The position numbers and the translations under genes were made by a program. Shown in pieces: positions 1 through 64,000 of a DNA stretch of 64,000 nucleotides. How positions within the stretch are numbered: the first letter of the stretch is position 1; each line of letters begins with the position of its first letter. This stretch comes from Marinobacterium jannaschii DSM 6295 (GTDB lineage Bacteria > Pseudomonadota > Gammaproteobacteria > Pseudomonadales > Balneatricaceae): contig NZ_KK211064.1 of NCBI RefSeq assembly GCF_000620085.1, positions 232,272-296,271 of the forward strand, given 5' to 3'. Under the pieces are notes generated by a model. That model was not told the origin of the DNA. It saw only the letters and a program-made list of their open reading frames with translations, and did not search any database.

Positions 1-28
1 GGTTACGGAGCGTAGCGACAACCCAACA
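1..28 (+). repeat. REP-like palindrome, long-loop class (partial at window edge)
   Basis: Contains the loop block AGCGTAGCGACAA seen in the REP at 59469, followed by CCCAACA. The left arm is degenerate (GGTTACGG instead of GGTTGGGA), and any GTAG head lies outside the window. It is grouped with the other REPs by shared loop sequence only. Confidence 0.55.
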
Positions 29-64
29 TAACCTGGGTTTGCAGAGTGAATCTCGAGACCGATG

Positions 65-95
65 TGTTGGGATTCGTACCTCATCCCAACCTACG
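65..95 (-). repeat. REP palindrome (31 bp, short-loop class)
   Basis: On the minus strand it reads CGTAG, then stem GTTGGGAT, a loop containing GAGGTACGA, then ATCCCAAC and A. The same element recurs at 9509, 10134, 10505 and 11637. It overlaps the 3' end of the neighbouring transporter gene and supplies its TGA stop codon. Confidence 0.85.
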
Positions 96-1028
96 CCGGC
101 GGATACGTGGCAGCAGGTTGTTGGCCAGCAGCGCCAGGATCACCAGGCACATGCCGTAGATCTCGGTCGGGTCGATGCTGCGTCCCTGCAGGAAGGCGAT
201 GACAAAGGCCGAGACCGGGATCAGGTTCATAAACAGCAGGGAGTTGATCGCGCCCATCCGGGCTACACCGTTAGACCAGCAGGAGACCGCCAGCACCCCC
301 GCCGCGAGGATCAGGTAGCCCATCTCAAAGGCCACCGGTGCGACCCGTTCGGGTGTTGGCAGGGCGGCGACACCGACCGCTGTAGCGATCAGGTTGGCAC
401 CGACAATGGTGATCAGCCCGGCACAGCAGGAGAGCGCGGTATAGCGGCTGGAACTCCAGCCCTGCAGGCTGCCCAGGCCCATCGAGAACACCACCCAGCA
501 GCTGACACCGAGGATGATCATCAGGTCGCCCTTGACGGCATCCAGCTGCAACAGGTTGGCTGGCTCGCCCCGGGAGATCACCAGCACCACCCCGGCAATC
601 GCAATCAGGGTGCAGAGCAGGGTGCTGCCATCGGGGCGCTTGCCGTGCAGCAACCAGCTGATCAGGGCACTGATCAGCGGCATCAGCGAGGCGATTACCG
701 CGCCATGCTCGGCCGGGGCATGCTTCAGGCCATGGAACAGCAGGATGCTGAAGCCGCAGAAGCCGCAGCTGCCATAGAGCCACAGGCGTAGGAACTGGCC
801 CTCGTAGCGAAAGGCCGTGCGGCCCTCTTTCAGCCACAGCAACAGGCAGAACAGCAGGGCACCGGCACCGTAACGCAGGGTAGTCATGGCATAGGGATCG
901 AGGGATTGCAGCGCCACCTGACTGACGCCGTACATGCCACCCCAGGCGATGGCGGCAATCAGCAGGTTAGCGCTGCCGATCAGGCTGGTGTGACTGGAGG
1001 ACTGGCGGGTGGCCAGGGCGTGGGACAT
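81..1028 (-). CDS. EamA/DMT-family inner-membrane transporter
   Basis: A 315-residue, very hydrophobic protein with about ten predicted membrane segments arranged as two EamA repeats (roughly residues 18-150 and 160-305). This is the normal size for drug/metabolite transporter superfamily exporters, which often move amino acids or metabolites; the substrate is unknown. An AGAGGTG ribosome site precedes the ATG. It is divergent from the LysR gene at 1132, a usual regulator-target arrangement. Its last residues (RRLG) and stop codon come from a REP palindrome, so the original C-terminus may have been replaced by a few residues. Confidence 0.85.
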   Translation of the reverse strand: MSHALATRQSSSHTSLIGSANLLIAAIAWGGMYGVSQVALQSLDPYAMTTLRYGAGALLFCLLLWLKEGRTAFRYEGQFLRLWLYGSCGFCGFSILLFHGLKHAPAEHGAVIASLMPLISALISWLLHGKRPDGSTLLCTLIAIAGVVLVISRGEPANLLQLDAVKGDLMIILGVSCWVVFSMGLGSLQGWSSSRYTALSCCAGLITIVGANLIATAVGVAALPTPERVAPVAFEMGYLILAAGVLAVSCWSNGVARMGAINSLLFMNLIPVSAFVIAFLQGRSIDPTEIYGMCLVILALLANNLLPRIRRRRLG

Positions 1029-1131
1029 AGCACTGCACCTCTGTAGCGGGTTGGAAGTGATGCCATTCTAGGCAGCACCGCCGGGCCAGATAAGCAGAGG
1101 ACTTTGTACAACTCTTTCGGATTTTTAACAG

Positions 1132-2031
1132 ATGGCACTGAAAGCGGAATACCTCAACATACTGATCGCCATCGAGCGCTGTGGCAGCCTCTCTGCCGCG
1201 GCCGCCGAGCAGGGCATCACCGTCTCCAGCGTCAGCTACGCCGTGCGGCAACTGGAGCAGGAGCTGGGTCAGCCACTGCTCGACCGGCAAAGCTACCGGG
1301 TGCGCCTGAGCGAGGCAGGCGCGGCCGCGGTGGAGTATGGCCGTGAGATCCTGCGCCTGCATGAGAGTCTCTACGCCCGGGTACACCGGGTCGCGGAGGG
1401 CTGGGAGGCGGAGCTGCGTATCGCCTTCACCAATATGCTGCGCAGCGAAGTGCTGTATCGCTGGATCGGCGACTTCTACGCCCTCAACAGCGGCACCCGC
1501 ATCCGCATCAGCCGCGAGGTCTATACCGGCACCTGGGATGCACTCTATGACAAGCGCGCCGACCTGGTGCTGGGGGCCAGCGGCCAGCCGCCCCATGAGG
1601 TCGACGTCAACCATGTGCCGATCGGCCGCCGCCAACTGATCTTCGTGATGGCGGCCAGCCACCCCCTGGCCAGCCTGCCCGAGCCACTGCGGCCGGAACA
1701 GATTCAGGCCTACCGGCTGGTGGACTCGGGTGACAGCAGTCGCCTGCTGCAACCGGAAAGCAGCAGCCTGATGCCTCGCACCGACCAGCTGACGGTACCG
1801 GACCTGTTTGCCCAGCGCGAAGCGCTGCTATGTGGCATTGCCGCCGGTTATATGCCGCGTTACTTCGTTGCCGCCCAACTGGCCAGCGGCGAGCTGGTGG
1901 AACGTCGGGTGGAACACCGTGACTGTCATATCGACCTTTTTGCCTGCTGGCGTCGTTCCGGCAAGGGCCAGGCGCTGGACTGGTTTACCCAGCGCCTGCA
2001 ACAACCTGAATGGCGTCAGCAACTGCTCTGA
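1132..2031 (+). CDS. LysR-family transcriptional regulator
   Basis: A 299-residue LysR-type regulator. The N-terminal winged helix-turn-helix spans about residues 4-62 (includes the segment GSLSAAAAEQGITVSSVSYA), followed by a periplasmic-binding-like effector domain from about residue 90. No strong ribosome site precedes the ATG. It lies 103 bp from the divergent EamA transporter and 54 bp upstream of a HisD-family dehydrogenase on the same strand, so it probably controls one or both. The inducer cannot be read from sequence. Confidence 0.9.
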   Translation: MALKAEYLNILIAIERCGSLSAAAAEQGITVSSVSYAVRQLEQELGQPLLDRQSYRVRLSEAGAAAVEYGREILRLHESLYARVHRVAEGWEAELRIAFTNMLRSEVLYRWIGDFYALNSGTRIRISREVYTGTWDALYDKRADLVLGASGQPPHEVDVNHVPIGRRQLIFVMAASHPLASLPEPLRPEQIQAYRLVDSGDSSRLLQPESSSLMPRTDQLTVPDLFAQREALLCGIAAGYMPRYFVAAQLASGELVERRVEHRDCHIDLFACWRRSGKGQALDWFTQRLQQPEWRQQLL

Positions 2032-2085
2032 GCCGAGCCTGCTACGCCGCCCCCCGAAAACTGAATACCACTTGAGAGCAGAAAT

Positions 2086-3405
2086 ATGACCGCTAATATC
2101 AGTTTCTGGCAGCTGGATCAGCTGTCCGGCGAACAACGTGAACAGCTGCTACAGCGTACCGAGTCCGATCTCGCGCCCTACCTGCAGCAGGTTGCCCCGA
2201 TCATCGATCAGGTACGCCAGCAGGGCGACCGGGCGCTGGTGGAGTTCGCCCAGCGCTTCGATGGTGCGGCTATCAGCACTGAGCAGCTGCGGGTCTCCGA
2301 AGCCGAGTTTGAGGCCGCCGCTGCGCTGGTCGACGCCGATACCCTGGAAGCGATCCGCTACGCCGCCGACAATATCCGCCGCTACCATCAGGCGCAGAAA
2401 CCGGGCGAGATGACCATGCAGGAGATCCGCAGCGGTGCCTTTGTCGGTGAACGCTTCCTGCCGATCCCATCGGTGGCCTGCTATGTGCCCCGGGGTAAGG
2501 GTTCCTTCCCCTCTGTGGTGCTGATGAATGCGATTCCGGCGGTGGTGGCCGGGGTTGAGCGGGCGATCATTGTCACCCCGCCGGGAGCGGATGGCAGCGT
2601 CGATGCCGCGACCCTGGTGGCGGCGAAAGAGGCGGGTATCACCGAGGTGTACAAATGCGGCGGTGCCCAGGCGGTCGCGGCGGTGGCCTATGGCACTGAA
2701 ACTCTGCCTCGCTGCAGTAAGATCGTCGGTCCCGGCAGCCCCTGGATGGTGGCCGCCAAACGCCTGCTGGCAGACCGCCTCGATCCGGGTATTCCGGCCG
2801 GGCCTTCGGAATCGATCGTCTTTGCCGATGCCAGCGTCGACGGCGCACTGGCGGCGCTGGACCTGTTGATTGAAGCCGAGCACGGCCCGGATTCCTCCGC
2901 TTACCTGGTGACTACCAGTCCTGAGGTCGCAGAAGCGGCGATCCGTGCCCTGCCGGAGCACTGGGCTGAGATGAGCGAACAGCGGGTGGCGTTCTCCAGC
3001 ACCGTATTGTGCGGCCCGATGGGTGGCGTTGTACTGGCGGCCGATAACGATGCCGCCTTCGATTTTATTAACGATTATGGGCCGGAACACCTGCAGATCC
3101 TCAGCCAGGATGGCTGGCAGTACCTGGGCCGGGTGAAGAATGCCGGTGAAGTCCTGCTGGGGCCGCACTCGCCCAGCACCCTGGGCAACTTTGTCCTCGG
3201 CTGTAATGCGGTGCTGCCAACCTCCGCGGCGGCAAAAACCGTATCGCCGCTGTCGGTACATGATTTTATGAAGTTTATGTCGGTCGCCTACGTTACCGAA
3301 TCCGGCTATCCGGAGCTGGCGAAGCAGGCCCATCGTCTGGCGACCTATGAGGGATTTGATGCCCATGCCGCCGCTGTATCGGAGAAGCGTAAGCGTTATC
3401 TCTGA
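2086..3405 (+). CDS. Histidinol dehydrogenase-family NAD-dependent alcohol dehydrogenase, probably not biosynthetic HisD
   Basis: A 439-residue protein covering the whole HisD fold. The catalytic pair is present (YGPEH, E334/H335), as are the zinc ligands matching E. coli His262 and His419 (H266 and H427). Two other ligand positions differ: E263 stands where HisD has Gln259 and N368 where HisD has Asp360. There are no other his genes nearby; the neighbours are a LysR regulator and a DMT transporter. HisD paralogues in such settings include sulfopropanediol dehydrogenase (HpsN), which oxidises a diol to the acid in two NAD-dependent steps. A catabolic diol or alcohol substrate is inferred. The family assignment is firm; the substrate is not. 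Confidence 0.8.
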   Translation: MTANISFWQLDQLSGEQREQLLQRTESDLAPYLQQVAPIIDQVRQQGDRALVEFAQRFDGAAISTEQLRVSEAEFEAAAALVDADTLEAIRYAADNIRRYHQAQKPGEMTMQEIRSGAFVGERFLPIPSVACYVPRGKGSFPSVVLMNAIPAVVAGVERAIIVTPPGADGSVDAATLVAAKEAGITEVYKCGGAQAVAAVAYGTETLPRCSKIVGPGSPWMVAAKRLLADRLDPGIPAGPSESIVFADASVDGALAALDLLIEAEHGPDSSAYLVTTSPEVAEAAIRALPEHWAEMSEQRVAFSSTVLCGPMGGVVLAADNDAAFDFINDYGPEHLQILSQDGWQYLGRVKNAGEVLLGPHSPSTLGNFVLGCNAVLPTSAAAKTVSPLSVHDFMKFMSVAYVTESGYPELAKQAHRLATYEGFDAHAAAVSEKRKRYL

Positions 3406-3460
3406 GTTTTGTCTTAGGTGACGAAGTAGCTGGAAAGCGGCTATAGAAACAGCAATAAAA

Positions 3461-3495
3461 AACGCCAGCCTGGCAACAGGCTGGCGTTTCTTTTT
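3461..3495. terminator. Bidirectional rho-independent terminator
   Basis: A perfect 12-bp stem AACGCCAGCCTG / CAGGCTGGCGTT with loop GCAA, followed by TCTTTTT and preceded by AATAAAA. It lies between the convergent HisD-family gene and torF-like gene and can end both transcripts. Confidence 0.93.
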
Positions 3496-3542
3496 CCTGA
3501 ACCGGGTATCGGGCCGAAGGGGAGACCCGATGTCTGGATCGA

Positions 3543-4220
3543 TCAGAAGGTGCGCGAGACGCTGAATATCAGGGTGTTGTCATCCAGGTCGCTGGTGGTG
3601 CTGCCTTTCAGGTCATTGAACAGGTAAGCCAGAGACAGGTCCAGGCCCGCAGCGCTGCCGGAGACGCCGACAGAGTAATCGGAGTATTCGTTATCTTCGT
3701 AGGCATCGCCGAAGGTGTAACCGGCGTGTAGGTCCAGGTTAACGCCTTCCGTCACAGCGGTGGAGTAATCCAGTGCCACATAGTGGTAGTCATCGTTGCT
3801 GTTCACATAGTCCGGTGCATAGGCATACAGCGCGGTGAAGTCGTTGTAGCTGAGGCGCAGATCAACCTCGAAGAAGTCGATATCGGTACCGTCGTTATAA
3901 CCGTGATACTGGAAGTAGTAGAGCGTAGCGTCATAGCCGATGGATTCGGTCAGATCACCGTATTTGCCGACATAGTAGTCCAGTTCCAGGTTGGCGTTGT
4001 CGCTGTCACCGAAGTTGACGTTACTGCCCCAGATACCGGCATAGATACCATGATCGAAACCGGCATCCAGGCTGGCCTGCACCGCCGGATCACCGGAGGT
4101 CTGGGAGACACCGCGAAAACGGTAGTCGGTTGTGAAGGTGGCAGTACTGGAGACTTCTACTGCCTGTGCGGCGCCCGCCGCTGTCAGCAATACCAGAGGT
4201 GCTAACCAATTCAATTTCAT
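3543..4220 (-). CDS. TorF-family putative outer-membrane porin
   Basis: A 225-residue protein with a cleavable signal peptide (hydrophobic stretch ending AAQA at about residue 20). It continues as amphipathic beta strands rich in Tyr, Asp and Gly and ends in a C-terminal Phe, as expected for an outer-membrane barrel. The start (STATFTTDYRFRGVSQT) is characteristic of the TorF/Gcw_chp family of small putative porins. It is monocistronic, with a terminator 55 bp downstream. A long AT-rich upstream region carries a 46-bp element shared with three amine-catabolism promoters (135 bp upstream of the start), suggesting it is the outer-membrane entry for the same regulon. The transported compound is unknown. 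Confidence 0.85.
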   Translation of the reverse strand: MKLNWLAPLVLLTAAGAAQAVEVSSTATFTTDYRFRGVSQTSGDPAVQASLDAGFDHGIYAGIWGSNVNFGDSDNANLELDYYVGKYGDLTESIGYDATLYYFQYHGYNDGTDIDFFEVDLRLSYNDFTALYAYAPDYVNSNDDYHYVALDYSTAVTEGVNLDLHAGYTFGDAYEDNEYSDYSVGVSGSAAGLDLSLAYLFNDLKGSTTSDLDDNTLIFSVSRTF

Positions 4221-4354
4221 GCTCGGGTCCTTATTATTTTTAGATTCAGCTCCGGAAAATCAACAGTGCCCCTGTATGGACGTTATTTATTGATCTGATT
4301 TCCGGCTGTTGGGTTTTAAAAGAACAGATATGAAAGAGGATATTGATCAAGCCG

Positions 4355-4400
4355 TAAAATATTAAAAAGATATCGCCTGTATCCTAAAAATCTATCCAGA
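4355..4400 (-). promoter_or_regulatory. Conserved 46-bp upstream element, copy 1 (torF-like gene)
   Basis: Aligned without gaps to 13467, 16700 and 20105. All four begin TAAAATAT on the plus strand, share A10, C20, TG at 24-25, AT at 27-28, AA at 33-34, T37, TAT at 39-41 and C43. This copy ends CTATCCAGA, against CTATTCAGG at 16737. It starts 135 bp upstream of the torF-like start codon. It may be a promoter with an operator. Confidence 0.6.
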
Positions 4401-4853
4401 GAATTTTTGATATAAAGGTTTAACTATCTCGTAGCTGTGTTGTGCGGTGCGATTTTTGGGAATATTGGCTGGATATCATTTTGTTTTTAAGTTGTTGTTT
4501 TATTTGGAGTGATTATAGGTTTATTCGAATTGTTAACTTAGATCAGGGCTATCAGTAAATCCTATTCATGGCATTAAAAAATTCGCATCCATTAATCTTT
4601 TAATGACGTTTTTGATAGCGTATAAATTAGTTAAGTTCTGTTCTGAGGCTGTTGTTGAAATTATCCACATCAGCTTGCACCCGATAATAAAAAGGAAAAG
4701 GTGTGCCTGTGAATATATATCCTGAATCCCTCCTGTTTCCTTGTGCGCAGAAGCGCCTGTCAGTCAGATACTGCTGACGGTGTTTGCTTTGATCTCTGCG
4801 CCGACCCTGTCCGGTAAAGAGACCCTCTGTCGCTGGCGTTCCAGCGTGTTTTG

Positions 4854-4877
4854 GCGCCTGTGATCAGGCGCTTTTTT
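4854..4877 (+). terminator. Terminator-like hairpin upstream of the chemoreceptor
   Basis: GCGCCTG, loop TGAT, CAGGCGC and then a run of six T, 67 bp before the chemoreceptor start. No gene ends just upstream, so it either ends a short unannotated RNA or acts as an attenuator in the chemoreceptor leader. Confidence 0.7.
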
Positions 4878-4943
4878 ATCGCTGCGAGATAGCCGCACCG
4901 GCAGGCGCGTAGCGACAGTTTTGACCACAAAGGCCGTCCCGGA

Positions 4944-7037
4944 ATGAAATCCCGCTCTATCTCTTTGCGCATTGCCCTGATTACCGGCAGCAGCCTGTTG
5001 CTGGCTATTGTTGCCGTCGTCAGTGTCAGCCTCTGGTACGCCAGCCAAACCCAGAAACAGCTCGACAGCCAGATGGATCAACAGTTGTCTCCTTTGGTGA
5101 CTGAACTGCTGCTGGCCAAGGCCCGCAGCCAGGCGGCCGATATCGGCCAGCAGTTGGCCGCTGGGATGGGGCTGGCGCGCTACCTGGCTGATACGCTGGA
5201 AGCTGAACTGGAAATACGCGGCCCGGTGCAGATCGAACGACAGCCGCTGAGCCAGCTGATCGGCGCGCTGTTGCAGCGCCACCCTAACCTGAGTGGGGCT
5301 TTTATCGTCTGGGAGCCGGATGCGATCGATACTGCCGACCGCCAGTTCCGTAATCAGGGTGCGCACTCGAATGAAAACGGTCAATTTGCCCCCTACTGGT
5401 TTCGTGATGGCGAGGCGGTGGCTGTGGAGCCGATCAGCCAGGGAGACATCTATAACCCGACCCGGCTGGATAACGGCAGCCGCCAGACCGAGTGGTATTA
5501 CTGTCCGCTGGAAAGCGCCGCAAACTGTATCGCCGAACCCTTTAGCTGGGAGGCGAACGGCCAGCAGATGCTGGGGACCTCGTTGACCGCCGCAATCCGT
5601 TATCGCGGTAAGGTGGTGGCGGTGGCGGGTGTGGATACCGAGCTGAGCTTCCTGCAGCAACTGGCGCAGGGGCTGGATCAGAGTCTCTATCAGGGCCAAG
5701 GCCGGGTCAGGATCTTCAGCCAGCGCCAGGTGCTGGCGGCGGATTCCGATCACCTCGATCCGGTGGCCGCCCTGAGTTCGCTGCGCTTTGCCACCGCTGG
5801 TGTCAGCCTGAGCCAGCAGGCGGGCCGTTCGGCGTTCCGGGTGGTGCAGCCGATACAGATTGCGGGCATTAATGCCCAGTGGACGCTGGTGGTGGACCTG
5901 CCGGCAGAGGTCGCCCTGGCGGCTTCCGGCCAGATCCGCGACGCCGTTGCACTGCTGTTCAGCGATAGCCTGCAGGGCCAGACCCTGGCCGGATTACTGC
6001 TGGCGTTGCTGGGGCTGGCGGTGGTCACCCTCAGTGCCCGCTCTATCGGTCGCAGTGTTTCCGCCGTGGCGGGACAGGTGGTGGCATTGGCCTCGCAGGA
6101 GGGGGACCTGACCAAACGGATCGCCTTGCAGCGCAACGATGAGATCGGCAGCCTGGCCCAGGGACTGGATCAGTTTATCCACAAGACCCATGAGATCGTC
6201 AGTGACGTCGCCGCTGAGGTTGGCAAGTTGCAACAGGCCTCAGGACAGAGTGCCGAGATATCCACTGCCACCGCGACCGGAATTTTGCAGCAACGCCAGG
6301 CGCTGGATCAGGTAGCAGCGGCGGTAACCGAGATGTCGGCCAATGCCCAGGAGGTCGCGGCTAATGCCGAACAGGCGGCGAGCGCCACCGCCAATGCCCG
6401 CGCGGCGGTGGATAACAGTGCCGCCCATGTGGATGAGAACCTGGAAGTGGTGCGTTCACTGACGGAAGAGGTCGCGGAAGCGGCACGGGTGATCAATCAG
6501 CTGGAACAGCGGAGCCAGGATATCAACCAGATTGTCGAAGTGATCCGCGGTGTCTCCGAGCAGACCAACCTGCTGGCACTAAACGCCGCCATCGAAGCGG
6601 CCCGGGCCGGTGATGCCGGCCGTGGTTTTGCCGTGGTCGCCGATGAGGTCAGGACCCTGGCGGGCCAGACCCAGCAATCCACCACCGAGATCCAGCAACT
6701 GATTGAAGCCCTGCAACAATACTCCGCCGGGGCGGTGGCGGCGATGCGCCGGGGTGAAAGTACCGCCCGGCAGTGTATCGATCAGGCCGAAAGCACCGCT
6801 CAGGGGCTGAACAAAGTGGTCAGCTCGATGGGACTGGTGGACGATATGGCGACCCAGATCGCCGGCGCCGCCGGACAGCAATATGCGGTGTCGGAATCGA
6901 TCACCGAAAGCCTGACCGCGATTCGCGATGTTGCTGCCGAGCTGGTGCAGGGGGCGGAACAGTCCGATCAGCACAGTGCCGAGTTGTCCCGGCTGGCACA
7001 GCAACTGGACAGCCAGATCAGTCGCTTCCGCTACTGA
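4944..7037 (+). CDS. Methyl-accepting chemotaxis protein with periplasmic Cache sensor
   Basis: A 697-residue chemoreceptor. An N-terminal membrane helix (about residues 9-31) leads into a periplasmic dCache-type ligand domain (about 40-330). A second helix follows at about 344-366, then a HAMP linker and the cytoplasmic signalling domain. The hairpin tip conserved in all receptors is present ([19 protein letters not shown], near residue 540) and would dock CheA/CheW. There is no obvious C-terminal CheR pentapeptide. dCache domains often bind amino acids, polyamines or organic acids; the ligand here is unknown. It is transcribed alone after a long leader. Confidence 0.92.
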
Positions 7038-7303
7038 ATTAGATATCCACAACCGGTTCGGGAGGCGCTGTCCGGAATCGGGTTGTGGGTAATTGTTAGC
7101 GTGTTTTTTATCAACAGGCAGCCGCTGGAGACAATGGCTGTGGAAAGATTTGCCGCTGAGTGTAGGCCGGGTTTCTATCCACAGCGCCTGCAGTCAGCCG
7201 GTGTCCGCCCGTGGCTAAATAGGCTAAATTAGAGCCCCTATTGCGCTGGCCCTGGAAGCGATCTTCCCTGTCAGCACCGGCATCAATCCCTTGGAGTCAG
7301 GCG

Positions 7304-9385
7304 ATGAGTAGCAGCCAGCAAAGCAAAGATAACCGTCACTACGCAGTCTGTCCCCACGACTGTCCCAGCACCTGTGCGCTGGAGGTCGAGAAGATCGATT
7401 CGCAGACCATCGGCCGGGTGCATGGCAGCAAAGACAACAGTTATACCGACGGTGTGATCTGCGCCAAAGTGGCGCGCTATGCCGAGCGGGTACACCACCC
7501 CGAGCGCCTGATGACGCCGCTGAAACGGGTCGGTGCCAAGGGCGTGGGTGTCGAAGCCTTTGAACCGATCAGCTGGGATGAGGCGCTGGACTGCATCGCC
7601 GAGCGCTTTAAGGCAATTGCAGCCGAGGATGGCAGTGAAGCGATCTGGCCCTACTTCTATGCCGGCACTATGGGCTGGGCCCATCGCGGCGCGGCCCATC
7701 GCCTGCGCCATGCCATGGGCTATTCGCGGCAGAAGGAGACTATCTGTGTCTCCATCGCCAACGCTGGCTGGCAGGCCGGGGTCGGCGCTAAGCGCGGCGT
7801 CGATGCCCGTGAGATTGTCGACAGCGAACTGATTGTGGTCTGGGGCGGCAACCCGGTGCATACCCAGATCAATGTGATGACCCATATCGCCAAGGCGGCG
7901 AAGAAGGGCGCTAAGCTGGTGGTGGTCGATCCCTATGAGACCCCGACCGCCCGTAAGGCGGATATGCACCTGATGCTGCGTCCCGGCACCGACGGTGCCC
8001 TGGCCTGTGCGGTGATGCACCAGATCCTGAAGGAGGGTCTGCAGGACCAGGCCTACCTCGAGCGCTACAGCGATTTTGATTCGGCGGTGCTTGAGCATCT
8101 GGCCGCTAAAACACCCGAATGGGCCGCCGGAATCACCGGCCTCAGCGTCGAGCAGATCATCGCCTTTGCCCGCCTCTACGCCTCTACCGGCAAGAGCTAT
8201 ATGCGCGTCGGCTACGGTATGAGCCGTTCCCGCAACGGTGCCTCCAACATGCATGCGGTTAGCTGCCTGCCGGTGCTCACCGGTGCCTGGCAGCACCAGG
8301 GCGGCGGTGCCCTCTATGGTCATGGCGAGATCTACAAGCCAATGGATGCCGCTTATCTGCACGGGCTGCAGCTCAGTGATCCCAAGGTACGGGAGCTGGA
8401 TATGTCCCGAATCGGCCCGGTGCTGACCGGCGACCCGCAGGACCTTGGTGATGGCCCCCCGGTGAAGGCTCTGTTTATCCAGAACACCAATCCGGTCATC
8501 GTCGCGCCGGAGTCCGCCAAGGTGCGTCAGGGCTTTATGCGTGACGACCTGTTTGTAGTGGTGCATGAGCAGATGATGACCGAAACCGCCGCCATGGCGG
8601 ATATCGTGTTGCCCGCCACCACCTTCCTGGAACATGACGATATCTATACCGCCAGTGGCCATACCCACCTGCAGGTCAGCAAGCAGGTGATCGAGCCGTT
8701 GGGCGAGTGTCGCAGCAACCATCAAGTAGTGTCAGAGCTGGCACGGCGCTTAGGTGTCGAACATGAACTGTTCCAGCGTTCAGCACTGGAACTGGTGGAT
8801 CAGGCCCTGGCCAATGGCGATCTGCCTTCCAGTGATGAGATCCACACCATGAAAGGCCTCGACCTGGCCCCGGACTTTGAGCAGGCCCACTGCCTCAATG
8901 GCTTCGGCCATGCCGACGGCCGTTTCCATTTCTATGCCGACTGGGCCGCCCAGGGCGATCACAGCGGCACGCTACCGACCCTGCCGGACCATGCCGAACT
9001 CACCGATGAAACCGACAGCGATCACCCCTTCCGCCTGGTGACAGCCCCGGCCCGAACCTTCCTCAACAGCAGCTTCACCGAAACCCCCGGCTCGCTGAAA
9101 AAAGAGAAGCAACCGCAGGCACTGATCAACCCGCAGCGTTGCGAAGCCTTAGGTGTCAGCGAAGGGGAGCTGGTCACCCTTGGCAATCAGCACGGAGAAA
9201 TCCGCGTCGCAGCCAAGCCGTTTACAGGCGTGCAGCCCGATGTGGTGATTGTCGAAGGGATCTGGCCTAACCACGCCTTTGTCGATGGCCTCGGTATCAA
9301 CGCCCTGGTCAGCGCCGAAGCCGCATTGCCCAACGGCGGCGCGGTATTCCACGATACTAAGGTGTGGATTGAGAAGAGCGGTTAA
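7304..9385 (+). CDS. Molybdopterin-dependent oxidoreductase (BisC/DMSO-reductase superfamily), cytoplasmic
   Basis: A 693-residue enzyme. The start at 7304 is chosen over an in-frame upstream start because GGAG lies seven bases before it and the protein then begins just ahead of the cluster motif. Cys16, Cys20, Cys24 and Cys53 form the N-terminal [4Fe-4S] binding pattern. The rest spans the molybdopterin domains and the C-terminal dinucleotide-binding domain (about residues 575-690). There is no twin-arginine signal, so it should act in the cytoplasm. No partner electron-transfer subunit or chaperone is adjacent. The family includes S- and N-oxide reductases and soluble formate-dehydrogenase-like enzymes; the substrate cannot be assigned. 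Confidence 0.85.
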   Translation: MSSSQQSKDNRHYAVCPHDCPSTCALEVEKIDSQTIGRVHGSKDNSYTDGVICAKVARYAERVHHPERLMTPLKRVGAKGVGVEAFEPISWDEALDCIAERFKAIAAEDGSEAIWPYFYAGTMGWAHRGAAHRLRHAMGYSRQKETICVSIANAGWQAGVGAKRGVDAREIVDSELIVVWGGNPVHTQINVMTHIAKAAKKGAKLVVVDPYETPTARKADMHLMLRPGTDGALACAVMHQILKEGLQDQAYLERYSDFDSAVLEHLAAKTPEWAAGITGLSVEQIIAFARLYASTGKSYMRVGYGMSRSRNGASNMHAVSCLPVLTGAWQHQGGGALYGHGEIYKPMDAAYLHGLQLSDPKVRELDMSRIGPVLTGDPQDLGDGPPVKALFIQNTNPVIVAPESAKVRQGFMRDDLFVVVHEQMMTETAAMADIVLPATTFLEHDDIYTASGHTHLQVSKQVIEPLGECRSNHQVVSELARRLGVEHELFQRSALELVDQALANGDLPSSDEIHTMKGLDLAPDFEQAHCLNGFGHADGRFHFYADWAAQGDHSGTLPTLPDHAELTDETDSDHPFRLVTAPARTFLNSSFTETPGSLKKEKQPQALINPQRCEALGVSEGELVTLGNQHGEIRVAAKPFTGVQPDVVIVEGIWPNHAFVDGLGINALVSAEAALPNGGAVFHDTKVWIEKSG

Positions 9386-9394
9386 TTAATTCAG

Positions 9395-9428
9395 CCAGCC
9401 CGGGTATTAGATCAGCTGCCTGGGCTGG
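9395..9428 (+). terminator. Hairpin after the molybdoenzyme gene
   Basis: CCAGCCCGGG pairs with CCTGGGCTGG across a 14-base loop, 10 bp after the stop codon. There is no T-run, so it is a weak or factor-assisted terminator at best. Confidence 0.4.
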
Positions 9429-9433
9429 AAATC

Positions 9434-9460
9434 GGTTGGGATAAGGCACGAACCCCAACC
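9434..9460 (+). repeat. Degenerate REP palindrome
   Basis: GGTTGGGAT, loop AAGGCACGAA, CCCCAACC. It has the same stem as the GTAG-headed REPs but lacks the GTAG head and has an altered loop. It lies 48 bp from an intact REP at 9509. Confidence 0.65.
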
Positions 9461-9508
9461 GTTCCTCAGTGCGAATAAACCAAAGCCCGCTTCAAGGGAG
9501 AAACTCGC

Positions 9509-9539
9509 CGTAGGTTGGGATGAGGTACGAATCCCAACA
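9509..9539 (+). repeat. REP palindrome (31 bp, short-loop class), right behind the transposase
   Basis: CGTAG head, stem GTTGGGAT / ATCCCAAC, loop GAGGTACGA. It lies 9 bp past the 3' end of the RAYT gene and faces the opposite way to the REP at 10134, so the transposase gene is bracketed by an inverted REP pair. Confidence 0.9.
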
Positions 9540-9547
9540 GCCCTGCC

Positions 9548-10078
9548 TTATTCGCCAAAACAGAGGCCCTGATCAAAACTCTCCTCAACTCCCCAATCCT
9601 CGGATAAAAATCCGTTGGCGACATAACGATGAAAGCTTGAATAAGGCCAATCAGTACAGCGATTTACCCAGCCATGTTTGACCGGGTTAAAGTGGATGTA
9701 ATCGAGATGGTTCCTGAAATCCTGTTCGTCACGAATCAGGTGTTCCCAATAGCGCCGCTGCCAGATACCCCGCTCACCTTTATATCGACGGCTGGCTGAG
9801 ATTTGCTCATCCTGGGGAAGCTCCCGGGAGAACGCGACTTTTATCAATCGCCAGCGTTTGGCAAAATCAGCATCACCCTCGGGCAGGGTCCAGAGAGTGT
9901 GAAGGTGATCGGGTAAAACCACTGCTGCATCGATATGGAAGGGATAACGGCGCTTTACCTTGGTGAAGGCGGCCCGTAAAAGATCAATATGACGTACCAG
10001 AAGATCCTGGCGGCGATCCGCCAGATTGACGGTAAAGAAGTAACAGGCACCCGCCTGGGTGCTGCGACGATATTGCAT
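9548..10078 (-). CDS. REP-associated tyrosine transposase (RAYT, Y1/HUH family)
   Basis: A 176-residue single-strand nuclease of the TnpA_REP type. The metal-binding HUH motif is PDHLH (H58, H60). The candidate catalytic tyrosine is Y127 in the C-terminal segment YIHFNPVKHG, which is characteristic of RAYTs. These domesticated relatives of IS200/IS605 transposases recognise REP hairpins with a 5' GTAG or GGAG and are thought to drive their dispersal. REPs with a GTAG head flank this gene on both sides, and more lie within the window. The ribosome site sits in the loop of a small hairpin just before the ATG. All visible catalytic residues are intact. Confidence 0.93.
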   Translation of the reverse strand: MQYRRSTQAGACYFFTVNLADRRQDLLVRHIDLLRAAFTKVKRRYPFHIDAAVVLPDHLHTLWTLPEGDADFAKRWRLIKVAFSRELPQDEQISASRRYKGERGIWQRRYWEHLIRDEQDFRNHLDYIHFNPVKHGWVNRCTDWPYSSFHRYVANGFLSEDWGVEESFDQGLCFGE

Positions 10079-10080
10079 TA

Positions 10081-10096
10081 TTCACATCCTTGTGAA
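10081..10096 (-). promoter_or_regulatory. Hairpin presenting the RAYT ribosome-binding site
   Basis: On the coding strand TTCACA - AGGA - TGTGAA, a perfect 6-bp stem with the Shine-Dalgarno AGGA as its loop, ending two bases before the start codon. The same structure precedes the truncated copy at 10452. Confidence 0.6.
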
Positions 10097-10133
10097 GTTT
10101 GTCTTATCTTTGATCTGGCCGGAGGTCGTATAT

Positions 10134-10164
10134 TGTTGGGATTCGTTCCTCATCCCAACCTACG
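10134..10164 (-). repeat. REP palindrome (31 bp, short-loop class), upstream of the intact RAYT
   Basis: Same stem and GTAG head as at 9509, with T for A at one loop position (CGTTCCTC on the plus strand). It also forms the 3' end of the truncated RAYT copy. An identical REP lies exactly 371 bp further on at 10505. Confidence 0.92.
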
Positions 10165-10449
10165 GGCTGATATATGTTCCTCATTTGGTAGTTCCCTGGA
10201 AAAAGCCGCTTTGATTAGCCGCCAGCGTCTGGCGTAGTCGGCATCTTCTGAGGGCAAGCACCAGATGCTATGTAGGTGATCCGGTAACACTACCATGGCC
10301 TCTATCTTAAAAGGGTGGCGTTGTTTCACCTGCCTTAAAGTGGTCCGCAAAAGATCAATATGACGTACCAGCAGATCCTGGCGCCGATCAGCCAGATTGA
10401 CGGTAAAGAAATAGCAGGCACCCGCCTGTGTGCTGCGGCGATATCGCAT
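10150..10449 (-). pseudogene. Truncated second copy of the RAYT transposase
   Basis: 99 codons aligning with residues 1-96 of the intact RAYT, including the HUH motif PDHLH at the same place. The reading frame then runs into the REP at 10134 (ending RRLG) and stops there. It lacks the catalytic tyrosine and the C-terminal part, so it cannot be an active nuclease by itself. The first ~35 codons and the leader are nearly identical to the intact gene, whereas the middle has diverged clearly. The repeat period is 371 bp, indicating an old tandem duplication that retained or regained identity at its 5' end. Confidence 0.88.
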
Positions 10450-10451
10450 AA

Positions 10452-10467
10452 TTCACATCCTTGTGAA
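10452..10467 (-). promoter_or_regulatory. Hairpin presenting the ribosome site of the truncated RAYT
   Basis: Identical TTCACA - AGGA - TGTGAA structure, 371 bp from the one at 10081. Confidence 0.5.
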
Positions 10468-10504
10468 GTTTGTCTTATCTTTGATCGGGCCGGAGGTCGT
10501 ATAT

Positions 10505-10535
10505 TGTTGGGATTCGTTCCTCATCCCAACCTACG
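10505..10535 (-). repeat. REP palindrome (31 bp, short-loop class)
   Basis: Identical to the REP at 10134, 371 bp away and in the same orientation, upstream of the truncated RAYT. Confidence 0.92.
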
Positions 10536-10744
10536 GGCTAAAAGTAGCATTTCACTGCATCGTATCTCTATACGAGCTTGAGCCATTCTTTTTTCATGCC
10601 ATGGAGCCAGTAATGAACCGATACCTTTTTCTATAAGAGTATCCCACATTTTTAGGGCTAGCTTCTCGCCTGGATATTCCATAATTTATGTTAGATGCTA
10701 TTTTGGTTGTAGTTATGATTTTAGGGGTAGGGCCTGTTTGTTTT

Positions 10745-11512
10745 CTAGTTCGTTAGTTGATTATCAATAATCATTAAACTAGAAAGTTCTTTGGCAGCTT
10801 TTCGAAGTGGTTTTCTTAAGCTCGGTTTCAGATGGCTCTGGGCCTCTGTTAGCGGAATACCCTTAAGCTTTAAAAAGATCGCTAGAGCGAAGATATGTTC
10901 TGCTTCTGACAGGTAGCCGCTGCCGCTTACCTGCCAGCCTTGGGAATCTGAGTCGGTGTATTGCCTGAAGTTGAAAGCCGAATTGGCCATAAAGATTCCG
11001 AAGCCGAGAAAGGTGGCGGTGATATCGGTCGCAAATTCCCAGTTATCCCAGCCGCCCGGCGGTGCTTCAGCTGCGGTACTGGTCAGATAGTGTGATAGTT
11101 CATGGGCAAGGGTGGCCACGAGCTGCATCGGTTGGGCGGTGAGTGATGGGTTATAGCTGATCGTTACGCCGCTTTCTGGCGCGGCCTGAAAGGTACCCAG
11201 TGGGCCATTGGGTTTATTTTGGATCGCAACGGTCGGTGCTATGCGTGGTGATACATCTTCTTCCTGGGCAACCAGGGTGCAGGGCCAGTGCTCCATGCCC
11301 GCATAACGTTTCACCCTGTTAAAGGTTTCGATAGAGGCTTCGTCGGCGCTGGTTACCTCTGAAGGGAAGAACTCGCGGGTTGGCAGTATCAAGCTGGCGT
11401 TGTTATGGAAATGCTGCTGGCCAAAGTTCCTCAGTAACCAGCCGTAGGTGGCGATCTGAAACTCCAGATCCTCTTCAGATAGCAGGGGCTTTGTCCTGAA
11501 AATACTAAACAT
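10745..11512 (-). CDS. Uncharacterised protein with HExxH zinc-protease motif
   Basis: A 255-residue protein that I do not recognise. The start at 11512 is preferred over one 45 bp upstream because AAGGAA lies directly before it. HELSHY (H137-E138-x-x-H141) is a zincin signature inside a helix-like segment. WEFATD some 17 residues later offers an acidic third ligand (E159 or D162). There is no signal peptide or membrane segment, so it is probably cytosolic. It is flanked by REP elements and AT-rich non-coding DNA, with no operon partner; the REP-rich setting suggests an accessory gene. Protease activity is inferred from the motif alone. Confidence 0.7.
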   Translation of the reverse strand: MFSIFRTKPLLSEEDLEFQIATYGWLLRNFGQQHFHNNASLILPTREFFPSEVTSADEASIETFNRVKRYAGMEHWPCTLVAQEEDVSPRIAPTVAIQNKPNGPLGTFQAAPESGVTISYNPSLTAQPMQLVATLAHELSHYLTSTAAEAPPGGWDNWEFATDITATFLGFGIFMANSAFNFRQYTDSDSQGWQVSGSGYLSEAEHIFALAIFLKLKGIPLTEAQSHLKPSLRKPLRKAAKELSSLMIIDNQLTN

Positions 11513-11636
11513 ACTCTTTCCTTGTGTATGTAATCCGTTGCTTCCAATCACTGTCACTCTAGCGCGAATCTAGCAGCAATAGATGGCTGAAACCAGCGTT
11601 GGCCGTTGGATCATTTGGTACGAGAGGAGTGGTAGC

Positions 11637-11667
11637 CGTAGGTTGGGATGAGGTACGAATCCCAACA
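11637..11667 (+). repeat. REP palindrome (31 bp, short-loop class)
   Basis: CGTAG head, stem GTTGGGAT / ATCCCAAC, loop GAGGTACGA; identical to 9509. Confidence 0.9.
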
Positions 11668-11743
11668 GAGGTATCCCGCCAGCATGATGTAAGTGTGAAC
11701 AACGTCAGCTTATGCGTTGGCGCGGGGAAAAAGCGAAAATAGT

Positions 11744-11768
11744 AAAAAAGAGGGGCATAGGACCCCTC
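11744..11768 (-). terminator. Rho-independent terminator (minus strand)
   Basis: On the minus strand GAGGGG, loop TCCTATG, CCCCTC followed by six T. It lies 230 bp past the aminotransferase stop and is the first strong terminator for that transcript. Confidence 0.8.
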
Positions 11769-11997
11769 GAAGAAAGCACAGCAAGAAGGCGCATTAACCA
11801 CAACGGGGCCTGCAAAGCCCGTTGCGCAACCGGTTAATGGTGCTGCTGCCCGGGACGGTATGCGGAGTGCCATCTGGGCTGGAGTCAGTCAGCGCTGCGG
11901 GTCTGGCCAGTTGCCGCGGCGATAACTGTAGGGGGAGTATCATCCCGGTATCTGCGCACACCGGGATGAAGACCTGTGAGCAGTGGCCCGGAAGCCG

Positions 11998-13392
11998 TTA
12001 GATAAAGCCTTCGGCTTTAAGGTCGTCCATGGTGGCTTCGATACTTTCACGCAGGGTGGCCACGAGGAAGTCGATGTGTTCCTTGGTCAGGGTCAGCGGT
12101 GGTGACAGTACATTCATATGCGCCAGCGGACGTACGATCAGGCCACGGGCCTGGCAGTGGTCGGCGATACGGTTACCGACCTTGGCATCCGGGTTGATCA
12201 GTTCCTTGGTTTCCTTGTTGGCGACGTTTTCGATGCACATCATGAACTTACGGCCGCGCACATCACCGACGATCTGCAGGTCGATCAGGCCTTTGACCTG
12301 CTCTTCGAAGTAAGCACCCATATCCTTCACATGGCCGCAGATATTTTCGCGTTCCATGATTTCGATATTCTTCACCCCGGCGGCACAGCTGACCGGGTGA
12401 CCGGAGTAAGTGTAGCCGTGGGTAAACAGGGCGCCGTCTGCCTGTGGCTTGCTGATCACCTCGTAGATATCGTCAGACATGATGGTGGCGCCCAGCGGCA
12501 GGTAACCGGAGGTCAGGCCCTTGGCGCAGGTGATCATGTCCGGCACGATGCCGAACTCGTCTTCGGAGGCGAACATATGGCCCAGGCGACCGAAGGCGGT
12601 TACCACCTCATCGGAGATGTAGAGCACGCCGTACTTGCGGCAGACGTCCAGGGTACGCTTGTGGTAACCCTCTGGCGGTACGATAACGCCACCGGCACCC
12701 ATGATCGGCTCGGCGAAGAAGGCGGCAACATTGTCCGGCCCCAGTTCGAGGATCTTGTCTTCCAGCTCCTGTACCTTCTCGTCACAGAAGTCTTCCAGGC
12801 TCTGGCTGCTTGGACGACGGTATGGGTTCGGGCAGGAGATATGGTGTACCAGCTCCTCTTCGATATCGAAGCCGATATGGTCGAATTTCACCCCGGTGAT
12901 CGACATCGCCATATAGGTGCTGCCGTGGTAGCCGTCGATGCGGGAGATGATCTTCTTCTTGCTCTTCTTACCCAGCTGGTTGAAGTAGAAGTGGATGATA
13001 CGGACAGCGGTGTCGTTCGCCACTGAGCCGCCGCAACCGTAGAACACGTGGTTCAGGTTGCCCGGTGCCAGCTCCGCCAGTTTGGCTGCCAGCTGGGCTG
13101 CCGGTACGGTGGTGTGGTGACCGAAGCTGGAGTAGTACGGGATCTGCATGATCTGATCGGCAATGGCGTCGGCCATCTCTTTGCGGGCATAACCGATGTT
13201 GACGCACCAAAGACCGCCGATGCCGTCCAGGTACTCGCGGCCTTCACCATCTTTGACATGGACGTTGTCGCTGTCGGCCAGCACCATAGAGCCGGTTTCT
13301 TTGAAGGTTGAAAAGTCAGTCCAGGGATGAACGTAGTGGTCTTTGTCCTGCTGCCACACTTCCTGCATATTGATCTGTTTGTTATCTGACAT
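11998..13392 (-). CDS. Class III (omega) aminotransferase, PLP-dependent
   Basis: A 464-residue fold-type I enzyme. The PLP lysine is K291 in CAKGLTSGYLPLGA, and D261 in ISDEVVTAFGR contacts the cofactor nitrogen. Overall sequence and length fit the SpuC-like group that moves a terminal amino group from putrescine, taurine, beta-alanine or similar amines to pyruvate. It is followed by a terminator at 11744 and preceded by a 46-bp element shared with the deacylase/permease and monooxygenase operons. A role in catabolism of a diamine or omega-amino acid is inferred; the exact donor is open. Confidence 0.88.
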   Translation of the reverse strand: MSDNKQINMQEVWQQDKDHYVHPWTDFSTFKETGSMVLADSDNVHVKDGEGREYLDGIGGLWCVNIGYARKEMADAIADQIMQIPYYSSFGHHTTVPAAQLAAKLAELAPGNLNHVFYGCGGSVANDTAVRIIHFYFNQLGKKSKKKIISRIDGYHGSTYMAMSITGVKFDHIGFDIEEELVHHISCPNPYRRPSSQSLEDFCDEKVQELEDKILELGPDNVAAFFAEPIMGAGGVIVPPEGYHKRTLDVCRKYGVLYISDEVVTAFGRLGHMFASEDEFGIVPDMITCAKGLTSGYLPLGATIMSDDIYEVISKPQADGALFTHGYTYSGHPVSCAAGVKNIEIMERENICGHVKDMGAYFEEQVKGLIDLQIVGDVRGRKFMMCIENVANKETKELINPDAKVGNRIADHCQARGLIVRPLAHMNVLSPPLTLTKEHIDFLVATLRESIEATMDDLKAEGFI

Positions 13393-13466
13393 TTTCGGGA
13401 ATGCTCCTCAGTTTTTGTTTTCATGCCGTTTCACAATATCCACACTAATCAGTCGCCAGTTATCAG

Positions 13467-13512
13467 TAAAATATAATTTTTAGCTCGATTGCATTACTAA
13501 TTTCTATGCAGG
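13467..13512 (-). promoter_or_regulatory. Conserved 46-bp upstream element, copy 2 (aminotransferase)
   Basis: Begins TAAAATAT and ends CTATGCAGG on the plus strand; 23 of the first 34 positions match the copy at 16700. It starts 75 bp upstream of the aminotransferase start codon, in the same orientation as the other copies. Confidence 0.55.
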
Positions 13513-13814
13513 CTGTAGGTGCCGCCGTTGGGGGCTTTGCGCTGCATCGGCCAGCAAGCAGCGGGCTTGTCCGGGATGAAAACGTCTATAAGGGGCCGTC
13601 AGTTGTGTGCGCTACCCCTGATAAGTTTAGTGGCTGGGGGCTGCTTCGGCGGGCTGCTGCGGCCTGGCGGACGATAGTGGTGGCGGTCATGGCGGTGTTG
13701 TGGAAAGCGCAGCCGGGCACTCCCAGGCGTTTGCAGGGTATTTACAGAGAGCGGTGGCGCGCCTGGCGGCTTTTACCCGCAGTTACATAGGACTTTGATA
13801 GAAAGCACGGGCAT

Positions 13815-13842
13815 AAAAAACGGCGCCCTGGGGCGCCGTTTT
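13815..13842 (-). terminator. Rho-independent terminator (minus strand)
   Basis: CGGCGCC / GGCGCCG stem with a 4-base loop, flanked by AAAAAA on the left and TTTT on the right. It ends the APC permease transcript 48 bp past its stop. Confidence 0.88.
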
Positions 13843-13889
13843 GGGGAGTTCTGACCGCAGTGGTTTTTCAGGCCACGGTCGCTGGACGA

Positions 13890-15314
13890 TCAGTCTGCAT
13901 TCAGTACTTTTTCGATCGGTTCCGGCGTGAACAGCTTCTTCTTCATCACCACTTTGACCCAGAACACGCCGATCACCGAAACAACACCCAGCACCACACC
14001 GGTGGCGGTAAAGATCTGCTCGCTCAGCTCAGGCGCTGGGGAAGCGTAGATCACGGCGTAGATCATACCGGCGATACCGATGATCTGTGGCAGCGGGTAG
14101 AACGGTGTCTTGTAAGGACGCTTCAGGTCCGGATAACGCTTACGCAGTACCACCACGTTGATATGGGTGATGATGTACGCCAGCAGCCAGGCGATGGCGG
14201 CGGAGATCAGCAGCAGGCCGATCGCATCCGGGTTATCACGCATGATCAGCATCGGCAGGCCGGTAACCGCAGCGGTAAAGAGTACCGCGACCCAAGGCGT
14301 TTTGTTACCCGAGCTCAGTTTCGCCAGCTGCGGGAAGGCCTGGCCGTTTTTCGCCATGCCGTACAGCATCCGGGGAATGGCTGCCAGCGAGGTGTTTACG
14401 GTACTGCAGGTAGCCGTGACTGCAGCCACCGCCAGGAAGGTCAGGCCGGCATCGCCGAACACGGCTTTGGCAAAGTCGTAGTGGGGCAGGGTAGAGCCCG
14501 CCAGGTCATCAGCCGGGATATAGAACAGCGCGCCCAGGCAGTAGATGGCGATAGTGACGAAGATCACGGTCACGCCGATGGTCATAGCGCGGGGAATATT
14601 GCGCTCCGGATTTTTAGACTCCTCAACCAGTGGGCAGACAAACTCGGCGCCCACGTAACCCCAGATTGCCAGCGCCACCAGGGTGATCACTTCGCCTCCC
14701 AGCGGGTTCCAGTTGGCGGTCAGGTCGATACCTTCAGGGTGCGGGTTGGCCACGCCGGTGACGGCACTCAGGCCCAGGATCAGCAGCACAACGACCATGA
14801 TAAACGCCAGCGCGGACTGCAGCTTGGCGAAGACGTCGATGCCCATCAGGTTAAGCGCGGTAAAGATGGCCAGCAGGCCAAAACCGACGCTGTATTGCGG
14901 GAACATGCCCGGATAGATCTTCTCGATAATAAAATCGACCAGTAACAGCTCGGCGGAAAGGGCGAACATCGCCACCACCACATAGCCGGAGAATACCGCC
15001 AGGATGGCGGGGAAGTGGCCGATCGCCACCTCGGTATAGCTACTCAGACTGCCCGCGCGGGGAATCATCAGGGACAGTTCAGAGAAGGAGAAGACATAGG
15101 TCAACGCCAGGATAAAACCGATTGCCAATGGGATAATGAATCCCAGCCCGGCGATACCTGCACCCTGCAGCATCAGAACCATGACGCCCTGGGAGACCAC
15201 CAGACCCACAGCAACGGCGAGCAGGGAACCCAGTCCCAAGACGCGATTGAAGCCGCTTTTCTGTTCTTGTTTCATCTGGTCGGCGCCCGAAACGTAGGTA
15301 GCATTGTCAGACAT
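13890..15314 (-). CDS. APC-family amino acid/polyamine permease
   Basis: A 474-residue membrane protein with about twelve hydrophobic segments. It has the APC signature in helix 1 (LGSLLAVAVGLVVSQG, an unwound glycine-rich segment) and a cytoplasmic tail ending KKLFTPEPIEKVLNAD. Members import amino acids, ethanolamine or polyamines by proton symport. It lies 135 bp downstream of the M20 deacylase on the same strand and ends at its own terminator. A palindrome at 15369 sits in its upstream region, so it may also have its own promoter. The substrate probably matches the neighbouring deacylase and aminotransferase. Confidence 0.9.
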   Translation of the reverse strand: MSDNATYVSGADQMKQEQKSGFNRVLGLGSLLAVAVGLVVSQGVMVLMLQGAGIAGLGFIIPLAIGFILALTYVFSFSELSLMIPRAGSLSSYTEVAIGHFPAILAVFSGYVVVAMFALSAELLLVDFIIEKIYPGMFPQYSVGFGLLAIFTALNLMGIDVFAKLQSALAFIMVVVLLILGLSAVTGVANPHPEGIDLTANWNPLGGEVITLVALAIWGYVGAEFVCPLVEESKNPERNIPRAMTIGVTVIFVTIAIYCLGALFYIPADDLAGSTLPHYDFAKAVFGDAGLTFLAVAAVTATCSTVNTSLAAIPRMLYGMAKNGQAFPQLAKLSSGNKTPWVAVLFTAAVTGLPMLIMRDNPDAIGLLLISAAIAWLLAYIITHINVVVLRKRYPDLKRPYKTPFYPLPQIIGIAGMIYAVIYASPAPELSEQIFTATGVVLGVVSVIGVFWVKVVMKKKLFTPEPIEKVLNAD

Positions 15315-15368
15315 TTTTCGCTCCTGATTGGGTTTTTATATTTTTTGCCTCAGGTGAGCTTGTATTCA

Positions 15369-15389
15369 GTATCCGCTAAAAACGGATAC
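15369..15389. promoter_or_regulatory. Perfect inverted repeat upstream of the APC permease
   Basis: GTATCCG - CTAAAAA - CGGATAC, 55 bp upstream of the permease start. There is no T-run on either side, so an operator is more likely than a terminator. Confidence 0.45.
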
Positions 15390-15449
15390 CTGACCTGCTC
15401 TGTTAGTGTTTTGCTCTGTATATCCTCAGTTCCTCCTGCCGGGGGCGTG

Positions 15450-16607
15450 TTAAGCACTAAGTTGTTTAATCAGGCGCTGCACAAAGGCCTCGCACTGCTG
15501 AATCTGGCTGTCCTCGATAAACTCGTCGGGCTTATGGCCCTGGTCCATGCTGCCGGGACCGCAGACGACCGTGGGGATACCCAGCACCTGGCTGAACAGG
15601 CCCCCCTCGGTGCCAAAGTTGATGTTGCCCTTCGCCGGGTTGTCGGTGAGGTTGCGCACGAAAGCCACCACCTCGGCATCGTCGGCGGTGCTCAGGCCCG
15701 GATATTCGGTGGTGATATCGATCTCGATGGCGCATTCCGCCGCCACCGCTTGCATCTCGCTTTCCAGGCGGTCGGCGAAGCTACGGAACTGCTGCAATAG
15801 CTGGTGCGGGTCTTCCGCCGCAATGTTGCGGATCTCAAACAGGAAGCTGCAGTGGTTCGGCACTATATTCAGCGCGGTGCCACCCTGCACGGTGCCGGTG
15901 TGTACGGTGCTGTAGGGGATGTCGTAGCCCTGCTCGAACGGGCCTTCGGTCTTCTTCGCCAGTGCCAGGCGTTCCAGCCAGCCGATCAGGCGGGCGGCAT
16001 AGTTGATGGCATTGACGCCCAGCGGCGCCATGCCGGAGTGACACTCCTTACCTTTCACCGTCACCCGGGCGGCCAGCTTGCCCTTATGGGCGGTGACCAC
16101 CTGCATGTTGGTCGGCTCGCCGATGATGCAGACCGCCGGCTTCAGCGGATGACCCTGCAGGGTATCGATCAGGCGGCGCACGCCGACGCAACCGATCTCT
16201 TCGTCATAGGAGAAGGCCAGGTGGATCGGCGTATGCAGGGGCTGCTGTACCATCTGCGGCACGGCGGCCAGTACCACGGCGATAAAGCCCTTCATATCGG
16301 TGCTGCCGCGACCGTAGTAGCGGCCATCTGCTGCGGTCAGCTCATAGGCCGGACGGGTCCAGTGCTGGCCGGTGACCGGTACGGTATCGGTATGGCCGGA
16401 GAGCATTACACCTGCGCGATCGGCCGGGCCGATGGTGGCGTAGAGGTTGGCTTTACTGTCTTCCTCGTTATACACCCGCTGGCTTTCGACGCCATGACTG
16501 CTGAGGTACTGCTGCACATAGGCCATCAGCTCCAGGTTGGAGTGGGCGCTGGTGGTATCGAAACCGATCAGCTGGCGCAGAATATCGAGGGTCAGGGGGT
16601 TAGCCAT
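15450..16607 (-). CDS. argE: M20-family deacylase, ArgE (acetylornithine deacetylase) type
   Basis: A 385-residue zinc amidohydrolase. The start at 16607 is chosen because CGGAG lies six bases before it and it gives the usual ArgE length. Metal and catalytic residues are visible: H72 and D74 in GHTDTVPV, D104 in GSTDMKG, and E136/E137 in SYDEEIG. ArgE removes the acetyl group from N-acetylornithine. Here the gene is not with arg biosynthesis but upstream of an APC permease and near an omega-aminotransferase, so deacylation of an imported N-acylated amino acid is as likely as arginine synthesis. A copy of the shared 46-bp element lies 93 bp upstream. Confidence 0.82.
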   Translation of the reverse strand: MANPLTLDILRQLIGFDTTSAHSNLELMAYVQQYLSSHGVESQRVYNEEDSKANLYATIGPADRAGVMLSGHTDTVPVTGQHWTRPAYELTAADGRYYGRGSTDMKGFIAVVLAAVPQMVQQPLHTPIHLAFSYDEEIGCVGVRRLIDTLQGHPLKPAVCIIGEPTNMQVVTAHKGKLAARVTVKGKECHSGMAPLGVNAINYAARLIGWLERLALAKKTEGPFEQGYDIPYSTVHTGTVQGGTALNIVPNHCSFLFEIRNIAAEDPHQLLQQFRSFADRLESEMQAVAAECAIEIDITTEYPGLSTADDAEVVAFVRNLTDNPAKGNINFGTEGGLFSQVLGIPTVVCGPGSMDQGHKPDEFIEDSQIQQCEAFVQRLIKQLSA

Positions 16608-16984
16608 GGTATCTCCGGTCTGTTCTTTCTGGGGTGCTTGCGGCGCCATCGGCGCGGCACTAGCAACGAAATCCAGAATAGGCAGATGCCCTGCATTCTT
16701 AAAATATTATTAATTTTTCAAATGGATTATAAAAATCTATTCAGGGTTTCCAGAATCGTCTTGGAATCTCGGTTTTAATTTAAAAAATATATATAAAACA
16801 AAATATTAAGAATGGTTCGGCCAGCATGGCTTTTATTTTTTATAAAACCGATCCTCAGGCGAGGAGGGTTGAATCGGGGCTTTAAAGCGGTTTTTTGTGC
16901 GCCTTTTGATGCCAGCGGCAACCCTTTGCCTGCCAGCCGAACGGCGCTTTATATACTTAAGCTGATGCCATTGGGGGCTGAGCA
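16608..16984. other. 377-bp divergent promoter region (argE-like / cyclic-nucleotide-fold gene)
   Basis: Very AT-rich between 16690 and 16850. It holds the shared element at 16700-16745 serving the minus-strand operon. No further gene is visible. Confidence 0.7.
16700..16745 (-). promoter_or_regulatory. Conserved 46-bp upstream element, copy 3 (argE-like/APC)
   Basis: Begins TAAAATATTATTAA, has CAAATGGAT in the middle and ends CTATTCAGG. It matches the copy at 20105 at 30 of the first 37 positions and the copy at 4355 at 26 of 37. Confidence 0.65.
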
Positions 16985-17497
16985 ATGAAAACAGAGAATT
17001 CTGCAGCGGTGATTGAATCCCTGGGCTTTGACTACCTGCGTGAGCTGGCGACCTTCGGTGCCCTGTCGGATACCGCGATCCGCGCCCTGATCGAGCAGGG
17101 TGAAGTGACGTCGCGGCGCAAGGGGGAAAACCAGGATGTCTCGACGGCGATGGCCGGGGGCTTCTATGTGGTGTTGCAGGGGGATGTGGGTTACTACCGC
17201 CACTGCGATAACCATGATGTGCTGACGCGCCACTTTCGCAGCGGCGACCAGATGGGCTTCGATGTGATGATCGGGCTGTTTCCCAGTAATGGCGTGGAAG
17301 TGGCGTTTGAGGACAGCCTGGTGCTGCAGATCAGTAGTGATCAGTTCTTCCAGTTCCACCTCGACTTTCCCGCCGAGTTTGGCTTGCTGATGATCAACCT
17401 GTCGCGGGAGCTGTCGCGCGAGATCAATATGCTGGAAGCGGTGATCGGCGACAGTACCGGCTGGCTTGGTGTTGGTCAGAAAAAAGAAGCCCCCTAG
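16985..17497 (+). CDS. Cyclic-nucleotide-binding-fold protein without DNA-binding domain
   Basis: A 170-residue protein resembling the beta-roll of the CRP/FNR cyclic-nucleotide-binding fold (about residues 20-125, e.g. GGFYVVLQGDVGYYRH and FRSGDQMGFDVMIG), followed by a helix like the CRP dimerisation helix. It ends where a helix-turn-helix would begin, so it is not a complete transcription factor. The classical phosphate-binding arginine motif is not evident, so ligand binding is uncertain. It is divergent from the argE-like operon. Its last codons overlap a minus-strand terminator. The function is unknown; a sensor or regulatory partner is possible. Confidence 0.65.
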   Translation: MKTENSAAVIESLGFDYLRELATFGALSDTAIRALIEQGEVTSRRKGENQDVSTAMAGGFYVVLQGDVGYYRHCDNHDVLTRHFRSGDQMGFDVMIGLFPSNGVEVAFEDSLVLQISSDQFFQFHLDFPAEFGLLMINLSRELSREINMLEAVIGDSTGWLGVGQKKEAP

Positions 17498-17516
17498 CGC
17501 GGGACGCTAAGGGGCT
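17481..17516 (-). terminator. Rho-independent terminator (minus strand)
   Basis: On the minus strand AGCCCCTTAGCG, loop TCCCG, CGCTAGGGGGCT then TCTTTTTT. It ends the monooxygenase-ridA-DUF1028 transcript and overlaps the end of the convergent gene. Confidence 0.88.
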
Positions 17517-17535
17517 GATGGGACTGATGAGGCGA

Positions 17536-18207
17536 TTACTCGTCGCCCGGTACGCCATAGGACTCGGCGTTGGCCGGGTCCAGGGCGCGGGTGATATAGG
17601 CCTGCATCTGCGGCTGGTAGTTCTGCCATACCATCCGTAACTCGGTGATCGGCTCGATATGCCAGTCGACCCGCAGGTCGACCACCGGCCACTTTGGTTC
17701 TGCCGCCATCAGCAGGCCAGCGGAGTGAATCGGGCCCAGTTCGCCGCCCGCGGTAAGGCCCGCTTCCAGGGCGCTGAGCAGGCGTTCGGCCAGGTGGCCG
17801 CTGCTGGCTTCAAAGGCCTCGACCATCGCCTGGGGCACGGCGGTGTTAGCCAGCAGGTTGCCCATGGCAATGCAGTTATTGCCTTCGGCGGTGGCGTAGA
17901 TCCCCAGCGCCTGTTCGCCACTGAAAGTCGTGCCTTCACCTCGGGTGTTAAGGACGCCCAGCTGACGCCACTGCACATCGCTGTCGGCCTCAGCCAGGGC
18001 TTTCATCACCTGAGCCGGTGACTGGCCTTCTGCCAGCAGGTCCAGCGCCAGCGGACCCAGGTCCGGGTTGGTAATATTCTGGGTCAGGGCCACACCGGTA
18101 CCGCTGCGGACAAAGGCGCAGCGGCTGGCGACACTGATGCTGGAGGAGGTGATAGCGCAACCGACCATGCCGGTATCCGGGCAGATGCCCGCAATGGAAA
18201 ATGTCAT
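17536..18207 (-). CDS. DUF1028 protein (Ntn-hydrolase-like)
   Basis: A 223-residue protein of the DUF1028 family: N-terminus MTFSIAGICPDTGMVGCAITS, then a conserved GVALTQNITNPDLGP segment. The family has an Ntn-hydrolase-like fold and recurs next to RidA and amine or amino-acid catabolic genes. The reaction is unproven; amide or lactam hydrolysis is a common guess. It starts 10 bp after the ridA stop with AAGGAG ahead of its ATG, so the two are translated from one message. It is the last gene before the terminator at 17481. Confidence 0.85.
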   Translation of the reverse strand: MTFSIAGICPDTGMVGCAITSSSISVASRCAFVRSGTGVALTQNITNPDLGPLALDLLAEGQSPAQVMKALAEADSDVQWRQLGVLNTRGEGTTFSGEQALGIYATAEGNNCIAMGNLLANTAVPQAMVEAFEASSGHLAERLLSALEAGLTAGGELGPIHSAGLLMAAEPKWPVVDLRVDWHIEPITELRMVWQNYQPQMQAYITRALDPANAESYGVPGDE

Positions 18208-18217
18208 GGTTGGCTCC

Positions 18218-18637
18218 TTACAGCTGATCGTCAGGGATCACGGCGATCACATCGATCTCCATCAACCACTCTGGCTGAGCCAGTGCCTGGACGACCAGGC
18301 CGGTGGAGATCGGAAAGACCCCTTTCATCCACTTGCCGGTCTCGCGGTAGACCGCTTCGCGGAAGCGCGGATCGGTGATGTAGGTGGTGGTTTTGACGAT
18401 ATGGCTCATATCGGAGCCGGCCTCTTCCAACAGCTGCTTGACGTTCTTCATCGCCTGGTCGGCCTGGGCTGCCGGGTCTCCCAGACCGACCAGCTTGCCC
18501 TCGAAGTCGGTACCGACCTGGCCGCGCACATAGACGGTGTTTCCAGCGCGTACGGCCTGGCAGAGATCGTTATCCAGGGTCTGGTTCGGATAGGTCTCTT
18601 TAGTGTTGAACATGCGGATTCGGGTATGTGTGGGCAT
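18218..18637 (-). CDS. RidA-family (YjgF/YER057c/UK114) enamine/imine deaminase
   Basis: A 139-residue single-domain RidA homologue. The open frame extends further upstream, but 18637 is chosen because GGGAG precedes it and the RidA fold begins there. RidA proteins form trimers and hydrolyse reactive enamine or imine intermediates released by PLP- or flavin-dependent enzymes. It sits between a flavin monooxygenase and DUF1028, so it would fit cleaning up or channelling the imine made by that oxidation. Sequence alone does not identify which RidA subfamily substrate is used. Confidence 0.88.
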   Translation of the reverse strand: MPTHTRIRMFNTKETYPNQTLDNDLCQAVRAGNTVYVRGQVGTDFEGKLVGLGDPAAQADQAMKNVKQLLEEAGSDMSHIVKTTTYITDPRFREAVYRETGKWMKGVFPISTGLVVQALAQPEWLMEIDVIAVIPDDQL

Positions 18638-18681
18638 TAACGGGCTCCCATTGTGCGGTTTTATATGACTGGCAAATAAAT

Positions 18682-18703
18682 GGACAGGCCCGTGGGCCTG
18701 TCC
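18682..18703 (-). terminator. Strong hairpin between monooxygenase and ridA
   Basis: GGACAGGCCC / GGGCCTGTCC with a 2-base centre; on the minus strand it is followed by ATTTATTT rather than a pure T-run. It could partially end monooxygenase messages or set expression ratios within the cluster. Confidence 0.5.
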
Positions 18704-18711
18704 TTGAGGGC

Positions 18712-19980
18712 TTAGCGCTGTGACGAGTCGCGGTATGCCAGGTACTTGCGCTGGGTCGCGATGTGATCGGCAATATGTTTGGCGTCGTGCCATACGCCCC
18801 AGATAAAGGTGGAGCCACGACGGGACAGCCACGGCAGGCCGACAAAGTAGACGCCTGGCTCGGTGGAGACGCCGCGCTGGTGGGCCGGTTTGCCGTTTTC
18901 GTCGAAGGCGTTCACCTTCAGCCAGCTGTAGTCCACCTTGAAGCCGGTAGCCCAGATAATCGAGGTGATGCCTGCTGCCGCCAGGTCCAGCTGCTGGATT
19001 GGGTTGCTCATGCACTCAGGGTCTGCCAGCATCTTGCGGGCTTCCGGTTCTTCCGGCAGGTCGAGACCGTTACGCTCGATGTAGGCATCGGCGGCATCCA
19101 GCAGGTCGAGGTAGTTCTTATCGCCACGGGCAACGTTTTCAACCAGGTCAGAGCGGAAGCTTACGCTGCCGTTGTTAAAGGCCTCAGTCAGGCCAACCAG
19201 GGTGATGCCCTGATGCGCCAGGGCGCGGAAATCGACAGTCCCCTTGCCTCCGTGGGCACCGGTCACGGCGATGGTAACGTGCTCTGAACCCGGCTTCATT
19301 GCCGCTGCATCCCACTCGCCGAGCACGCCCAGCCACCAGCAGAAGTCGCGGTTACGGTAGGAGCGTGGCGGACGGTCATGGGCACCGACTGAGAGGTGAA
19401 CCTGCTTGCCGGCCCGGTTAAGCTCATCGGCAATCTGTACGCCGGAAGAGCCTGCGCCAACCACCAGTACGCCACCCTCCGGCAGCTGTTCCGGGTTGCG
19501 GTAATCGGCGGAATGGATCTGCAGGATGTTGTCATCCTTAGGTGCAATCGGCGGGATAACCGGGGTCTGGAACGGTCCGGTTGCGGCCACGACACGGTTG
19601 GCTTCGATCAGGCCCTCAGAGGTTTCGATGGTGAAACCCGGACGTTCGCTGTTGCGCTCGACCTTTTTCACTTCGACGCCGGTACGGATAGGGGCGTTGA
19701 ATTTCTCGGCGTAGGCAACGAAGTAATCGGCGACATCCTCTTTAGGGACAAAGTCGTCATCAGCAAAGCCTTCGAACTGCAGACCTGGGAAGCGGTCGTG
19801 CCATGCCGGGCCGTTAGCGACCAGCGAGTCCCAGCGTCCGGTGCGCCATTTTTCCGCGATACGGTTGCGTTCCAGTACCAGGTGAGGCACTTCCAGTTTA
19901 GTCAGGTGTTCGCTCATGGCCACGCCGGCCTGACCTGCACCAATAACAAGCGTATCAATTTCGATCTTTTCAACTGTCAT
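18712..19980 (-). CDS. Flavin-containing monooxygenase (NAD(P)/FAD, CzcO/YUCCA-like)
   Basis: A 422-residue flavoprotein with two Rossmann motifs: FAD-binding G14-G16-G19 in VIGAGQAGVAMSE and NADPH-binding G175-G177-G180 in VVGAGSSGVQIAD. Between them is QIHSADYRNP, resembling the class B monooxygenase fingerprint, and near the C-terminus IWATGFKVDYSWL, the usual ATG motif. Such enzymes hydroxylate amines or soft nucleophiles. Gene order (monooxygenase, RidA, DUF1028) suggests oxidation of an amine whose product RidA hydrolyses. A copy of the shared 46-bp element lies 125 bp upstream. The substrate is unknown. Confidence 0.88.
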   Translation of the reverse strand: MTVEKIEIDTLVIGAGQAGVAMSEHLTKLEVPHLVLERNRIAEKWRTGRWDSLVANGPAWHDRFPGLQFEGFADDDFVPKEDVADYFVAYAEKFNAPIRTGVEVKKVERNSERPGFTIETSEGLIEANRVVAATGPFQTPVIPPIAPKDDNILQIHSADYRNPEQLPEGGVLVVGAGSSGVQIADELNRAGKQVHLSVGAHDRPPRSYRNRDFCWWLGVLGEWDAAAMKPGSEHVTIAVTGAHGGKGTVDFRALAHQGITLVGLTEAFNNGSVSFRSDLVENVARGDKNYLDLLDAADAYIERNGLDLPEEPEARKMLADPECMSNPIQQLDLAAAGITSIIWATGFKVDYSWLKVNAFDENGKPAHQRGVSTEPGVYFVGLPWLSRRGSTFIWGVWHDAKHIADHIATQRKYLAYRDSSQR

Positions 19981-20409
19981 GTCTGGGACCCTTTGTTGTT
20001 ATTCAGTCGTTCAAGGGAGTGGTTACGAGAAGCTGGCTACGACCTGGGCTGGTCAGTGCTTGCTCCTGAAGTTGAGTTCAGCGTATGACAGGGTCTTGTA
20101 TTGATAAAATATTATTAAGCTTACAAATGGATCAGAAATTTTTATGCTACGTCTTTGTAGCAGCTTGTGCCTGCTCGCTGCCCTCCACCTCTCCGGGGCT
20201 GTCGCGTGGCGGCAATGTCTTATCAGTGCTGTCAGATTGTCCGGACGCTTTCTCGTCCCATTGCAGAAAATTGTTTATATACTGGTACTTAGCCGGAACG
20301 AATTGAGGTCGAGGGTAAGAGGGGCGGATTGCCCCTGTTTCACCGGACAAGCGGTCTGCCAAGCGACCTGTCCGTTCCTAAAGAAGTCTGAGTTTTAAGG
20401 AGTGAAACC
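19981..20409. other. 429-bp divergent promoter region (monooxygenase / ghrA)
   Basis: Contains the shared element at 20105-20150 for the minus-strand operon and, at the right edge, the AAGGAG ribosome site of ghrA. Short open frames in between show no recognisable product. Confidence 0.65.
20105..20150 (-). promoter_or_regulatory. Conserved 46-bp upstream element, copy 4 (monooxygenase-ridA-DUF1028)
   Basis: Begins TAAAATATTATTAA and carries CAAATGGAT; 30 of the first 37 positions match the copy at 16700. The right end is weaker (TTATGC, then divergent). Confidence 0.6.
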
Positions 20410-21342
20410 ATGAAGATCCTGTTTTTCGCCAAGGGCGAAGATAACCCGCACTGGCTCCGTGCCTTGCAGCACCAGTTGCCCGATGCCGATATTCGCCTCT
20501 GGGACGAGAAGGAAACCGATGCGGCCTGGCAGGCCGATTACGCCCTGGTGTGGAAACCGCCCGTCGAGTTTTTCCACGGCCAGCATGGGCTTAAGGCGAT
20601 CATTAACCTGGGGGCCGGAGTGGACAGCATCCTGGCGCTGCAGAGCCGTCCGGCGGATGTGCCGCTGCTGAAACTGCGTGATGCCGGCATGGCGCAGTGG
20701 ATTCTGGATTATGTGCGTTACGGCCTGCTGCATTTTGGCCGCGACTTCGACCATTACCGCCAGGATCAGGTCGCCAAGCACTGGCACCCCCGGGAGATCG
20801 GATCACGTCGTGACTGGCCGCTGGGTATTCTGGGGGCCGGGGCGATCGGTGCCGTGGTGGCTGAAACACTGGCCTCGGAGGGCTACCCGGTACGTTGCTG
20901 GAGCCGAACGCCGAAACAGCTCGACGGCGTTGAGTCCTTTGCCGGCCCCGGCCAGCTGGCTGACTTTCTGGATGGTTGCCGGGGACTGATCAGTATCCTG
21001 CCTGCCACCCGGGAAACGCGCTACCTGATCGGCGACGACCAGTTGAGCCGGATGCAGGCGGATGGCGTGGTGATCAGCTGCGGCCGCGGTGAGGTGTTCG
21101 ATGAGCAGGCGCTGGCCGACCGGCTCCGATACGGTCGCCTGCGCGGTGCTCTGCTGGATGTGTTTCATCAGGAACCGCTGCCTGCAACGTCAGAGCTGTG
21201 GGGCCTGAAAAACCTGATTATCACGCCCCATATTGCCGCACCGACACCGATTGTCACGGCCGTGGAGCAGATCGCCGGCTATATCGCACAGATCGAAAAC
21301 GGTGAGCCGGTGAGCCTGGTCGACCCGGCGCTGGGCTACTGA
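20410..21342 (+). CDS. ghrA: Glyoxylate/hydroxypyruvate reductase A-type 2-hydroxyacid dehydrogenase
   Basis: A 310-residue D-2-hydroxyacid dehydrogenase, close to E. coli GhrA in length. The NAD(P) motif is ILGAGAIGAVVAETL (about residues 139-153). The catalytic Arg lies in SCGRGEVFDEQAL, the Asp/Glu region is LLDVFHQEPLP and the His is in ITPHIAAPTP. It reduces glyoxylate and hydroxypyruvate, keeping them from accumulating. AAGGAG precedes the start. It is divergent from the monooxygenase operon and could handle a 2-oxoacid product of that pathway, though this is inference from position. Confidence 0.88.
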   Translation: MKILFFAKGEDNPHWLRALQHQLPDADIRLWDEKETDAAWQADYALVWKPPVEFFHGQHGLKAIINLGAGVDSILALQSRPADVPLLKLRDAGMAQWILDYVRYGLLHFGRDFDHYRQDQVAKHWHPREIGSRRDWPLGILGAGAIGAVVAETLASEGYPVRCWSRTPKQLDGVESFAGPGQLADFLDGCRGLISILPATRETRYLIGDDQLSRMQADGVVISCGRGEVFDEQALADRLRYGRLRGALLDVFHQEPLPATSELWGLKNLIITPHIAAPTPIVTAVEQIAGYIAQIENGEPVSLVDPALGY

Positions 21343-21446
21343 AACCGCGCTTTCAGGCCCATAGGGTATTCAGGTCTGGCTGAAAAAGAATGAACTAATC
21401 TGATGGTGGCAGTCCCAGTCACTAACTGTCATGACCAGGAGACCCT

Positions 21447-21902
21447 ATGAGATTTGTTGCCGGTGACCACTCCGTTTATTGCATGCGTGAAACCCAGAAC
21501 CCGCACACCGGGCAGTTGGAAGAGGAGGAAGTGGCCCGATTTAATGCTGACCTTGAGGTGATCGCCCCCCATGTAGCGGCAGCGCTGTACGCCGATGAGC
21601 GTCGCCAGCTGGACCGCTGGCTTGAAGAGCGTCGCGCTATCCGCCAGGAACCGAAAGAGCTGCAGGTGCTGAAAGCCCTGCCACAGTTGCTGGATGAAGC
21701 GACGACCTCAATCGATGCGGTTGATCAGCTGGATGAGCCGGTGTTCGCCGATATAGCGCGGGCATTGTCAGCCTTTCAGCTGGCATTGAAGAAATTTGAC
21801 GATATCGAGCCCGATAGCGATGTCTGTCCCCGGGTGATGGATGAAGATGAGGCGCTCAAAGAGCGCCTCAGAGAGTTACGTCGCGAGATCGACCGCGACT
21901 GA
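21447..21902 (+). CDS. Uncharacterised acidic helical protein
   Basis: A 151-residue protein that I do not recognise. AGGAG lies before the ATG, supporting a real gene. It is rich in Glu, Asp, Arg and Leu and probably mostly helical, with no signal peptide or membrane segment. The last codons contain a perfect 9-bp hairpin (GAGGCGCTC - AAA - GAGCGCCTC at 21849-21869) with no T-run. It is convergent with the PACE transporter 18 bp away. Confidence 0.65.
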   Translation: MRFVAGDHSVYCMRETQNPHTGQLEEEEVARFNADLEVIAPHVAAALYADERRQLDRWLEERRAIRQEPKELQVLKALPQLLDEATTSIDAVDQLDEPVFADIARALSAFQLALKKFDDIEPDSDVCPRVMDEDEALKERLRELRREIDRD

Positions 21903-21920
21903 CTGTTATCGCTTGCTGCT

Positions 21921-22382
21921 TCAGGCCGCGGCGGTTTCCGCGCCCGGCTGCAGCAGCGGGAAGATCTTGTCGTAGGCCAGGGTGTAGCAGAAGGTAAACA
22001 CCAGCACGAACAGCACCATGCTGATATCCATCATCAGCGCCGGCCAGAAACTGATACCCAGCCACCACATAAACAGTGGCAGTGAGGTGCAGGTGAGGAT
22101 CAGCTCAAAACCGGTGGCATGGATAACGCGCCACTTGGTGCTGCGCTCGGTTGGAATGCGGCCATTTTTCACATCAAAGCGGTCAAAGAAATAGTTGTAG
22201 ATGTAGTTCACCAGCATCGCCTTAACGCTGAGGACGATCGCCAGCGAGCCGGTCTCCAGCGGGCTCTTCTCAAAAACATAGGACAGCACCGGTGTGAACA
22301 GGGCCAGCAACAGGGCCTCAAACACCAGCGTATAGCGCAGCCGGTCCCACTTGCTGCGAACGACGATATCTTTCTGACTCAT
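21921..22382 (-). CDS. PACE-family multidrug efflux protein (AceI-like)
   Basis: A 153-residue membrane protein with four helices arranged as two bacterial transmembrane pair domains (about residues 8-75 and 80-148; segments RYTLVFEALLLALFTPVLSY and ATGFELILTCTSLPLFMWWL). The conserved acidic residue in helix 1 (FEALL) is the proton-coupling site in AceI. PACE proteins export chlorhexidine and other biocides and may have short-chain diamines as natural substrates. It is divergent from a LysR regulator, the usual arrangement for aceI/aceR. Confidence 0.9.
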   Translation of the reverse strand: MSQKDIVVRSKWDRLRYTLVFEALLLALFTPVLSYVFEKSPLETGSLAIVLSVKAMLVNYIYNYFFDRFDVKNGRIPTERSTKWRVIHATGFELILTCTSLPLFMWWLGISFWPALMMDISMVLFVLVFTFCYTLAYDKIFPLLQPGAETAAA

Positions 22383-22463
22383 GGGCTTCTCTCCACTTAA
22401 TCAATGTCACTTTGAATCAATGGCGCTATCCTAACAGTCATCCTGATATTAAAAAGTTAGTTA

Positions 22464-22482
22464 CTATCTATTTTGGAGATAG
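22464..22482. promoter_or_regulatory. Inverted repeat before the LysR gene, candidate operator
   Basis: CTATCT - ATTTTGG - AGATAG in the 103-bp gap between the divergent PACE and LysR genes. It overlaps the LysR ribosome site (GGAG), consistent with autoregulation. Confidence 0.45.
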
Positions 22483-22485
22483 GTC

Positions 22486-23379
22486 ATGCCCAGCCCCGAT
22501 CAACTCGAAGCCTTTGTTGCCGCCGCCGAACAGGGCTCGTTTTCCGCCGCTGCCCGCCGGCTCGGCAAGGTGCAGTCGGCGGTCAGCAACGCCATCAGCA
22601 ACCTGGAGATCGAGACCAACCTGGAGCTGTTTGATCGCAGCAGCCGCAATCCGGTCCTGACCGAAGCGGGCGAGGCGATGCTGCGGCTGGCGCGCAACGC
22701 CCTGCAGAGCCAGCAGGATTTCCTCGATCGGGCCACCGCCCTGAGCAACGAAGTCGAGACCAAGCTCTGCCTGGCGCTGGAGCAGAGTGTCGCCTGCCAG
22801 CCGCTGCTGCCGTTGCTGCGTGAATTCGAGCAGCGCTTTCCCCATATCGAGCTGGAGCTGCTCGACCCCGGTTCCAGCGACGTCGCCGCCCTGATCAGCA
22901 GTAACCGTGCCGATATCGGCCTGATGATGGCCGAAGAGCAGTACCCGCTGGACTTCAACTTCCACGGCATGGGGCACTCGCGACTGCTGCCGGTATGCCA
23001 CAAGGCGCATCCGCTGGTGACGCGACAGCCGGTCAGCCATGCCGAACTGCGCAGCCACCGCCAGCTGCTCTGTCGCAGCCTGAACCGGGACTTCACCAGC
23101 CATGAACGCTTCTGCATCAGCGCCGATATCTGGTTGTCGGAGAGTCCCTATATCGCCATGGAGCTGCTCTGCGCCGGTATCGGCTGGGCCTTCCTGCACC
23201 AGACCGTGGTGCAGGAGAAGATCGACAGCGGTGAGCTGGTGGCACTGCAGCTGGATAGCCAGAAACCGGTGATCCTCAACCCGGTCGACCTGGTCTGGGC
23301 CAAGGACCGTAACCTGGGCACCGCCGGACAGTGGCTGCTGCAACAGATGCTGAAGCTGGATCTCTATCAACCGCACTGA
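22486..23379 (+). CDS. LysR-family regulator, probable controller of the PACE pump
   Basis: A 297-residue LysR-type protein. The N-terminal helix-turn-helix (QGSFSAAARRLGKVQSAVSN) is followed by an effector domain from about residue 88. It is divergently paired with the PACE pump, matching the AceR-aceI layout, in which the regulator activates the pump on binding the drug or diamine. An inverted repeat lies directly before the start codon. Confidence 0.9.
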   Translation: MPSPDQLEAFVAAAEQGSFSAAARRLGKVQSAVSNAISNLEIETNLELFDRSSRNPVLTEAGEAMLRLARNALQSQQDFLDRATALSNEVETKLCLALEQSVACQPLLPLLREFEQRFPHIELELLDPGSSDVAALISSNRADIGLMMAEEQYPLDFNFHGMGHSRLLPVCHKAHPLVTRQPVSHAELRSHRQLLCRSLNRDFTSHERFCISADIWLSESPYIAMELLCAGIGWAFLHQTVVQEKIDSGELVALQLDSQKPVILNPVDLVWAKDRNLGTAGQWLLQQMLKLDLYQPH

Positions 23380-23508
23380 CGCTGGGCGTTGCTGAGGCTG
23401 CACCGTCCTCAGCGCCGCTGATAACCCCCTCAGAACAAACGATTGGATCGGACTGGCGGCCCGGCGCTACCTTAGCCTCAGGTTCAACTATCTGAGGCAA
23501 GCGTCATT

Positions 23509-24942
23509 ATGTCCGAGCAAACTCCGTCACTCACTCCTGCCGCCGGGCCGGGGGGAATTCTTGCGTTACTCAGTCAGCGCCGGGCGCAGCTGGCGCTGAT
23601 CCTGTTGCTGGCAATCCTTGCGGTGTGGTTCGCCGCGCAGTGGCTGCCCGTACCGGTGGCGCTGGTGGCCGGACTGACCCTGGCCTGTATCGGCCTCTGG
23701 GCCACGGCGCTGGTGCCGGAGTACTGGCCGGCGCTGGCCTTCTTTCTGCTGGCGATGGTGCTGGAGCTGGCCCCGGCGCAGACGGTATTTTCCGGCTTTA
23801 GCTCCTCGGCGTTCTGGCTGCTGTTCAGTGGTCTGGTACTGGGGGCGGCGATCACCCATACCGGCCTCGACCAGCGTGCCGCGCGGTTGCTGGCGCTGAT
23901 CACCGGGCAGAGCTATCGCAGCGTTATTACCGCAGTGGTGCTGTTCAGCCTGGCGTTGGCGTTCCTGATCCCCTCGTCGATGGGGCGGGTGGTGCTGCTG
24001 GTGCCGGTGGTGCTGGCACTGGCCGAGCAGCTGGGTTATGGCACTGGCAGCAATGGCCGTCAGGGTATGCTGGCCGCGGCGGTGTTCGGTACTTTCCTGC
24101 CTGCCTTTGCCATCCTGCCCGCCAATGGCCCCAATATGATCCTGGCCGGTCTGGTGGAGGCGATCCACGGCTTCCAGCTACCCTATTTCGACTATCTGTT
24201 GCTGCACTTTCCGGTGCTGGGGCTGGTTAAGGCGGCTGTGCTGGTGTTGGTGATCCTGCGGCTGTTGCCGGATCGCGATCCACAGGTGCAGGTTATCGCG
24301 GCAACGGTTGCCGAGCCGTTATCGACGCCAGAGCGGCGCCTGCTCTGGGTACTGGGGGCCTGCCTGACGCTGTGGTTCAGCGATGCGCTCCACCAGATCT
24401 CGCCTGGCTGGATCGGGCTGGCGGCGGCTCTGGCCTGTCTCTGGCCCGGCAGCGGCCTGACGGCGAAAAACTGCCTCAACAGCGATATCAAGTATGGCCC
24501 GCTGCTGTTTGTCGCCGGCATTATGGGGCTGGGCAGTTTGATCGCCAGCTCGGGCCTTGGTGAAGCGTTACTGCAGGGGTTGCTGGGTTTCAGCGGTTTT
24601 AGCGCCGACCAGCCGCTGTGGAATGGTGTGCTGCTGACGGCCATCTCCAGCCTGATCGCGCTGCTGACCAACCTGCCCGGGGTACCGGCGATTATGACCC
24701 CGGTCGCCGGACAGCTGGCGGATGCCACCGGGCTGCCGCTGATGAGCGTGCTGATGACCCAGGTGATCGCCTTCTCCAATGTGCTGCTGCCGTTTCAGGC
24801 CCCGCCGCTGGTGGCCGCGATGCAGTTGGGCGAGTTGTCGGTTAAGCTGATCAGCAAGCTGTGCCTGATTATGTTTGCCTTAAGCACGCTGTTTTTAATT
24901 CCGCTGCACCTGCTGTGGTGGGTACTGCTCGGCTATATCTGA
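23509..24942 (+). CDS. SLC13/DASS-family permease
   Basis: A 477-residue membrane protein with about 11-12 hydrophobic helices. It has the two SLC13 repeats and their substrate-site loops (SSMGRVVLLVP in the first half, TNLPGVPAIMTPVAGQLADA in the second). The family imports di- and tricarboxylates, sulfate or sulfonates, often with sodium. It lies 40 bp upstream of a co-directional LysR gene, so the two are probably one unit. A low-complexity cytoplasmic N-terminus precedes the first helix. The substrate cannot be assigned. Confidence 0.88.
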   Translation: MSEQTPSLTPAAGPGGILALLSQRRAQLALILLLAILAVWFAAQWLPVPVALVAGLTLACIGLWATALVPEYWPALAFFLLAMVLELAPAQTVFSGFSSSAFWLLFSGLVLGAAITHTGLDQRAARLLALITGQSYRSVITAVVLFSLALAFLIPSSMGRVVLLVPVVLALAEQLGYGTGSNGRQGMLAAAVFGTFLPAFAILPANGPNMILAGLVEAIHGFQLPYFDYLLLHFPVLGLVKAAVLVLVILRLLPDRDPQVQVIAATVAEPLSTPERRLLWVLGACLTLWFSDALHQISPGWIGLAAALACLWPGSGLTAKNCLNSDIKYGPLLFVAGIMGLGSLIASSGLGEALLQGLLGFSGFSADQPLWNGVLLTAISSLIALLTNLPGVPAIMTPVAGQLADATGLPLMSVLMTQVIAFSNVLLPFQAPPLVAAMQLGELSVKLISKLCLIMFALSTLFLIPLHLLWWVLLGYI

Positions 24943-24982
24943 GCCAGGTTAAATCTGACCCAGGCGGTTTGAGGAGAAACGG

Positions 24983-25852
24983 ATGGAGATCTATCAGCTG
25001 AAAACCTTTGTCGCGGTGGCGCAGGAGGGCACCATCACCCGCGCCTCTGAGCGCCTCTGCCTCAGCCAGCCTGCGGTCAGCGCCCATATCAAGGCGATGG
25101 AAGCGACGCTGGGCCTGCGGCTGTTTCGACGCACCCCGCAGGGGATGCGCCTGACTGCTGATGGCGAACGGCTGTTGCTGAAGGCGGAGCAGACCCTCGC
25201 GGCCCACCGTGCGATGCTGGCGGAAGCCGGACAGATCCGCGCGACCCTGACGGGAACCCTGCGTCTCGGTGCCGTGGCCAGTCTTAATGCCGATATCGCC
25301 GGTCGTCTGCTGATGGGGATGGCCGCCAGCCATCCCGAGGTTGAGGTCAGCCTGCAGCATGGCAGCCGCCAGCAGATCCTCGACGAGGTCCGCAACGGCA
25401 CACTGGATGCGGCCCTCTATAACGCAAGCGCCGAACAGGATCAGGGCCTGAGTATCGTCGAAGTGGCGCAGTTCGCGATCCACCTCGCCGCCCCGACGGG
25501 ACTGATCGACAGCCGCCAGCCCCTCGACTGGCAGCAACTGGCACGCCAGCCCTGGATCTGCCCCGGCGCCGATACCTGCTGTGGCCGCGCCGCCGAAAGC
25601 CTGTTTCAGCGGCACAGCATCCGACCGGAAAAGATCATCAGCATCGACCGCGAACAGGTCACCCGCACCCTGATCGCCGGTGGCGTCGGAATCGGCCTGC
25701 TGCACAGCAACAGCGCCCGCGAAGCTGTCGCCGCCGGAGAAGTCGACCTGCTCTGCGAAGTCCGCCCCGCGGTGCCGGTACTGCTGGCCTGTCGCAGCGA
25801 ACGGGCGCAGGAGCCGCTGTTTCGGGCAGTGAAGGATGTATTGCAGGATTAA
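24983..25852 (+). CDS. LysR-family transcriptional regulator
   Basis: A 289-residue LysR-type regulator with helix-turn-helix EGTITRASERLCLSQPAVSA near residue 18-37 and an effector domain from about 90. GAGGAG lies before the ATG. It sits 40 bp behind the SLC13 permease gene and is likely co-transcribed with and controlling it. Downstream is a REP pair. Confidence 0.9.
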   Translation: MEIYQLKTFVAVAQEGTITRASERLCLSQPAVSAHIKAMEATLGLRLFRRTPQGMRLTADGERLLLKAEQTLAAHRAMLAEAGQIRATLTGTLRLGAVASLNADIAGRLLMGMAASHPEVEVSLQHGSRQQILDEVRNGTLDAALYNASAEQDQGLSIVEVAQFAIHLAAPTGLIDSRQPLDWQQLARQPWICPGADTCCGRAAESLFQRHSIRPEKIISIDREQVTRTLIAGGVGIGLLHSNSAREAVAAGEVDLLCEVRPAVPVLLACRSERAQEPLFRAVKDVLQD

Positions 25853-25880
25853 TCCTAACGCAGGCAATCTGGCGCCTAAC

Positions 25881-25919
25881 TGTAGGTTGGGAAGCGGAGC
25901 GCAGTGACAAATCCCAACA
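25881..25919 (+). repeat. REP palindrome, long-loop class
   Basis: GTAG head, GTTGGGA and TCCCAAC arms around the loop AGCGGAGCGCAGTGACAAA. It faces the REP at 25963, forming a BIME-like pair 43 bp apart after the LysR gene. Confidence 0.8.
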
Positions 25920-25962
25920 AGCTCTTCTATTTAAGCGTCGCTAATCACAGATCGATAGCGAT

Positions 25963-25994
25963 TGTTGGGATGCGCAGGCTTATCCCAACCTACG
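25963..25994 (-). repeat. REP palindrome, third loop variant
   Basis: On the minus strand CGTAG, GTTGGGAT, a GC-rich loop, ATCCCAAC. The stem and head match the RAYT-flanking REPs; the loop (GCGCAGGCTT on the plus strand) differs. Confidence 0.82.
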
Positions 25995-26011
25995 TCGATT
26001 TCCCAGAGTAA

Positions 26012-26479
26012 TCACACCAGATGCAGCGGCAACTCGGTGGTGTATTTCACTTCGCTCATCGCGACGGTGGAGTTCATCTCCTGGATATCGGGGATCAGTG
26101 ACAGGTGGTCGCGGTAGAAGCGTTCGTAGCTGGCGACGTCTTTGGTGACGATGCGCAGCAGGAAGTCGATGCGGCCCATCATCAGGTAGCATTCGGTGAC
26201 TTCGGGGAAGGACTGGATATGCTGCTGGAACTCATTCACCGCCTGGCGGCCGTTGGCGCTGAGTTTGACCTCGGTGTAGATCACCATATTCAGGCCCAGC
26301 TGTTCGCGGTTGAGGATACCGGCGCGTTTCTGGATAAAGCCGGCTTCCTCTAATCGCTTGATACGGCGCCAGCAGGGTGGTTGTGACAGGTTGACCTGCT
26401 CGGCGATCTCGGAGGCGCTCATGCTGGCGTCCTGCTGGATCAGGGCAAGGATTTTGCGGTCGATCTTATCCAGTTCCAT
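26012..26479 (-). CDS. Lrp/AsnC-family regulator (BkdR-like)
   Basis: A 155-residue feast/famine regulator. The N-terminal helix-turn-helix (DASMSASEIAEQVNLSQPPC) is followed by the amino-acid-binding RAM domain (about residues 65-145). It is divergent from leucine dehydrogenase and the bkd operon. In Pseudomonas an Lrp homologue (BkdR) activates bkd in response to branched-chain amino acids, and the same role is likely here. The 309-bp spacer contains a perfect 12-bp palindrome. Confidence 0.9.
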   Translation of the reverse strand: MELDKIDRKILALIQQDASMSASEIAEQVNLSQPPCWRRIKRLEEAGFIQKRAGILNREQLGLNMVIYTEVKLSANGRQAVNEFQQHIQSFPEVTECYLMMGRIDFLLRIVTKDVASYERFYRDHLSLIPDIQEMNSTVAMSEVKYTTELPLHLV

Positions 26480-26788
26480 CGTCTGTTGTCCGGTTTGTTT
26501 TTGTTGTTGTCAGCGGCAGCTTCTGCCCCGGCGGGAGACTGCCCTGAATTTTGTGCATATGCGTTAAAAATACCGATATCTCTGACAAAGGGTATTTTTT
26601 ATTCGCTTGTGAGCTAATTTTAGTATTAATACTTCTAGTGTCCTAGGGGTTTTCCCTCTTCTTTGCATAAATTTTACCCAGGAATGGGAGTATCTTTTTA
26701 GACAGTCTTTCGGGCGGCGCGGTCGATCATCGCTCACCGGCCCGAATCAAATTTGGACGCGAACATAAAAATAAACAGGTGCGCCGGT
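26480..26788. promoter_or_regulatory. Divergent control region lrp-like / ldh-bkd
   Basis: AT-rich 309 bp with a perfect palindrome AGTATTAATACT at 26622-26633. A loose inverted pair AAATACC / GGTATTT lies nearby at 26567-26597. On the opposite strand the stretch around 26592-26629 weakly resembles the 46-bp element (22 of 37 positions against the copy at 20105). Lrp-type regulators usually bind several such AT-rich sites. Confidence 0.5.
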
Positions 26789-27829
26789 ATGACTGTCTTC
26801 TCCCATAAGGAGTTTGATCACCACGAACAGGTGGCTTTTTTCCACGAAGAGAAAAGCGGCCTGAAAGCCATTGTGGCTATCCATAACACCAATCTGGGCC
26901 CGGCACTGGGCGGCTGTCGTATGTGGCCTTACGCCACCGACGAAGAGGCGCTGACCGATGTGCTGCGCCTCTCCCGCGGCATGACCTACAAGTCGGCGCT
27001 GGCGGGCCTGCCGCTGGGCGGCGGTAAGTGCGTCATTATCGGCGATCCGCGCCGGGATAAGTCGCCTGAACTGCTGCGCGACCTGGGCCGCTTTATCGAT
27101 GGCCTGTCCGGGGCTTATATCACTGCCGAAGATTCCGGCACCAGCGTCGCCGATATGAAACTGATCGGCGAGAACACCGCCCACGTGGCCGGGGTAATGG
27201 AAGGCACTGAGCACGGCGGCGATCCTTCGCCATCCACCGCTTATTCTACCTTTGTCGGCCTGAAGACGGCGGTGAAACAACGTCTCGGCCGCGATGACCT
27301 CAATGGCATCACAGTGGCGCTGCAGGGCGTCGGCAATGTCGGCTATTACCTGGCGCGGCACCTGCATGAAGCCGGTGCCAAGCTGATCGTCAGCGATATA
27401 GTGCCGGAGCACCTGCAACGCGCGGTGGACCAGTTCGGTGCCCGCGTCGTTGCCACTGACGAGATCTACGGCGTCGAGGCGGATGTCTTCGCCCCTTGCG
27501 CCCTGGGTGGCGTGATCAACTACAACACCCTCGATCAGCTGAAGTGTGCAGTGATTGCCGGTGCGGCCAATAATCAGCTGGCGACGCCGGAATTTGGTGA
27601 GCTGCTGCTGCGCAAAGAGATTCTCTACACGCCGGATTATGTCCTTAACGCCGGCGGCATTATCGATGTGGCTTACCAGCGCAGCGGCGAGAGCGCCGAG
27701 ACGCTGAAAAACCATATCGAATCGATCGGTGCCACCCTCGAAGAGATCTTCGAGCGGGCCGCAGCGGATGGTAAGCCACCTCATGAAGTGGCCGATCAGA
27801 TCGCTGAAGAGCGCTTTCGCAGCGCCTGA
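26789..27829 (+). CDS. ldh: Leucine (branched-chain amino acid) dehydrogenase
   Basis: A 346-residue NAD-dependent amino acid dehydrogenase. The ATG at 26789 is preferred to a TTG 36 bp upstream, and with it the catalytic lysines fall at K68 (MTYKSALAG) and K80 (PLGGGKCVI), the numbering known for leucine dehydrogenase. The NAD fold has [13 protein letters not shown]. It oxidatively deaminates leucine, valine and isoleucine to the 2-oxoacids that the downstream BkdA1A2B-LpdV complex decarboxylates. The gap to bkdA1 is 148 bp with a hairpin in between, so some expression may be separate. Confidence 0.92.
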
Positions 27830-27864
27830 TCGCAGCAGTTAGATAAGCGTTTCCAAGGGATTGT

Positions 27865-27890
27865 CCCGGCCAGTTGTCTGGGCCGGGCTT
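27865..27890 (+). terminator. Hairpin between ldh and bkdA1
   Basis: CCCGGCC, loop AGTTGTCTG, GGCCGGG then CTTTG. The weak T-run suggests partial termination or message processing. Confidence 0.45.
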
Positions 27891-27977
27891 TGATCAACTG
27901 GGCACGGTGGCTGATCCCACCGTGCCGGCGGCCCGCCTCAATTCACTCGACCAGGCGCGCCAATGGAGGATAGCTCT

Positions 27978-29213
27978 ATGACGACCAGCACTCCCTATCA
28001 GTCCAAGCTGTATGTACCTGAGGCGTCATCACGCCCGGATACGCCGACTGATTTCTCCAAGATGGAGATTCCTGCGCCGGGCGAAGCAATGCGCCCGGCA
28101 GTCGATGTGAATGCCGAACAGACCCGCGACCTGGCCTATGGCCTGGTGCGGGTACTGGACGATGACAACAGCGCCAAGGGTGACTGGAACCCGCAGCTGG
28201 ATGCCGACACCCTGCGCCAGGGCCTGAAGCATATGTTGCATGTGAAGGCCTACGATGAGCGTATGTTCCGCATGCAGCGCCAGGGCAACCTGTCGTTCTA
28301 TATGAAATGTACCGGCGAGGAAGCGGTGGCCGTGGCCCAGGCGATGGCGCTGGAGCCGGGCGATATGCTGTTTCCTTCCTACCGTCAGCAGGGGTTGCTG
28401 TTTGTCCGCGGCCGCCCGGTAGTGGATATGATGTGTCACTGCCTCTCCAACTCCCGCGACAATATCAAGGGTCGCCAGCTGCCGATTATGTACAGCTGGA
28501 AAGAGGGTAACTTCTTCAGTATCTCCGGTAGCCTGGGGACTCAGTTCAGCCAGTCTGTGGGCTGGGCGATGGCCTCGGCCTACAAGGGCGAAGACCATGT
28601 CTCTGCTGCCTGGGTCGGCGACGGCACGGTGGCGGCGGCGGATGTCTACCATGCGCTGCATTTTGCCTCTACCTACCGCGCCCCGGCGCTGCTCAACGTG
28701 GTGAATAACCAGTGGGCGATCTCCACGCCGCAGTCCTTTGCCTGCACCGGCACCACCTTTGCCGCCCGTGCTCAGGGGTTCAATATCCCGGGTATCCGCG
28801 TCGACGGTAACGATTTTCTCGCCGTATACGCCGTCACCCAGTGGGCTGCCGAGCGTGCCCGCAAGGGCTTTGGCCCGACTCTGATCGAACTCTACACCTA
28901 CCGTGTCGCCAGTCACTCTACCAGTGACAACCCGGATGCCTATCGTGACAAGGATGAGGCGGCGACCTGGCCGTTGGGCGATCCGCTGGAACGCCTCAAG
29001 GCGCATCTGATCGCCATCGGCGAGTGGAGCGAAGAACAGCACCAGGCACTGGAAAAAGAACTCAAGGATGAGATCACCGCCAACTGGAAAGAGGCGCTGC
29101 AATACGGTTCGCTGGAGCAGGGCCCGCACTGGCCGGTGAGTGCCATGTTTGAGGATGTATTCGAAGAGATGCCAGCGCATCTGCGTAAACAGCGTCAGGA
29201 TCTGGGGGTATAA
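27978..29213 (+). CDS. bkdA1: Branched-chain 2-oxoacid dehydrogenase E1 alpha subunit
   Basis: 411 residues from the ATG at 27978, which has GGAGG eight bases ahead; this matches the pseudomonad BkdA1 length. The thiamine diphosphate/Mg motif starts at GDGTVAAADVYHALHFAS and ends at NNQWAIST. With BkdA2 it decarboxylates 4-methyl-2-oxopentanoate, 3-methyl-2-oxobutanoate and 3-methyl-2-oxopentanoate and acylates the lipoyl group of BkdB. It is the first of four tightly linked genes; the next starts 3 bp after its stop. Confidence 0.95.
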   Translation: MTTSTPYQSKLYVPEASSRPDTPTDFSKMEIPAPGEAMRPAVDVNAEQTRDLAYGLVRVLDDDNSAKGDWNPQLDADTLRQGLKHMLHVKAYDERMFRMQRQGNLSFYMKCTGEEAVAVAQAMALEPGDMLFPSYRQQGLLFVRGRPVVDMMCHCLSNSRDNIKGRQLPIMYSWKEGNFFSISGSLGTQFSQSVGWAMASAYKGEDHVSAAWVGDGTVAAADVYHALHFASTYRAPALLNVVNNQWAISTPQSFACTGTTFAARAQGFNIPGIRVDGNDFLAVYAVTQWAAERARKGFGPTLIELYTYRVASHSTSDNPDAYRDKDEAATWPLGDPLERLKAHLIAIGEWSEEQHQALEKELKDEITANWKEALQYGSLEQGPHWPVSAMFEDVFEEMPAHLRKQRQDLGV

Positions 29214-29216
29214 GTT

Positions 29217-30233
29217 ATGGCTGCAATGAATATGATTCAGGCCCTGAACTCGGCGATGGACGTGCTGATGGAGCGCGATCCTAACGTGCTGGTGATGGGC
29301 GAAGATGTCGGCTATTTCGGTGGCGTGTTCCGCTGCACCGAAGGCCTGTACGAGAAATACGGCGCCCACCGCGCGCTGGATATGCCGATCGCCGAGGGCG
29401 GTATCGTCGCCACGGCGATCGGGATGGGCGTCAACGGCCTGCGGCCGGTGGTGGAGATCCAGTTTGCCGACTATATCTACCCGGCCTTCGACCAGATCGT
29501 CAGTGAGTTGGCGCGGCTGCGTCACCGCAGCGGCGGCGACTACCACGCCCCGGTCACCATCCGTACCCCCTGCGGCGGCGGTATCCGTGGCGGCCAGACC
29601 CACTCCCAGAGTCCGGAAGGGATCTTTACCCATGTCTGCGGCCTGAAGACGGTGATGCCGTCCAACCCGTATGACGCTAAGGGCCTGCTGATCAGCGCCA
29701 TCGAAAGCGATGACCCGGTGATCTTCTTCGAGCCGAAACGTATCTACAACGGGCCTTTCGACGGCGACCACCACAAGGCGGGCCAGCCCTGGAGCAGTCA
29801 CCCGATGGGTGAAGTGCCGGAAGGCTATTACAGCGTGCCGCTGGGTAAGGCGAATATTGTCCGTCCCGGCGATGATGTCACCATCCTTGCTTACGGCACT
29901 ATGGTGCATGTGGCCGAGGCGGCGATTAAGGCCGCCGGTATCGATGCCGAACTGATCGATCTGCGTACCCTGTTGCCGCTGGATACCGAGACCATCGAAG
30001 CCTCGGTGAAGAAGACCGGCCGCTGCGTGGTAATCCACGAAGCGACCCGCACCGGTGGTTTCGGTGCCGAGCTGGTAGCCGAGGTACAGGAAGCCTGCTT
30101 CTGGCACCTGAAAGCGCCGATCGAGCGTGTGACCGGTTGGGACACCCCCTATCCGCACGCCTTCGAGTGGGAATACTTCCCCAGCCAGGAACGCATTATC
30201 GAAGCCATTGAACGCACACTGGAGACAGACTAA
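29217..30233 (+). CDS. bkdA2: Branched-chain 2-oxoacid dehydrogenase E1 beta subunit
   Basis: A 338-residue transketolase-type beta subunit. MGEDVGYFGGVFRCTEGL near the N-terminus and the pyrimidine-binding segment around EGGIVATAIGMGVNGLRPV (about residues 60-80) are typical, and the C-terminal domain ends normally. It forms the alpha2beta2 E1 with BkdA1. Its stop codon overlaps the bkdB start (TAATG), indicating translational coupling. Confidence 0.95.
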   Translation: MAAMNMIQALNSAMDVLMERDPNVLVMGEDVGYFGGVFRCTEGLYEKYGAHRALDMPIAEGGIVATAIGMGVNGLRPVVEIQFADYIYPAFDQIVSELARLRHRSGGDYHAPVTIRTPCGGGIRGGQTHSQSPEGIFTHVCGLKTVMPSNPYDAKGLLISAIESDDPVIFFEPKRIYNGPFDGDHHKAGQPWSSHPMGEVPEGYYSVPLGKANIVRPGDDVTILAYGTMVHVAEAAIKAAGIDAELIDLRTLLPLDTETIEASVKKTGRCVVIHEATRTGGFGAELVAEVQEACFWHLKAPIERVTGWDTPYPHAFEWEYFPSQERIIEAIERTLETD

Positions 30234-31489
30234 TGGGCCATTACAGTTTTAAACTGCCCGATCTGGGCGAAGGTATCGTCGAATCCGAAGTGGTGGACTG
30301 GTATGTCAGCGTCGGCGATACGGTCGAAGAGGACCAGCATATCGCCGATGTGATGACCGATAAGGCCACCGTTGAGCTGTCCGCGCCGGTCTCAGGTGTG
30401 ATCCGTAACGTCGGCTGCGAAGCCGGTGCGATGCTGGCGGTGGGCGCCGAACTGGTGCTGATCGAGACTGAGGGCGAGGGCAATGCCCCGGAACCCACTG
30501 CACAACCGGCCAAGGCTGAACCTGCAGTCCCAGCACAGCCCGCCGCGGTTGCCGAGCCGGAGCCTGAAATCATGGCCCCGGTGCAGAAAACCACCATCAG
30601 CCATGTGCCGGGCCGCCACGAAGTGCTGGCCGCACCGTCGGTGCGCCGCCGTGCCCGCGAAGAGGATATCGACCTCGGCGTGGTGCCGGGCACCGGTCCT
30701 GCCGGACGGATCACTAACAGCGACCTGGATAACTTTATCGCCGCCGGTGGTATGCAGGCGGCGCTGCCGGTCAGTAACCTGCGTGCCGCGCGCAGTGCGA
30801 CGACTGAGGTGCCGATCCGTGGCCTGCGCCGCATGATCGCCCAGAAGATGGTGCAGTCCAAGCGCAATATCCCGCACTACTCCTATATCGAAGAGGTGGA
30901 TGTCAGCGCGCTGGAAGAGCTGCGCCAGCACCTCAACCAGAACCGCAAACCGCACCAGCCGAAGCTGACCCTGCTGCCGTTTATTATGCAGGCGCTGACC
31001 AAGGTGTTGCCGGAGTTTCCGTTCTGCAACGCCCGCTATGACGACGAGCGCGAAGTGCTGACCCAGTATGAGGCGGTGCATATCGGCATCGCCACCATGA
31101 CCGAGAAGGGCCTGATGGTACCGGTGGTAAAACATGGCGAGTCGCTGGATATCTGGCAGTCCGCAGCTGAGCTGAGCCGCATCGCTGACGCGGCGCGCGA
31201 TGGCTCCGCCAAGGCCGATGAGCTGACCGGTTCCACTATTACCATCACCAGTCTGGGTGCCATCGGCGGTATCGCCAGCACCCCGGTGATCAACGCCCCT
31301 GAGACCTCCATTATCGGCGTCAACAAGCTGCAGGAGCGTCCGGTGGTGCATAACGGCGAGATCGTGGTGCGCAAGATGATGAATCTGTCGTCATCCTTCG
31401 ACCACCGCGTGGTAGATGGCTACGACGCCGCCCTGATGGTGCAGGCACTGAAACGCCTGCTGGAAAACCCGGCCTCAATCTTCGTCTAA
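30233..31489 (+). CDS. bkdB: Branched-chain 2-oxoacid dehydrogenase E2 (dihydrolipoamide acyltransferase)
   Basis: A 418-residue core protein. The N-terminal lipoyl domain has its acceptor K44 in DVMTDKATVEL. A Pro/Ala/Glu-rich linker (about residues 85-120) is followed by the E1/E3-binding domain (about 133-170, APSVRRRAREEDIDL) and the catalytic domain. The latter ends with H391 and D395 in DHRVVDGYDA. It transfers the branched acyl group to CoA, giving isovaleryl-, isobutyryl- or 2-methylbutyryl-CoA. Only one lipoyl domain is present. Confidence 0.95.
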   Translation: MGHYSFKLPDLGEGIVESEVVDWYVSVGDTVEEDQHIADVMTDKATVELSAPVSGVIRNVGCEAGAMLAVGAELVLIETEGEGNAPEPTAQPAKAEPAVPAQPAAVAEPEPEIMAPVQKTTISHVPGRHEVLAAPSVRRRAREEDIDLGVVPGTGPAGRITNSDLDNFIAAGGMQAALPVSNLRAARSATTEVPIRGLRRMIAQKMVQSKRNIPHYSYIEEVDVSALEELRQHLNQNRKPHQPKLTLLPFIMQALTKVLPEFPFCNARYDDEREVLTQYEAVHIGIATMTEKGLMVPVVKHGESLDIWQSAAELSRIADAARDGSAKADELTGSTITITSLGAIGGIASTPVINAPETSIIGVNKLQERPVVHNGEIVVRKMMNLSSSFDHRVVDGYDAALMVQALKRLLENPASIFV

Positions 31490-31507
31490 GGACCCCTGGA
31501 GACAACT

Positions 31508-32923
31508 ATGAACACTCATCGTAAATGTAAGGTACTGGTGGTTGGCGGTGGTCCGGGCGGTTATGTGGCGGCGATCCGCGCCGGTCAGCTGGGGCTGGAC
31601 ACGGTGCTGGTCGAGGCGGACCGTTGCGGCGGCACCTGCCTGATCCGCGGCTGCATTCCCTCCAAGGCACTGATCCATGCTGCGACCAAATTTGAAGAAC
31701 TGAAAGCCCATGCTGGCAATGGCAAGCTGGGCATCTCCATCAGCTCGGCGCCGGAGCTGAACCTGGGCCAGACCATCGACTGGAAAGACAATATCGTTAA
31801 CCGTCTCAGCGGTGGTGTACAGGGCCTGCTGAGCAAGGCCGGTGTGGAAGTGATCCGGGGCTGGGCGAAGTTTGCCGACGCCAAGACCTGCGAGATCGAG
31901 ACCGCCGATGGTGGCCAGACCCTGCATGCCGAGCATGTGATCCTGGCCAACGGCTCCTCGGTCACCGAACTGCCGGGCATCCCCTTTGGCGGCGATGTGA
32001 TCTCCTCCACCGAAGCGCTGTCACTGCAGGAAGTGCCGGAGCATATGGTGGTGATCGGTGCCGGTTATATCGGTCTGGAGCTGGGCATTGCCTACCGCAA
32101 ACTGGGATCTAAGGTGACCTTTGTCGAGGGCGGCGAGCGTATCCTGCCGATCTATGACAAGGAACTGACCCGGCCGATCCAGCAGTGGCTGAAAAAGCAT
32201 GATGTCGAGGTGATCACCGGCGCCCGCGCCGAGTCGGTCGACCAGAGCGGCAAGCAACCGGTATTGCACTATCAGGACAAGCAGGGCGAGACCCGGACTA
32301 TCGCTGCCAGCAAGGTGCTGGTGGCGGTAGGCCGCAGCCCGAACACCGCAGGCTGGGGACTGGAGAATATGCCGGTCGACCGTGATGGCGCTTTTGTGCA
32401 GGTTGATGACCAGTGCCGCACCAGCACCCGCAATGTCTGGGCCATCGGTGACCTGGTGGGCGAGCCGATGCTGGCGCACAAGGCCTCGGCCCAGGGCGAG
32501 ATGGTGGCGGAGATTATCGCCGGACATAAGCGCAGCTTCGAGCCTGTGGCGATCCCTGCGGTCTGCTTTACCGAACCGGAGATCGTCAGCGTCGGCCTGA
32601 CGCCGGAACAGGCGAAGGACAAAGGACTGGATGTCAGCGTCGGAAAGTTCCCGTTCGCGGCGATCGGCAAGGCCCTGACCATGGAAGCCGGTGACGACGG
32701 CGGTTTTGTCCGCATCGTCGCCCGTAACGACGACCATGTGATCGTCGGTATCCAGGCGGTCGGCGCCCATGTCGCCGAACTCAGCGGCGAATTCGCCCTG
32801 GCACTGGAGATGGGCGCGCTGGTGGAAGACCTGGCCGGCACCATCCATGTCCACCCGACCCTGAGTGAAGCCACCATGGAAGCAGCCCTGGCCACCTTCG
32901 GCAAGGCGATCCACACGCCTTAA
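31508..32923 (+). CDS. lpdV: Dihydrolipoyl dehydrogenase (E3) of the branched-chain complex
   Basis: A 471-residue flavoprotein. FAD-binding VVGGGPGGYVAAIRA lies at the N-terminus, the redox-active disulfide is C44/C49 in GGTCLIRGCIPSK, and the second Rossmann motif is VIGAGYIGLELGIAY. The C-terminal HVHPTLSE carries the catalytic His. It reoxidises the E2 dihydrolipoyl group with NAD. As the last gene of the bkd operon it corresponds to the pathway-specific LPD-Val of pseudomonads. Confidence 0.94.
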   Translation: MNTHRKCKVLVVGGGPGGYVAAIRAGQLGLDTVLVEADRCGGTCLIRGCIPSKALIHAATKFEELKAHAGNGKLGISISSAPELNLGQTIDWKDNIVNRLSGGVQGLLSKAGVEVIRGWAKFADAKTCEIETADGGQTLHAEHVILANGSSVTELPGIPFGGDVISSTEALSLQEVPEHMVVIGAGYIGLELGIAYRKLGSKVTFVEGGERILPIYDKELTRPIQQWLKKHDVEVITGARAESVDQSGKQPVLHYQDKQGETRTIAASKVLVAVGRSPNTAGWGLENMPVDRDGAFVQVDDQCRTSTRNVWAIGDLVGEPMLAHKASAQGEMVAEIIAGHKRSFEPVAIPAVCFTEPEIVSVGLTPEQAKDKGLDVSVGKFPFAAIGKALTMEAGDDGGFVRIVARNDDHVIVGIQAVGAHVAELSGEFALALEMGALVEDLAGTIHVHPTLSEATMEAALATFGKAIHTP

Positions 32924-33286
32924 AAGCAGCGGTCAGCTTTAAGCTTCAGGTCTCAAGCTGAGTGGCGGGCTTGCAAACAAAGGTCATTTTCCCCGCTGTG
33001 GTGGGAAATGAAATGGACCCACAAGGCTTACCGCTTAAAGCCAGTCGCTTTCAGCTGCTCTCCCTCTTTATCCCCGTGGATAGCCGCTGGCCGGAGCGAT
33101 CCGGCCCGCGGTACCTTTTGCCCTTCGGGGCTTTTTTTGTTTATAGACAGTCACTTGGTCGGATTCGCTACTGAGGCTGCGGCGTGTTGCTCAGGAGTTG
33201 TGTTCGGGTGTGCTGCTCAGGTGTTGTATTCGGATTTGTCCGCTTGCTGTCCTAAGCTGTATAAGGGCGCAATCACAGGTTAGGCG
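32924..33286. other. 363-bp intergenic region after the bkd operon
   Basis: Contains a short terminator at 33120-33138 and the capA upstream region. Small open frames across it show no recognisable product. Confidence 0.65.
33120..33138 (+). terminator. Short terminator after the bkd operon
   Basis: GCCC - TTCG - GGGC followed by seven T. The stem is only 4 bp, but the UUCG-type tetraloop and T-run are typical. Confidence 0.65.
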
Positions 33287-34525
33287 ATGAAGCGGCGAAG
33301 GTTGATCCGACTACTCAGTGGCGTTGCCGGGGCGATGCTCGGCAGCCGGACAGGAGCTTCTGTGTTGTCTGATCAGCCCCGCCCCTTGCCCGAGCCACCC
33401 TCTATCGATGCCATCCCGCAGAATGAGTTGCGGCTTTTTCTCTGCGGTGACGTGATGACCGGCCGGGGCCTGGATCAGGTCCTGCCTTACCCTTCGAAGC
33501 CCCGCCTCTATGAGTCCTATGTAAAGGATGCCCGAGACTATGTGGCGCTGGCAGAGCAGCGATACGGTGCCATCGCCCGGCCGGTAAGCTTCGACTATAT
33601 CTGGGGCGACGCCCTCAATGTGCTGGAGCAGTTTGCACCCCATCTGCGGATCATCAACCTGGAAACCAGTATTACCAGCAGTGAGCGCTACTGGCCGGAT
33701 AAGGGGATCAACTACCGCATGCATCCGGGTAATACGCCCTGCCTTCAGGCCCTGAAAACCGATGGCTGCGCCCTGGCCAATAATCATCTGCTGGATTGGG
33801 GTTATGAAGGGCTGAGGGAAACCCTGGCCAGCCTGGATAAGGCGGGCATCGGTTATTGCGGCGCGGGACAGAACCAGCAGCAGGCCGCACAGCCGCTGAT
33901 CCTGCCGTTAAATGGCGGCAGGCGACTGATCCTGTTCAGCATGGGTACCAGCAGCAGCGGGATTCCGCCGGAATGGGCCGCTTCATCTGAGCGTGCCGGG
34001 GTGAATCTGGTGAGCGAGTATCAGACGGACTGGATCGAGGCGCTGGCGGCGCAGGTGAAGTCGCTGCGACAACCCGGCGATCTGCTGGTCTGTTCTGTCC
34101 ACTGGGGCGGTAACTGGGGCTATCGGGTGCCGCGTTACCGGCGTGAGATGGCGCACCGTCTGATCAATCAGGCCGGAGTCGACCTGATTCACGGTCACTC
34201 CTCCCACCATGCAATAGGCATTGAATGTTACCGGGGGCGGCCGATCCTTTACGGCTGCGGTGACTTTATCAACGACTATGAGGGCATCCGCGGGATGGAG
34301 CACTACCGCGGCGATCTGTCACTGCTCTACCTGCTGCGTTTCGACCTGCAGCAGCATAGGTTGCTGCAGCTGAGCCTCTGTCCGATGCAGATCCGCCAGA
34401 TGCGCTTGCAGGCTGCCAGCGCCGCAGATGTGCGCTGGTTACGGCAAACGCTGCACCGTGAGAGCGCCAGATTGGGCACCGGTATCGAGCAACCGGCCGC
34501 ACGGTGGCTGCAGTTGCGTTGCTGA
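33287..34525 (+). CDS. CapA-family protein (poly-gamma-glutamate capsule / metallophosphatase-like)
   Basis: A 412-residue protein with the CapA fold, a calcineurin-like metallophosphoesterase relative. Family motifs in order are CGDVMTGRGLD (near residue 53), NLETSIT, NNHLLDWG, SVHWGGNWG and HGHSSH. The N-terminus MKRRRLIRLLSGVAGAMLG looks like a secretion or twin-arginine-like signal, so it probably acts outside the cytoplasm. No capB/capC genes are adjacent, so capsule synthesis is not supported; many CapA homologues have unknown substrates. A terminator follows at 34725. Confidence 0.82.
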   Translation: MKRRRLIRLLSGVAGAMLGSRTGASVLSDQPRPLPEPPSIDAIPQNELRLFLCGDVMTGRGLDQVLPYPSKPRLYESYVKDARDYVALAEQRYGAIARPVSFDYIWGDALNVLEQFAPHLRIINLETSITSSERYWPDKGINYRMHPGNTPCLQALKTDGCALANNHLLDWGYEGLRETLASLDKAGIGYCGAGQNQQQAAQPLILPLNGGRRLILFSMGTSSSGIPPEWAASSERAGVNLVSEYQTDWIEALAAQVKSLRQPGDLLVCSVHWGGNWGYRVPRYRREMAHRLINQAGVDLIHGHSSHHAIGIECYRGRPILYGCGDFINDYEGIRGMEHYRGDLSLLYLLRFDLQQHRLLQLSLCPMQIRQMRLQAASAADVRWLRQTLHRESARLGTGIEQPAARWLQLRC

Positions 34526-34855
34526 CCGGGTGTTTCCGTGCTGGTGTTGCGCCGTGCAACTGATGCCGTTGCCGGATCTGTCCGGGCCGACCGTTTCTTG
34601 CCCTCCGGACTGTCTTATCTTATCCATCAGAATTTCAGATCGTCAGCAGAAAATTTTTCCCTTTTACAGTAGCGCACCCTCCGGCGCACAATCGCGCTCA
34701 TCCTGATGACTGTCGCGTGGTTTAAGCGGCCGTGACCCTAGCGTCGGCGCGGCCGCTACTTTTTTGTAGCGGCGTTATCTATCGTCTTTTTCACCCCCTG
34801 CTGCTTTACTGATTCCAGTGACGGACTTTTTACATACTTTCAGGGAGATTTGCTT
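34526..34855. other. 330-bp intergenic region between capA-like and zntB-like genes
   Basis: Holds the terminator at 34725-34765 and the AGGGAG ribosome site of the next gene; nothing else recognised. Confidence 0.65.
34725..34765 (+). terminator. Terminator after the capA-like gene
   Basis: AGCGGCCG / CGGCCGCT stem with a 17-base loop, then six T. An alternative hairpin (GCCGCTAC / GTAGCGGC with the T-run as loop) overlaps the right half, so the region can switch between two folds. Confidence 0.75.
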
Positions 34856-35833
34856 ATGACCCCAACTGATTCACCGTGGCCGCAGGAGGCCTGGCTGCTG
34901 CATCAGGGCGAGGTGTCGGAAACCACTGATGATCTGCAGGCACTGCCGCCGCACAGTCGCAGTGGCACTATCGCCTGGCTCAATATGAACTGGCGTGAGC
35001 CCTCCAGCGTCGACTGGGTCCTGCAGCAGAGCGGATTACCCGAGAGCAGCTGCAATGCAGTGCTGAGTGAGAACACCCGGCCGCGCAGCTTTACCGATGA
35101 GTGCGGCAACCTGGTTCTGATCCTGCGGGTGGTGAATGCCCAGGCGAATACCGAAGAGGAGCGCCTGATCTCGCTGCGGATGGTGATCAGCAATAGCCGC
35201 TTTATCAGCCTCTGTGCCTTTCACCCGCTGTCGTTGTCGCGTTTTGGCGAGCATCTCAAGGCCGGTGATTTCGATCAGGACGTGGCCGGACTGGTCACCC
35301 TGTTGCTGGAGTTTATCCAGGACGAGATTAACGAGGCAGTGACTGCGCTGACAGCCGAGCTGGAGGGTATCGAGGCGGCCTGTGGTGCCGGTGAGGTGGT
35401 GGTCGAACGCATCAGCAGCGCCCGCCGTGCGGCGGGACAGCTACAGCGCTATCTGCTGCCGCAGCGTGCCGTGCTGAGCCAGATCCAGCAGCAGCGGCAG
35501 TGGTTTGGTGCGCCGGAGCTGCAGGCGGTCTGGCGCGAGCTGGGCAACAGCCTGCAGCTGAGCCTGGAGGAGGTGGAGATGGCCCTGAGCCGTCTGATGA
35601 TCCTGCAGGATGAGCTGCGGGCCACCCTGAACGAGAAGAACAACCGGACCCTCTATCTGTTGTCATTGGTGACCTTCTTCTTCCTGCCGCTGAGCTTCCT
35701 GACCGGATTCCTGGGGATGAATATTCCCTTTCCCTGGCAGGACTCGGCTGCCTCATTCTGGGCCGTGCTGTCACTGGTGCTGATGCTGTTGGCGACCCAG
35801 TGGGCGCTGATCCGGCGTCTCGGCTGGCTCTAG
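34856..35833 (+). CDS. CorA/ZntB-family divalent cation transporter
   Basis: A 325-residue protein with a long soluble N-terminal domain and two C-terminal membrane helices (about residues 262-285 and 298-320) joined by a loop holding the GMN signature (FLGMNIPFPW). This is the CorA superfamily; the replacement of the usual acidic loop by IPFP resembles ZntB, a zinc transporter, rather than Mg-specific CorA. AGGGAG precedes the ATG. Pentameric inner-membrane channel or transporter; the metal is uncertain. Confidence 0.88.
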   Translation: MTPTDSPWPQEAWLLHQGEVSETTDDLQALPPHSRSGTIAWLNMNWREPSSVDWVLQQSGLPESSCNAVLSENTRPRSFTDECGNLVLILRVVNAQANTEEERLISLRMVISNSRFISLCAFHPLSLSRFGEHLKAGDFDQDVAGLVTLLLEFIQDEINEAVTALTAELEGIEAACGAGEVVVERISSARRAAGQLQRYLLPQRAVLSQIQQQRQWFGAPELQAVWRELGNSLQLSLEEVEMALSRLMILQDELRATLNEKNNRTLYLLSLVTFFFLPLSFLTGFLGMNIPFPWQDSAASFWAVLSLVLMLLATQWALIRRLGWL

Positions 35834-35875
35834 CCCGGGCGCAATCTTTCAACGATCTGAATACTGAGAACTGTT

Positions 35876-37045
35876 ATGCATATGGACCCGGTTCTGCCGG
35901 CGATGGTAGGGACAATTTTCATCATGTTGCTGGTGGGCGGACTGCTGAAGCTGGCGGCGCAGCCCCAGGTGATCGCCTATCTGGTGGCCGGTGTGCTGAT
36001 CGGTCCGCACGGCGTCGCCCTGATTGACGATGCCGATGTGGTTAACCGGCTGGGCGCGATGGGCGTGGTATTGCTGCTGTTTTTTGTCGGCATGGAAGTG
36101 GTGCCGCAGCAGCTGATGTCGCGCTGGCGGATACCGGTGATCGGCACCCTGTTGCAGGTGCTGTTCAGCTTGTTGCCGGTGGCGCTGATCGGTCTCTATT
36201 ACGACTGGGGCTGGGCACGCATCGTGCTGCTGACTTTCGTTATCAGCCTGTCCAGCTCGGCGGTGGTGATCCGCCTGCTGCAGGACCGTAAGGAGCTGGG
36301 CACCGGCTTTGGCCAGGATATGCTGGGGGTGCTGCTGGTGCAGGATCTGCTGGTGATCCCGATGCTGATCGTGATCGGCCTGTTTGGCGGTCAGGAGGTG
36401 AACCTGCACTCCCTGAGCATGCAGCTGGTCGGTGTGATTCTGGTGGGGCTGGCGCTGTTCTGGATCTTCAGTGGTCGTCAGATCCGCCTGCCGCTGGCGC
36501 GGCAGATCCGTGAAGACCATGAGCTGCAGGTGTTTGTCGCGCTGGCGATCTGCTTCGGCATGTCGCTGCTGACCGGCATCCTGGAGCTGTCCACCGCACT
36601 GGGCGCCTTTATTGCCGGCATGCTGGTAGGTGCCGCGCGCGAGACCCAGTGGGTGCACCATAAGCTGGAGCCCTTCAAAGTGGTGTTTGTGGCGCTGTTC
36701 TTCCTCTCGGTAGGCATGAGCCTCGACCTGCAGTTTTTGTTGCAGCACTGGTGGCAGCTGAGCCTGCTGGTGGTGGCGGTGTTTGTGGTCGGCACCCTGC
36801 TGAACGCCATCATACTGGGAACCCTGGGCTATCGCTGGCGCGAAAGCCTGTATGGCGGTGCGGTACTGGCGCAGATCGGCGAATTCAGCTTTGTGCTCAG
36901 CGCCGTGGGTATGCAGGCGGCGATTATCAGCGCGGCCGGCTACCAGTACGCTCTGTCGGTGATCTCGCTGTCGCTGCTGCTCGGTCCGCTGTGGATCGCC
37001 CTGGGCCGGCGTTGCTTCAATCCGGTGGTCAGTGACCCGGTCTGA
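35876..37045 (+). CDS. CPA2-family monovalent cation/proton antiporter (KefB-like membrane domain)
   Basis: A 389-residue, almost entirely hydrophobic protein with about twelve helices. It has the CPA2 features QPQVIAYLVAGVLIGP, LLLFFVGMEV, LSLSSSAVVIRLL and QDMLGVLLVQDLLVIPML (ion-binding aspartates) and QIGEFSFVL near the end. It lacks the C-terminal TrkA-N (RCK) domain of KefB/KefC, so it is not gated by glutathione adducts in the same way. It would exchange K+ or Na+ for protons across the inner membrane. It is convergent with an HdfR-like regulator. Confidence 0.9.
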   Translation: MHMDPVLPAMVGTIFIMLLVGGLLKLAAQPQVIAYLVAGVLIGPHGVALIDDADVVNRLGAMGVVLLLFFVGMEVVPQQLMSRWRIPVIGTLLQVLFSLLPVALIGLYYDWGWARIVLLTFVISLSSSAVVIRLLQDRKELGTGFGQDMLGVLLVQDLLVIPMLIVIGLFGGQEVNLHSLSMQLVGVILVGLALFWIFSGRQIRLPLARQIREDHELQVFVALAICFGMSLLTGILELSTALGAFIAGMLVGAARETQWVHHKLEPFKVVFVALFFLSVGMSLDLQFLLQHWWQLSLLVVAVFVVGTLLNAIILGTLGYRWRESLYGGAVLAQIGEFSFVLSAVGMQAAIISAAGYQYALSVISLSLLLGPLWIALGRRCFNPVVSDPV

Positions 37046-37046
37046 T

Positions 37047-37937
37047 TCAGGCCGGGTCTGTGCCCGTGGCCTGGAGCGGCAGGGTTTCGTCCTCACGCAG
37101 CTGGGCCGCCAGCGCGTTGAGGGCCTCCAGCTTGTCGTTCTTCTGCCGGTACACCATATACACCTGGCGCTGGATCAGCGGCGCATCGGTGACGGCATGC
37201 AGCTGGCCGGATTCGATCAGCGGCTCGACCAGAAAGCGCGGCAGCCAGGCGTGGCCGCCGACACCCAGCAGGTACTCCAGCGCGATATGCACCTGGCCGG
37301 TGTGCAGCACGGCCGGCTGCTGTTGCGGCATGCTCTTGGCCAGCTGCAGGTTGAAGGCGGTTCCCCAGTCCATCGCCACATAGCTCATCCCGGCGGCGGT
37401 CTGCATATCATGCCCCGCTGTGCTGGCGACCTGCTGCAGGCTGAGTACGCCGGCCGGCAGGGTCTGGCACTCATCGCTTTTCGGCGGGTCCAGCGTCAGG
37501 CCCAGGTCGATACGGTGTTCCAGCACGCCCCGGCTGAGGGCGGCGCTGGTTTCCGTCACCGTGCGGATACTGAAGTCGGGACTGGAGCAGATCACCCGCA
37601 CAATCAGCTTTTGCAGGAAGGCGTCCCAGAGGTTTGCCGGGGCACCGAGTACCAGCGGGGTTCTCTGGCCCTCGTCCAGGCCAACCTCCTCGAAGGTACG
37701 CTGCCACATCGCCAGCATGCCCTGGGCATGGGGGATCAGGCGCTCGCCGGCGGCGGTCAGCAGGATATTATGGCGGTGGCGCTCGAACAGTTTGACGTTC
37801 AGCAGCTCTTCCAGCTGGCGGATACGGAAGCTGACGGCTGACTGGGTCAGGTAGAGGTTTTCCGCGGCGCGGCCGAAGTGACGTGTCTTGGCGACCTCTA
37901 TAAAGGTCTTGAGTAAACCGGTATCCAGGTTGCGCAC
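37047..37937 (-). CDS. LysR-family regulator similar to HdfR
   Basis: A 296-residue LysR-type regulator. The GTG at 37937 is chosen since it places the helix-turn-helix (GLLKTFIEVAKTRHFGRAAE, then LYLTQSAVSFRIRQLEELL) at the usual position and AGGA lies upstream; the open frame runs further. The N-terminus closely resembles HdfR, a repressor of flhDC in enterobacteria. It is divergent from the rimB-rimK group across 250 bp, so it may control those genes rather than flagella. Confidence 0.88.
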   Translation of the reverse strand: MRNLDTGLLKTFIEVAKTRHFGRAAENLYLTQSAVSFRIRQLEELLNVKLFERHRHNILLTAAGERLIPHAQGMLAMWQRTFEEVGLDEGQRTPLVLGAPANLWDAFLQKLIVRVICSSPDFSIRTVTETSAALSRGVLEHRIDLGLTLDPPKSDECQTLPAGVLSLQQVASTAGHDMQTAAGMSYVAMDWGTAFNLQLAKSMPQQQPAVLHTGQVHIALEYLLGVGGHAWLPRFLVEPLIESGQLHAVTDAPLIQRQVYMVYRQKNDKLEALNALAAQLREDETLPLQATGTDPA

Positions 37938-38186
37938 GTTTTTTTGATCCTGACGAGAAAAATTGTTTGTTTTACCTGCGGCCCTGAGTCGCTGATACTG
38001 CAGCACATCCTAAACGGCCCGTCCGAGGCCGTTACTAAAGCATTTTAGTTTATACCTAACCACTGTTTTCTCTGTTGCCGCTTTCGTACAAAGCCGTCCC
38101 GCCGCACTTATCGGCCGGATCGCTGGTGTCGCCGGAAATGTACCCGGCGTTGTGGCCGGAAACAGTCCAGTGAAGAGATATCTATT

Positions 38187-38642
38187 GTGAACAAAGCAAT
38201 CCAGCCCGCCCGGCCGGTTCTGGGCTGGCGTGAATGGTGTGCCCTGCCTGACCTGGGCATCAGTCATATCAAGGCCAAAGTCGATACCGGTGCCCGGACA
38301 TCGGCGCTGCATGCCTGGTTTGTTGAAGAATTTGAACGCAACGGAAAACTCTGGGTGCGATTCGGCCTGCACCTGGAGCAGGACCAGCTGGTGGAGGCCG
38401 AAGTGCTGGATCAGCGTCATGTCACGGACTCCGGGGGACATACAGAGTTACGTTACGTGATTGCAACCCGGGTGCAGCTGGGCGATCAGTGTTGGCCGAT
38501 TGAGCTGACCCTGACTAACCGCGACAGTATGCGCTTTCGCATGTTGCTGGGACGTACCGCTATTAATGGCCGTTATTTAGTTGATTCGGAGCTATCCTAT
38601 CTGGTGGGTAAGAAACCCGCCGCAGCTCTACAGGGAGAGTAA
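38187..38642 (+). CDS. rimB: RimB-like retropepsin-type protease (ATP-dependent zinc protease family)
   Basis: A 151-residue protein of the family annotated as ATP-dependent zinc protease but with a retropepsin-like fold. The aspartic motif D33-T-G appears in [14 protein letters not shown], and the flap-like end is [18 protein letters not shown]. In Pseudomonas fluorescens RimB processes the glutamate tail that RimK adds to ribosomal protein S6. Here rimK begins 2 bp after its stop, so the two are coupled. It starts at GTG. Confidence 0.88.
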
Positions 38643-38644
38643 AA

Positions 38645-39550
38645 ATGAAAATTGGTATCCTTTCGCGCAACGCTAAACTGTACTCCACCCGGCGTCTGGT
38701 GGAGGCAGCTAAGGCGGCCGGACATGAGGTGCAGGTGATCGATGCACTGCGTTGCTACATGAACATCAACGCCCGTACGCCGAGCATCCACTACAAGGGC
38801 GAAGCGCTGGAGGACTTCGACGCCATCATCCCGCGGATCGGGGCATCGGTAACGTTTTATGGCACAGCGGTATTGCGTCAGTTTGAGACCATGGGGGTCT
38901 ACCCGCTGAACGAGTCTGTGGCGATCACCCGCAGCCGCGATAAGCTGCGCTCTATGCAGCTGCTGGCCGGTAAGGGGATCGATATGCCGATCACCGGCTT
39001 TGCCAACAAGCCGGGTGATATTCCCGATATGCTGGATATGAACTCCGGCCCGCCGGTGGTGATTAAACTGCTGGAAGGCACTCAGGGCATCGGTGTGGTG
39101 CTGGCGGAAACCCGCAAGGCGGCCGAAAGTGTCCTGCAGGCCTTTATGGGGCTGAAAGCCAACATCATGGTGCAGGAGTATATCGATGAGGCTAAAGGGG
39201 CCGATATCCGCTGCCTGGTGATCGGCGACCGGGTCTGGGCCTCAATGAAGCGTCAGGCCCCGGACGGGGAGTTCCGTTCTAACCTGCACCGTGGCGGTTC
39301 GGCCGCGCTGGTGCGGATTACCCCGGAAGAGCGGGCCGTGGCTGTGCGGGCGGCGAAAACCATGGGGCTGAATGTGGCCGGGGTTGACCTGTTGCGTTCG
39401 TCTCGCGGACCGCTGGTGCTGGAAGTAAACTCCAGCCCGGGACTGGAGGGGATCGAAAAGGCGACTGGCAAGGATGTGGCGGGTGGCATCATTGCATTTA
39501 TCGAAAAAAATGCCCGAGCTAACCGCACCCGTACTCGGGGCAAGGGGTAA
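38645..39550 (+). CDS. rimK: RimK, ribosomal protein S6-L-glutamate ligase
   Basis: A 301-residue ATP-grasp ligase. Landmarks are the start [18 protein letters not shown], the glycine-rich ATP loop [14 protein letters not shown] and the metal-binding end [20 protein letters not shown]. It adds glutamates to the C-terminus of S6, altering ribosome composition and the proteome; in pseudomonads its activity responds to cyclic-di-GMP. GGGAGAG lies before the ATG, and the stop overlaps the next start (TAATG). Two diguanylate cyclase genes follow within 5 kb. Confidence 0.95.
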
Positions 39551-40614
39551 TGAAGATGGCGAAGCGGGCTGCATTTGAGATCGCCGGGCAGACAATCGAG
39601 CCTGGCAACCGCGCCACGGTGGCACTGGATATCGGCCGGCTCTACACCCATACCCATCTTGAACTGGTGGCGGAGGTGATTCACGGCCGTAAGGACGGGC
39701 CGGTGCTGCTGGTCTGTGCCGCGATCCACGGCGATGAGCTGAACGGCGTCGAGATCTGCCGCCAGCTGATGAAACGTCAGGCGCTGGAGCGCCTGCGAGG
39801 TACCCTGATTATCGTACCGGTGGTGAATATCTTCGGTTTCCTGCACCACTCGCGCTATATGCCGGACCGCCGCGACCTCAATCGCTGCTTTCCCGGCAGC
39901 GAACGGGGCTCGATGGGCGCGCGCTTTGCCAACTGTTTTGTCAAAGAGGTGCTGCACAAGAGCAGCCATGTGATCGACCTGCACACTGGGGCGGTACATC
40001 GCAGCAACCTGCCGCAGGTGCGGGCCAACCTGGATGATCCGGTGGTGCGGCAGATGGCGGAGAGCTTCGGTGCCCCGGTGATGCTGAACGCCGCTTTGCG
40101 CGACGGTTCGCTGCGCGGTTGTGCCGATGACGCCGGTATCCCGCTGATTCTCTATGAAGCAGGTGAAGCGCTGCGCTTTAACGATTACGCTATCAAGACC
40201 GGCCTGGCCGGGGTGATTAACGTGATGCGTGACCTGCAGATGCTGCCGCCGGTGCGGCGCAAGAATAAGATCCTGTGTGAAGAAGCCCGGACTTCGGGCT
40301 GGGTGCGGGCCGAGCTGGATGGCACCTGCCGTTTTATTGCCCAGCTGGGACAGCGGGTTAAGGTCGGTGATCAGCTGGCGACAATTGCGTCACCGTTCAG
40401 TCCGCAGGAGCAGTCAGTGCTGGCACCCTGGGCCGGTATTATTATCGGTCGCAACAACATACCGCTGGTCAATGAGGGCGATGCGCTGTTCCATGTAGCG
40501 CGTTTTGAAACCCTGGGCGGTGCAGAACGCAGTGTCGAGGCATTTCGTGAGACACTGGGCGATACAGAATATGCCTTCGATCAGACGGAGGCTTTACCCG
40601 AAAACAGCGGTTAA
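39550..40614 (+). CDS. Succinylglutamate desuccinylase/aspartoacylase-family zinc hydrolase
   Basis: A 354-residue M14-like amidohydrolase. The zinc ligands are H60 and E63 in AAIHGDELNGVEI and the histidine in VIDLHTGAV (about residue 144). The C-terminal barrel domain (about 255-330) is typical of this COG3608 group. The start codon overlaps the rimK stop, so it is co-transcribed with rimB-rimK and may act on glutamyl or N-acyl groups linked to RimK chemistry. That functional link is an inference from gene order. Confidence 0.88.
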   Translation: MKMAKRAAFEIAGQTIEPGNRATVALDIGRLYTHTHLELVAEVIHGRKDGPVLLVCAAIHGDELNGVEICRQLMKRQALERLRGTLIIVPVVNIFGFLHHSRYMPDRRDLNRCFPGSERGSMGARFANCFVKEVLHKSSHVIDLHTGAVHRSNLPQVRANLDDPVVRQMAESFGAPVMLNAALRDGSLRGCADDAGIPLILYEAGEALRFNDYAIKTGLAGVINVMRDLQMLPPVRRKNKILCEEARTSGWVRAELDGTCRFIAQLGQRVKVGDQLATIASPFSPQEQSVLAPWAGIIIGRNNIPLVNEGDALFHVARFETLGGAERSVEAFRETLGDTEYAFDQTEALPENSG

Positions 40615-40627
40615 CGAGTGGATTAAA

Positions 40628-41518
40628 TTGGAAAACTTTAGCTTTTTTGTCGAAGGAATTGATGTGCGGGGCATGCTGCTGCAGCACAAACTGCTTGTCA
40701 CCGTTGCAGTCATTGCCCTGGTAAGCGGATTTAAGATCAAGTTGTCGGCATTTCTCCGCCTGCGCAGCAAGCAGGCCGGTCAGGACCGGCGTCATGCGAT
40801 CAATATTATCAAGAACCTGATCAACATCACGCTGGTGATCGGCCTGTTCCTGTACTGGTCGGATGAGCTGCAGAAGTTCGCCCTCTCGGTGGCGGCCTTT
40901 GTGGTGGCCTTTGTGATTGCGACCCGGGAGTTTATCCAGTGCATTATCGGCTTTATCTATATCTTTGCCGCCCGTCCGTTTCAGGTGGGCGACTGGATTC
41001 AGGTCGGCGATTACAGCGGCGAGGTAACAGAGACTGACTGGGCCAAGCTGACCCTGCTGGAAGTGGATATCAGCTCGTACAGCCATACCGGCAAGACGCT
41101 CTACCTGCCGAACAATATGCTGCTGTCCAGCTCGATCAAGAACCTCAACTTCCTGAAGCGCTATGCCACCCATACCTTTGCCATCACCCGGGACCAGAGC
41201 GTAGATCTGTTCTCCTTTATGGATGAGCTGCTGGTACGGGCGACCAAGCACTGTGAAGGTTTTTATGATGTGGCGAATCGCTATAACAGCCTGATCGAAA
41301 AGCGGCTGGATGTGACCATCGCCGGTCCGGCACCGTCGGCGATGGTGTCGACCACCGAGAATGGCCGCAACCGGATGTACATCACCATCTTCTGTCCGTC
41401 TGACCAGGCGCTGGAGATCGAGCAGAAGATCACCCGCGACTTTATGCAGCTCTGGTACGCAGCGCAGGAGATACGTCGTCTGCGCCGTGAGGAGGTGGCG
41501 GTTGCCGTCGCGGGTTAA
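40628..41518 (+). CDS. MscS-family mechanosensitive channel
   Basis: About 296 residues. The start is ambiguous: a TTG at 40628 directly follows the upstream gene, a GTG at 40664 has AAGGAA upstream, and an ATG lies at 40673. Three hydrophobic segments include the pore-lining helix (AAFVVAFVIATREFIQCIIGF), followed by the MscS beta domain (RPFQVGDWIQVGDYSGEVTE) and the C-terminal mixed domain. It opens under membrane tension to release solutes, relevant in a bacterium that accumulates ectoine. Last gene of the rim group. Confidence 0.88.
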   Translation: MENFSFFVEGIDVRGMLLQHKLLVTVAVIALVSGFKIKLSAFLRLRSKQAGQDRRHAINIIKNLINITLVIGLFLYWSDELQKFALSVAAFVVAFVIATREFIQCIIGFIYIFAARPFQVGDWIQVGDYSGEVTETDWAKLTLLEVDISSYSHTGKTLYLPNNMLLSSSIKNLNFLKRYATHTFAITRDQSVDLFSFMDELLVRATKHCEGFYDVANRYNSLIEKRLDVTIAGPAPSAMVSTTENGRNRMYITIFCPSDQALEIEQKITRDFMQLWYAAQEIRRLRREEVAVAVAG

Positions 41519-41529
41519 GCGGCTATATG

Positions 41530-41568
41530 GCGCCCCGGCCGCAACGGCGGGGCGCTAAAGTTTAGCGC
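41530..41568. terminator. Nested inverted repeats between convergent genes
   Basis: GCGCCCCG / CGGGGCGC (41530-41555) overlaps GCGCTAAA - G - TTTAGCGC (41552-41568). No strong T-run, but the position between the convergent mscS-like and diguanylate cyclase genes suits transcript ends. Confidence 0.45.
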
Positions 41569-41577
41569 TGCCGCCGG

Positions 41578-43188
41578 TCAGCTTTGACTGCTCAGAATGC
41601 CTTCAATATCACTGCACAGCCGGTTTCTGCCCTCGCGCTTGGCCTTATAGAGCAACTCGTCGGCACGGGCGAACAGGGTGTCGCTGTTGTCGCTGAACGC
41701 CGCTTCGGTAAGGCCGATGGAGATGGTGATCGGTACCGGCTGGCCGCTGAAGTTAAATGGCGAGGCGGCGACGGCTTCACGTACACCTTCCAGCAGGTGA
41801 GCCGCTTCCAGCGCCGGCGTTGCCGGTAAAATCAGCACAAACTCCTCGCCGCCGTAACGGCCGACAAAATCGCTTTTACGCAGGGTGTCGGTGAGTATAT
41901 TGGCCATCAGGCGCAGAGCCTTGTCTCCGGCCAGGTGACCGTAGTTATCGTTCACCTGCTTGAAGTGATCGATATCGCACACCGCCAGCGTCAGGGTATC
42001 GCCCAGTTCCGGCAGGCGCCTGAGTTCCTGCTGGATACGTTCGTTATAGGCGGTGCGGTTGGCCAGCTTGGTCAGCGGATCGACCCGGGAGCGCAGCCGC
42101 TCCTCCTCGATCTGCAGCATAGTCTGACGCGCTTCCTCCTCCATGCTGTTCATCTGCGCGACCAGTTTCTGGTGGCGACGGTTGGATTCCTGCTGGCGCG
42201 TAACCTCGTCACTCTTCAGCTGGGTAACGCTTTTCTGCATCTGTGACAGTTTTTCGGCGATCGCTGTTTTCAGCTGTGGCAGGCTGGCACCATTGACCGT
42301 TGCCGTATTCATGGCGCTGAAATTGTCCTGCATCTGCTGGCTGAACAGCAGGCGGCGCTGGCTGTCATTCTGCGCGATCTGAAAGTCCCGTGACAGGGCG
42401 TTATGCATCCCCGTGAGCTGGTCGCCGATATCCAGCAGGTAGTGCTCAAATTCCTCGCTGACGCTCTGGTTGCTCTGCACCACCAGAGTGATCACCCGGT
42501 GCATCAGCGGCGGTAACTGCGACAGCTCAAAATCTGCTTCCAGTTCGCCGATCAGCTGCAGCGCATCCTGCCGGTAGCGACTGTTCAGGTGCAGGCCATC
42601 GATCAGGTCGAGCAGCTCGGTGGCGACCTGACGCAGTATCGACTGGGTATCCTCATCCATCAAGCCGCCCCGGGCCAGCATCATATAGGGGGAGTCCGGG
42701 TCGGCCATTCCGTCCATGATCTCCCCCTGCAGTTTAACGATGCAGCCAAGCAGGGAGGGTAGTTCGTAGTAATGATGCACCGCGCCGATACTGCGGTTTT
42801 TTGCCGCTTCCAGAGCGTTGCTGGTCAGCTCTTGCTGGCTCAGGGCCTTCAGCTCACTGATCCAGCGGCGGATAGAGACCAGCAGCTGCTCGGCGGTCTC
42901 CCGGCGCTTGTCCTGCGACAGGCGCAGGCTCTTATCCAGCTTGCGGGCCGCTTTCTTCAGCGGCGCCGTTTCACCGCTGTCCAGCGCCAGCAGGAGTTCT
43001 TCCAGTCGCGTGTCCAGTCGCTGCTCCTGGCCCTGCGCTTCCAGCACCAGCCGGCGGATCACCTGCTGCATAATCTCCTGGCGGTGATGAGAAGCCGTTT
43101 CGCGTCGCTTGGCAGCGCGCTCCAGAGTGCGAAACTCCTTTGCCAGATCCTGGTATTTCAGCTTCCAATCATCTTTAGCGAATATCAC
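41578..43188 (-). CDS. Diguanylate cyclase with long helical N-terminal region
   Basis: A 536-residue cytosolic protein starting at GTG, with AAGGA before it. Residues 1-350 are helical and coiled-coil-like with no membrane segment, signal peptide or recognised sensor domain. The GGDEF domain occupies about 365-530. The active site GGEEF is near residue 446 and the inhibitory site RxxD (RKSD) lies five residues before it, so it should make cyclic-di-GMP and be product-inhibited. The input signal is unknown. It is divergent from a second GGDEF gene and convergent with the rim group. Confidence 0.92.
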   Translation of the reverse strand: MIFAKDDWKLKYQDLAKEFRTLERAAKRRETASHHRQEIMQQVIRRLVLEAQGQEQRLDTRLEELLLALDSGETAPLKKAARKLDKSLRLSQDKRRETAEQLLVSIRRWISELKALSQQELTSNALEAAKNRSIGAVHHYYELPSLLGCIVKLQGEIMDGMADPDSPYMMLARGGLMDEDTQSILRQVATELLDLIDGLHLNSRYRQDALQLIGELEADFELSQLPPLMHRVITLVVQSNQSVSEEFEHYLLDIGDQLTGMHNALSRDFQIAQNDSQRRLLFSQQMQDNFSAMNTATVNGASLPQLKTAIAEKLSQMQKSVTQLKSDEVTRQQESNRRHQKLVAQMNSMEEEARQTMLQIEEERLRSRVDPLTKLANRTAYNERIQQELRRLPELGDTLTLAVCDIDHFKQVNDNYGHLAGDKALRLMANILTDTLRKSDFVGRYGGEEFVLILPATPALEAAHLLEGVREAVAASPFNFSGQPVPITISIGLTEAAFSDNSDTLFARADELLYKAKREGRNRLCSDIEGILSSQS

Positions 43189-43639
43189 GTAACAGTCCTT
43201 GTAATCAGGTCAGGGGCAACTTTGTGGTAACAGGTCAGGCTTGTCTATCGGCTGAAGTATTGGATTATTGAGCAAGCGTTGACTTCGGTTAGGAAACCGA
43301 CAATCAGGCCGCTGGGTTTATTCTGAGCCGCCGCTAGCACCCACCATCTGACGCGGCAGGGCTTTATCCGGCGGTGGCATAGTTGTTATGACTGCCTGAA
43401 TCGTTAAGCAGACGGAATGCCACTGTGATCGCAGGTCATCCGGGCGTGGCCCGGGCAGGGTGATTTCGTTGGCTAATCTATTGATATTGCTCAAATTAAG
43501 TCATCGGACTGTAATAAGATGTAGTGTCTTCAGGGTACTCAAAAGAGCACTCAATAAAAAACTCGGGTAGGATCAGAAGCCTAAATGATATTAAGCAGAC
43601 CGTCCGGTCGCATCAGAACGGGCAACGATAAAGCAGGTG
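43189..43639. other. 451-bp divergent promoter region between two diguanylate cyclase genes
   Basis: Moderately AT-rich near 43480-43560. No gene, no clear terminator and no REP; it presumably carries both promoters. Confidence 0.6.
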
Positions 43640-45274
43640 ATGGACGTGGTAACCTCAGAATTGTTCCTACAGCTCAAACAACCGCTGTTGGTACTGAACG
43701 GAGCTGAAGGGCAATCAGTGCAGGCCAATAGCGCGGCTCAGCAACTGCTCGGCATTAGTGATCCCGACCTGACTAAAGCCCCGTTCTGGAACCCTGAAAT
43801 CGCCCTCCAGCTGAATCAGCCTGCTGTTGCCGGTCGCAAAGAGATCGGCTTCGGTGGCTGCCGGCTGTGTTGTGAATACTCCCCGATCAGCCATCCCGAA
43901 GGTCACTGCCTGGTGATTATGCTCAGCCAGCCCGGCAGCCTGACTCAGGACCTGCAGAGCTTCAGCCATATCATCGACAGCCTGGGGGCGTACGTATACT
44001 GCAAAGACAATAACTACCGTTACACCTTTGCCAATCATGAGGTATGCGAGCTGTTCGGCCAGCCCATGAGCCAGATTGTCGGTTGTACCGACGACCGGTT
44101 CTTTGGTGAGCAAAGTGCCAGAAAACTGATCGAAGAGAGCGACCGCCAGGTGATTGAGGGCGGGCAGGTGATCCGCCGGGAAGAGATTGTTTATATCCCG
44201 CCACTGGATGAATACCGCACTTATCTGACGGTCAAAAAGCCCCTCTATGACCAGGATGGCAATATCAATGGCCTGTTTGGTATCTCTACCGATATCAGCG
44301 GCCAGAAGCTGATCCAGCAGCAGCTCTATCAGAGCGAAACCAAGCTCACCGCCATCCTCAACAATGTCGGCTCCTGCATCTTTATCAAAGACCGTGACTG
44401 CCGTTTTACCTATATGAATCGCAAAACCGAGCAGGTGTTTGGCGCCACGGCAGACGCGGTACTGGGACTGACCGTGCTGGATATTCTCGGCGCTGAAGGT
44501 GAGGAGATGTACCGCACCGACAGGCAGGTGTTTGAGCAGGGAGCGGCCGTCAAGGTACTGGAAAGCTTTAACGCTCCTCAGGGGGAGCAGCACTTCTGGA
44601 CGGAAAAAGTCCCGATGCGCAATGCCGAAGGCGAACTCGATGCCTATATCGGTATCGCCACCGATATCACCGACCAGGTGGAGCTGGAACGCAAATTAAC
44701 CGATACCAATCGGGTGCTGCAACACCAGGTGGCCCAGGTCACCCAGCTGACCGACCGGCTGCACCAGCAGGCCAACCGTGATCCCCTGACCCAGCTGTAT
44801 AACCGCCGTTACCTCGATGCCAGCCGGCAGGAACTGATCGCCGACGCCAGTCGCCGGGATCAGCTCACCCTGCTGCTGATCGATATGGACCACTTCAAGC
44901 GTATCAATGACGAACTGGGTCACCAGACCGGCGATGACGTCCTGCAGCTGCTGGCCGACGTATTACAGCAGGGCTGCCGCAGCAGCGACCTGGTCTGCCG
45001 CTACGGCGGTGAGGAATTTATCGTCGCCATGCCTGCCACCACCACCGAAGACGCCCGCAGGAAAGCCGAACAGCTGCGTCATCAATACTGCCAGGCTGCT
45101 TTTGCTCTGCTGCCTGAGGGCTGGCACAGCACCTTCTCTGTCGGCATTGCCAGCTACCCACAGCACGGGGAAAACTTCGAGCAAGTGGTGAAAAGCGCCG
45201 ACCGCGCACTGTACCGGGCAAAAGCCGAAGGGCGGGATCGGGTGGTGTGTGCTGAGTTGGTTAGAGAAGAGTAG
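43640..45274 (+). CDS. PAS-PAS-GGDEF diguanylate cyclase
   Basis: A 544-residue soluble protein. A short N-terminal segment is followed by two PAS/PAC units (about residues 100-220 and 225-350; each has the pattern YxDNNYRYTFAN or FIKDRDCRFTYMNRKTEQVF and ends with GxxTDITxQ). The GGDEF domain is at about 370-535, with active site GGEEF near residue 456 and an RSSD inhibitory site five residues upstream. PAS domains may bind a small ligand or cofactor; no cofactor-binding residue is evident. It starts at ATG 43640, with an alternative GTG one codon earlier. Confidence 0.93.
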   Translation: MDVVTSELFLQLKQPLLVLNGAEGQSVQANSAAQQLLGISDPDLTKAPFWNPEIALQLNQPAVAGRKEIGFGGCRLCCEYSPISHPEGHCLVIMLSQPGSLTQDLQSFSHIIDSLGAYVYCKDNNYRYTFANHEVCELFGQPMSQIVGCTDDRFFGEQSARKLIEESDRQVIEGGQVIRREEIVYIPPLDEYRTYLTVKKPLYDQDGNINGLFGISTDISGQKLIQQQLYQSETKLTAILNNVGSCIFIKDRDCRFTYMNRKTEQVFGATADAVLGLTVLDILGAEGEEMYRTDRQVFEQGAAVKVLESFNAPQGEQHFWTEKVPMRNAEGELDAYIGIATDITDQVELERKLTDTNRVLQHQVAQVTQLTDRLHQQANRDPLTQLYNRRYLDASRQELIADASRRDQLTLLLIDMDHFKRINDELGHQTGDDVLQLLADVLQQGCRSSDLVCRYGGEEFIVAMPATTTEDARRKAEQLRHQYCQAAFALLPEGWHSTFSVGIASYPQHGENFEQVVKSADRALYRAKAEGRDRVVCAELVREE

Positions 45275-45365
45275 AGCGAGCATGTAAACTGCTGCGCGTA
45301 GTCGTGCACTCGCCTTGTCCGGTTTGAGTGTTTAAGTTTTTACAGGGATTGGTAACGGTTAGCGC

Positions 45366-48300
45366 ATGCAGCAAGTCGGTATTTACGAACAACTGATCAC
45401 TCAGTTGCTTCAATCAAAGTTAGACCAGCAGAAATTTTATATTGGAGAACGCACGTTGGAGGCGGCGGAAGCCTCTGTGTGGTTATCCCGCTTCCTGACT
45501 CAGATATTGGAGTATGCTCTTAGCGCGGTGCCTTCAGGAGAAGGCCGATTAACGCAACAGATTGAGCTCTCGAACCAGTTGTTACTGTGGTTAAAAGATA
45601 AAGTCGCTGACAGTGGCTTTATTGAGGAGAATCTAGTCGATACCCAGGGGCGAATTCTTACAGCTCTTTATGAATTAGATAATCCAATTGCGGCCAGTCT
45701 AGATCAGTATGTAAAAGAGGTATTTCCTTTAACGGGTTTGACGCAAAGTGAGCTTTTTTGTGGCAGTAATGCGGGTTTGTCTCTTGAAACAGAGCTAAAG
45801 CGAGAAATTCTATCTTCAGATAAAATTTATTGGTTGGTGTCTTTCATCAAATGGGCGGGTATTCGGATTTTTCGACGAGAACTTGAAGATTTCACCCGTA
45901 GTGGTCGCGAACTGAAGGTTATTACCACCTCTTATATGGGGGCCACTGATGCCAAAGCGGTAGAGTTCTTAGCCAGTCTCCCGAATACCGAAGTTAAGCT
46001 CAGCTATAATACTCAACGAGAAAGGCTGCACGCGAAAAGTTACCTGTTCCTGCGCGATACCGGTTTTCATACCGGTTACATTGGTTCGTCAAATTTATCT
46101 CACTCAGCACTGACCAGCGGCTTGGAGTGGAATCTCAAAATCACCTCACAAGAGATTCCGCATATCATTGATAAGTCCCTGAATACCTTCGAAACTTACT
46201 GGCAATCAACAGACTTTGAAGCGTTCGACGGTCAAGCAAAAAGCCAGCAAAAACTCATTCAGGCCCTTGCGCAAGCGAAAGGCACGAGACGGATCAACCA
46301 TCACATTACTTTGATATTAAGCCTTTTCCTCATCAACAAGAGATGCTCGAACAACTTTCAGTTGAACGGCATGTGCATAACCGCTATCGAAACCTTGTCG
46401 TTGCGGCGACAGGCACCGGTAAAACGTTAATCTCAGCCTTTGACTTCGCTCGGTTATTGAAAGCTAAGCCGGATGCGAAGTTTCTATATATTGCCCATCG
46501 TGAGGAAATTCTCAGACAGGCAAGGCTTGCTTATCAAGGCGTGCTAAAAAACTCCGGCTTCGGGGAGCTGTGGGTGGGTAATACCAAGCCTCAGCACTAT
46601 AACCAGCTATTCATGTCCGTACAGACGGCAAATAGCCAGTTAAGTAATATGCGCCTGAGTGCTGATTTCTATGACTATATTGTGATTGATGAAGTCCATC
46701 ATATTGCAGCCAGTAGTTATCGAGCCGTATTAGATGCTTTTGATCCGGAGATACTGGTCGGACTTACCGCGACACCGGAGCGCCACGATGGCAGTGATAT
46801 CTTGAATGATTTTTGTGGTGTGATCGCGGCTGAACTGCGTCTGCCTGAAGCGATTAACCGCCGCCACCTATGCCCTTTTCAGTACTTTGCGGTTGATGAT
46901 GATACGGATCTTAGAGATATAAGCTGGAAGCAAGGGCGCTATGATATTGCTCAGCTCACCAAGCTCTATACGCATAATCAAGCGCGCGTTGAGAAGATCT
47001 ACCAGAGCTTGGCCGAAACGGTGACTGAGCTTAGTAAGATCAAAGCACTGGCTTTCTGTGTCAGTCGCGAACATGCGGCTTATATGACCAAGCAGTTTCT
47101 GATCAAGAATGTACGCTGTGACATTCTGACCAGTGACAATAGTCAGGAGCGTCAGGCCAAGCAGCAGGCGCTTAGATCAGGCGAGATTAACGTACTGTTT
47201 GTGGTGGATATCTTCAATGAGGGTGTTGATATCCCGGAAGTCGATACCTTGCTCTTCCTGCGACCCACTGAGAGTCTGACTATTTTCTTACAGCAGCTAG
47301 GCCGAGGCTTACGTTTAGCGGACGATAAAGACTGTTGCACAGTACTCGATTTTGTCGGCAACTCCCGCCCCGAGTATGACTTCTCGCAGAAATTTCGCGC
47401 TTTAGTGGGTAAGACCAATCAGGCGATCAGCAGAGAAATACAACAAGGTTTTCCACATGCCCCTTTGGGATGTCGGATTGAGCTGACCAAGCAAACCCAA
47501 GAATTGATCTTACGGAATATTCGCCAAGCGACAGTGAACAAAAACCGCTTGCTGGGATTGATTCGAAGCTTTGATAGCCACTCTGATCTTCCACTGGCAT
47601 TGCAGAACTTTCTCAAGCTCAATCCCAATGTTTCTTTAGAAGATGTTTATAAAATTGGCAGTTGGTCTGAGCTGGTTTCAGCCGCGAAGGCGAATGAGGT
47701 TGGTGAAGCGTCCAGCGAGTCTGTGCGCAAAGCGTATCGTCGAGCGATTAATACCCGTTTACTGAGCTGTGACTGCTTCGGCTATTTAAGCTTCTTAAGG
47801 CAGTTGTGTGATCAGCATTTTGAGCTGACACCAGAGATGGATCAAACCATGGCGTTGATGTGCCATTACGATTTCTGGCAATGCAACGGCGACAAGGGCG
47901 AGTTTGCCTCTTTGCAGCAGAGCCTGAAGGCCCTCGACAATGACGAATTGCGAGGAGAACTCAGTGATGTCTTAACACTACTGATCAATCGGATTCATCA
48001 TGAGCAGCTGCCGATGCCCTCAATGGTAGGTAATCCTCTACAGCTGCATGCACGCTATGCCCGTGAACAGATCTTGGTGGGCTTTGGCGTGTCGACGTTC
48101 GAAAAACAGTCGACGGCCCGTGAGGGCGTTCTGGTAATACAGGATCAGAATATTGAGCTGCTCTTTGTCACATTGAATAAATGTGAAAAGCAGTTTTCGC
48201 CCACCACTATGTATCACGATTACGCTATCAGTGAGAGGCTGTTCCATTGGCAATCCCAGAACAGTGCTAGGCCTGAGCGTGGCAAGGGTTTGAGTTACAT

Positions 48301-48508
48301 TGAGCAGGCTGAACCTGGTAAACGAATCTTCCTGTTTGTTCGTGAGCAAGCAGAAGACGAAAACCGTCGCACTATGGGGTTTGTTAACTTTGGTGAGGTT
48401 CGCTACGTTTCGCACACGGGTAGTCAGCCGATGAGTATCACTTGGCAACTCGATTACCCGATGCCTACTTTCTTATGGAAGGAAGCCGCAAAGCTCGCTT
48501 CAGCTTAG
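45366..48508 (+). pseudogene. PLD-nuclease / DEAD-box helicase / DUF3427 protein, split by a frameshift
   Basis: Two overlapping frames together encode a ~1,047-residue protein of one known architecture. The first (45366-46430) carries a phospholipase-D-type nuclease domain with H222 and K224 in RLHAKSYLF and GSSNLS. The second holds a superfamily 2 helicase (Walker A ATGTGKT, box II DEVHH, motif VI QLGRGLR) and a C-terminal DUF3427 domain. Homology crosses frames near 46283: in the downstream frame the codons read YFDIKPFPHQQE directly before the annotated second start. A one-base deletion (restoring GGCCACGAG) joins them perfectly. Codon use and AT content are unlike the flanks, indicating transfer. 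It is likely a defence gene, now broken unless this is an assembly error. Confidence 0.85.
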
Positions 48509-48590
48509 GCGGTCAGACAGAAGTGCTTGAACCTCCAGCCCCTATAGCTTTTACAATAGCGCCACTTTTCAAATTTCAGGATGGTCTTGA

Positions 48591-49046
48591 ATGACTGAGC
48601 AACAAACTAAGGTTGCCGGGGCGGGTTCTGGCTGGCTGCTGATCGCCTGGCTGCTGGCGCTGCTGTCTACGCTGGCGGCGTTGTTTATTGGTGAGGTGAT
48701 GGGGCAGATGCCCTGTACCTTGTGCTGGTATCAGCGTATCTGCATGTTTCCGTTGGCGTTGATTCTGGGCGTGGCGGTGATGCGCAATGATAGCGCGGTG
48801 CATGCCTATGCTGTGCCGCTGGCGCTGATCGGATTTGTTATCGCCGGTTACCATTCGCTGTTGTACGGCGGCCTGATTGAGGCACCGCTGGTGCCTTGTA
48901 GCCAGGGTAGCGACTGCTCGGGCGAGGGGATGACGCTGTTTGGCGTGCTGCCGATCCCTTATCTGGCGGTGCTGGCCTTTGCGGCTATCACGGCCCTGCT
49001 CTGTTTTGATCTTAAGCTGCGCGCAACCCGGAGGAATGAAGTATGA
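48591..49046 (+). CDS. dsbB: DsbB-family disulfide bond formation protein
   Basis: A 151-residue inner-membrane protein with four helices. The two cysteine pairs needed for quinone-linked oxidation are present: C42/C45 in MPCTLCWYQRI at the first periplasmic loop and C103/C109 in LVPCSQGSDCS at the second. It reoxidises a DsbA partner and passes electrons to quinone. The stop overlaps the next gene (ATGA), which encodes a DsbA-like protein, so the pair forms a dedicated oxidation system. Confidence 0.9.
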   Translation: MTEQQTKVAGAGSGWLLIAWLLALLSTLAALFIGEVMGQMPCTLCWYQRICMFPLALILGVAVMRNDSAVHAYAVPLALIGFVIAGYHSLLYGGLIEAPLVPCSQGSDCSGEGMTLFGVLPIPYLAVLAFAAITALLCFDLKLRATRRNEV

Positions 49047-49678
49047 CGCGACAGAAACTGGTTTTATCGATTACGGTACTGGCGATTGTCGCCTTTGCCG
49101 CTGCGGCGATCTGGTGGCAGCAGCATCAGACATCCCAGGGCACTCAGGTTGAGGCGCAATTGCTGGAGCGTAGCTACTCGCCGTCGCTGGGGCCTGCCGA
49201 TGCCAGGGTGACGATCGTGGAGTTCTTTGATCCGGCCTGCGAGACCTGCCGGGCGATCTATCCTTATGTGAAGCAGATCATGGCGCAGTATCCCGACGAT
49301 GTGCGTCTGGTGCTGCGTTACACCACCTTCCATCAGGGTTCTGATGAGGTGGTGCGGATTCTGGAAGCGGCGCGACGTCAGGAGCTGTTCCTGCCGGTAC
49401 TGGAGGTGGTGCTGGCGCGTCAGTCGCAGTGGGCATCGCATGGTGCGCCGGATCTGTCCAAGGCCTGGGAGGCGGCGGCGCTGGTCGGGCTGGATATTAA
49501 GCAGGCGCGGGCGGTGATGATGTCAGCGGAGATCAGCGCGGTGCTGGCGCAGGATGCTGCGGGTGTTGAGGCGGTGGGGGTGGAGAAGACGCCGACCTTC
49601 TTCGTCAATGGCAAGCCGTTGCTGACCTTTGGCGTCGAACCGCTGGTTAAGTTGGTACAAAGCGAGCTGGCGCAGTAA
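49043..49678 (+). CDS. DsbA-family thioredoxin-fold protein, membrane-anchored
   Basis: A 211-residue protein with an N-terminal hydrophobic helix (about residues 6-24) serving as signal or anchor, then a thioredoxin-fold domain with active site C66-E-T-C69 in FFDPACETCRAIYP. A cis-proline segment VEKTPTFFVNGKP follows late in the domain. It resembles the DsbA/Com1 group (thioredoxin_4). Being translationally coupled to dsbB, it is the likely electron donor to it. Periplasmic. Confidence 0.9.
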   Translation: MTRQKLVLSITVLAIVAFAAAAIWWQQHQTSQGTQVEAQLLERSYSPSLGPADARVTIVEFFDPACETCRAIYPYVKQIMAQYPDDVRLVLRYTTFHQGSDEVVRILEAARRQELFLPVLEVVLARQSQWASHGAPDLSKAWEAAALVGLDIKQARAVMMSAEISAVLAQDAAGVEAVGVEKTPTFFVNGKPLLTFGVEPLVKLVQSELAQ

Positions 49679-49921
49679 TCCGGCTGTTCACAACTTAAGT
49701 TATCCACTGCCTGACAATAAGTCGCCCCTGACCCGGGTGGCTTTGTTGTTTTCGCCGCCCGGCGATCCACGCTGTGCATAAGTATGTTATCCACTGGGAG
49801 GATGATCCGCCCCTGAGTTTTTGTCATAGCTGAATGCGAAATAGTCGTTTGTGGCTGTTGCCGGAATGCCGTTTGATCGAGCCTGAATCATTGGCTCTGA
49901 AATCCGAACGGGGAGAACGCT

Positions 49922-51271
49922 ATGGGTGCTGGGGATAACGCTGGATATCGTATTGAGACCGACCTGATCGGGCCGGTAAAAGTGCCTGTGGATGCGCTTT
50001 ATGGTGGCCAGACCCAGCGCGCGATCGATCTTTATCCACTCAAGGGCGAAAAGTCGCTGGCGGATTATCCACAGCTGCTGCGGGCGATACTGCAGGTGAA
50101 GCAGGCGGCAACCCTGGCTAACCTGGAAAATGGCGAGCTGGCGGCTGACATTGCCGGGGCAATGCTGGCGGCGATCGATCGGTTGCTGGCCGAAATGCCG
50201 CGGGATCAGTTTCCGGTACACGCCTTCCACGGTGGTGGCGGTGTCTCCACCAATATGAACGTCAACGAGGTGATCGCTAACCTGGCCAACCGCGATCACT
50301 TTGGCCAGCCACCGGGCAGCTATGCTCCGGTGCATCCCAATGATCACGCTAACCTGAATAATTCCACCTCCGATGCCCAGAGCAGCGCCTGCCATATGGC
50401 GGTGATCAGCCAGTGGCAGGGGATGCAGGGGGCGCTGGATCTGCTGGCTGCGACCTTCGATGACCAGGCTGAAAGCTGGCAGCATGTGCAGAAGATCTCC
50501 CGCACCTGCCTGCAGGATGCGGTGGAGATCAGCTACGGCGACTTTTACAGCGGTTATGCCAGCCTTGTGAAGCGCAACCGTGACCGTCTGGCCGCCGATG
50601 TGGAGGCACTCTATGCGGTGAATCTGGGCGGCAATATTATCGGCCGTAAGGGAGACTGCTCCGAGGCGTTTCTCGACAACTCGATGCAGCATCTGAATGC
50701 GGTGCTGGGCAGCGATAAGTACCGCCGCAGTGACAACCTGTTTGATGCCTCGCAGAACCATGATGAGCTGATCCGGGTAGCGAGTGGGCTGGACCAGCTG
50801 GCGCGCGGCCTGATCCGCATCGCCAAGGATATCCGCCTGATGGCTTCGGGACCGCAGACCGGCCTGTCGGAGCTGATCCTGCCTGCGGTGCAGCCCGGCT
50901 CTTCGGCGATGCCGGGCAAGGTGAATCCGACCATCCCGGAATACCTGATCCACTGTGCGATGCAGGCCAGTGGCCGCTGTCATACCGCGCTGATGACTCA
51001 TGACCATGGCGAGCTGGATTACAGTCCCTGGCAGGCGCTGGTGGTGAATAACATTCTCGATGCAATGTCAGTGCTGCAGGGCGGTATTGAGGTGTTCGTG
51101 CGGCACTGTCTGGCCGGTATCGAGCCGAATATCGAGCGTAACCACGCCAATGTAAACACCCTGATTCCGACCATCATCCGTCTTAAGCAGCAGAAGGGCT
51201 ATTCGTTTGCCTCTAAGGTGTTTAAGGAATCGGGTGGCGATCTTGAGGTGATCCGTAGCTTTATCGAGTAG
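49922..51271 (+). CDS. aspA: Aspartate ammonia-lyase-type fumarase/aspartase superfamily enzyme
   Basis: A 449-residue lyase. The superfamily signature GSSAMPGKVNPTIPE is at about residues 326-340, with the catalytic serine in its flexible loop. The N-terminus (GYRIETDLIGPVKVPVDALYGGQTQRA) matches the aspartase/fumarase C lineage. Aspartase converts aspartate to fumarate and ammonia. At 449 residues it is slightly shorter than E. coli AspA (478), and substrate residues were not checked, so a related lyase specificity is possible. Confidence 0.8.
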   Translation: MGAGDNAGYRIETDLIGPVKVPVDALYGGQTQRAIDLYPLKGEKSLADYPQLLRAILQVKQAATLANLENGELAADIAGAMLAAIDRLLAEMPRDQFPVHAFHGGGGVSTNMNVNEVIANLANRDHFGQPPGSYAPVHPNDHANLNNSTSDAQSSACHMAVISQWQGMQGALDLLAATFDDQAESWQHVQKISRTCLQDAVEISYGDFYSGYASLVKRNRDRLAADVEALYAVNLGGNIIGRKGDCSEAFLDNSMQHLNAVLGSDKYRRSDNLFDASQNHDELIRVASGLDQLARGLIRIAKDIRLMASGPQTGLSELILPAVQPGSSAMPGKVNPTIPEYLIHCAMQASGRCHTALMTHDHGELDYSPWQALVVNNILDAMSVLQGGIEVFVRHCLAGIEPNIERNHANVNTLIPTIIRLKQQKGYSFASKVFKESGGDLEVIRSFIE

Positions 51272-51579
51272 CGGAAACCTCCGGTCGCGTCAGGGTTCTT
51301 AGTCATCACCGCTTTGTGTGGTTTTCCGTGGGTTTCGCTCTGCTCAACACCAGGCTACAAGGTGCCAGTTGTCGGGGCGTTGCCAAGCATGAGTTTTTGT
51401 CAGTCTTGAGTGCGCTAATGTCAATTGTGGCGCTGCGCGCCCCTTCCTAAGATGGCTCTATGAAAAGGTTGGCTGAGCGCCGCCTGTGCATCGAAGTTTT
51501 ATGCTTTTCCCCGGCGAGTGGCCAGCGGGAAAACATATTCGTGTCCCGCAAACACAATTATTCAGAACAGGAACATGAA
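51272..51579. other. 308-bp intergenic region upstream of the aldehyde dehydrogenase
   Basis: The downstream reading frame stays open back to 51460, but composition and lack of family similarity argue that this part is leader. A ribosome site AGGA lies just before 51580. No other feature seen. Confidence 0.6.
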
Positions 51580-53079
51580 ATGAGCAACAATATTCCACTG
51601 GCCTGGGCCCAGGAATGGCTGGCTACGCCAAAGCAGCAGTATATCAACGGTGAATGGGTTGATGGCGCCAGCGCTGAGAGCTGGGCGGTGAAGAACCCGG
51701 CTAACGGCGAAACCCTGTGCAGCTTCCCGATCGCCGATGCCGACCAGGTTGAGCAGACCGCCGCGATCGCCAACCAGCGTCACCAGGCTGGCAGCTGGAG
51801 CAAGGTCAGCCGCACCGAGCGCGCCAACCTGCTGCGCGAGATCGCCCGCCTGATCCGTGAAAACGTCGAGAAGCTGGCGTTGCTGGAAACCCTGCCTAAC
51901 GGAAAATTGTTCTCTGAGTCGATGGCCGACGATATCCCGACCTGTGCCGATATCTTCGACTACTACGCGGGCTGGACCGACAAGTACTACGGCGAAACCT
52001 CCCCGGTGGAAGATGGCTTCCTTAACTACACCCTGCAGGAGCCGGTCGGCGTTTGCGGCCTGATCGCACCGTGGAACTTCCCGCTGTATCAGGCGAGCCT
52101 GAAGATCGCGCCGGCCCTGGCGATGGGTAACACGGTGATCATCAAGCCGTCCGAGTACACGCCGCTGACCACCATCTTCCTGATGGAGCTGATCGACCGT
52201 GAGCTGGATATCCCGGCCGGTGTGTTGAACATGCTGCTGACCGATGGCAAGAACGCCAACCAGCTGACCCTGAGCCACAACGTACACAAGGTCTCCTTCA
52301 CCGGCAGCACCGGCGTTGGCCGCAAGATCGTGCAGAACTCCGGTGCCTCCAACCTGAAAGCGGCGACGCTGGAGCTGGGCGGCAAGTCGCCATGCATCTT
52401 CTTCGAAGACACCCCGGACCTGGACGGCGCTATCGACCGTGCCTTCACCGTGATGTTCTCCCACAAGGGCGAGAAGTGCTCTGAGCCGACCCGCTTCCTG
52501 ATCCACGACAGCATCTACGACTACGTGCTGGATAAGCTGATCACCAAGGCGGAAGCGATCAAGTGTGGCGATCCGCTGGCGGAAGGCGTTGACCAGGGCC
52601 CGCAGTGCAACGAAGTCCAGTTCAACAAGATCATGGAATATATCGAGATCGGTAAGACTGAAGCCAATCTGGTTGCCGGTGGTTATGCCGATACCGAAGG
52701 CGACAACGCCAACGGTTTCTTTATCCGTCCGACCATCTTCTCCGATGTGGATCCGAATGCCCGTATCGCCCAGGAAGAGATCTTTGGTCCGGTACTGAGC
52801 TGCATCCGTTTCAACACCACTGAGGAAGCGGTCGCGATCGCTAACAGCACTGAGTACGGCCTGGCGGCAGGTATCTATACCGCTGACGTTTCCCGCGCTC
52901 ATCGTGTGGCGGAGCAGCTGGACGCCGGTATGCTGTTTATCAACCGTTATGGCTGCTACGGCCTGGCGGCCCCGTTCGGCGGCTTCAAGCAGAGCGGCTG
53001 GGGTAAGGAGATGGCGATCCACTCGCTGGCGTCCTACACCAAGAACAAGGGTGTCTGGGTTTACTACGGCGACGCCTGA
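51580..53079 (+). CDS. NAD(P)-dependent aldehyde dehydrogenase (betaine-aldehyde-dehydrogenase-like)
   Basis: A 499-residue enzyme starting at 51580. The general base is E265 in LELGGKSP and the catalytic cysteine is C300 in GEKCSEPT, with the expected 35-residue spacing. The cofactor loop FTGSTGVGRKI and the C-terminal FGGFKQSGWG segment are present. It is closest to gamma-aminobutyraldehyde/betaine-aldehyde dehydrogenases. A BCCT transporter remnant begins directly at its stop codon, consistent with a former osmolyte or quaternary-amine operon. The aldehyde is unproven. Confidence 0.9.
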   Translation: MSNNIPLAWAQEWLATPKQQYINGEWVDGASAESWAVKNPANGETLCSFPIADADQVEQTAAIANQRHQAGSWSKVSRTERANLLREIARLIRENVEKLALLETLPNGKLFSESMADDIPTCADIFDYYAGWTDKYYGETSPVEDGFLNYTLQEPVGVCGLIAPWNFPLYQASLKIAPALAMGNTVIIKPSEYTPLTTIFLMELIDRELDIPAGVLNMLLTDGKNANQLTLSHNVHKVSFTGSTGVGRKIVQNSGASNLKAATLELGGKSPCIFFEDTPDLDGAIDRAFTVMFSHKGEKCSEPTRFLIHDSIYDYVLDKLITKAEAIKCGDPLAEGVDQGPQCNEVQFNKIMEYIEIGKTEANLVAGGYADTEGDNANGFFIRPTIFSDVDPNARIAQEEIFGPVLSCIRFNTTEEAVAIANSTEYGLAAGIYTADVSRAHRVAEQLDAGMLFINRYGCYGLAAPFGGFKQSGWGKEMAIHSLASYTKNKGVWVYYGDA

Positions 53080-53471
53080 TCAGCGCGCTGTTTATCTTCG
53101 CCTGCTTTATCACCTTTATCACAGCAGCGGACTCCAACACCGATGCCATCGGTGGCCTCTGCACCAAGGGAGTGGATGCCGAGCACCTGAAATCCCCGTT
53201 GTGGGTAAAAGCCTGCTGGGGTAGCGCGATCGCCTTCGTGGCCTGGATCAGTGCCAGCTATATCGGCGTTAACGGTGTGAAGATGCTGTTCAATCTGTCC
53301 GGTGTGCCGGGCATGCTGATCGTGGTGGCGTCTGCCTTTGCCTTCATCAAGATGGCACAGCGGGTGGAGGTCAACGGCCAGACCGTTGAGCTGAAACAGG
53401 ACGCGCTGGCTGCGCTGGAGAGCGGCCAGCCGGCAAGCCAGACCTCGGCGGCGCAGGGGGCTGCGTCTTAA
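53080..53471 (+). pseudogene. BCCT-family transporter, C-terminal remnant
   Basis: Read in the frame of 53172, the sequence from about 53076 gives ISALFIFACFITFITAADS followed by NTDAIGGLCTKGVDAEHLKS, the conserved final part of betaine/carnitine/choline transporters. Two more helices and a hydrophilic tail ending SQTSAAQGAAS follow. The first ~80% of the gene is missing, and the homology begins within 3 bp of the aldehyde dehydrogenase stop, so a deletion fused the two. No start codon serves the full remnant, although a GTG at 53172 could start 99 residues. Non-functional as a transporter. Confidence 0.82.
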
Positions 53472-53813
53472 GCTAAGCCCTGTCGACAGGGAGGGAAATG
53501 CGTTACCGGCTTCCCTTCCCCCGGCGGTGTTGTGACCGCCACTTCTCGCCTAAGGCGGTACCGTGCAAGCGGTCCGCCTTCAGGCAGTAGCAGCGTGCTG
53601 TTTTTTGTGAAGTGGCTTCGCAGACACTTTGCCGCTCTGCTGCCGGTTGCACCAGGCGGGAATCTTCTGCCTGTCGGTATCCAGGCTCTGCTGTTGGACA
53701 CTGTAGCCTGTCGGTAGCGGCTACGGTGGGTTGGCACCCCTATGGTTCTTGCTTCTACTCTGTTGTGAAGTGCAACTTCGCCCCGCGCTGCGGGGCTTTT
53801 TTTCGCCTGTGGC
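53472..53813. other. 342-bp non-coding region rich in hairpins
   Basis: Contains a long imperfect hairpin (AAGGCGG at 53552 with CCGCCTT at 53574, extended by GCCT/AGGC), a small one (GAAGT/ACTTC at 53766-53778) and the terminator at 53780. No gene recognised. Confidence 0.65.
53780..53803 (+). terminator. Rho-independent terminator
   Basis: GCCCCGC - GCT - GCGGGGC followed by seven T. It would end transcripts running from the aldehyde dehydrogenase/BCCT remnant and separates them from the convergent ectoine operon. Confidence 0.85.
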
Positions 53814-55241
53814 TCAGGATGCCAGGCAGATGGCGCGGCCATGGTCGTGAACTTCCACCAGGGCCTGGTGCAGGCTTCTGACAGCCCGGTCGTAGTCCTT
53901 TTCCTCAACCACAAACTGCATATCGACCTGGCGCATTGACTGGTGCAACGCCAGGATGCTGATGCTGTTTTTCGCCAGGGCGCTGACCGCATCGGCGAGA
54001 ATGCCGGGGATCTGCATATCGCTGCCGACCGCCGAGACGATCGCCACCTTACGCTGGTCCAGCTCCGCTTCGGGAAAGCGCTCGGAGAGGGTGGCGCGGA
54101 TCCGCTTGACGGTTTTCAGGTTGGCGCTGAGGTAAAGGGTGAGGCTGTTGGCATTCATATCGCGGGCGATGGTCGAGGCCTTAAAGCGCTTGATGGTGGC
54201 GATCACTTCCTGATCGTAGCTTTCGATATTGCCGGCCATATCCTGGTCGAACAGCTCCAGCGCATAGACGCCCTTGCGACCGGCGATAATCTCGACGCAG
54301 GGGGTGTCGCTGACATAGTCGCCGGTGATCAGGGTGCCGCTGTGTTCTGGCTCGAAGGTGTTTTTCACCCGCAGCGGTACCTGATGCTGGCGCAGGCCCT
54401 TGGCGGCCTTGGGATGGATCGCTTCCATTCCCAGGTTGGCCAGCTGGTCGGCGACATCGTAGTTGGTGCGGCCGATCGGCACGGCCTGGCTTTCGCCCAC
54501 TAAGCGCGGGTCGGCGCTGCTGAGGTGAAACTCCTTGTGGATAATGGCTTCTCGGGCGCCGGTCAGTACCGCCAGGCGGCTGAAGGTCATCTCGCTGTAA
54601 CCGCGGTCGAAGGAGGACATCAGGCCGGTTTCGCTGTGGGCATAGCCGGTGACGATCGGCAGTTGCTGCGCCAGGTCGATATCGGCAAAGGCGTTGCGGA
54701 TACGTTCATCCAGCGGCAGGTGGCGATCGGTATTCCAGCCGGTGAGGTCGACAAAACGGGCGTTGACGCCGTCGCGCTGCAGCAGCTGGGCGGTATTCCA
54801 GGCGCTGTGGGCCTCGCCGATGCTGGCCAGCATCTCGCGCACGGTGGCCAGGTGCGATTCCAGTGCAAAATGGCCGTGCATGCAGAGGCTGTGCAGGTTG
54901 CCCAGGCAGCTGCGGGCATCCTGGATCCGCTCTTTCAGGAAGCGGTTGGCTTTTGCCAGCAGCGGGGTGTCGCCGAACAGTGCCAGGTTGATGCTGCACA
55001 TCCGGGCTTCCAGCGCCGCCAGGGCGCTGTGCCAGCTGCGCTCTTCCATGCTGCTGGCGAAGAGGCCGTAGATGCCGGGCTGGCCGCTTTTCTTGTGTTC
55101 CAGCAGCTGGTCGGTGATGCCGCCATAGGCGGAGACCACGAAGATGCGCTGGTAGGGGCTGGGCCCTGCGTTGATGATATTGTCGCGGACCGATTCATAG
55201 TCCGACATCGAGGTGCCGCCGATCTTTTCTACGGTATGCAT
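53814..55241 (-). CDS. ask: Ectoine-specific aspartokinase
   Basis: A 475-residue aspartate kinase of the Ask_Ect group. It starts with HTVEKIGGTSMSDYESVRD, matching the nucleotide-binding KxGGTSx pattern, and has C-terminal ACT domains (about residues 330-475). It makes aspartyl phosphate, the first step toward aspartate semialdehyde and L-2,4-diaminobutyrate. Ectoine-linked kinases are insensitive to normal lysine/threonine feedback and so can supply large precursor flow. Last gene of the operon, 75 bp after ectD. Confidence 0.94.
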   Translation of the reverse strand: MHTVEKIGGTSMSDYESVRDNIINAGPSPYQRIFVVSAYGGITDQLLEHKKSGQPGIYGLFASSMEERSWHSALAALEARMCSINLALFGDTPLLAKANRFLKERIQDARSCLGNLHSLCMHGHFALESHLATVREMLASIGEAHSAWNTAQLLQRDGVNARFVDLTGWNTDRHLPLDERIRNAFADIDLAQQLPIVTGYAHSETGLMSSFDRGYSEMTFSRLAVLTGAREAIIHKEFHLSSADPRLVGESQAVPIGRTNYDVADQLANLGMEAIHPKAAKGLRQHQVPLRVKNTFEPEHSGTLITGDYVSDTPCVEIIAGRKGVYALELFDQDMAGNIESYDQEVIATIKRFKASTIARDMNANSLTLYLSANLKTVKRIRATLSERFPEAELDQRKVAIVSAVGSDMQIPGILADAVSALAKNSISILALHQSMRQVDMQFVVEEKDYDRAVRSLHQALVEVHDHGRAICLAS

Positions 55242-55316
55242 AGTCTTTTGCTGATGGGTGTCTGGAATGGGCTGGCCGCAGTTGTTTCCTGCCCCCGTTG
55301 TTTCCTGCCGGGCCTG

Positions 55317-56240
55317 CTAATCCGTCCGTCGCAGCGCGGTGATGGTGCTGCGGCTGCAGATATGTTCCGGCCGCGCGGGGCGGTCGCAGAAGGGGGCCTG
55401 TACCCGGTTGCTGAGGGCGTTGTAGACGAAGAACAGGTTGGAGCGCGGGTCCGGCGAAATATTGCTGTTGGAGCCGTGCATCACATTGCAGTCAAAGATA
55501 ATCACGCTGCCCGGCTTGCAGGTGGCCGTGACGATGCCGCCACGCTGCGCCAGCTGCTGTAGCTGGCTGTCGCTCGGGACGCCATATTCCTGCTTCTTCA
55601 GCGACTTCTCATAATGGTTTTCCGGCGTCTGCCCCTCGCAGGCGGCAAACAGGCGGTGAGAGCCGGGAATCAGCATCAGCGAACCGTTGTGTGGCAGGTT
55701 TTCGGTCAGGGTGATCGACATGCTCAGGGCGCGCATCCGCGGCATGCCGTCTTCCACATGCCAGGTCTCGAAGTCGGAGTGCCAGTAGAACTCCTTGCCG
55801 CGAAAGCCGGGCTTGTAGTTAAGGCGCGACTGGTGGATATAGACCTCGTCGTTAAGCAGGAAGCGGGCGATCTCGGCCAGGCGCGGATCTTGCGCCAGCT
55901 GGCGGAAGCGGTCGCTGCTCTGGTGGATGCGGAACAGCGAGCGTAACTCGCCACTGTCCGGTTCGGTGATCGCCTCCGGGCTCTGGCGCAGCTGACTGTC
56001 GTCACGCAACCGGGCCAGCTCCTGCTGCAGCTGTTCCAGCTCTTGCGCCGCAAACAGCTGATCCAGGATCAGGAAGCCGTTTTCGCTATAGCTGGCCAGT
56101 TGCTGGCTGCTGAGCGGGCCGTGATTCAGCAGCGGGGCATGGATGGTCGGATCGCGGCGTTCAACAAAGTGCGCTGCCGCTCCCTGCCGTGACGGATAGT
56201 GATCTTCGCGCCCGGTGCTGTTGTGATCGCTGGCTGACAT
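55317..56240 (-). CDS. ectD: Ectoine hydroxylase
   Basis: A 307-residue non-haem Fe(II)/2-oxoglutarate dioxygenase. The iron ligands are H154 and D156 in FYWHSDFETWH and H255 in CNVMHGSNSN. The ectoine hydroxylase signature (FYWHSDFETWHVEDGMPRMR region) is fully conserved. It converts ectoine to 5-hydroxyectoine using O2. A strong GGAGGGG ribosome site precedes the start, 14 bp after ectC. Confidence 0.96.
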   Translation of the reverse strand: MSASDHNSTGREDHYPSRQGAAAHFVERRDPTIHAPLLNHGPLSSQQLASYSENGFLILDQLFAAQELEQLQQELARLRDDSQLRQSPEAITEPDSGELRSLFRIHQSSDRFRQLAQDPRLAEIARFLLNDEVYIHQSRLNYKPGFRGKEFYWHSDFETWHVEDGMPRMRALSMSITLTENLPHNGSLMLIPGSHRLFAACEGQTPENHYEKSLKKQEYGVPSDSQLQQLAQRGGIVTATCKPGSVIIFDCNVMHGSNSNISPDPRSNLFFVYNALSNRVQAPFCDRPARPEHICSRSTITALRRTD

Positions 56241-56254
56241 CCTTCCCCTCCTGC

Positions 56255-56662
56255 TTACTCTGCACTCACGGCTTCGGCTTCCAGCTCGTAAGCGCCTTCA
56301 GCGTTGTGTACCTCTGTGCCATTGAGGGGCGGGTTGAAGACGCAGGCCATCTTCATCTCCTCGAAGGCGCGCAGGCAGTGTTTGTCATGCTGGTCGAGGA
56401 TATAGAGGGTGCCCGGCTCAATCGGGTATTTACGGCCATCGCTCAGGGTTTCCACTTCGCCACGGCCGCTGACGCAGTACACCGACTCCAGATGGTTCTG
56501 GTAGTGCATCTGGAAGTCGGCACCCTTGTAGATGGTGGTGATATGGAAGGAGAAGCCCATATTGTCGTCCTTCAGCAGCATCCGGGTGCTCTCCCAGTTG
56601 CCATCCGGCGATACGATGCGGCGGTTACTCTGTTCGGCGTCTTTCAGGTTACGTACGATCAT
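56255..56662 (-). CDS. ectC: Ectoine synthase
   Basis: A 135-residue cupin. The core [20 protein letters not shown] and [28 protein letters not shown] match EctC, including the metal-binding Glu/Tyr/His region. It cyclises N-gamma-acetyl-2,4-diaminobutyrate to ectoine by water elimination. AGGAA precedes the ATG. Confidence 0.96.
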
Positions 56663-56769
56663 CTTGATTCCTGTCTCTGGATTCTGGGGAAAGCCGGACA
56701 GCGGCCCGGGAGCGCCGCTGCGGGCGATCCGAACCTCTGTACCGGTTTCTGAGGCTGTGGCGGAGCGGC

Positions 56770-58077
56770 TTAGCTGGCGAGCTCGACCGGGTCGAAGTAT
56801 TTCTTCTGCTCCGGGATATTATCTTCGCCGGCACAGACTTCGCGGATTGCCTCTTCGAGGATGTCAATCCCCCGTGACAGGTTCTCCTTGCTGATAATCA
56901 GCGGACAGAGCAGCTTCACCACATGATCGTCGGCACCGCTGGTCTCGATGATCAGCCCCTTCTTAAAGGCGCGGCTGGTGATCTTGCCGGCAATTTCGCC
57001 GTTAACGCAGTTAATTCCCTGGAACATGCCGCGTCCACGGGTGGTGAAGTTGCCCTCGCCATACTGGTCCACAATCGCCTGCAGGCGCTGTGAGACATAC
57101 TCGCCCTTGTGCATGATCTCCTGGGAGAAACGCTCATCGCTCCAGTAGTAGTCGATGGCGGCCTTGGCGGTGACAAAGGCGAAGTTGTTGCCACGGAAGG
57201 TGCCGTTGTGCTCACCGGGCTTCCACTGGTCCAGTTCCGGGCGGAACAGCACCACGGCGAATGGCAGGCCGTAGCCGCCGAGGGATTTGGAGAGGGTGAC
57301 AATATCCGGCTTGATGCCGGCCGGCTCGAAGCTGAAGTAGGTGCCGGTACGGCCGCAACCTGCCTGAATGTCGTCGATAATCAGCAGAACTTCGTGCTTT
57401 TTGCAGACTTTATCCAGGGCACGCAGCCAGTCGAAGCTGGCCGCGTTGATGCCACCCTCACCCTGCACGGTTTCGACGATTACGGCGGCGGGTTTGTCGA
57501 TACCGCTGCTGGAGTCGCACAGCACCTTGTCGAGGTAGACGGTAGTGTCGATATCATCGCCCAGATAGCCCTCATAGGGCATCCGGCTGGTGCCGCTGAG
57601 GCTGACACCGGCGGCACCACGGTGGTGGGAGTTACCGGTGGCGGCCAGGGAGCCGAGGCTGACGCCGTGGAAGCCGTTGGTGAAGGTGATGATATTTTCC
57701 CGGCCGGTGATATTACGGGCCAGCTTCAGCGCCGCCTCGACGGCGTTGGTGCCGGTCGGGCCGGTGAACTGCATCACATAGTCCAGGCCGCGTGGCTTCA
57801 GGATTTTCTCGTTAAAGGTCTCGAGGAATTCACCCTTGGCCTTGGTATGCAGGTCCAGGCCGTGGGTGATGCCGTCGCTGTGGATATAGTCCAGCAGCTT
57901 TTCCTTAAACAGCGGATGGTTGTGGCCGTAGTTCAGGGTGCCTGCGCCGGCGAGGAAGTCGAGGTAGGCGTTGCCCTCCTCGTCGTACAGGAGCTCGCCC
58001 TTGGCCTTGTTAAAGATACGTGGGAAAGAGCGCGCATAGGACTGCACTTCGGATTCGATTTCGTCAAAGATTTTCAT
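56770..58077 (-). CDS. ectB: Diaminobutyrate-2-oxoglutarate aminotransferase
   Basis: A 435-residue class III aminotransferase with PLP lysine K264 in [12 protein letters not shown] and cofactor-contacting D235 in [13 protein letters not shown]. It transfers the glutamate amino group to aspartate semialdehyde, giving L-2,4-diaminobutyrate. Standard length for EctB and in the normal ectABC order. Confidence 0.96.
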
Positions 58078-58134
58078 ACTGAGTGGTCCGGTTTTAAGAG
58101 TTGGAAAACGTTGAAAAGGGTCGTCAGCCTGTGG

Positions 58135-58650
58135 TCAGGGCTGGGGCGTTAGCGCGCCCTGGCGGATCGGGCCAATCCGGGCCAGCAGTTCGCTGGCGTG
58201 TTCGTCGCTGAAGTGGCGCTGGCGGTCGAACATGATGCGGCGTTCCAGCCGGGCGCTGCAGCGCCGGGCCAGGCTGGTGAACAGGGCCCAGGAGGCGGCG
58301 TTGTCTTCGGTGATGGTGGTTTCCAGAAAGCGCAGCTGGCCCAGGTCCGGGCGGGAGAGGATCTCGCTCAGCATGCTGCTGGCCAGACCGATGCCACGGC
58401 TGTCCGGGCTGACCGCAACCTGCCAGATAAACAGCGTATCGGGCTGTTGCGGCAGTGGATATCCACTGATAAAACCGGCCACCTCATCGCCGCGCAGTGC
58501 GATCACTGAACTGTCTGCGAAGTGGCTGCATTGAAGCAGGTTGCAGTAGCTGGAGTTGTCATCCAGCTCGGGAATACGATCGACTAACCGGTTTACAGCC
58601 ATTCCATCGGTCGCAACCGGCTTACGCAATGTTAAGCCTTCAATATCCAT
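58135..58650 (-). CDS. ectA: Diaminobutyrate acetyltransferase
   Basis: A 171-residue GNAT acetyltransferase. The acetyl-CoA segment is WQVAVSPDSRGIGLASSMLS (about residues 91-110), followed by FLETTITEDNAASWALFTSLARR, diagnostic for EctA. It acetylates the gamma-amino group of 2,4-diaminobutyrate. First gene of the operon; the upstream region is AT-rich with palindromes, and ectR reads away on the other strand. Confidence 0.95.
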   Translation of the reverse strand: MDIEGLTLRKPVATDGMAVNRLVDRIPELDDNSSYCNLLQCSHFADSSVIALRGDEVAGFISGYPLPQQPDTLFIWQVAVSPDSRGIGLASSMLSEILSRPDLGQLRFLETTITEDNAASWALFTSLARRCSARLERRIMFDRQRHFSDEHASELLARIGPIRQGALTPQP

Positions 58651-58902
58651 TGTATTTCTATTGTTTCGCTTTTCAAAAAGTTTGATATTCGAACTATTTA
58701 TATTCTAGAACATATCTAAATCACGAATACAATGGCTAAAAAGTGTCGCTTTTGTGAATTTATTGGCGTTTTGTTAATTCTCTAAGGTTTTTTGTTGTTT
58801 AGTATTGCGAAGTAAATTGTCTGTGTGGCGCTGATTTCTGGCGCTTTTGCCATGATTGATGTATTGTTCCGGCGATATTTACAGGGGTTGTTTAGAAGAT
58901 CG
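58651..58902. promoter_or_regulatory. ectA / ectR control region with palindromes
   Basis: AT-rich divergent spacer. Two palindromes lie 9 bp apart: TTCGAA at 58688-58693 and TTCTAGAA at 58703-58710, the latter extending imperfectly to TATTCTAGAACATA. MarR-type EctR regulators bind a pseudopalindrome over the ect promoter in methylotrophs, so these are candidate operators. Confidence 0.55.
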
Positions 58903-59397
58903 ATGGAAAACAGTCAGAAAGCTCTGGTCTTGCTGCGCAAGATCATTCGTTCCGCAGATGTGCAGAATAAAGAGATCAGTCGCCGCACCGGCCTGACGTT
59001 ATCGCAGTTCCTGCTGATGCAGACATTGCGTGAGGAGGGGCAGATGACCACCGGCGAACTGGCTAAATCGCTTGCCCTGACCCAGGCCACGGTCACCAGT
59101 ATCCTCGACCGGCTGGAGAAAAAGGCGCTGATCGCCCGTGAACGTGGCGAAGTGGATAAGCGCAAGGTCTGGATCAGCCTGACCGATGCCGGCCTGGAGC
59201 TGATGAAAGGCGCGCCCACCACCCAGCAGGAGGTGTTTGTGCGTGACTTCGAGGATATGCAGCCCTGGGAACAGTCGATGATGGTCGCCGGCCTGGAACG
59301 CGCGGTTTACCTGCTGAATGCAGAACACCTGGATGCCTCCCCGGTCCTCGATATCGGCCAGCTCGACCGGCCTCCGCGCACCGACGCCGGCAAATAA
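58903..59397 (+). CDS. ectR: EctR, MarR-family regulator of ectoine synthesis
   Basis: A winged-helix MarR regulator, 164 residues from 58903; earlier in-frame starts at 58825 (GTG) and 58852 (ATG) would add up to 26 residues of doubtful similarity. The recognition region is MTTGELAKSLALTQATVTSI and the wing ARERGEVDKRKVWISLTDAG. Its place divergent from ectA matches EctR1, which represses ect at low salinity. A bidirectional terminator follows immediately. Confidence 0.88.
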   Translation: MENSQKALVLLRKIIRSADVQNKEISRRTGLTLSQFLLMQTLREEGQMTTGELAKSLALTQATVTSILDRLEKKALIARERGEVDKRKVWISLTDAGLELMKGAPTTQQEVFVRDFEDMQPWEQSMMVAGLERAVYLLNAEHLDASPVLDIGQLDRPPRTDAGK

Positions 59398-59435
59398 AAA
59401 AACGGGACTGTACCTGTGGCACAGCCCCGTTTTGG
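59395..59435. terminator. Bidirectional terminator between ectR and the HupE operon
   Basis: ACGGG-A-CTGT pairs with ACAG-C-CCCGT around a 9-base loop. It has AATAAAAAA on the left and TTTTGGATTTT on the right, so a T-run follows on both strands. Confidence 0.82.
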
Positions 59436-59468
59436 ATTTTCAATTCAGGCCATCACATCGGGCAGCCC

Positions 59469-59501
59469 TTAGGTTGGGGAGCGTAGCGACAAATCCCAGC
59501 A
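59469..59501 (+). repeat. REP palindrome, long-loop class, degenerate head
   Basis: TTAG instead of GTAG, GTTGGGG, loop AGCGTAGCGACAAA, TCCCAGCA. Same class as 25881 and the window-edge copy. Confidence 0.7.
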
Positions 59502-59581
59502 TCATCATGAAACCCGATCTTTCAACGAAAATCGCCTCACTTTGTCGGGGTTTTCATCCTTATCGCCAGTCCTCGGCCTGA

Positions 59582-60250
59582 TTAAAGCACTCGCTGCAGC
59601 TTGAGGTAATCCCCGTTTACGGTCAGGGTCAGGGTCACCTCCTGCTGGGTGCGGTTACGCCAGAACCAGCCGTGATTGCCATCGAAGGCGGCTTCCAGAA
59701 TGCCCTTGTCACCCGGTTCGAAACGGCCCTTGCCGTAGCCGTGGTAGAAACCCTTTGGTGGGTTGTAGGGATCGCCATGGGTATCGTAGTTGAGCTTGCC
59801 GCCGTTCGCCGTCCAGCTGAAACGCACTTTGGCACCCTCTTTCATCTCCAGTTTCACCTCGGCAGCCTGGCCCGGCACCAGCTTAAAGCTGATCTCGCCG
59901 CTGTTGCTGGCGCTGGCGGTTTTGCTGTTTTCCACAGGCGGGCTGTTGTCGGCGATGCAGGCGACCGGCTCTGGTGTCGGCTGGACGTCGCTCGCGGTCT
60001 CGGGTGGGTTATCCTCAGGTGCTGCGTTGCTGGCATCGGCCTCGGCTTCATGCGCCAGCTGTTGCTTGATTTCGCCCATTTCGGTCAGCCCCAGCAGGCG
60101 ACCGACGCCACTCGGGTCGATGCCATATTCAGCCGGCATCACAACGGTCATCAGCAGCACCAGGGCGGTGATCAGGGCCAGCAGGGTAGAACGGACCAGT
60201 TGTCCGCTAGAAGGTAAAGCCTGGTTCTCAGGCATAGATGCATTGTACAT
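59582..60250 (-). CDS. Membrane-anchored periplasmic protein linked to HupE
   Basis: 222 residues. One membrane helix (about residues 20-42) is followed by an acidic, Pro/Ala/Glu-rich linker and a small C-terminal beta domain (about 118-222, e.g. FKLVPGQAAEVKLEMKEGAK and HGDPYNPPKGFYHGYGKG). I recognise the type only as a transmembrane anchor protein found beside HupE/UreJ genes; its function is unknown. It starts 12 bp after the hupE-like stop and is the last gene of a three-gene operon. Confidence 0.75.
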   Translation of the reverse strand: MYNASMPENQALPSSGQLVRSTLLALITALVLLMTVVMPAEYGIDPSGVGRLLGLTEMGEIKQQLAHEAEADASNAAPEDNPPETASDVQPTPEPVACIADNSPPVENSKTASASNSGEISFKLVPGQAAEVKLEMKEGAKVRFSWTANGGKLNYDTHGDPYNPPKGFYHGYGKGRFEPGDKGILEAAFDGNHGWFWRNRTQQEVTLTLTVNGDYLKLQRVL

Positions 60251-60262
60251 ATCGAAAAATCC

Positions 60263-60994
60263 TTAACTAGAAACAATCAGCCCGGTGATCTGGAAGCCCA
60301 TCAGCAGGAAGCCCAGACTCATCATGATCACGTTGGCGCTGTAGGCATGGCGCATAAAGCTGCCGCTGCGGCGCCAGAAGCCCATAAAGATCAGGATGGC
60401 GCTGAGGGCCAGAATCTGGCCGATCTCGACGCCGATATTGAAGGCGATCAGGTTGGCGAACAGGCCATCCGCTGCGATCTCAAAGTCCTGGATCTTGGTG
60501 GCCAGGCCAAAGCCGTGGATCAGACCAAATAGCAGGGTGGCGATCTTGGTGTCGGGCTGGAAACCGAACCAGCGCGGAAAGGCGCCCAGGTTATCCAGCG
60601 CCTTATACACCACCGAGAAGCCGATAATGGCATCCACGATGTAGGCACTGACGCTGATATTGGTCATCACGCCGAACAGCAGCGTGACCGAATGGCCAAC
60701 GGCAAACAGGGTGACGTAGATCCCCACATCCTTCAGGCGATAGAGGAAGAAGATCACCCCGAACAGGAACAGCAGATGATCGTAACCGGTCACCATATGT
60801 TTGGCGCCGAGGTAGATAAACGGCAGCGGCAGGACGCCGCTAACCTCCTGGATATAGCCCTTGTCGCCTGAGGCGACCCCGTGGGCAAGGGCGCTGTCGA
60901 TACCGATCGAGAAGATCAGCATCGCAGCGAGCAAAGAAAATACGCGGTACAGGCGTGCGGAACCGCCCCAAGCGCGTGTCGCGTTTGAGCACAT
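60263..60994 (-). CDS. HupE/UreJ-family membrane protein, probable metal transporter
   Basis: 243 residues: a signal peptide (to about residue 37, ending SALAHG), then about six helices with the family's histidine motifs GYDHLLFLFG, FAVGHSVTLLFG and GLIHGFGLA. HupE/UreJ proteins import nickel or cobalt; this HupE-2-type branch is often adjacent to periplasmic metal-binding proteins. It is flanked by a histidine-rich small protein and a membrane-anchored protein in one operon. Confidence 0.85.
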   Translation of the reverse strand: MCSNATRAWGGSARLYRVFSLLAAMLIFSIGIDSALAHGVASGDKGYIQEVSGVLPLPFIYLGAKHMVTGYDHLLFLFGVIFFLYRLKDVGIYVTLFAVGHSVTLLFGVMTNISVSAYIVDAIIGFSVVYKALDNLGAFPRWFGFQPDTKIATLLFGLIHGFGLATKIQDFEIAADGLFANLIAFNIGVEIGQILALSAILIFMGFWRRSGSFMRHAYSANVIMMSLGFLLMGFQITGLIVSS

Positions 60995-61038
60995 AGATAG
61001 GCCCTTAACTTATCGTTAAATGGAAATGTAGACGGGTA

Positions 61039-61407
61039 CTAGCTGAGGCTGCGGGGAGGGCGCTCAATACGGTATAGCGGTGCCGCCGGTGGATCGGCCC
61101 GCTGGCTTTGCGGCCGGGATTCGGCCTGGCGTGGCAGTGCACTGAGTGCGATCAGCGGCAGCTGCGGGGTTTCATGCAGGTGATCCGGCGACAGCGGTGG
61201 ATGCTGATGGCCGATTCCGACGGTCTGGTGGAACGACTGCTCGTCGTGATCGTGGCTATGGCTATGGGTCTCATCGACCTGACTGACATTATCCAAGGCA
61301 TGCACCGTTACAGACTGGGTAAACAGATGCCCCACCCAGGTGAATAACATCACCAGGATCAGGAGCGCTACCACTGTTTGTCTGTAAAGGGGGCTGGAAA
61401 TCGTCAT
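61039..61407 (-). CDS. Small histidine-rich membrane-anchored protein
   Basis: 122 residues. One N-terminal hydrophobic helix (about residues 8-27) is followed by a histidine-rich stretch (THSHSHDHDEQSFHQTVGIG and then HQHPPLSPDHLHE) likely to bind zinc, nickel or cobalt outside the membrane, then a basic Pro-rich tail. I do not recognise a family. It heads the HupE operon, 44 bp upstream of hupE, so a role in metal capture is inferred. Confidence 0.7.
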   Translation of the reverse strand: MTISSPLYRQTVVALLILVMLFTWVGHLFTQSVTVHALDNVSQVDETHSHSHDHDEQSFHQTVGIGHQHPPLSPDHLHETPQLPLIALSALPRQAESRPQSQRADPPAAPLYRIERPPRSLS

Positions 61408-61527
61408 CACTGCTCAATTTGGCCACAGGGCCGGTTAACTCGGGGCCAGCCTATACCAGAGCTTTAATGGCTGCAATTACCGGGATTAAAAAACGGTGCT
61501 AAATGCCGAGAGCACTGGGCCGGAAGT

Positions 61528-62469
61528 CTATCTGACCTTGGTGTCGGCAAGAGGTTCGCCTTCAAACCGCCCCCGGTGCTGCTCCATATACTCGAGGAAG
61601 GCGCGTATACGACAGCTACGGGCGATGCCGCTGCGGTAGACCAGGTAGATCGGCATTGGCGGTACCTGCCACTGTGGCAGCACCCGCACCAGGCGGCCGC
61701 TTTCCAGCTCGCCGTTGAGGCTGAGGATCGGCATCTGGGCGATGCCAACCCCGGCCAGGGTGGCGGACTTCAGGGCCTGCACGTTGCCGCAGCAGAAGTT
61801 GCCGCAGACGCTGACCGCTTCGGTCTGTTCGCCATCACTCAGGGTCCAGCTGCTTTCGCCGGGGCTGTACTGGAAGCGCAGGCAGTTATGGCCAAACAGC
61901 TGCTGCGGGCTGTCGATAGGGGCTTTATCGGCCAGGTAGTCAGGGCTGGCGACCAGGATGCGGTTGGCGTGGCCGATCTGGCGCGCGATCAGGCGGTCGT
62001 CGATGATCTGGCCGACGCGGAACGCCAGGTCGATCCCCTGGGAGAACAGGTCTTCATAGGTGTAGGAGAGTTCCAGTGCGATCCGCACCTTGGGCCACTG
62101 CGTCAGGAAACCGGGCAGGATCTCTGATGACAAGAACTCACCCAGTGCCGGGGGCGCTGAGATCCGTAGCTGTCCCTGCACCTGTTGCTCCATCTGCTGC
62201 ACATCTTCGCGCAGGTTGCGGAACTCTTCGATCAGCTGGAAGGCGCGTTGATAGACCAGCTTGCCGGACTCGGTGATCTGGATACGGCGGGTGGAGCGCT
62301 CCAGCAGCTGGGTCTGCAGGTGTTTCTCCAGCCGCGACAGCTCCTTGCTTACCGTAGATTTTGGCAGTCCCAGCTGGTCGGCGCTCTGGGTTAGGTTGAG
62401 GGTCTGGCAGGCGGAGACAAAGATCGACAGGGAGCGGAAGTCTATTGTTTCCAAATCGCGAACGTTCAT
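61528..62469 (-). CDS. LysR-family transcriptional regulator
   Basis: A 313-residue LysR-type regulator of the CrgA/DsdC-like subgroup. The ATG at 62469 is chosen over one 24 bp upstream because the DNA-binding domain begins close to it (helix-turn-helix LNLTQSADQLGLPKSTVSKE). Effector domain from about residue 95. It is divergent from a glutathione S-transferase gene 128 bp away, its probable target. Confidence 0.9.
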   Translation of the reverse strand: MNVRDLETIDFRSLSIFVSACQTLNLTQSADQLGLPKSTVSKELSRLEKHLQTQLLERSTRRIQITESGKLVYQRAFQLIEEFRNLREDVQQMEQQVQGQLRISAPPALGEFLSSEILPGFLTQWPKVRIALELSYTYEDLFSQGIDLAFRVGQIIDDRLIARQIGHANRILVASPDYLADKAPIDSPQQLFGHNCLRFQYSPGESSWTLSDGEQTEAVSVCGNFCCGNVQALKSATLAGVGIAQMPILSLNGELESGRLVRVLPQWQVPPMPIYLVYRSGIARSCRIRAFLEYMEQHRGRFEGEPLADTKVR

Positions 62470-62596
62470 TTTCTTCAATCGCCATTGTTTCAATTCGGCC
62501 TAAAACATAGCCTGTATCTAAGCCAACGGGAAGCGCAATGGGCGGATTTGCTCCGACGGCTTCCCTTATCCACAGAGTTTCAGAGGCAGCAAGATT

Positions 62597-63316
62597 ATGA
62601 ACGCGATCAGCGAATTGAAGACCCTGGCCGATTTCCCCATTACCCAGCGCTGGCCGGCGCAGCATCCGGAGCTGATCCAGCTCTACTCCTTCCCGACCCC
62701 CAACGGGGTCAAGGTCTCCATCGCCCTGGAGGAGCTGGGCCTGCCCTATGAAGTGCATAAGGTGACCCTGGCGGCCGAGGATGTGAAGAGCGAGGCCTTC
62801 CTGTCGCTTAACCCCAATAACAAGATCCCGGCGATCATCGATCCCAATGGCCCTGAAGGCGCGCCAATCGGCCTGTTCGAGAGTGGCGCTATCCTGATCT
62901 ATCTGGCGGAGAAGGCGGGTAAGCTGATCGGCAGTAACCCGGTGCAGAAGGCCAAGACCCTGCAGTGGCTGATGTTCCAGATGGGTGGAATCGGGCCGAT
63001 GTTCGGCCAGATCGGCTACTTCCATGTCTATGCCGGTAGCGCGATTGAAGATCCGCGGCCCAAGCAGCGTTATATCGATGAGGCTAAGCGACTGCTGAAT
63101 GTGCTGGAGCAGGAGCTGGCGGACAAGGAGTGGATCACCGGTGAGTTCTCCATCGCCGATATCGCCCTGGTGCCCTGGCTGCAGACACTGGAGAAGTTCT
63201 ATAACGCGGTGGAGATCACCGGCCTGAATGATCATCCCAATGTGCTGGCCTATATCGAACGCTTCGCCGCCCGCCCGGCAGTGCAGAAGGGCTGGAAGAC
63301 GCCGCTGCTGGACTGA
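62597..63316 (+). CDS. Glutathione S-transferase family protein (YfcG/YghU-like)
   Basis: A 239-residue GST. The N-terminal thioredoxin-like domain (about residues 27-110, TPNGVKVSIALEELGLPYEVH) has the TPNG active-site loop seen in nu-class YfcG/YghU. The NKIPAIID cis-proline and ESGAILIYLAEK glutathione motifs follow, then a helical C-terminal domain. Nu-class members have disulfide-reductase activity. Paired with the divergent LysR gene, suggesting induction by an electrophile or oxidant. Confidence 0.92.
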   Translation: MNAISELKTLADFPITQRWPAQHPELIQLYSFPTPNGVKVSIALEELGLPYEVHKVTLAAEDVKSEAFLSLNPNNKIPAIIDPNGPEGAPIGLFESGAILIYLAEKAGKLIGSNPVQKAKTLQWLMFQMGGIGPMFGQIGYFHVYAGSAIEDPRPKQRYIDEAKRLLNVLEQELADKEWITGEFSIADIALVPWLQTLEKFYNAVEITGLNDHPNVLAYIERFAARPAVQKGWKTPLLD

Positions 63317-63338
63317 GGTGAGCCGCAGCGGCAGGGCA

Positions 63339-64000
63339 TCAGGCGGGTTGCGGGCCGAGGCCGCCGAAACCGGTCAGGGCGGAGACAATCTCCTCGTTGT
63401 GGTGCTTTTCGAGGGTTTCTGAGCTGTTTGTCTGACGATAGAGTGCATTCAGCTGCGGGCCGTAATAGCGATAAACCGCCTCCCGTCGTACCTGGCCGGC
63501 GGCGGTCAGCTGGTCGTTGGCAACACTGAAAGGGCCATCGGCCAGAAACCACTGTTCAATGCGGGCGGACTCCGGCAGCTGTTCGTTAAGCTGATCCAGC
63601 TGCAACTGGATGCGGGCGATGGTGGCGTTGTTTTCCGGCTGGATGACAGCGCTGATAAAGTCGCTGTTATCGCCGAAGACACAGACCTGGGCCACTGTGC
63701 TCAGGTTATTCAGCTCCGCTTCGATCCACTCCGGGCTGAAGTGGCGGCCCCGGCTGTTGGTCTGTATCTCATCCTGACGTCCGGAGATAAACAGGTAGCC
63801 ATCGACGTTAATAAAGCCACTGTCTCCGGTATCGATACAGGCCGGGGAGCTGCCGCCGCCGAGATAGCCCAGCATGCTGGCACCGGTCACCCGGATCTCT
63901 CCTTCGGCTGATAACAGCAGGCGACAGTGAGGCAGGACACGGCCGACGCTGCCGGTCAGTGACTTGCCCGGCAGATTCAGGCTGACCAGCGCGCCGCATT
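63339..64000 (-). CDS. AMP-forming acyl-CoA synthetase-like protein, C-terminal part (runs off window)
   Basis: About 220 C-terminal residues of an adenylate-forming enzyme; the gene continues beyond the right edge. Read from the edge in the true frame it gives CGALVSLNLPGKSLTGSVGR, then GEIRVTGASMLGYLGG, the ATP-binding motif DTGDSGFINVDGYLFISGRQ, and a C-terminal domain. In that domain the family's invariant lysine region is hard to place. It resembles long-chain fatty-acid-CoA ligases. Substrate unknown. It is convergent with the GST gene. Confidence 0.82.
   Translation of the reverse strand, partial: CGALVSLNLPGKSLTGSVGRVLPHCRLLLSAEGEIRVTGASMLGYLGGGSSPACIDTGDSGFINVDGYLFISGRQDEIQTNSRGRHFSPEWIEAELNNLSTVAQVCVFGDNSDFISAVIQPENNATIARIQLQLDQLNEQLPESARIEQWFLADGPFSVANDQLTAAGQVRREAVYRYYGPQLNALYRQTNSSETLEKHHNEEIVSALTGFGGLGPQPA

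Follow-up and report, generated by a model that had tools for sequence, protein, structure and literature searches.

Bacterial breakdown of histamine is relevant to seafood and cheese. The hin proteins of Pseudomonas, as listed in excerpts from PMC8231116 and PMC6467879, comprise the permease HinA, the aminotransferase HinC, the aldehyde dehydrogenase (ALDH) HinD, the FAD monooxygenase HinF, the enamine deaminase HinL, the amidases HinH and HinG, the aspartase HinI and the regulator HinK. Imidazole-4-acetate is reported as the effector of P. aeruginosa HinK in an excerpt from PMC8231116, and a portion of PMC10912698 gives the HinK box as T-N11-A. The classical LysR promoter layout, according to extracts from PMC8407307 and PMC12609908, consists of a T-N11-A dyad near -65 and a second site over the -35 region. 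In a search of the open-access literature, we recognised no description of a hin operator outside Pseudomonas.

The window, that is, the whole 64-kb stretch of DNA analysed here, contains four 46-bp elements at positions 4355-4400, 13467-13512, 16700-16745 and 20105-20150, all on the minus strand. Re-reading the window sequence confirmed these positions and the common orientation given in the preliminary description, together with its count of 21 invariant columns of 46 and the end CTATNCAG common to three of the four copies. The elements had been placed in non-coding DNA, and indeed none overlaps an identified gene; copy 3 overlaps just a plus-strand ORF called mechanically (15804-16778), which runs antisense to the M20 gene. 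From the element to the likely start codon there are 134 bp before torF (ATG 4220), 74 bp before the aminotransferase gene (ATG 13392), 92 bp before the M20 gene (ATG 16607, with GGAG in front of it; 50 bp if the longer ORF, starting at 16649, is taken) and 124 bp before the monooxygenase gene (ATG 19980).

With up to three mismatches allowed, the invariant-base pattern occurred at four places in the 5.18-Mb genome, namely the four window copies, and the reversed control pattern at none. When scored with a matrix built from the copies of other genomes, whose rows came from searches seeded partly with the window copies, the four copies reached 88.8, 81.8, 56.4 and 35.9, the next window site being at 6.4; the same matrix scored no higher than -2.0 anywhere in 20 simulated windows, and no higher than 19.4 when 10 x 64 kb of AT-rich intergenic DNA was simulated. 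The claim that the elements are conserved beyond chance was thus upheld by the pattern scan with its reversed control and by the simulated-DNA controls. The dyad TGNAT-N11-ATNCA occurs exactly three times in the window, each time inside one of three copies, and the fourth copy, before the monooxygenase gene, has it with one mismatch (left arm AGCAT). As a genome-wide test the bare dyad was discarded as too loose, with 52 places versus 16 for the reversed control.

For comparison, stretches of DNA around pattern groups from 15 relatives were scanned for copies, and the flanks of 47 copies from 14 genomes, window included, were aligned, keeping sites that scored above 33 and leaving out G035 (a near copy of G047) and G023 (weak). 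This alignment revealed that the 46-mer is the upstream part of a promoter module of about 73 bp, since conservation continues for about 28 bp past it towards the gene, the torF copy excepted. Because the copies had been picked on columns 1-43, conservation past those columns is informative: A47 and T48 are each present in 44 of the 47 copies and C50 in 35, and a -10-like TAnnnT at columns 63-68 has T63 in 46, A64 in 44, C67 in 36 and T68 in all 47. The module is laid out as a dyad in columns 0-20, an AT block TTAATAATATTTTA in columns 30-43, a second ATNCA in columns 47-51, 31 bp after the first, and TAnnnT, about 20 bp beyond TATTTTA. The dyad contains the T-N11-A LysR box (T4 in 46/47, A16 in 47/47). 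In the alignment on which the module model R1 is based (A2; 57 of 107 collected sequences, including three window copies and a copy left of the window and leaving out the torF copy), dyad symmetry is strongest when centred on column 10, and the right dyad arm has its best repeat 31 bp further on (0.559, followed by 0.444 at 27; shifts 20-44 tested).

If transcription started about 7 nt after TAnnnT, as the pattern of conservation suggests, the dyad centre would lie near -65 and the second site near -35, as in the classical LysR promoter with its recognition (RBS) and activation (ABS) sites. The sequence fits a reading of the dyad as the RBS, of the AT block and second ATNCA as the putative activation site and of TAnnnT as the -10. 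Unlike the classical case, the activation half is very strictly conserved here (TATTTTA in 46-47 of 47 copies), and the dyad core differs with the gene that follows, most aspartase and ALDH genes being preceded by an A-rich core and most others by a T-rich one. The preliminary description had suggested TATTTTA as a possible -10 region, a proposal that we reject because of the conservation of TAnnnT about 20 bp further downstream, outside the selecting columns; this choice of -10 is itself drawn from conservation. It had further placed an activator site upstream, at the CCTG block, with the ATNCA block 16 bp upstream of TATTTTA. An upstream activator site stands, but ATNCA forms a single dyad with the TG of CCTG, each being one of its arms, in place of a -35 and a separate activator site.

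Each module in the window lies on the minus strand before a gene or operon on that strand. The one at 20077-20149 (RBS 20128-20148; AT block and second ATNCA 20097-20118; -10-like TACGCT 20080-20085; model E 8.4e-15) precedes an operon for a HinF-like flavin monooxygenase (18712-19980; PF13738, with TIGR04046 below its cut-off), a HinL-like RidA-type enamine deaminase (18218-18640, approximate ends; PF01042, covering residues 152-260 of the longer ORF 18218-19015) and a DUF1028 protein, HinH-like by gene order (17536-18207; PF06267). The module at 16672-16744 (RBS 16723-16743; AT block and ATNCA 16692-16713; -10-like TATTCT 16675-16680; model E 2.9e-16) precedes genes for a HinG-like M20 amidase resembling acetylornithine deacetylase (15450-16607; PF01546, NF005710) and a HinA-like APC-family permease (13890-15314; PF13520). 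At 13439-13511 (RBS 13490-13510; AT block 13459-13480; -10-like TAGTGT 13442-13447; model E 1.4e-9) a module whose second ATNCA reads ATAAC precedes a class III aminotransferase gene (11998-13392; PF00202, NF005447 over its cut-off), the HinC-like role of which was assigned by comparison with excerpts from PMC6467879 and PMC8231116. The fourth, at 4355-4400, is a partial module (RBS 4378-4398 and the TATTTTA block; model E 1.6e-5, model positions 1-46 only) before a putative porin gene of the TorF family (3543-4220; TIGR02001); it lacks the downstream half, the second ATNCA and -10 being out of register. Since the order monooxygenase-RidA-DUF1028-M20 in Halomonas and other loci equals hinFLHG, the DUF1028 protein was taken to correspond to HinH and the M20 amidase to HinG.

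Synteny with one relative (G001) led us to suspect an aspartase operon just left of the window. There, a LysR gene (C1:227320-228264), a fifth module (C1:228379-228451, score 67.5) and the aspartase and ALDH genes follow in a row, the three genes lying 1.9-5 kb (LysR about 4 kb) and the module, between the LysR gene and the aspartase-ALDH operon, 3.8 kb left of the window. Run on the whole genome, the module model, which had been built with four of the five genome copies, gave five matches at E<=1, all in this one cluster (four in the window and one left of it). The six enzyme and permease genes in the window, together with aspartase, ALDH and LysR to its left, make a complete hin gene set under modules. 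Orthologous operons stand behind the copies of relatives, i.e., monooxygenase-RidA-DUF1028, M20-APC permease, class III aminotransferase, aspartase-ALDH and TorF-like porin, of which the window holds the first three and the porin; in some relatives an operon for a PotD-type ABC transporter is also preceded by a module. The locus resembles the HinK regulon of P. aeruginosa and P. putida U in having a LysR protein 40% identical over its full length, the same enzyme set with the hinFLHG order, and the T-N11-A box (as given in a portion of PMC10912698). It differs in that each cluster has two to five modules, also before aspartase and a porin, in that the aspartase carries an extra N-terminal domain, and in that regulator and hin genes are mostly in one cluster.

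The aspartase of the regulon (L074:12532-14382, left of the window; L086:11302-13140) has about 140 extra N-terminal residues, aspA models covering residues 143-607 of 616. In a predicted model from L086 (pLDDT 83.5), the N-terminal part aligns with cyclic-nucleotide-binding(-homology) and CRP-type domains (6syg: Z 13.6, rmsd 2.6, 123 residues). On this model, a histamine-pathway enzyme may be under nucleotide-type control; a literature search for the extra domain found nothing. Divergent from module 3, a plus-strand gene (16985-17497) encodes a protein of 170 aa that has a weak, sub-threshold hit to a cyclic-nucleotide-binding domain (PF00027, E 7.5e-5) and relatives at the same place in G011 and G025; it resembles the aspartase N-domain weakly (probability 2.6) and had no match among PDB sequences at E 0.01. 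Adjoining the porin gene, a plus-strand gene (4944-7037) encodes a chemoreceptor whose sensor part matches 7prq, McpU (6f9g) and the histamine receptor TlpQ (6fu4, E 4e-24), and which may sense histamine or polyamines. A minus-strand gene for a REP-associated tyrosine transposase (9548-10078; NF047646) lies between the oxidoreductase and aminotransferase genes. Genes for an EamA transporter, a LysR protein and a histidinol-dehydrogenase-like protein (81-3405) are also found near the hin cluster in several relatives.

Of 21 LysR proteins placed in a tree, ten adjoin modules, and these ten form one clade (100/99). The best match to its Pontibacterium member in the genome studied here was 76% identical, and the next LysR protein 26%. 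The PDB sequences nearest to this LysR were 3fzv and 6m5f (HinK), with 220 bits, followed by the CysB family with 92 bits. For the Marinobacterium sedimentorum orthologue, an AlphaFold model (mean pLDDT 87.6) had its best structural match in 6m5f, an entry with the title HinK of P. aeruginosa (40% identity, Z 27.6, rmsd 15.1, 285 residues), 3fzv being level with it (Z 27.5); we read the large rmsd of this modelled structure as a probable difference in domain position. Judged by its best PDB match, 6m5f, as would be expected of a HinK orthologue, the protein is most likely a HinK-like regulator. Other candidates were set aside. The LysR genes of the window (1132-2031, 22486-23379 and 24983-25852) fall outside the module-accompanying clade, two of them on long branches; an Lrp/AsnC protein (26012-26479) is one of 15 AsnC-domain matches in the genome; and a reading of TGNAT/ATNCA as an ArgR box was dropped on account of the different half-site spacing of ArgR boxes.

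Across 144 genomes, own included, the invariant-base pattern was found at 46 places in 23 genomes, versus 17 places for the reversed control, and 34 of these places clustered in sets of two to five, no more than 23 kb apart. We also scanned 76 LysR loci of named genomes, graded by LysR identity as close (at least 55%), intermediate (39-46%) or distant (the rest). With the first matrix (cut 22), a module was present at 54 of 57 close, one of seven intermediate (L139) and one of 12 distant loci (L146, 24.0); ten of the close loci had given sequences to the matrix and one more was a near copy, and without these the count is 43 of 46. The second matrix (cut 25), which drew partly on these same loci, gave 54/57, 1/7 and 0/12, respectively. 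The three close loci without a module are L093, which ends just behind LysR, L103 and L126. The 106 sites that the second matrix gave at close loci precede monooxygenase (38), ALDH (16), aspartase (13), aminotransferase (12), M20 (5), RidA (4), TorF (3), ABC (2) and APC (1) genes, other ORFs (6) or no called gene (6); two sites fall inside a homologous ORF.

Among 390 genomes of the order, all seven LysR proteins with at least 57% identity were accompanied by a module. In the 15 genomes with a LysR of 36-42% identity, the module was detected in three at E<=1e-4 (G185, G212, G379) and in two more at 0.01 (G330, G367; LysR 39% identical), the latter two before the monooxygenase gene of a hinFLHG-like operon adjoining LysR. 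The other ten had no module at E<=0.01; therefore, the letters of the operator are not fixed across all HinK-like proteins. At E<=1e-4, a cut picked after the table was seen, 11 of the 390 genomes had the module, 22 the LysR (E<=1e-50) and ten both (Fisher p 3.5e-13); at the original cut of 0.01 the numbers were 46, 22 and 12. One of the module searches of the 390 genomes used stricter filters and lost weak matches. Module-like matches also occurred beside a different LysR in G294 and between a different LysR gene and a gene for a protein of about 400 aa in L166, L167, L168, L170, L221 (7216-7288) and L069; in L069 and L221 that LysR is CidR/CynR-like and the gene next to it codes for an MFS transporter, assignments that all fall short of curated cut-offs. 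More than one LysR type may have the strict AT block in common. Scattered matches elsewhere in the 5.18-Mb genome, looked for with both the pattern scan and the module model, were not found, and the upstream regions of orthologous genes in relatives proved conserved. The preliminary description of a promoter-associated element, read on the minus strand and shared by amine-catabolism and porin genes, is supported by these data, and its suggestion of a regulon agrees with the distribution of the module both within the genome and across genomes.

Collectively, these results lead us to propose, with a probability of about 0.85, that a LysR regulator of the HinK type controls histamine catabolism through this element, which would be its operator and promoter, with binding, inducer and transcript starts inferred. 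Ectoine, polyamine and uracil-type pathways had been considered before the hin set was recognised. The same LysR module could instead serve a gene set for another imidazole or amine, such as imidazoleacetate or a polyamine, histamine not being the main substrate. This view draws on the PotD-like ABC transporter operon that follows a module in some relatives and on P. aeruginosa PA0222, a histamine-induced binding protein that, according to an excerpt from PMC8231116, binds GABA and not histamine; however, the whole published hin set with its hinFLHG order is present here, along with a HinK-like regulator and the aspartase, and we consider another substrate unlikely.

A nearly invariant TATTTTA located before genes would also be expected of a constitutive or other sigma-70 promoter family in which this motif is the -10 and some unnamed activator acts at CCTG. 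Yet TAnnnT in columns 63-68 is equally invariant and in promoter register, and the dyad, the 31-bp repeat and the association with a single clade of LysR proteins agree with a LysR module, which makes such a family very improbable. We give almost no credence to a dispersed mobile repeat (REP or MITE) that came to stand before genes by accident: despite several copies in one region and the transposase gene at 9548-10078, no copy occurs elsewhere in the genome, all have a single orientation relative to the next gene, and other genera and families retain them, but not their flanks, before orthologous genes.

Under the preferred reading of a HinK-type operator, a tetramer of the LysR protein would be anchored by one dimer on the dyad near -65, with the second dimer covering the AT block near -35. 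The downstream dimer would shift when imidazole-4-acetate was bound, a link between regulator and inducer taken over by analogy from P. aeruginosa, and RNA polymerase would be recruited to TAnnnT. The genes switched on would provide uptake through the APC permease, and perhaps the porin, and conversion of histamine via imidazole acetaldehyde, imidazoleacetate and aspartate to fumarate.

The dyad core (columns 8-12) was scored as A-rich or T-rich. In the named loci, 60 of the 61 promoters of monooxygenase, aminotransferase, M20, RidA, ABC and porin (TorF) genes have a T-rich core, and 24 of the 29 promoters of ALDH and aspartase genes an A-rich one; these counts omit 12 sites in all, namely five without a called gene (one T-rich, four A-rich), six before other ORFs (none and four) and one before an APC permease gene (A-rich). 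In the first set of 47 copies (Oceanospirillaceae-type), the core is A-rich in all seven aspartase promoters, T-rich in eight and A-rich in four monooxygenase promoters, and A-rich in one of 11 aminotransferase promoters, that of the window, by one base. With these exceptions, the polarity is a strong tendency. The activation half and the -10 keep one orientation whichever type of core is present. That the module carries a polarity code in its dyad core seems doubtful to us; if it did, one LysR protein could give the steps of the pathway unequal basal levels or unequal responses to the effector.

Genome comparison showed that a 73-bp module of fixed geometry, a predicted promoter, stands before orthologous hin-type operons in many gammaproteobacteria, and that its occurrence follows the LysR clade whose closest solved structure is that of HinK. 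We judge it to be a genuine, well-conserved LysR operator-promoter, most likely of a HinK-type histamine regulon. It would provide a base-resolved and genome-clean operator for the histamine regulon across marine and halophilic gammaproteobacteria, with the likely regulator and effector named, and would tie histamine use to a porin and an unusual aspartase. With its strictly conserved activation half, it would be well suited to studies of how LysR tetramers read this part of their promoters.
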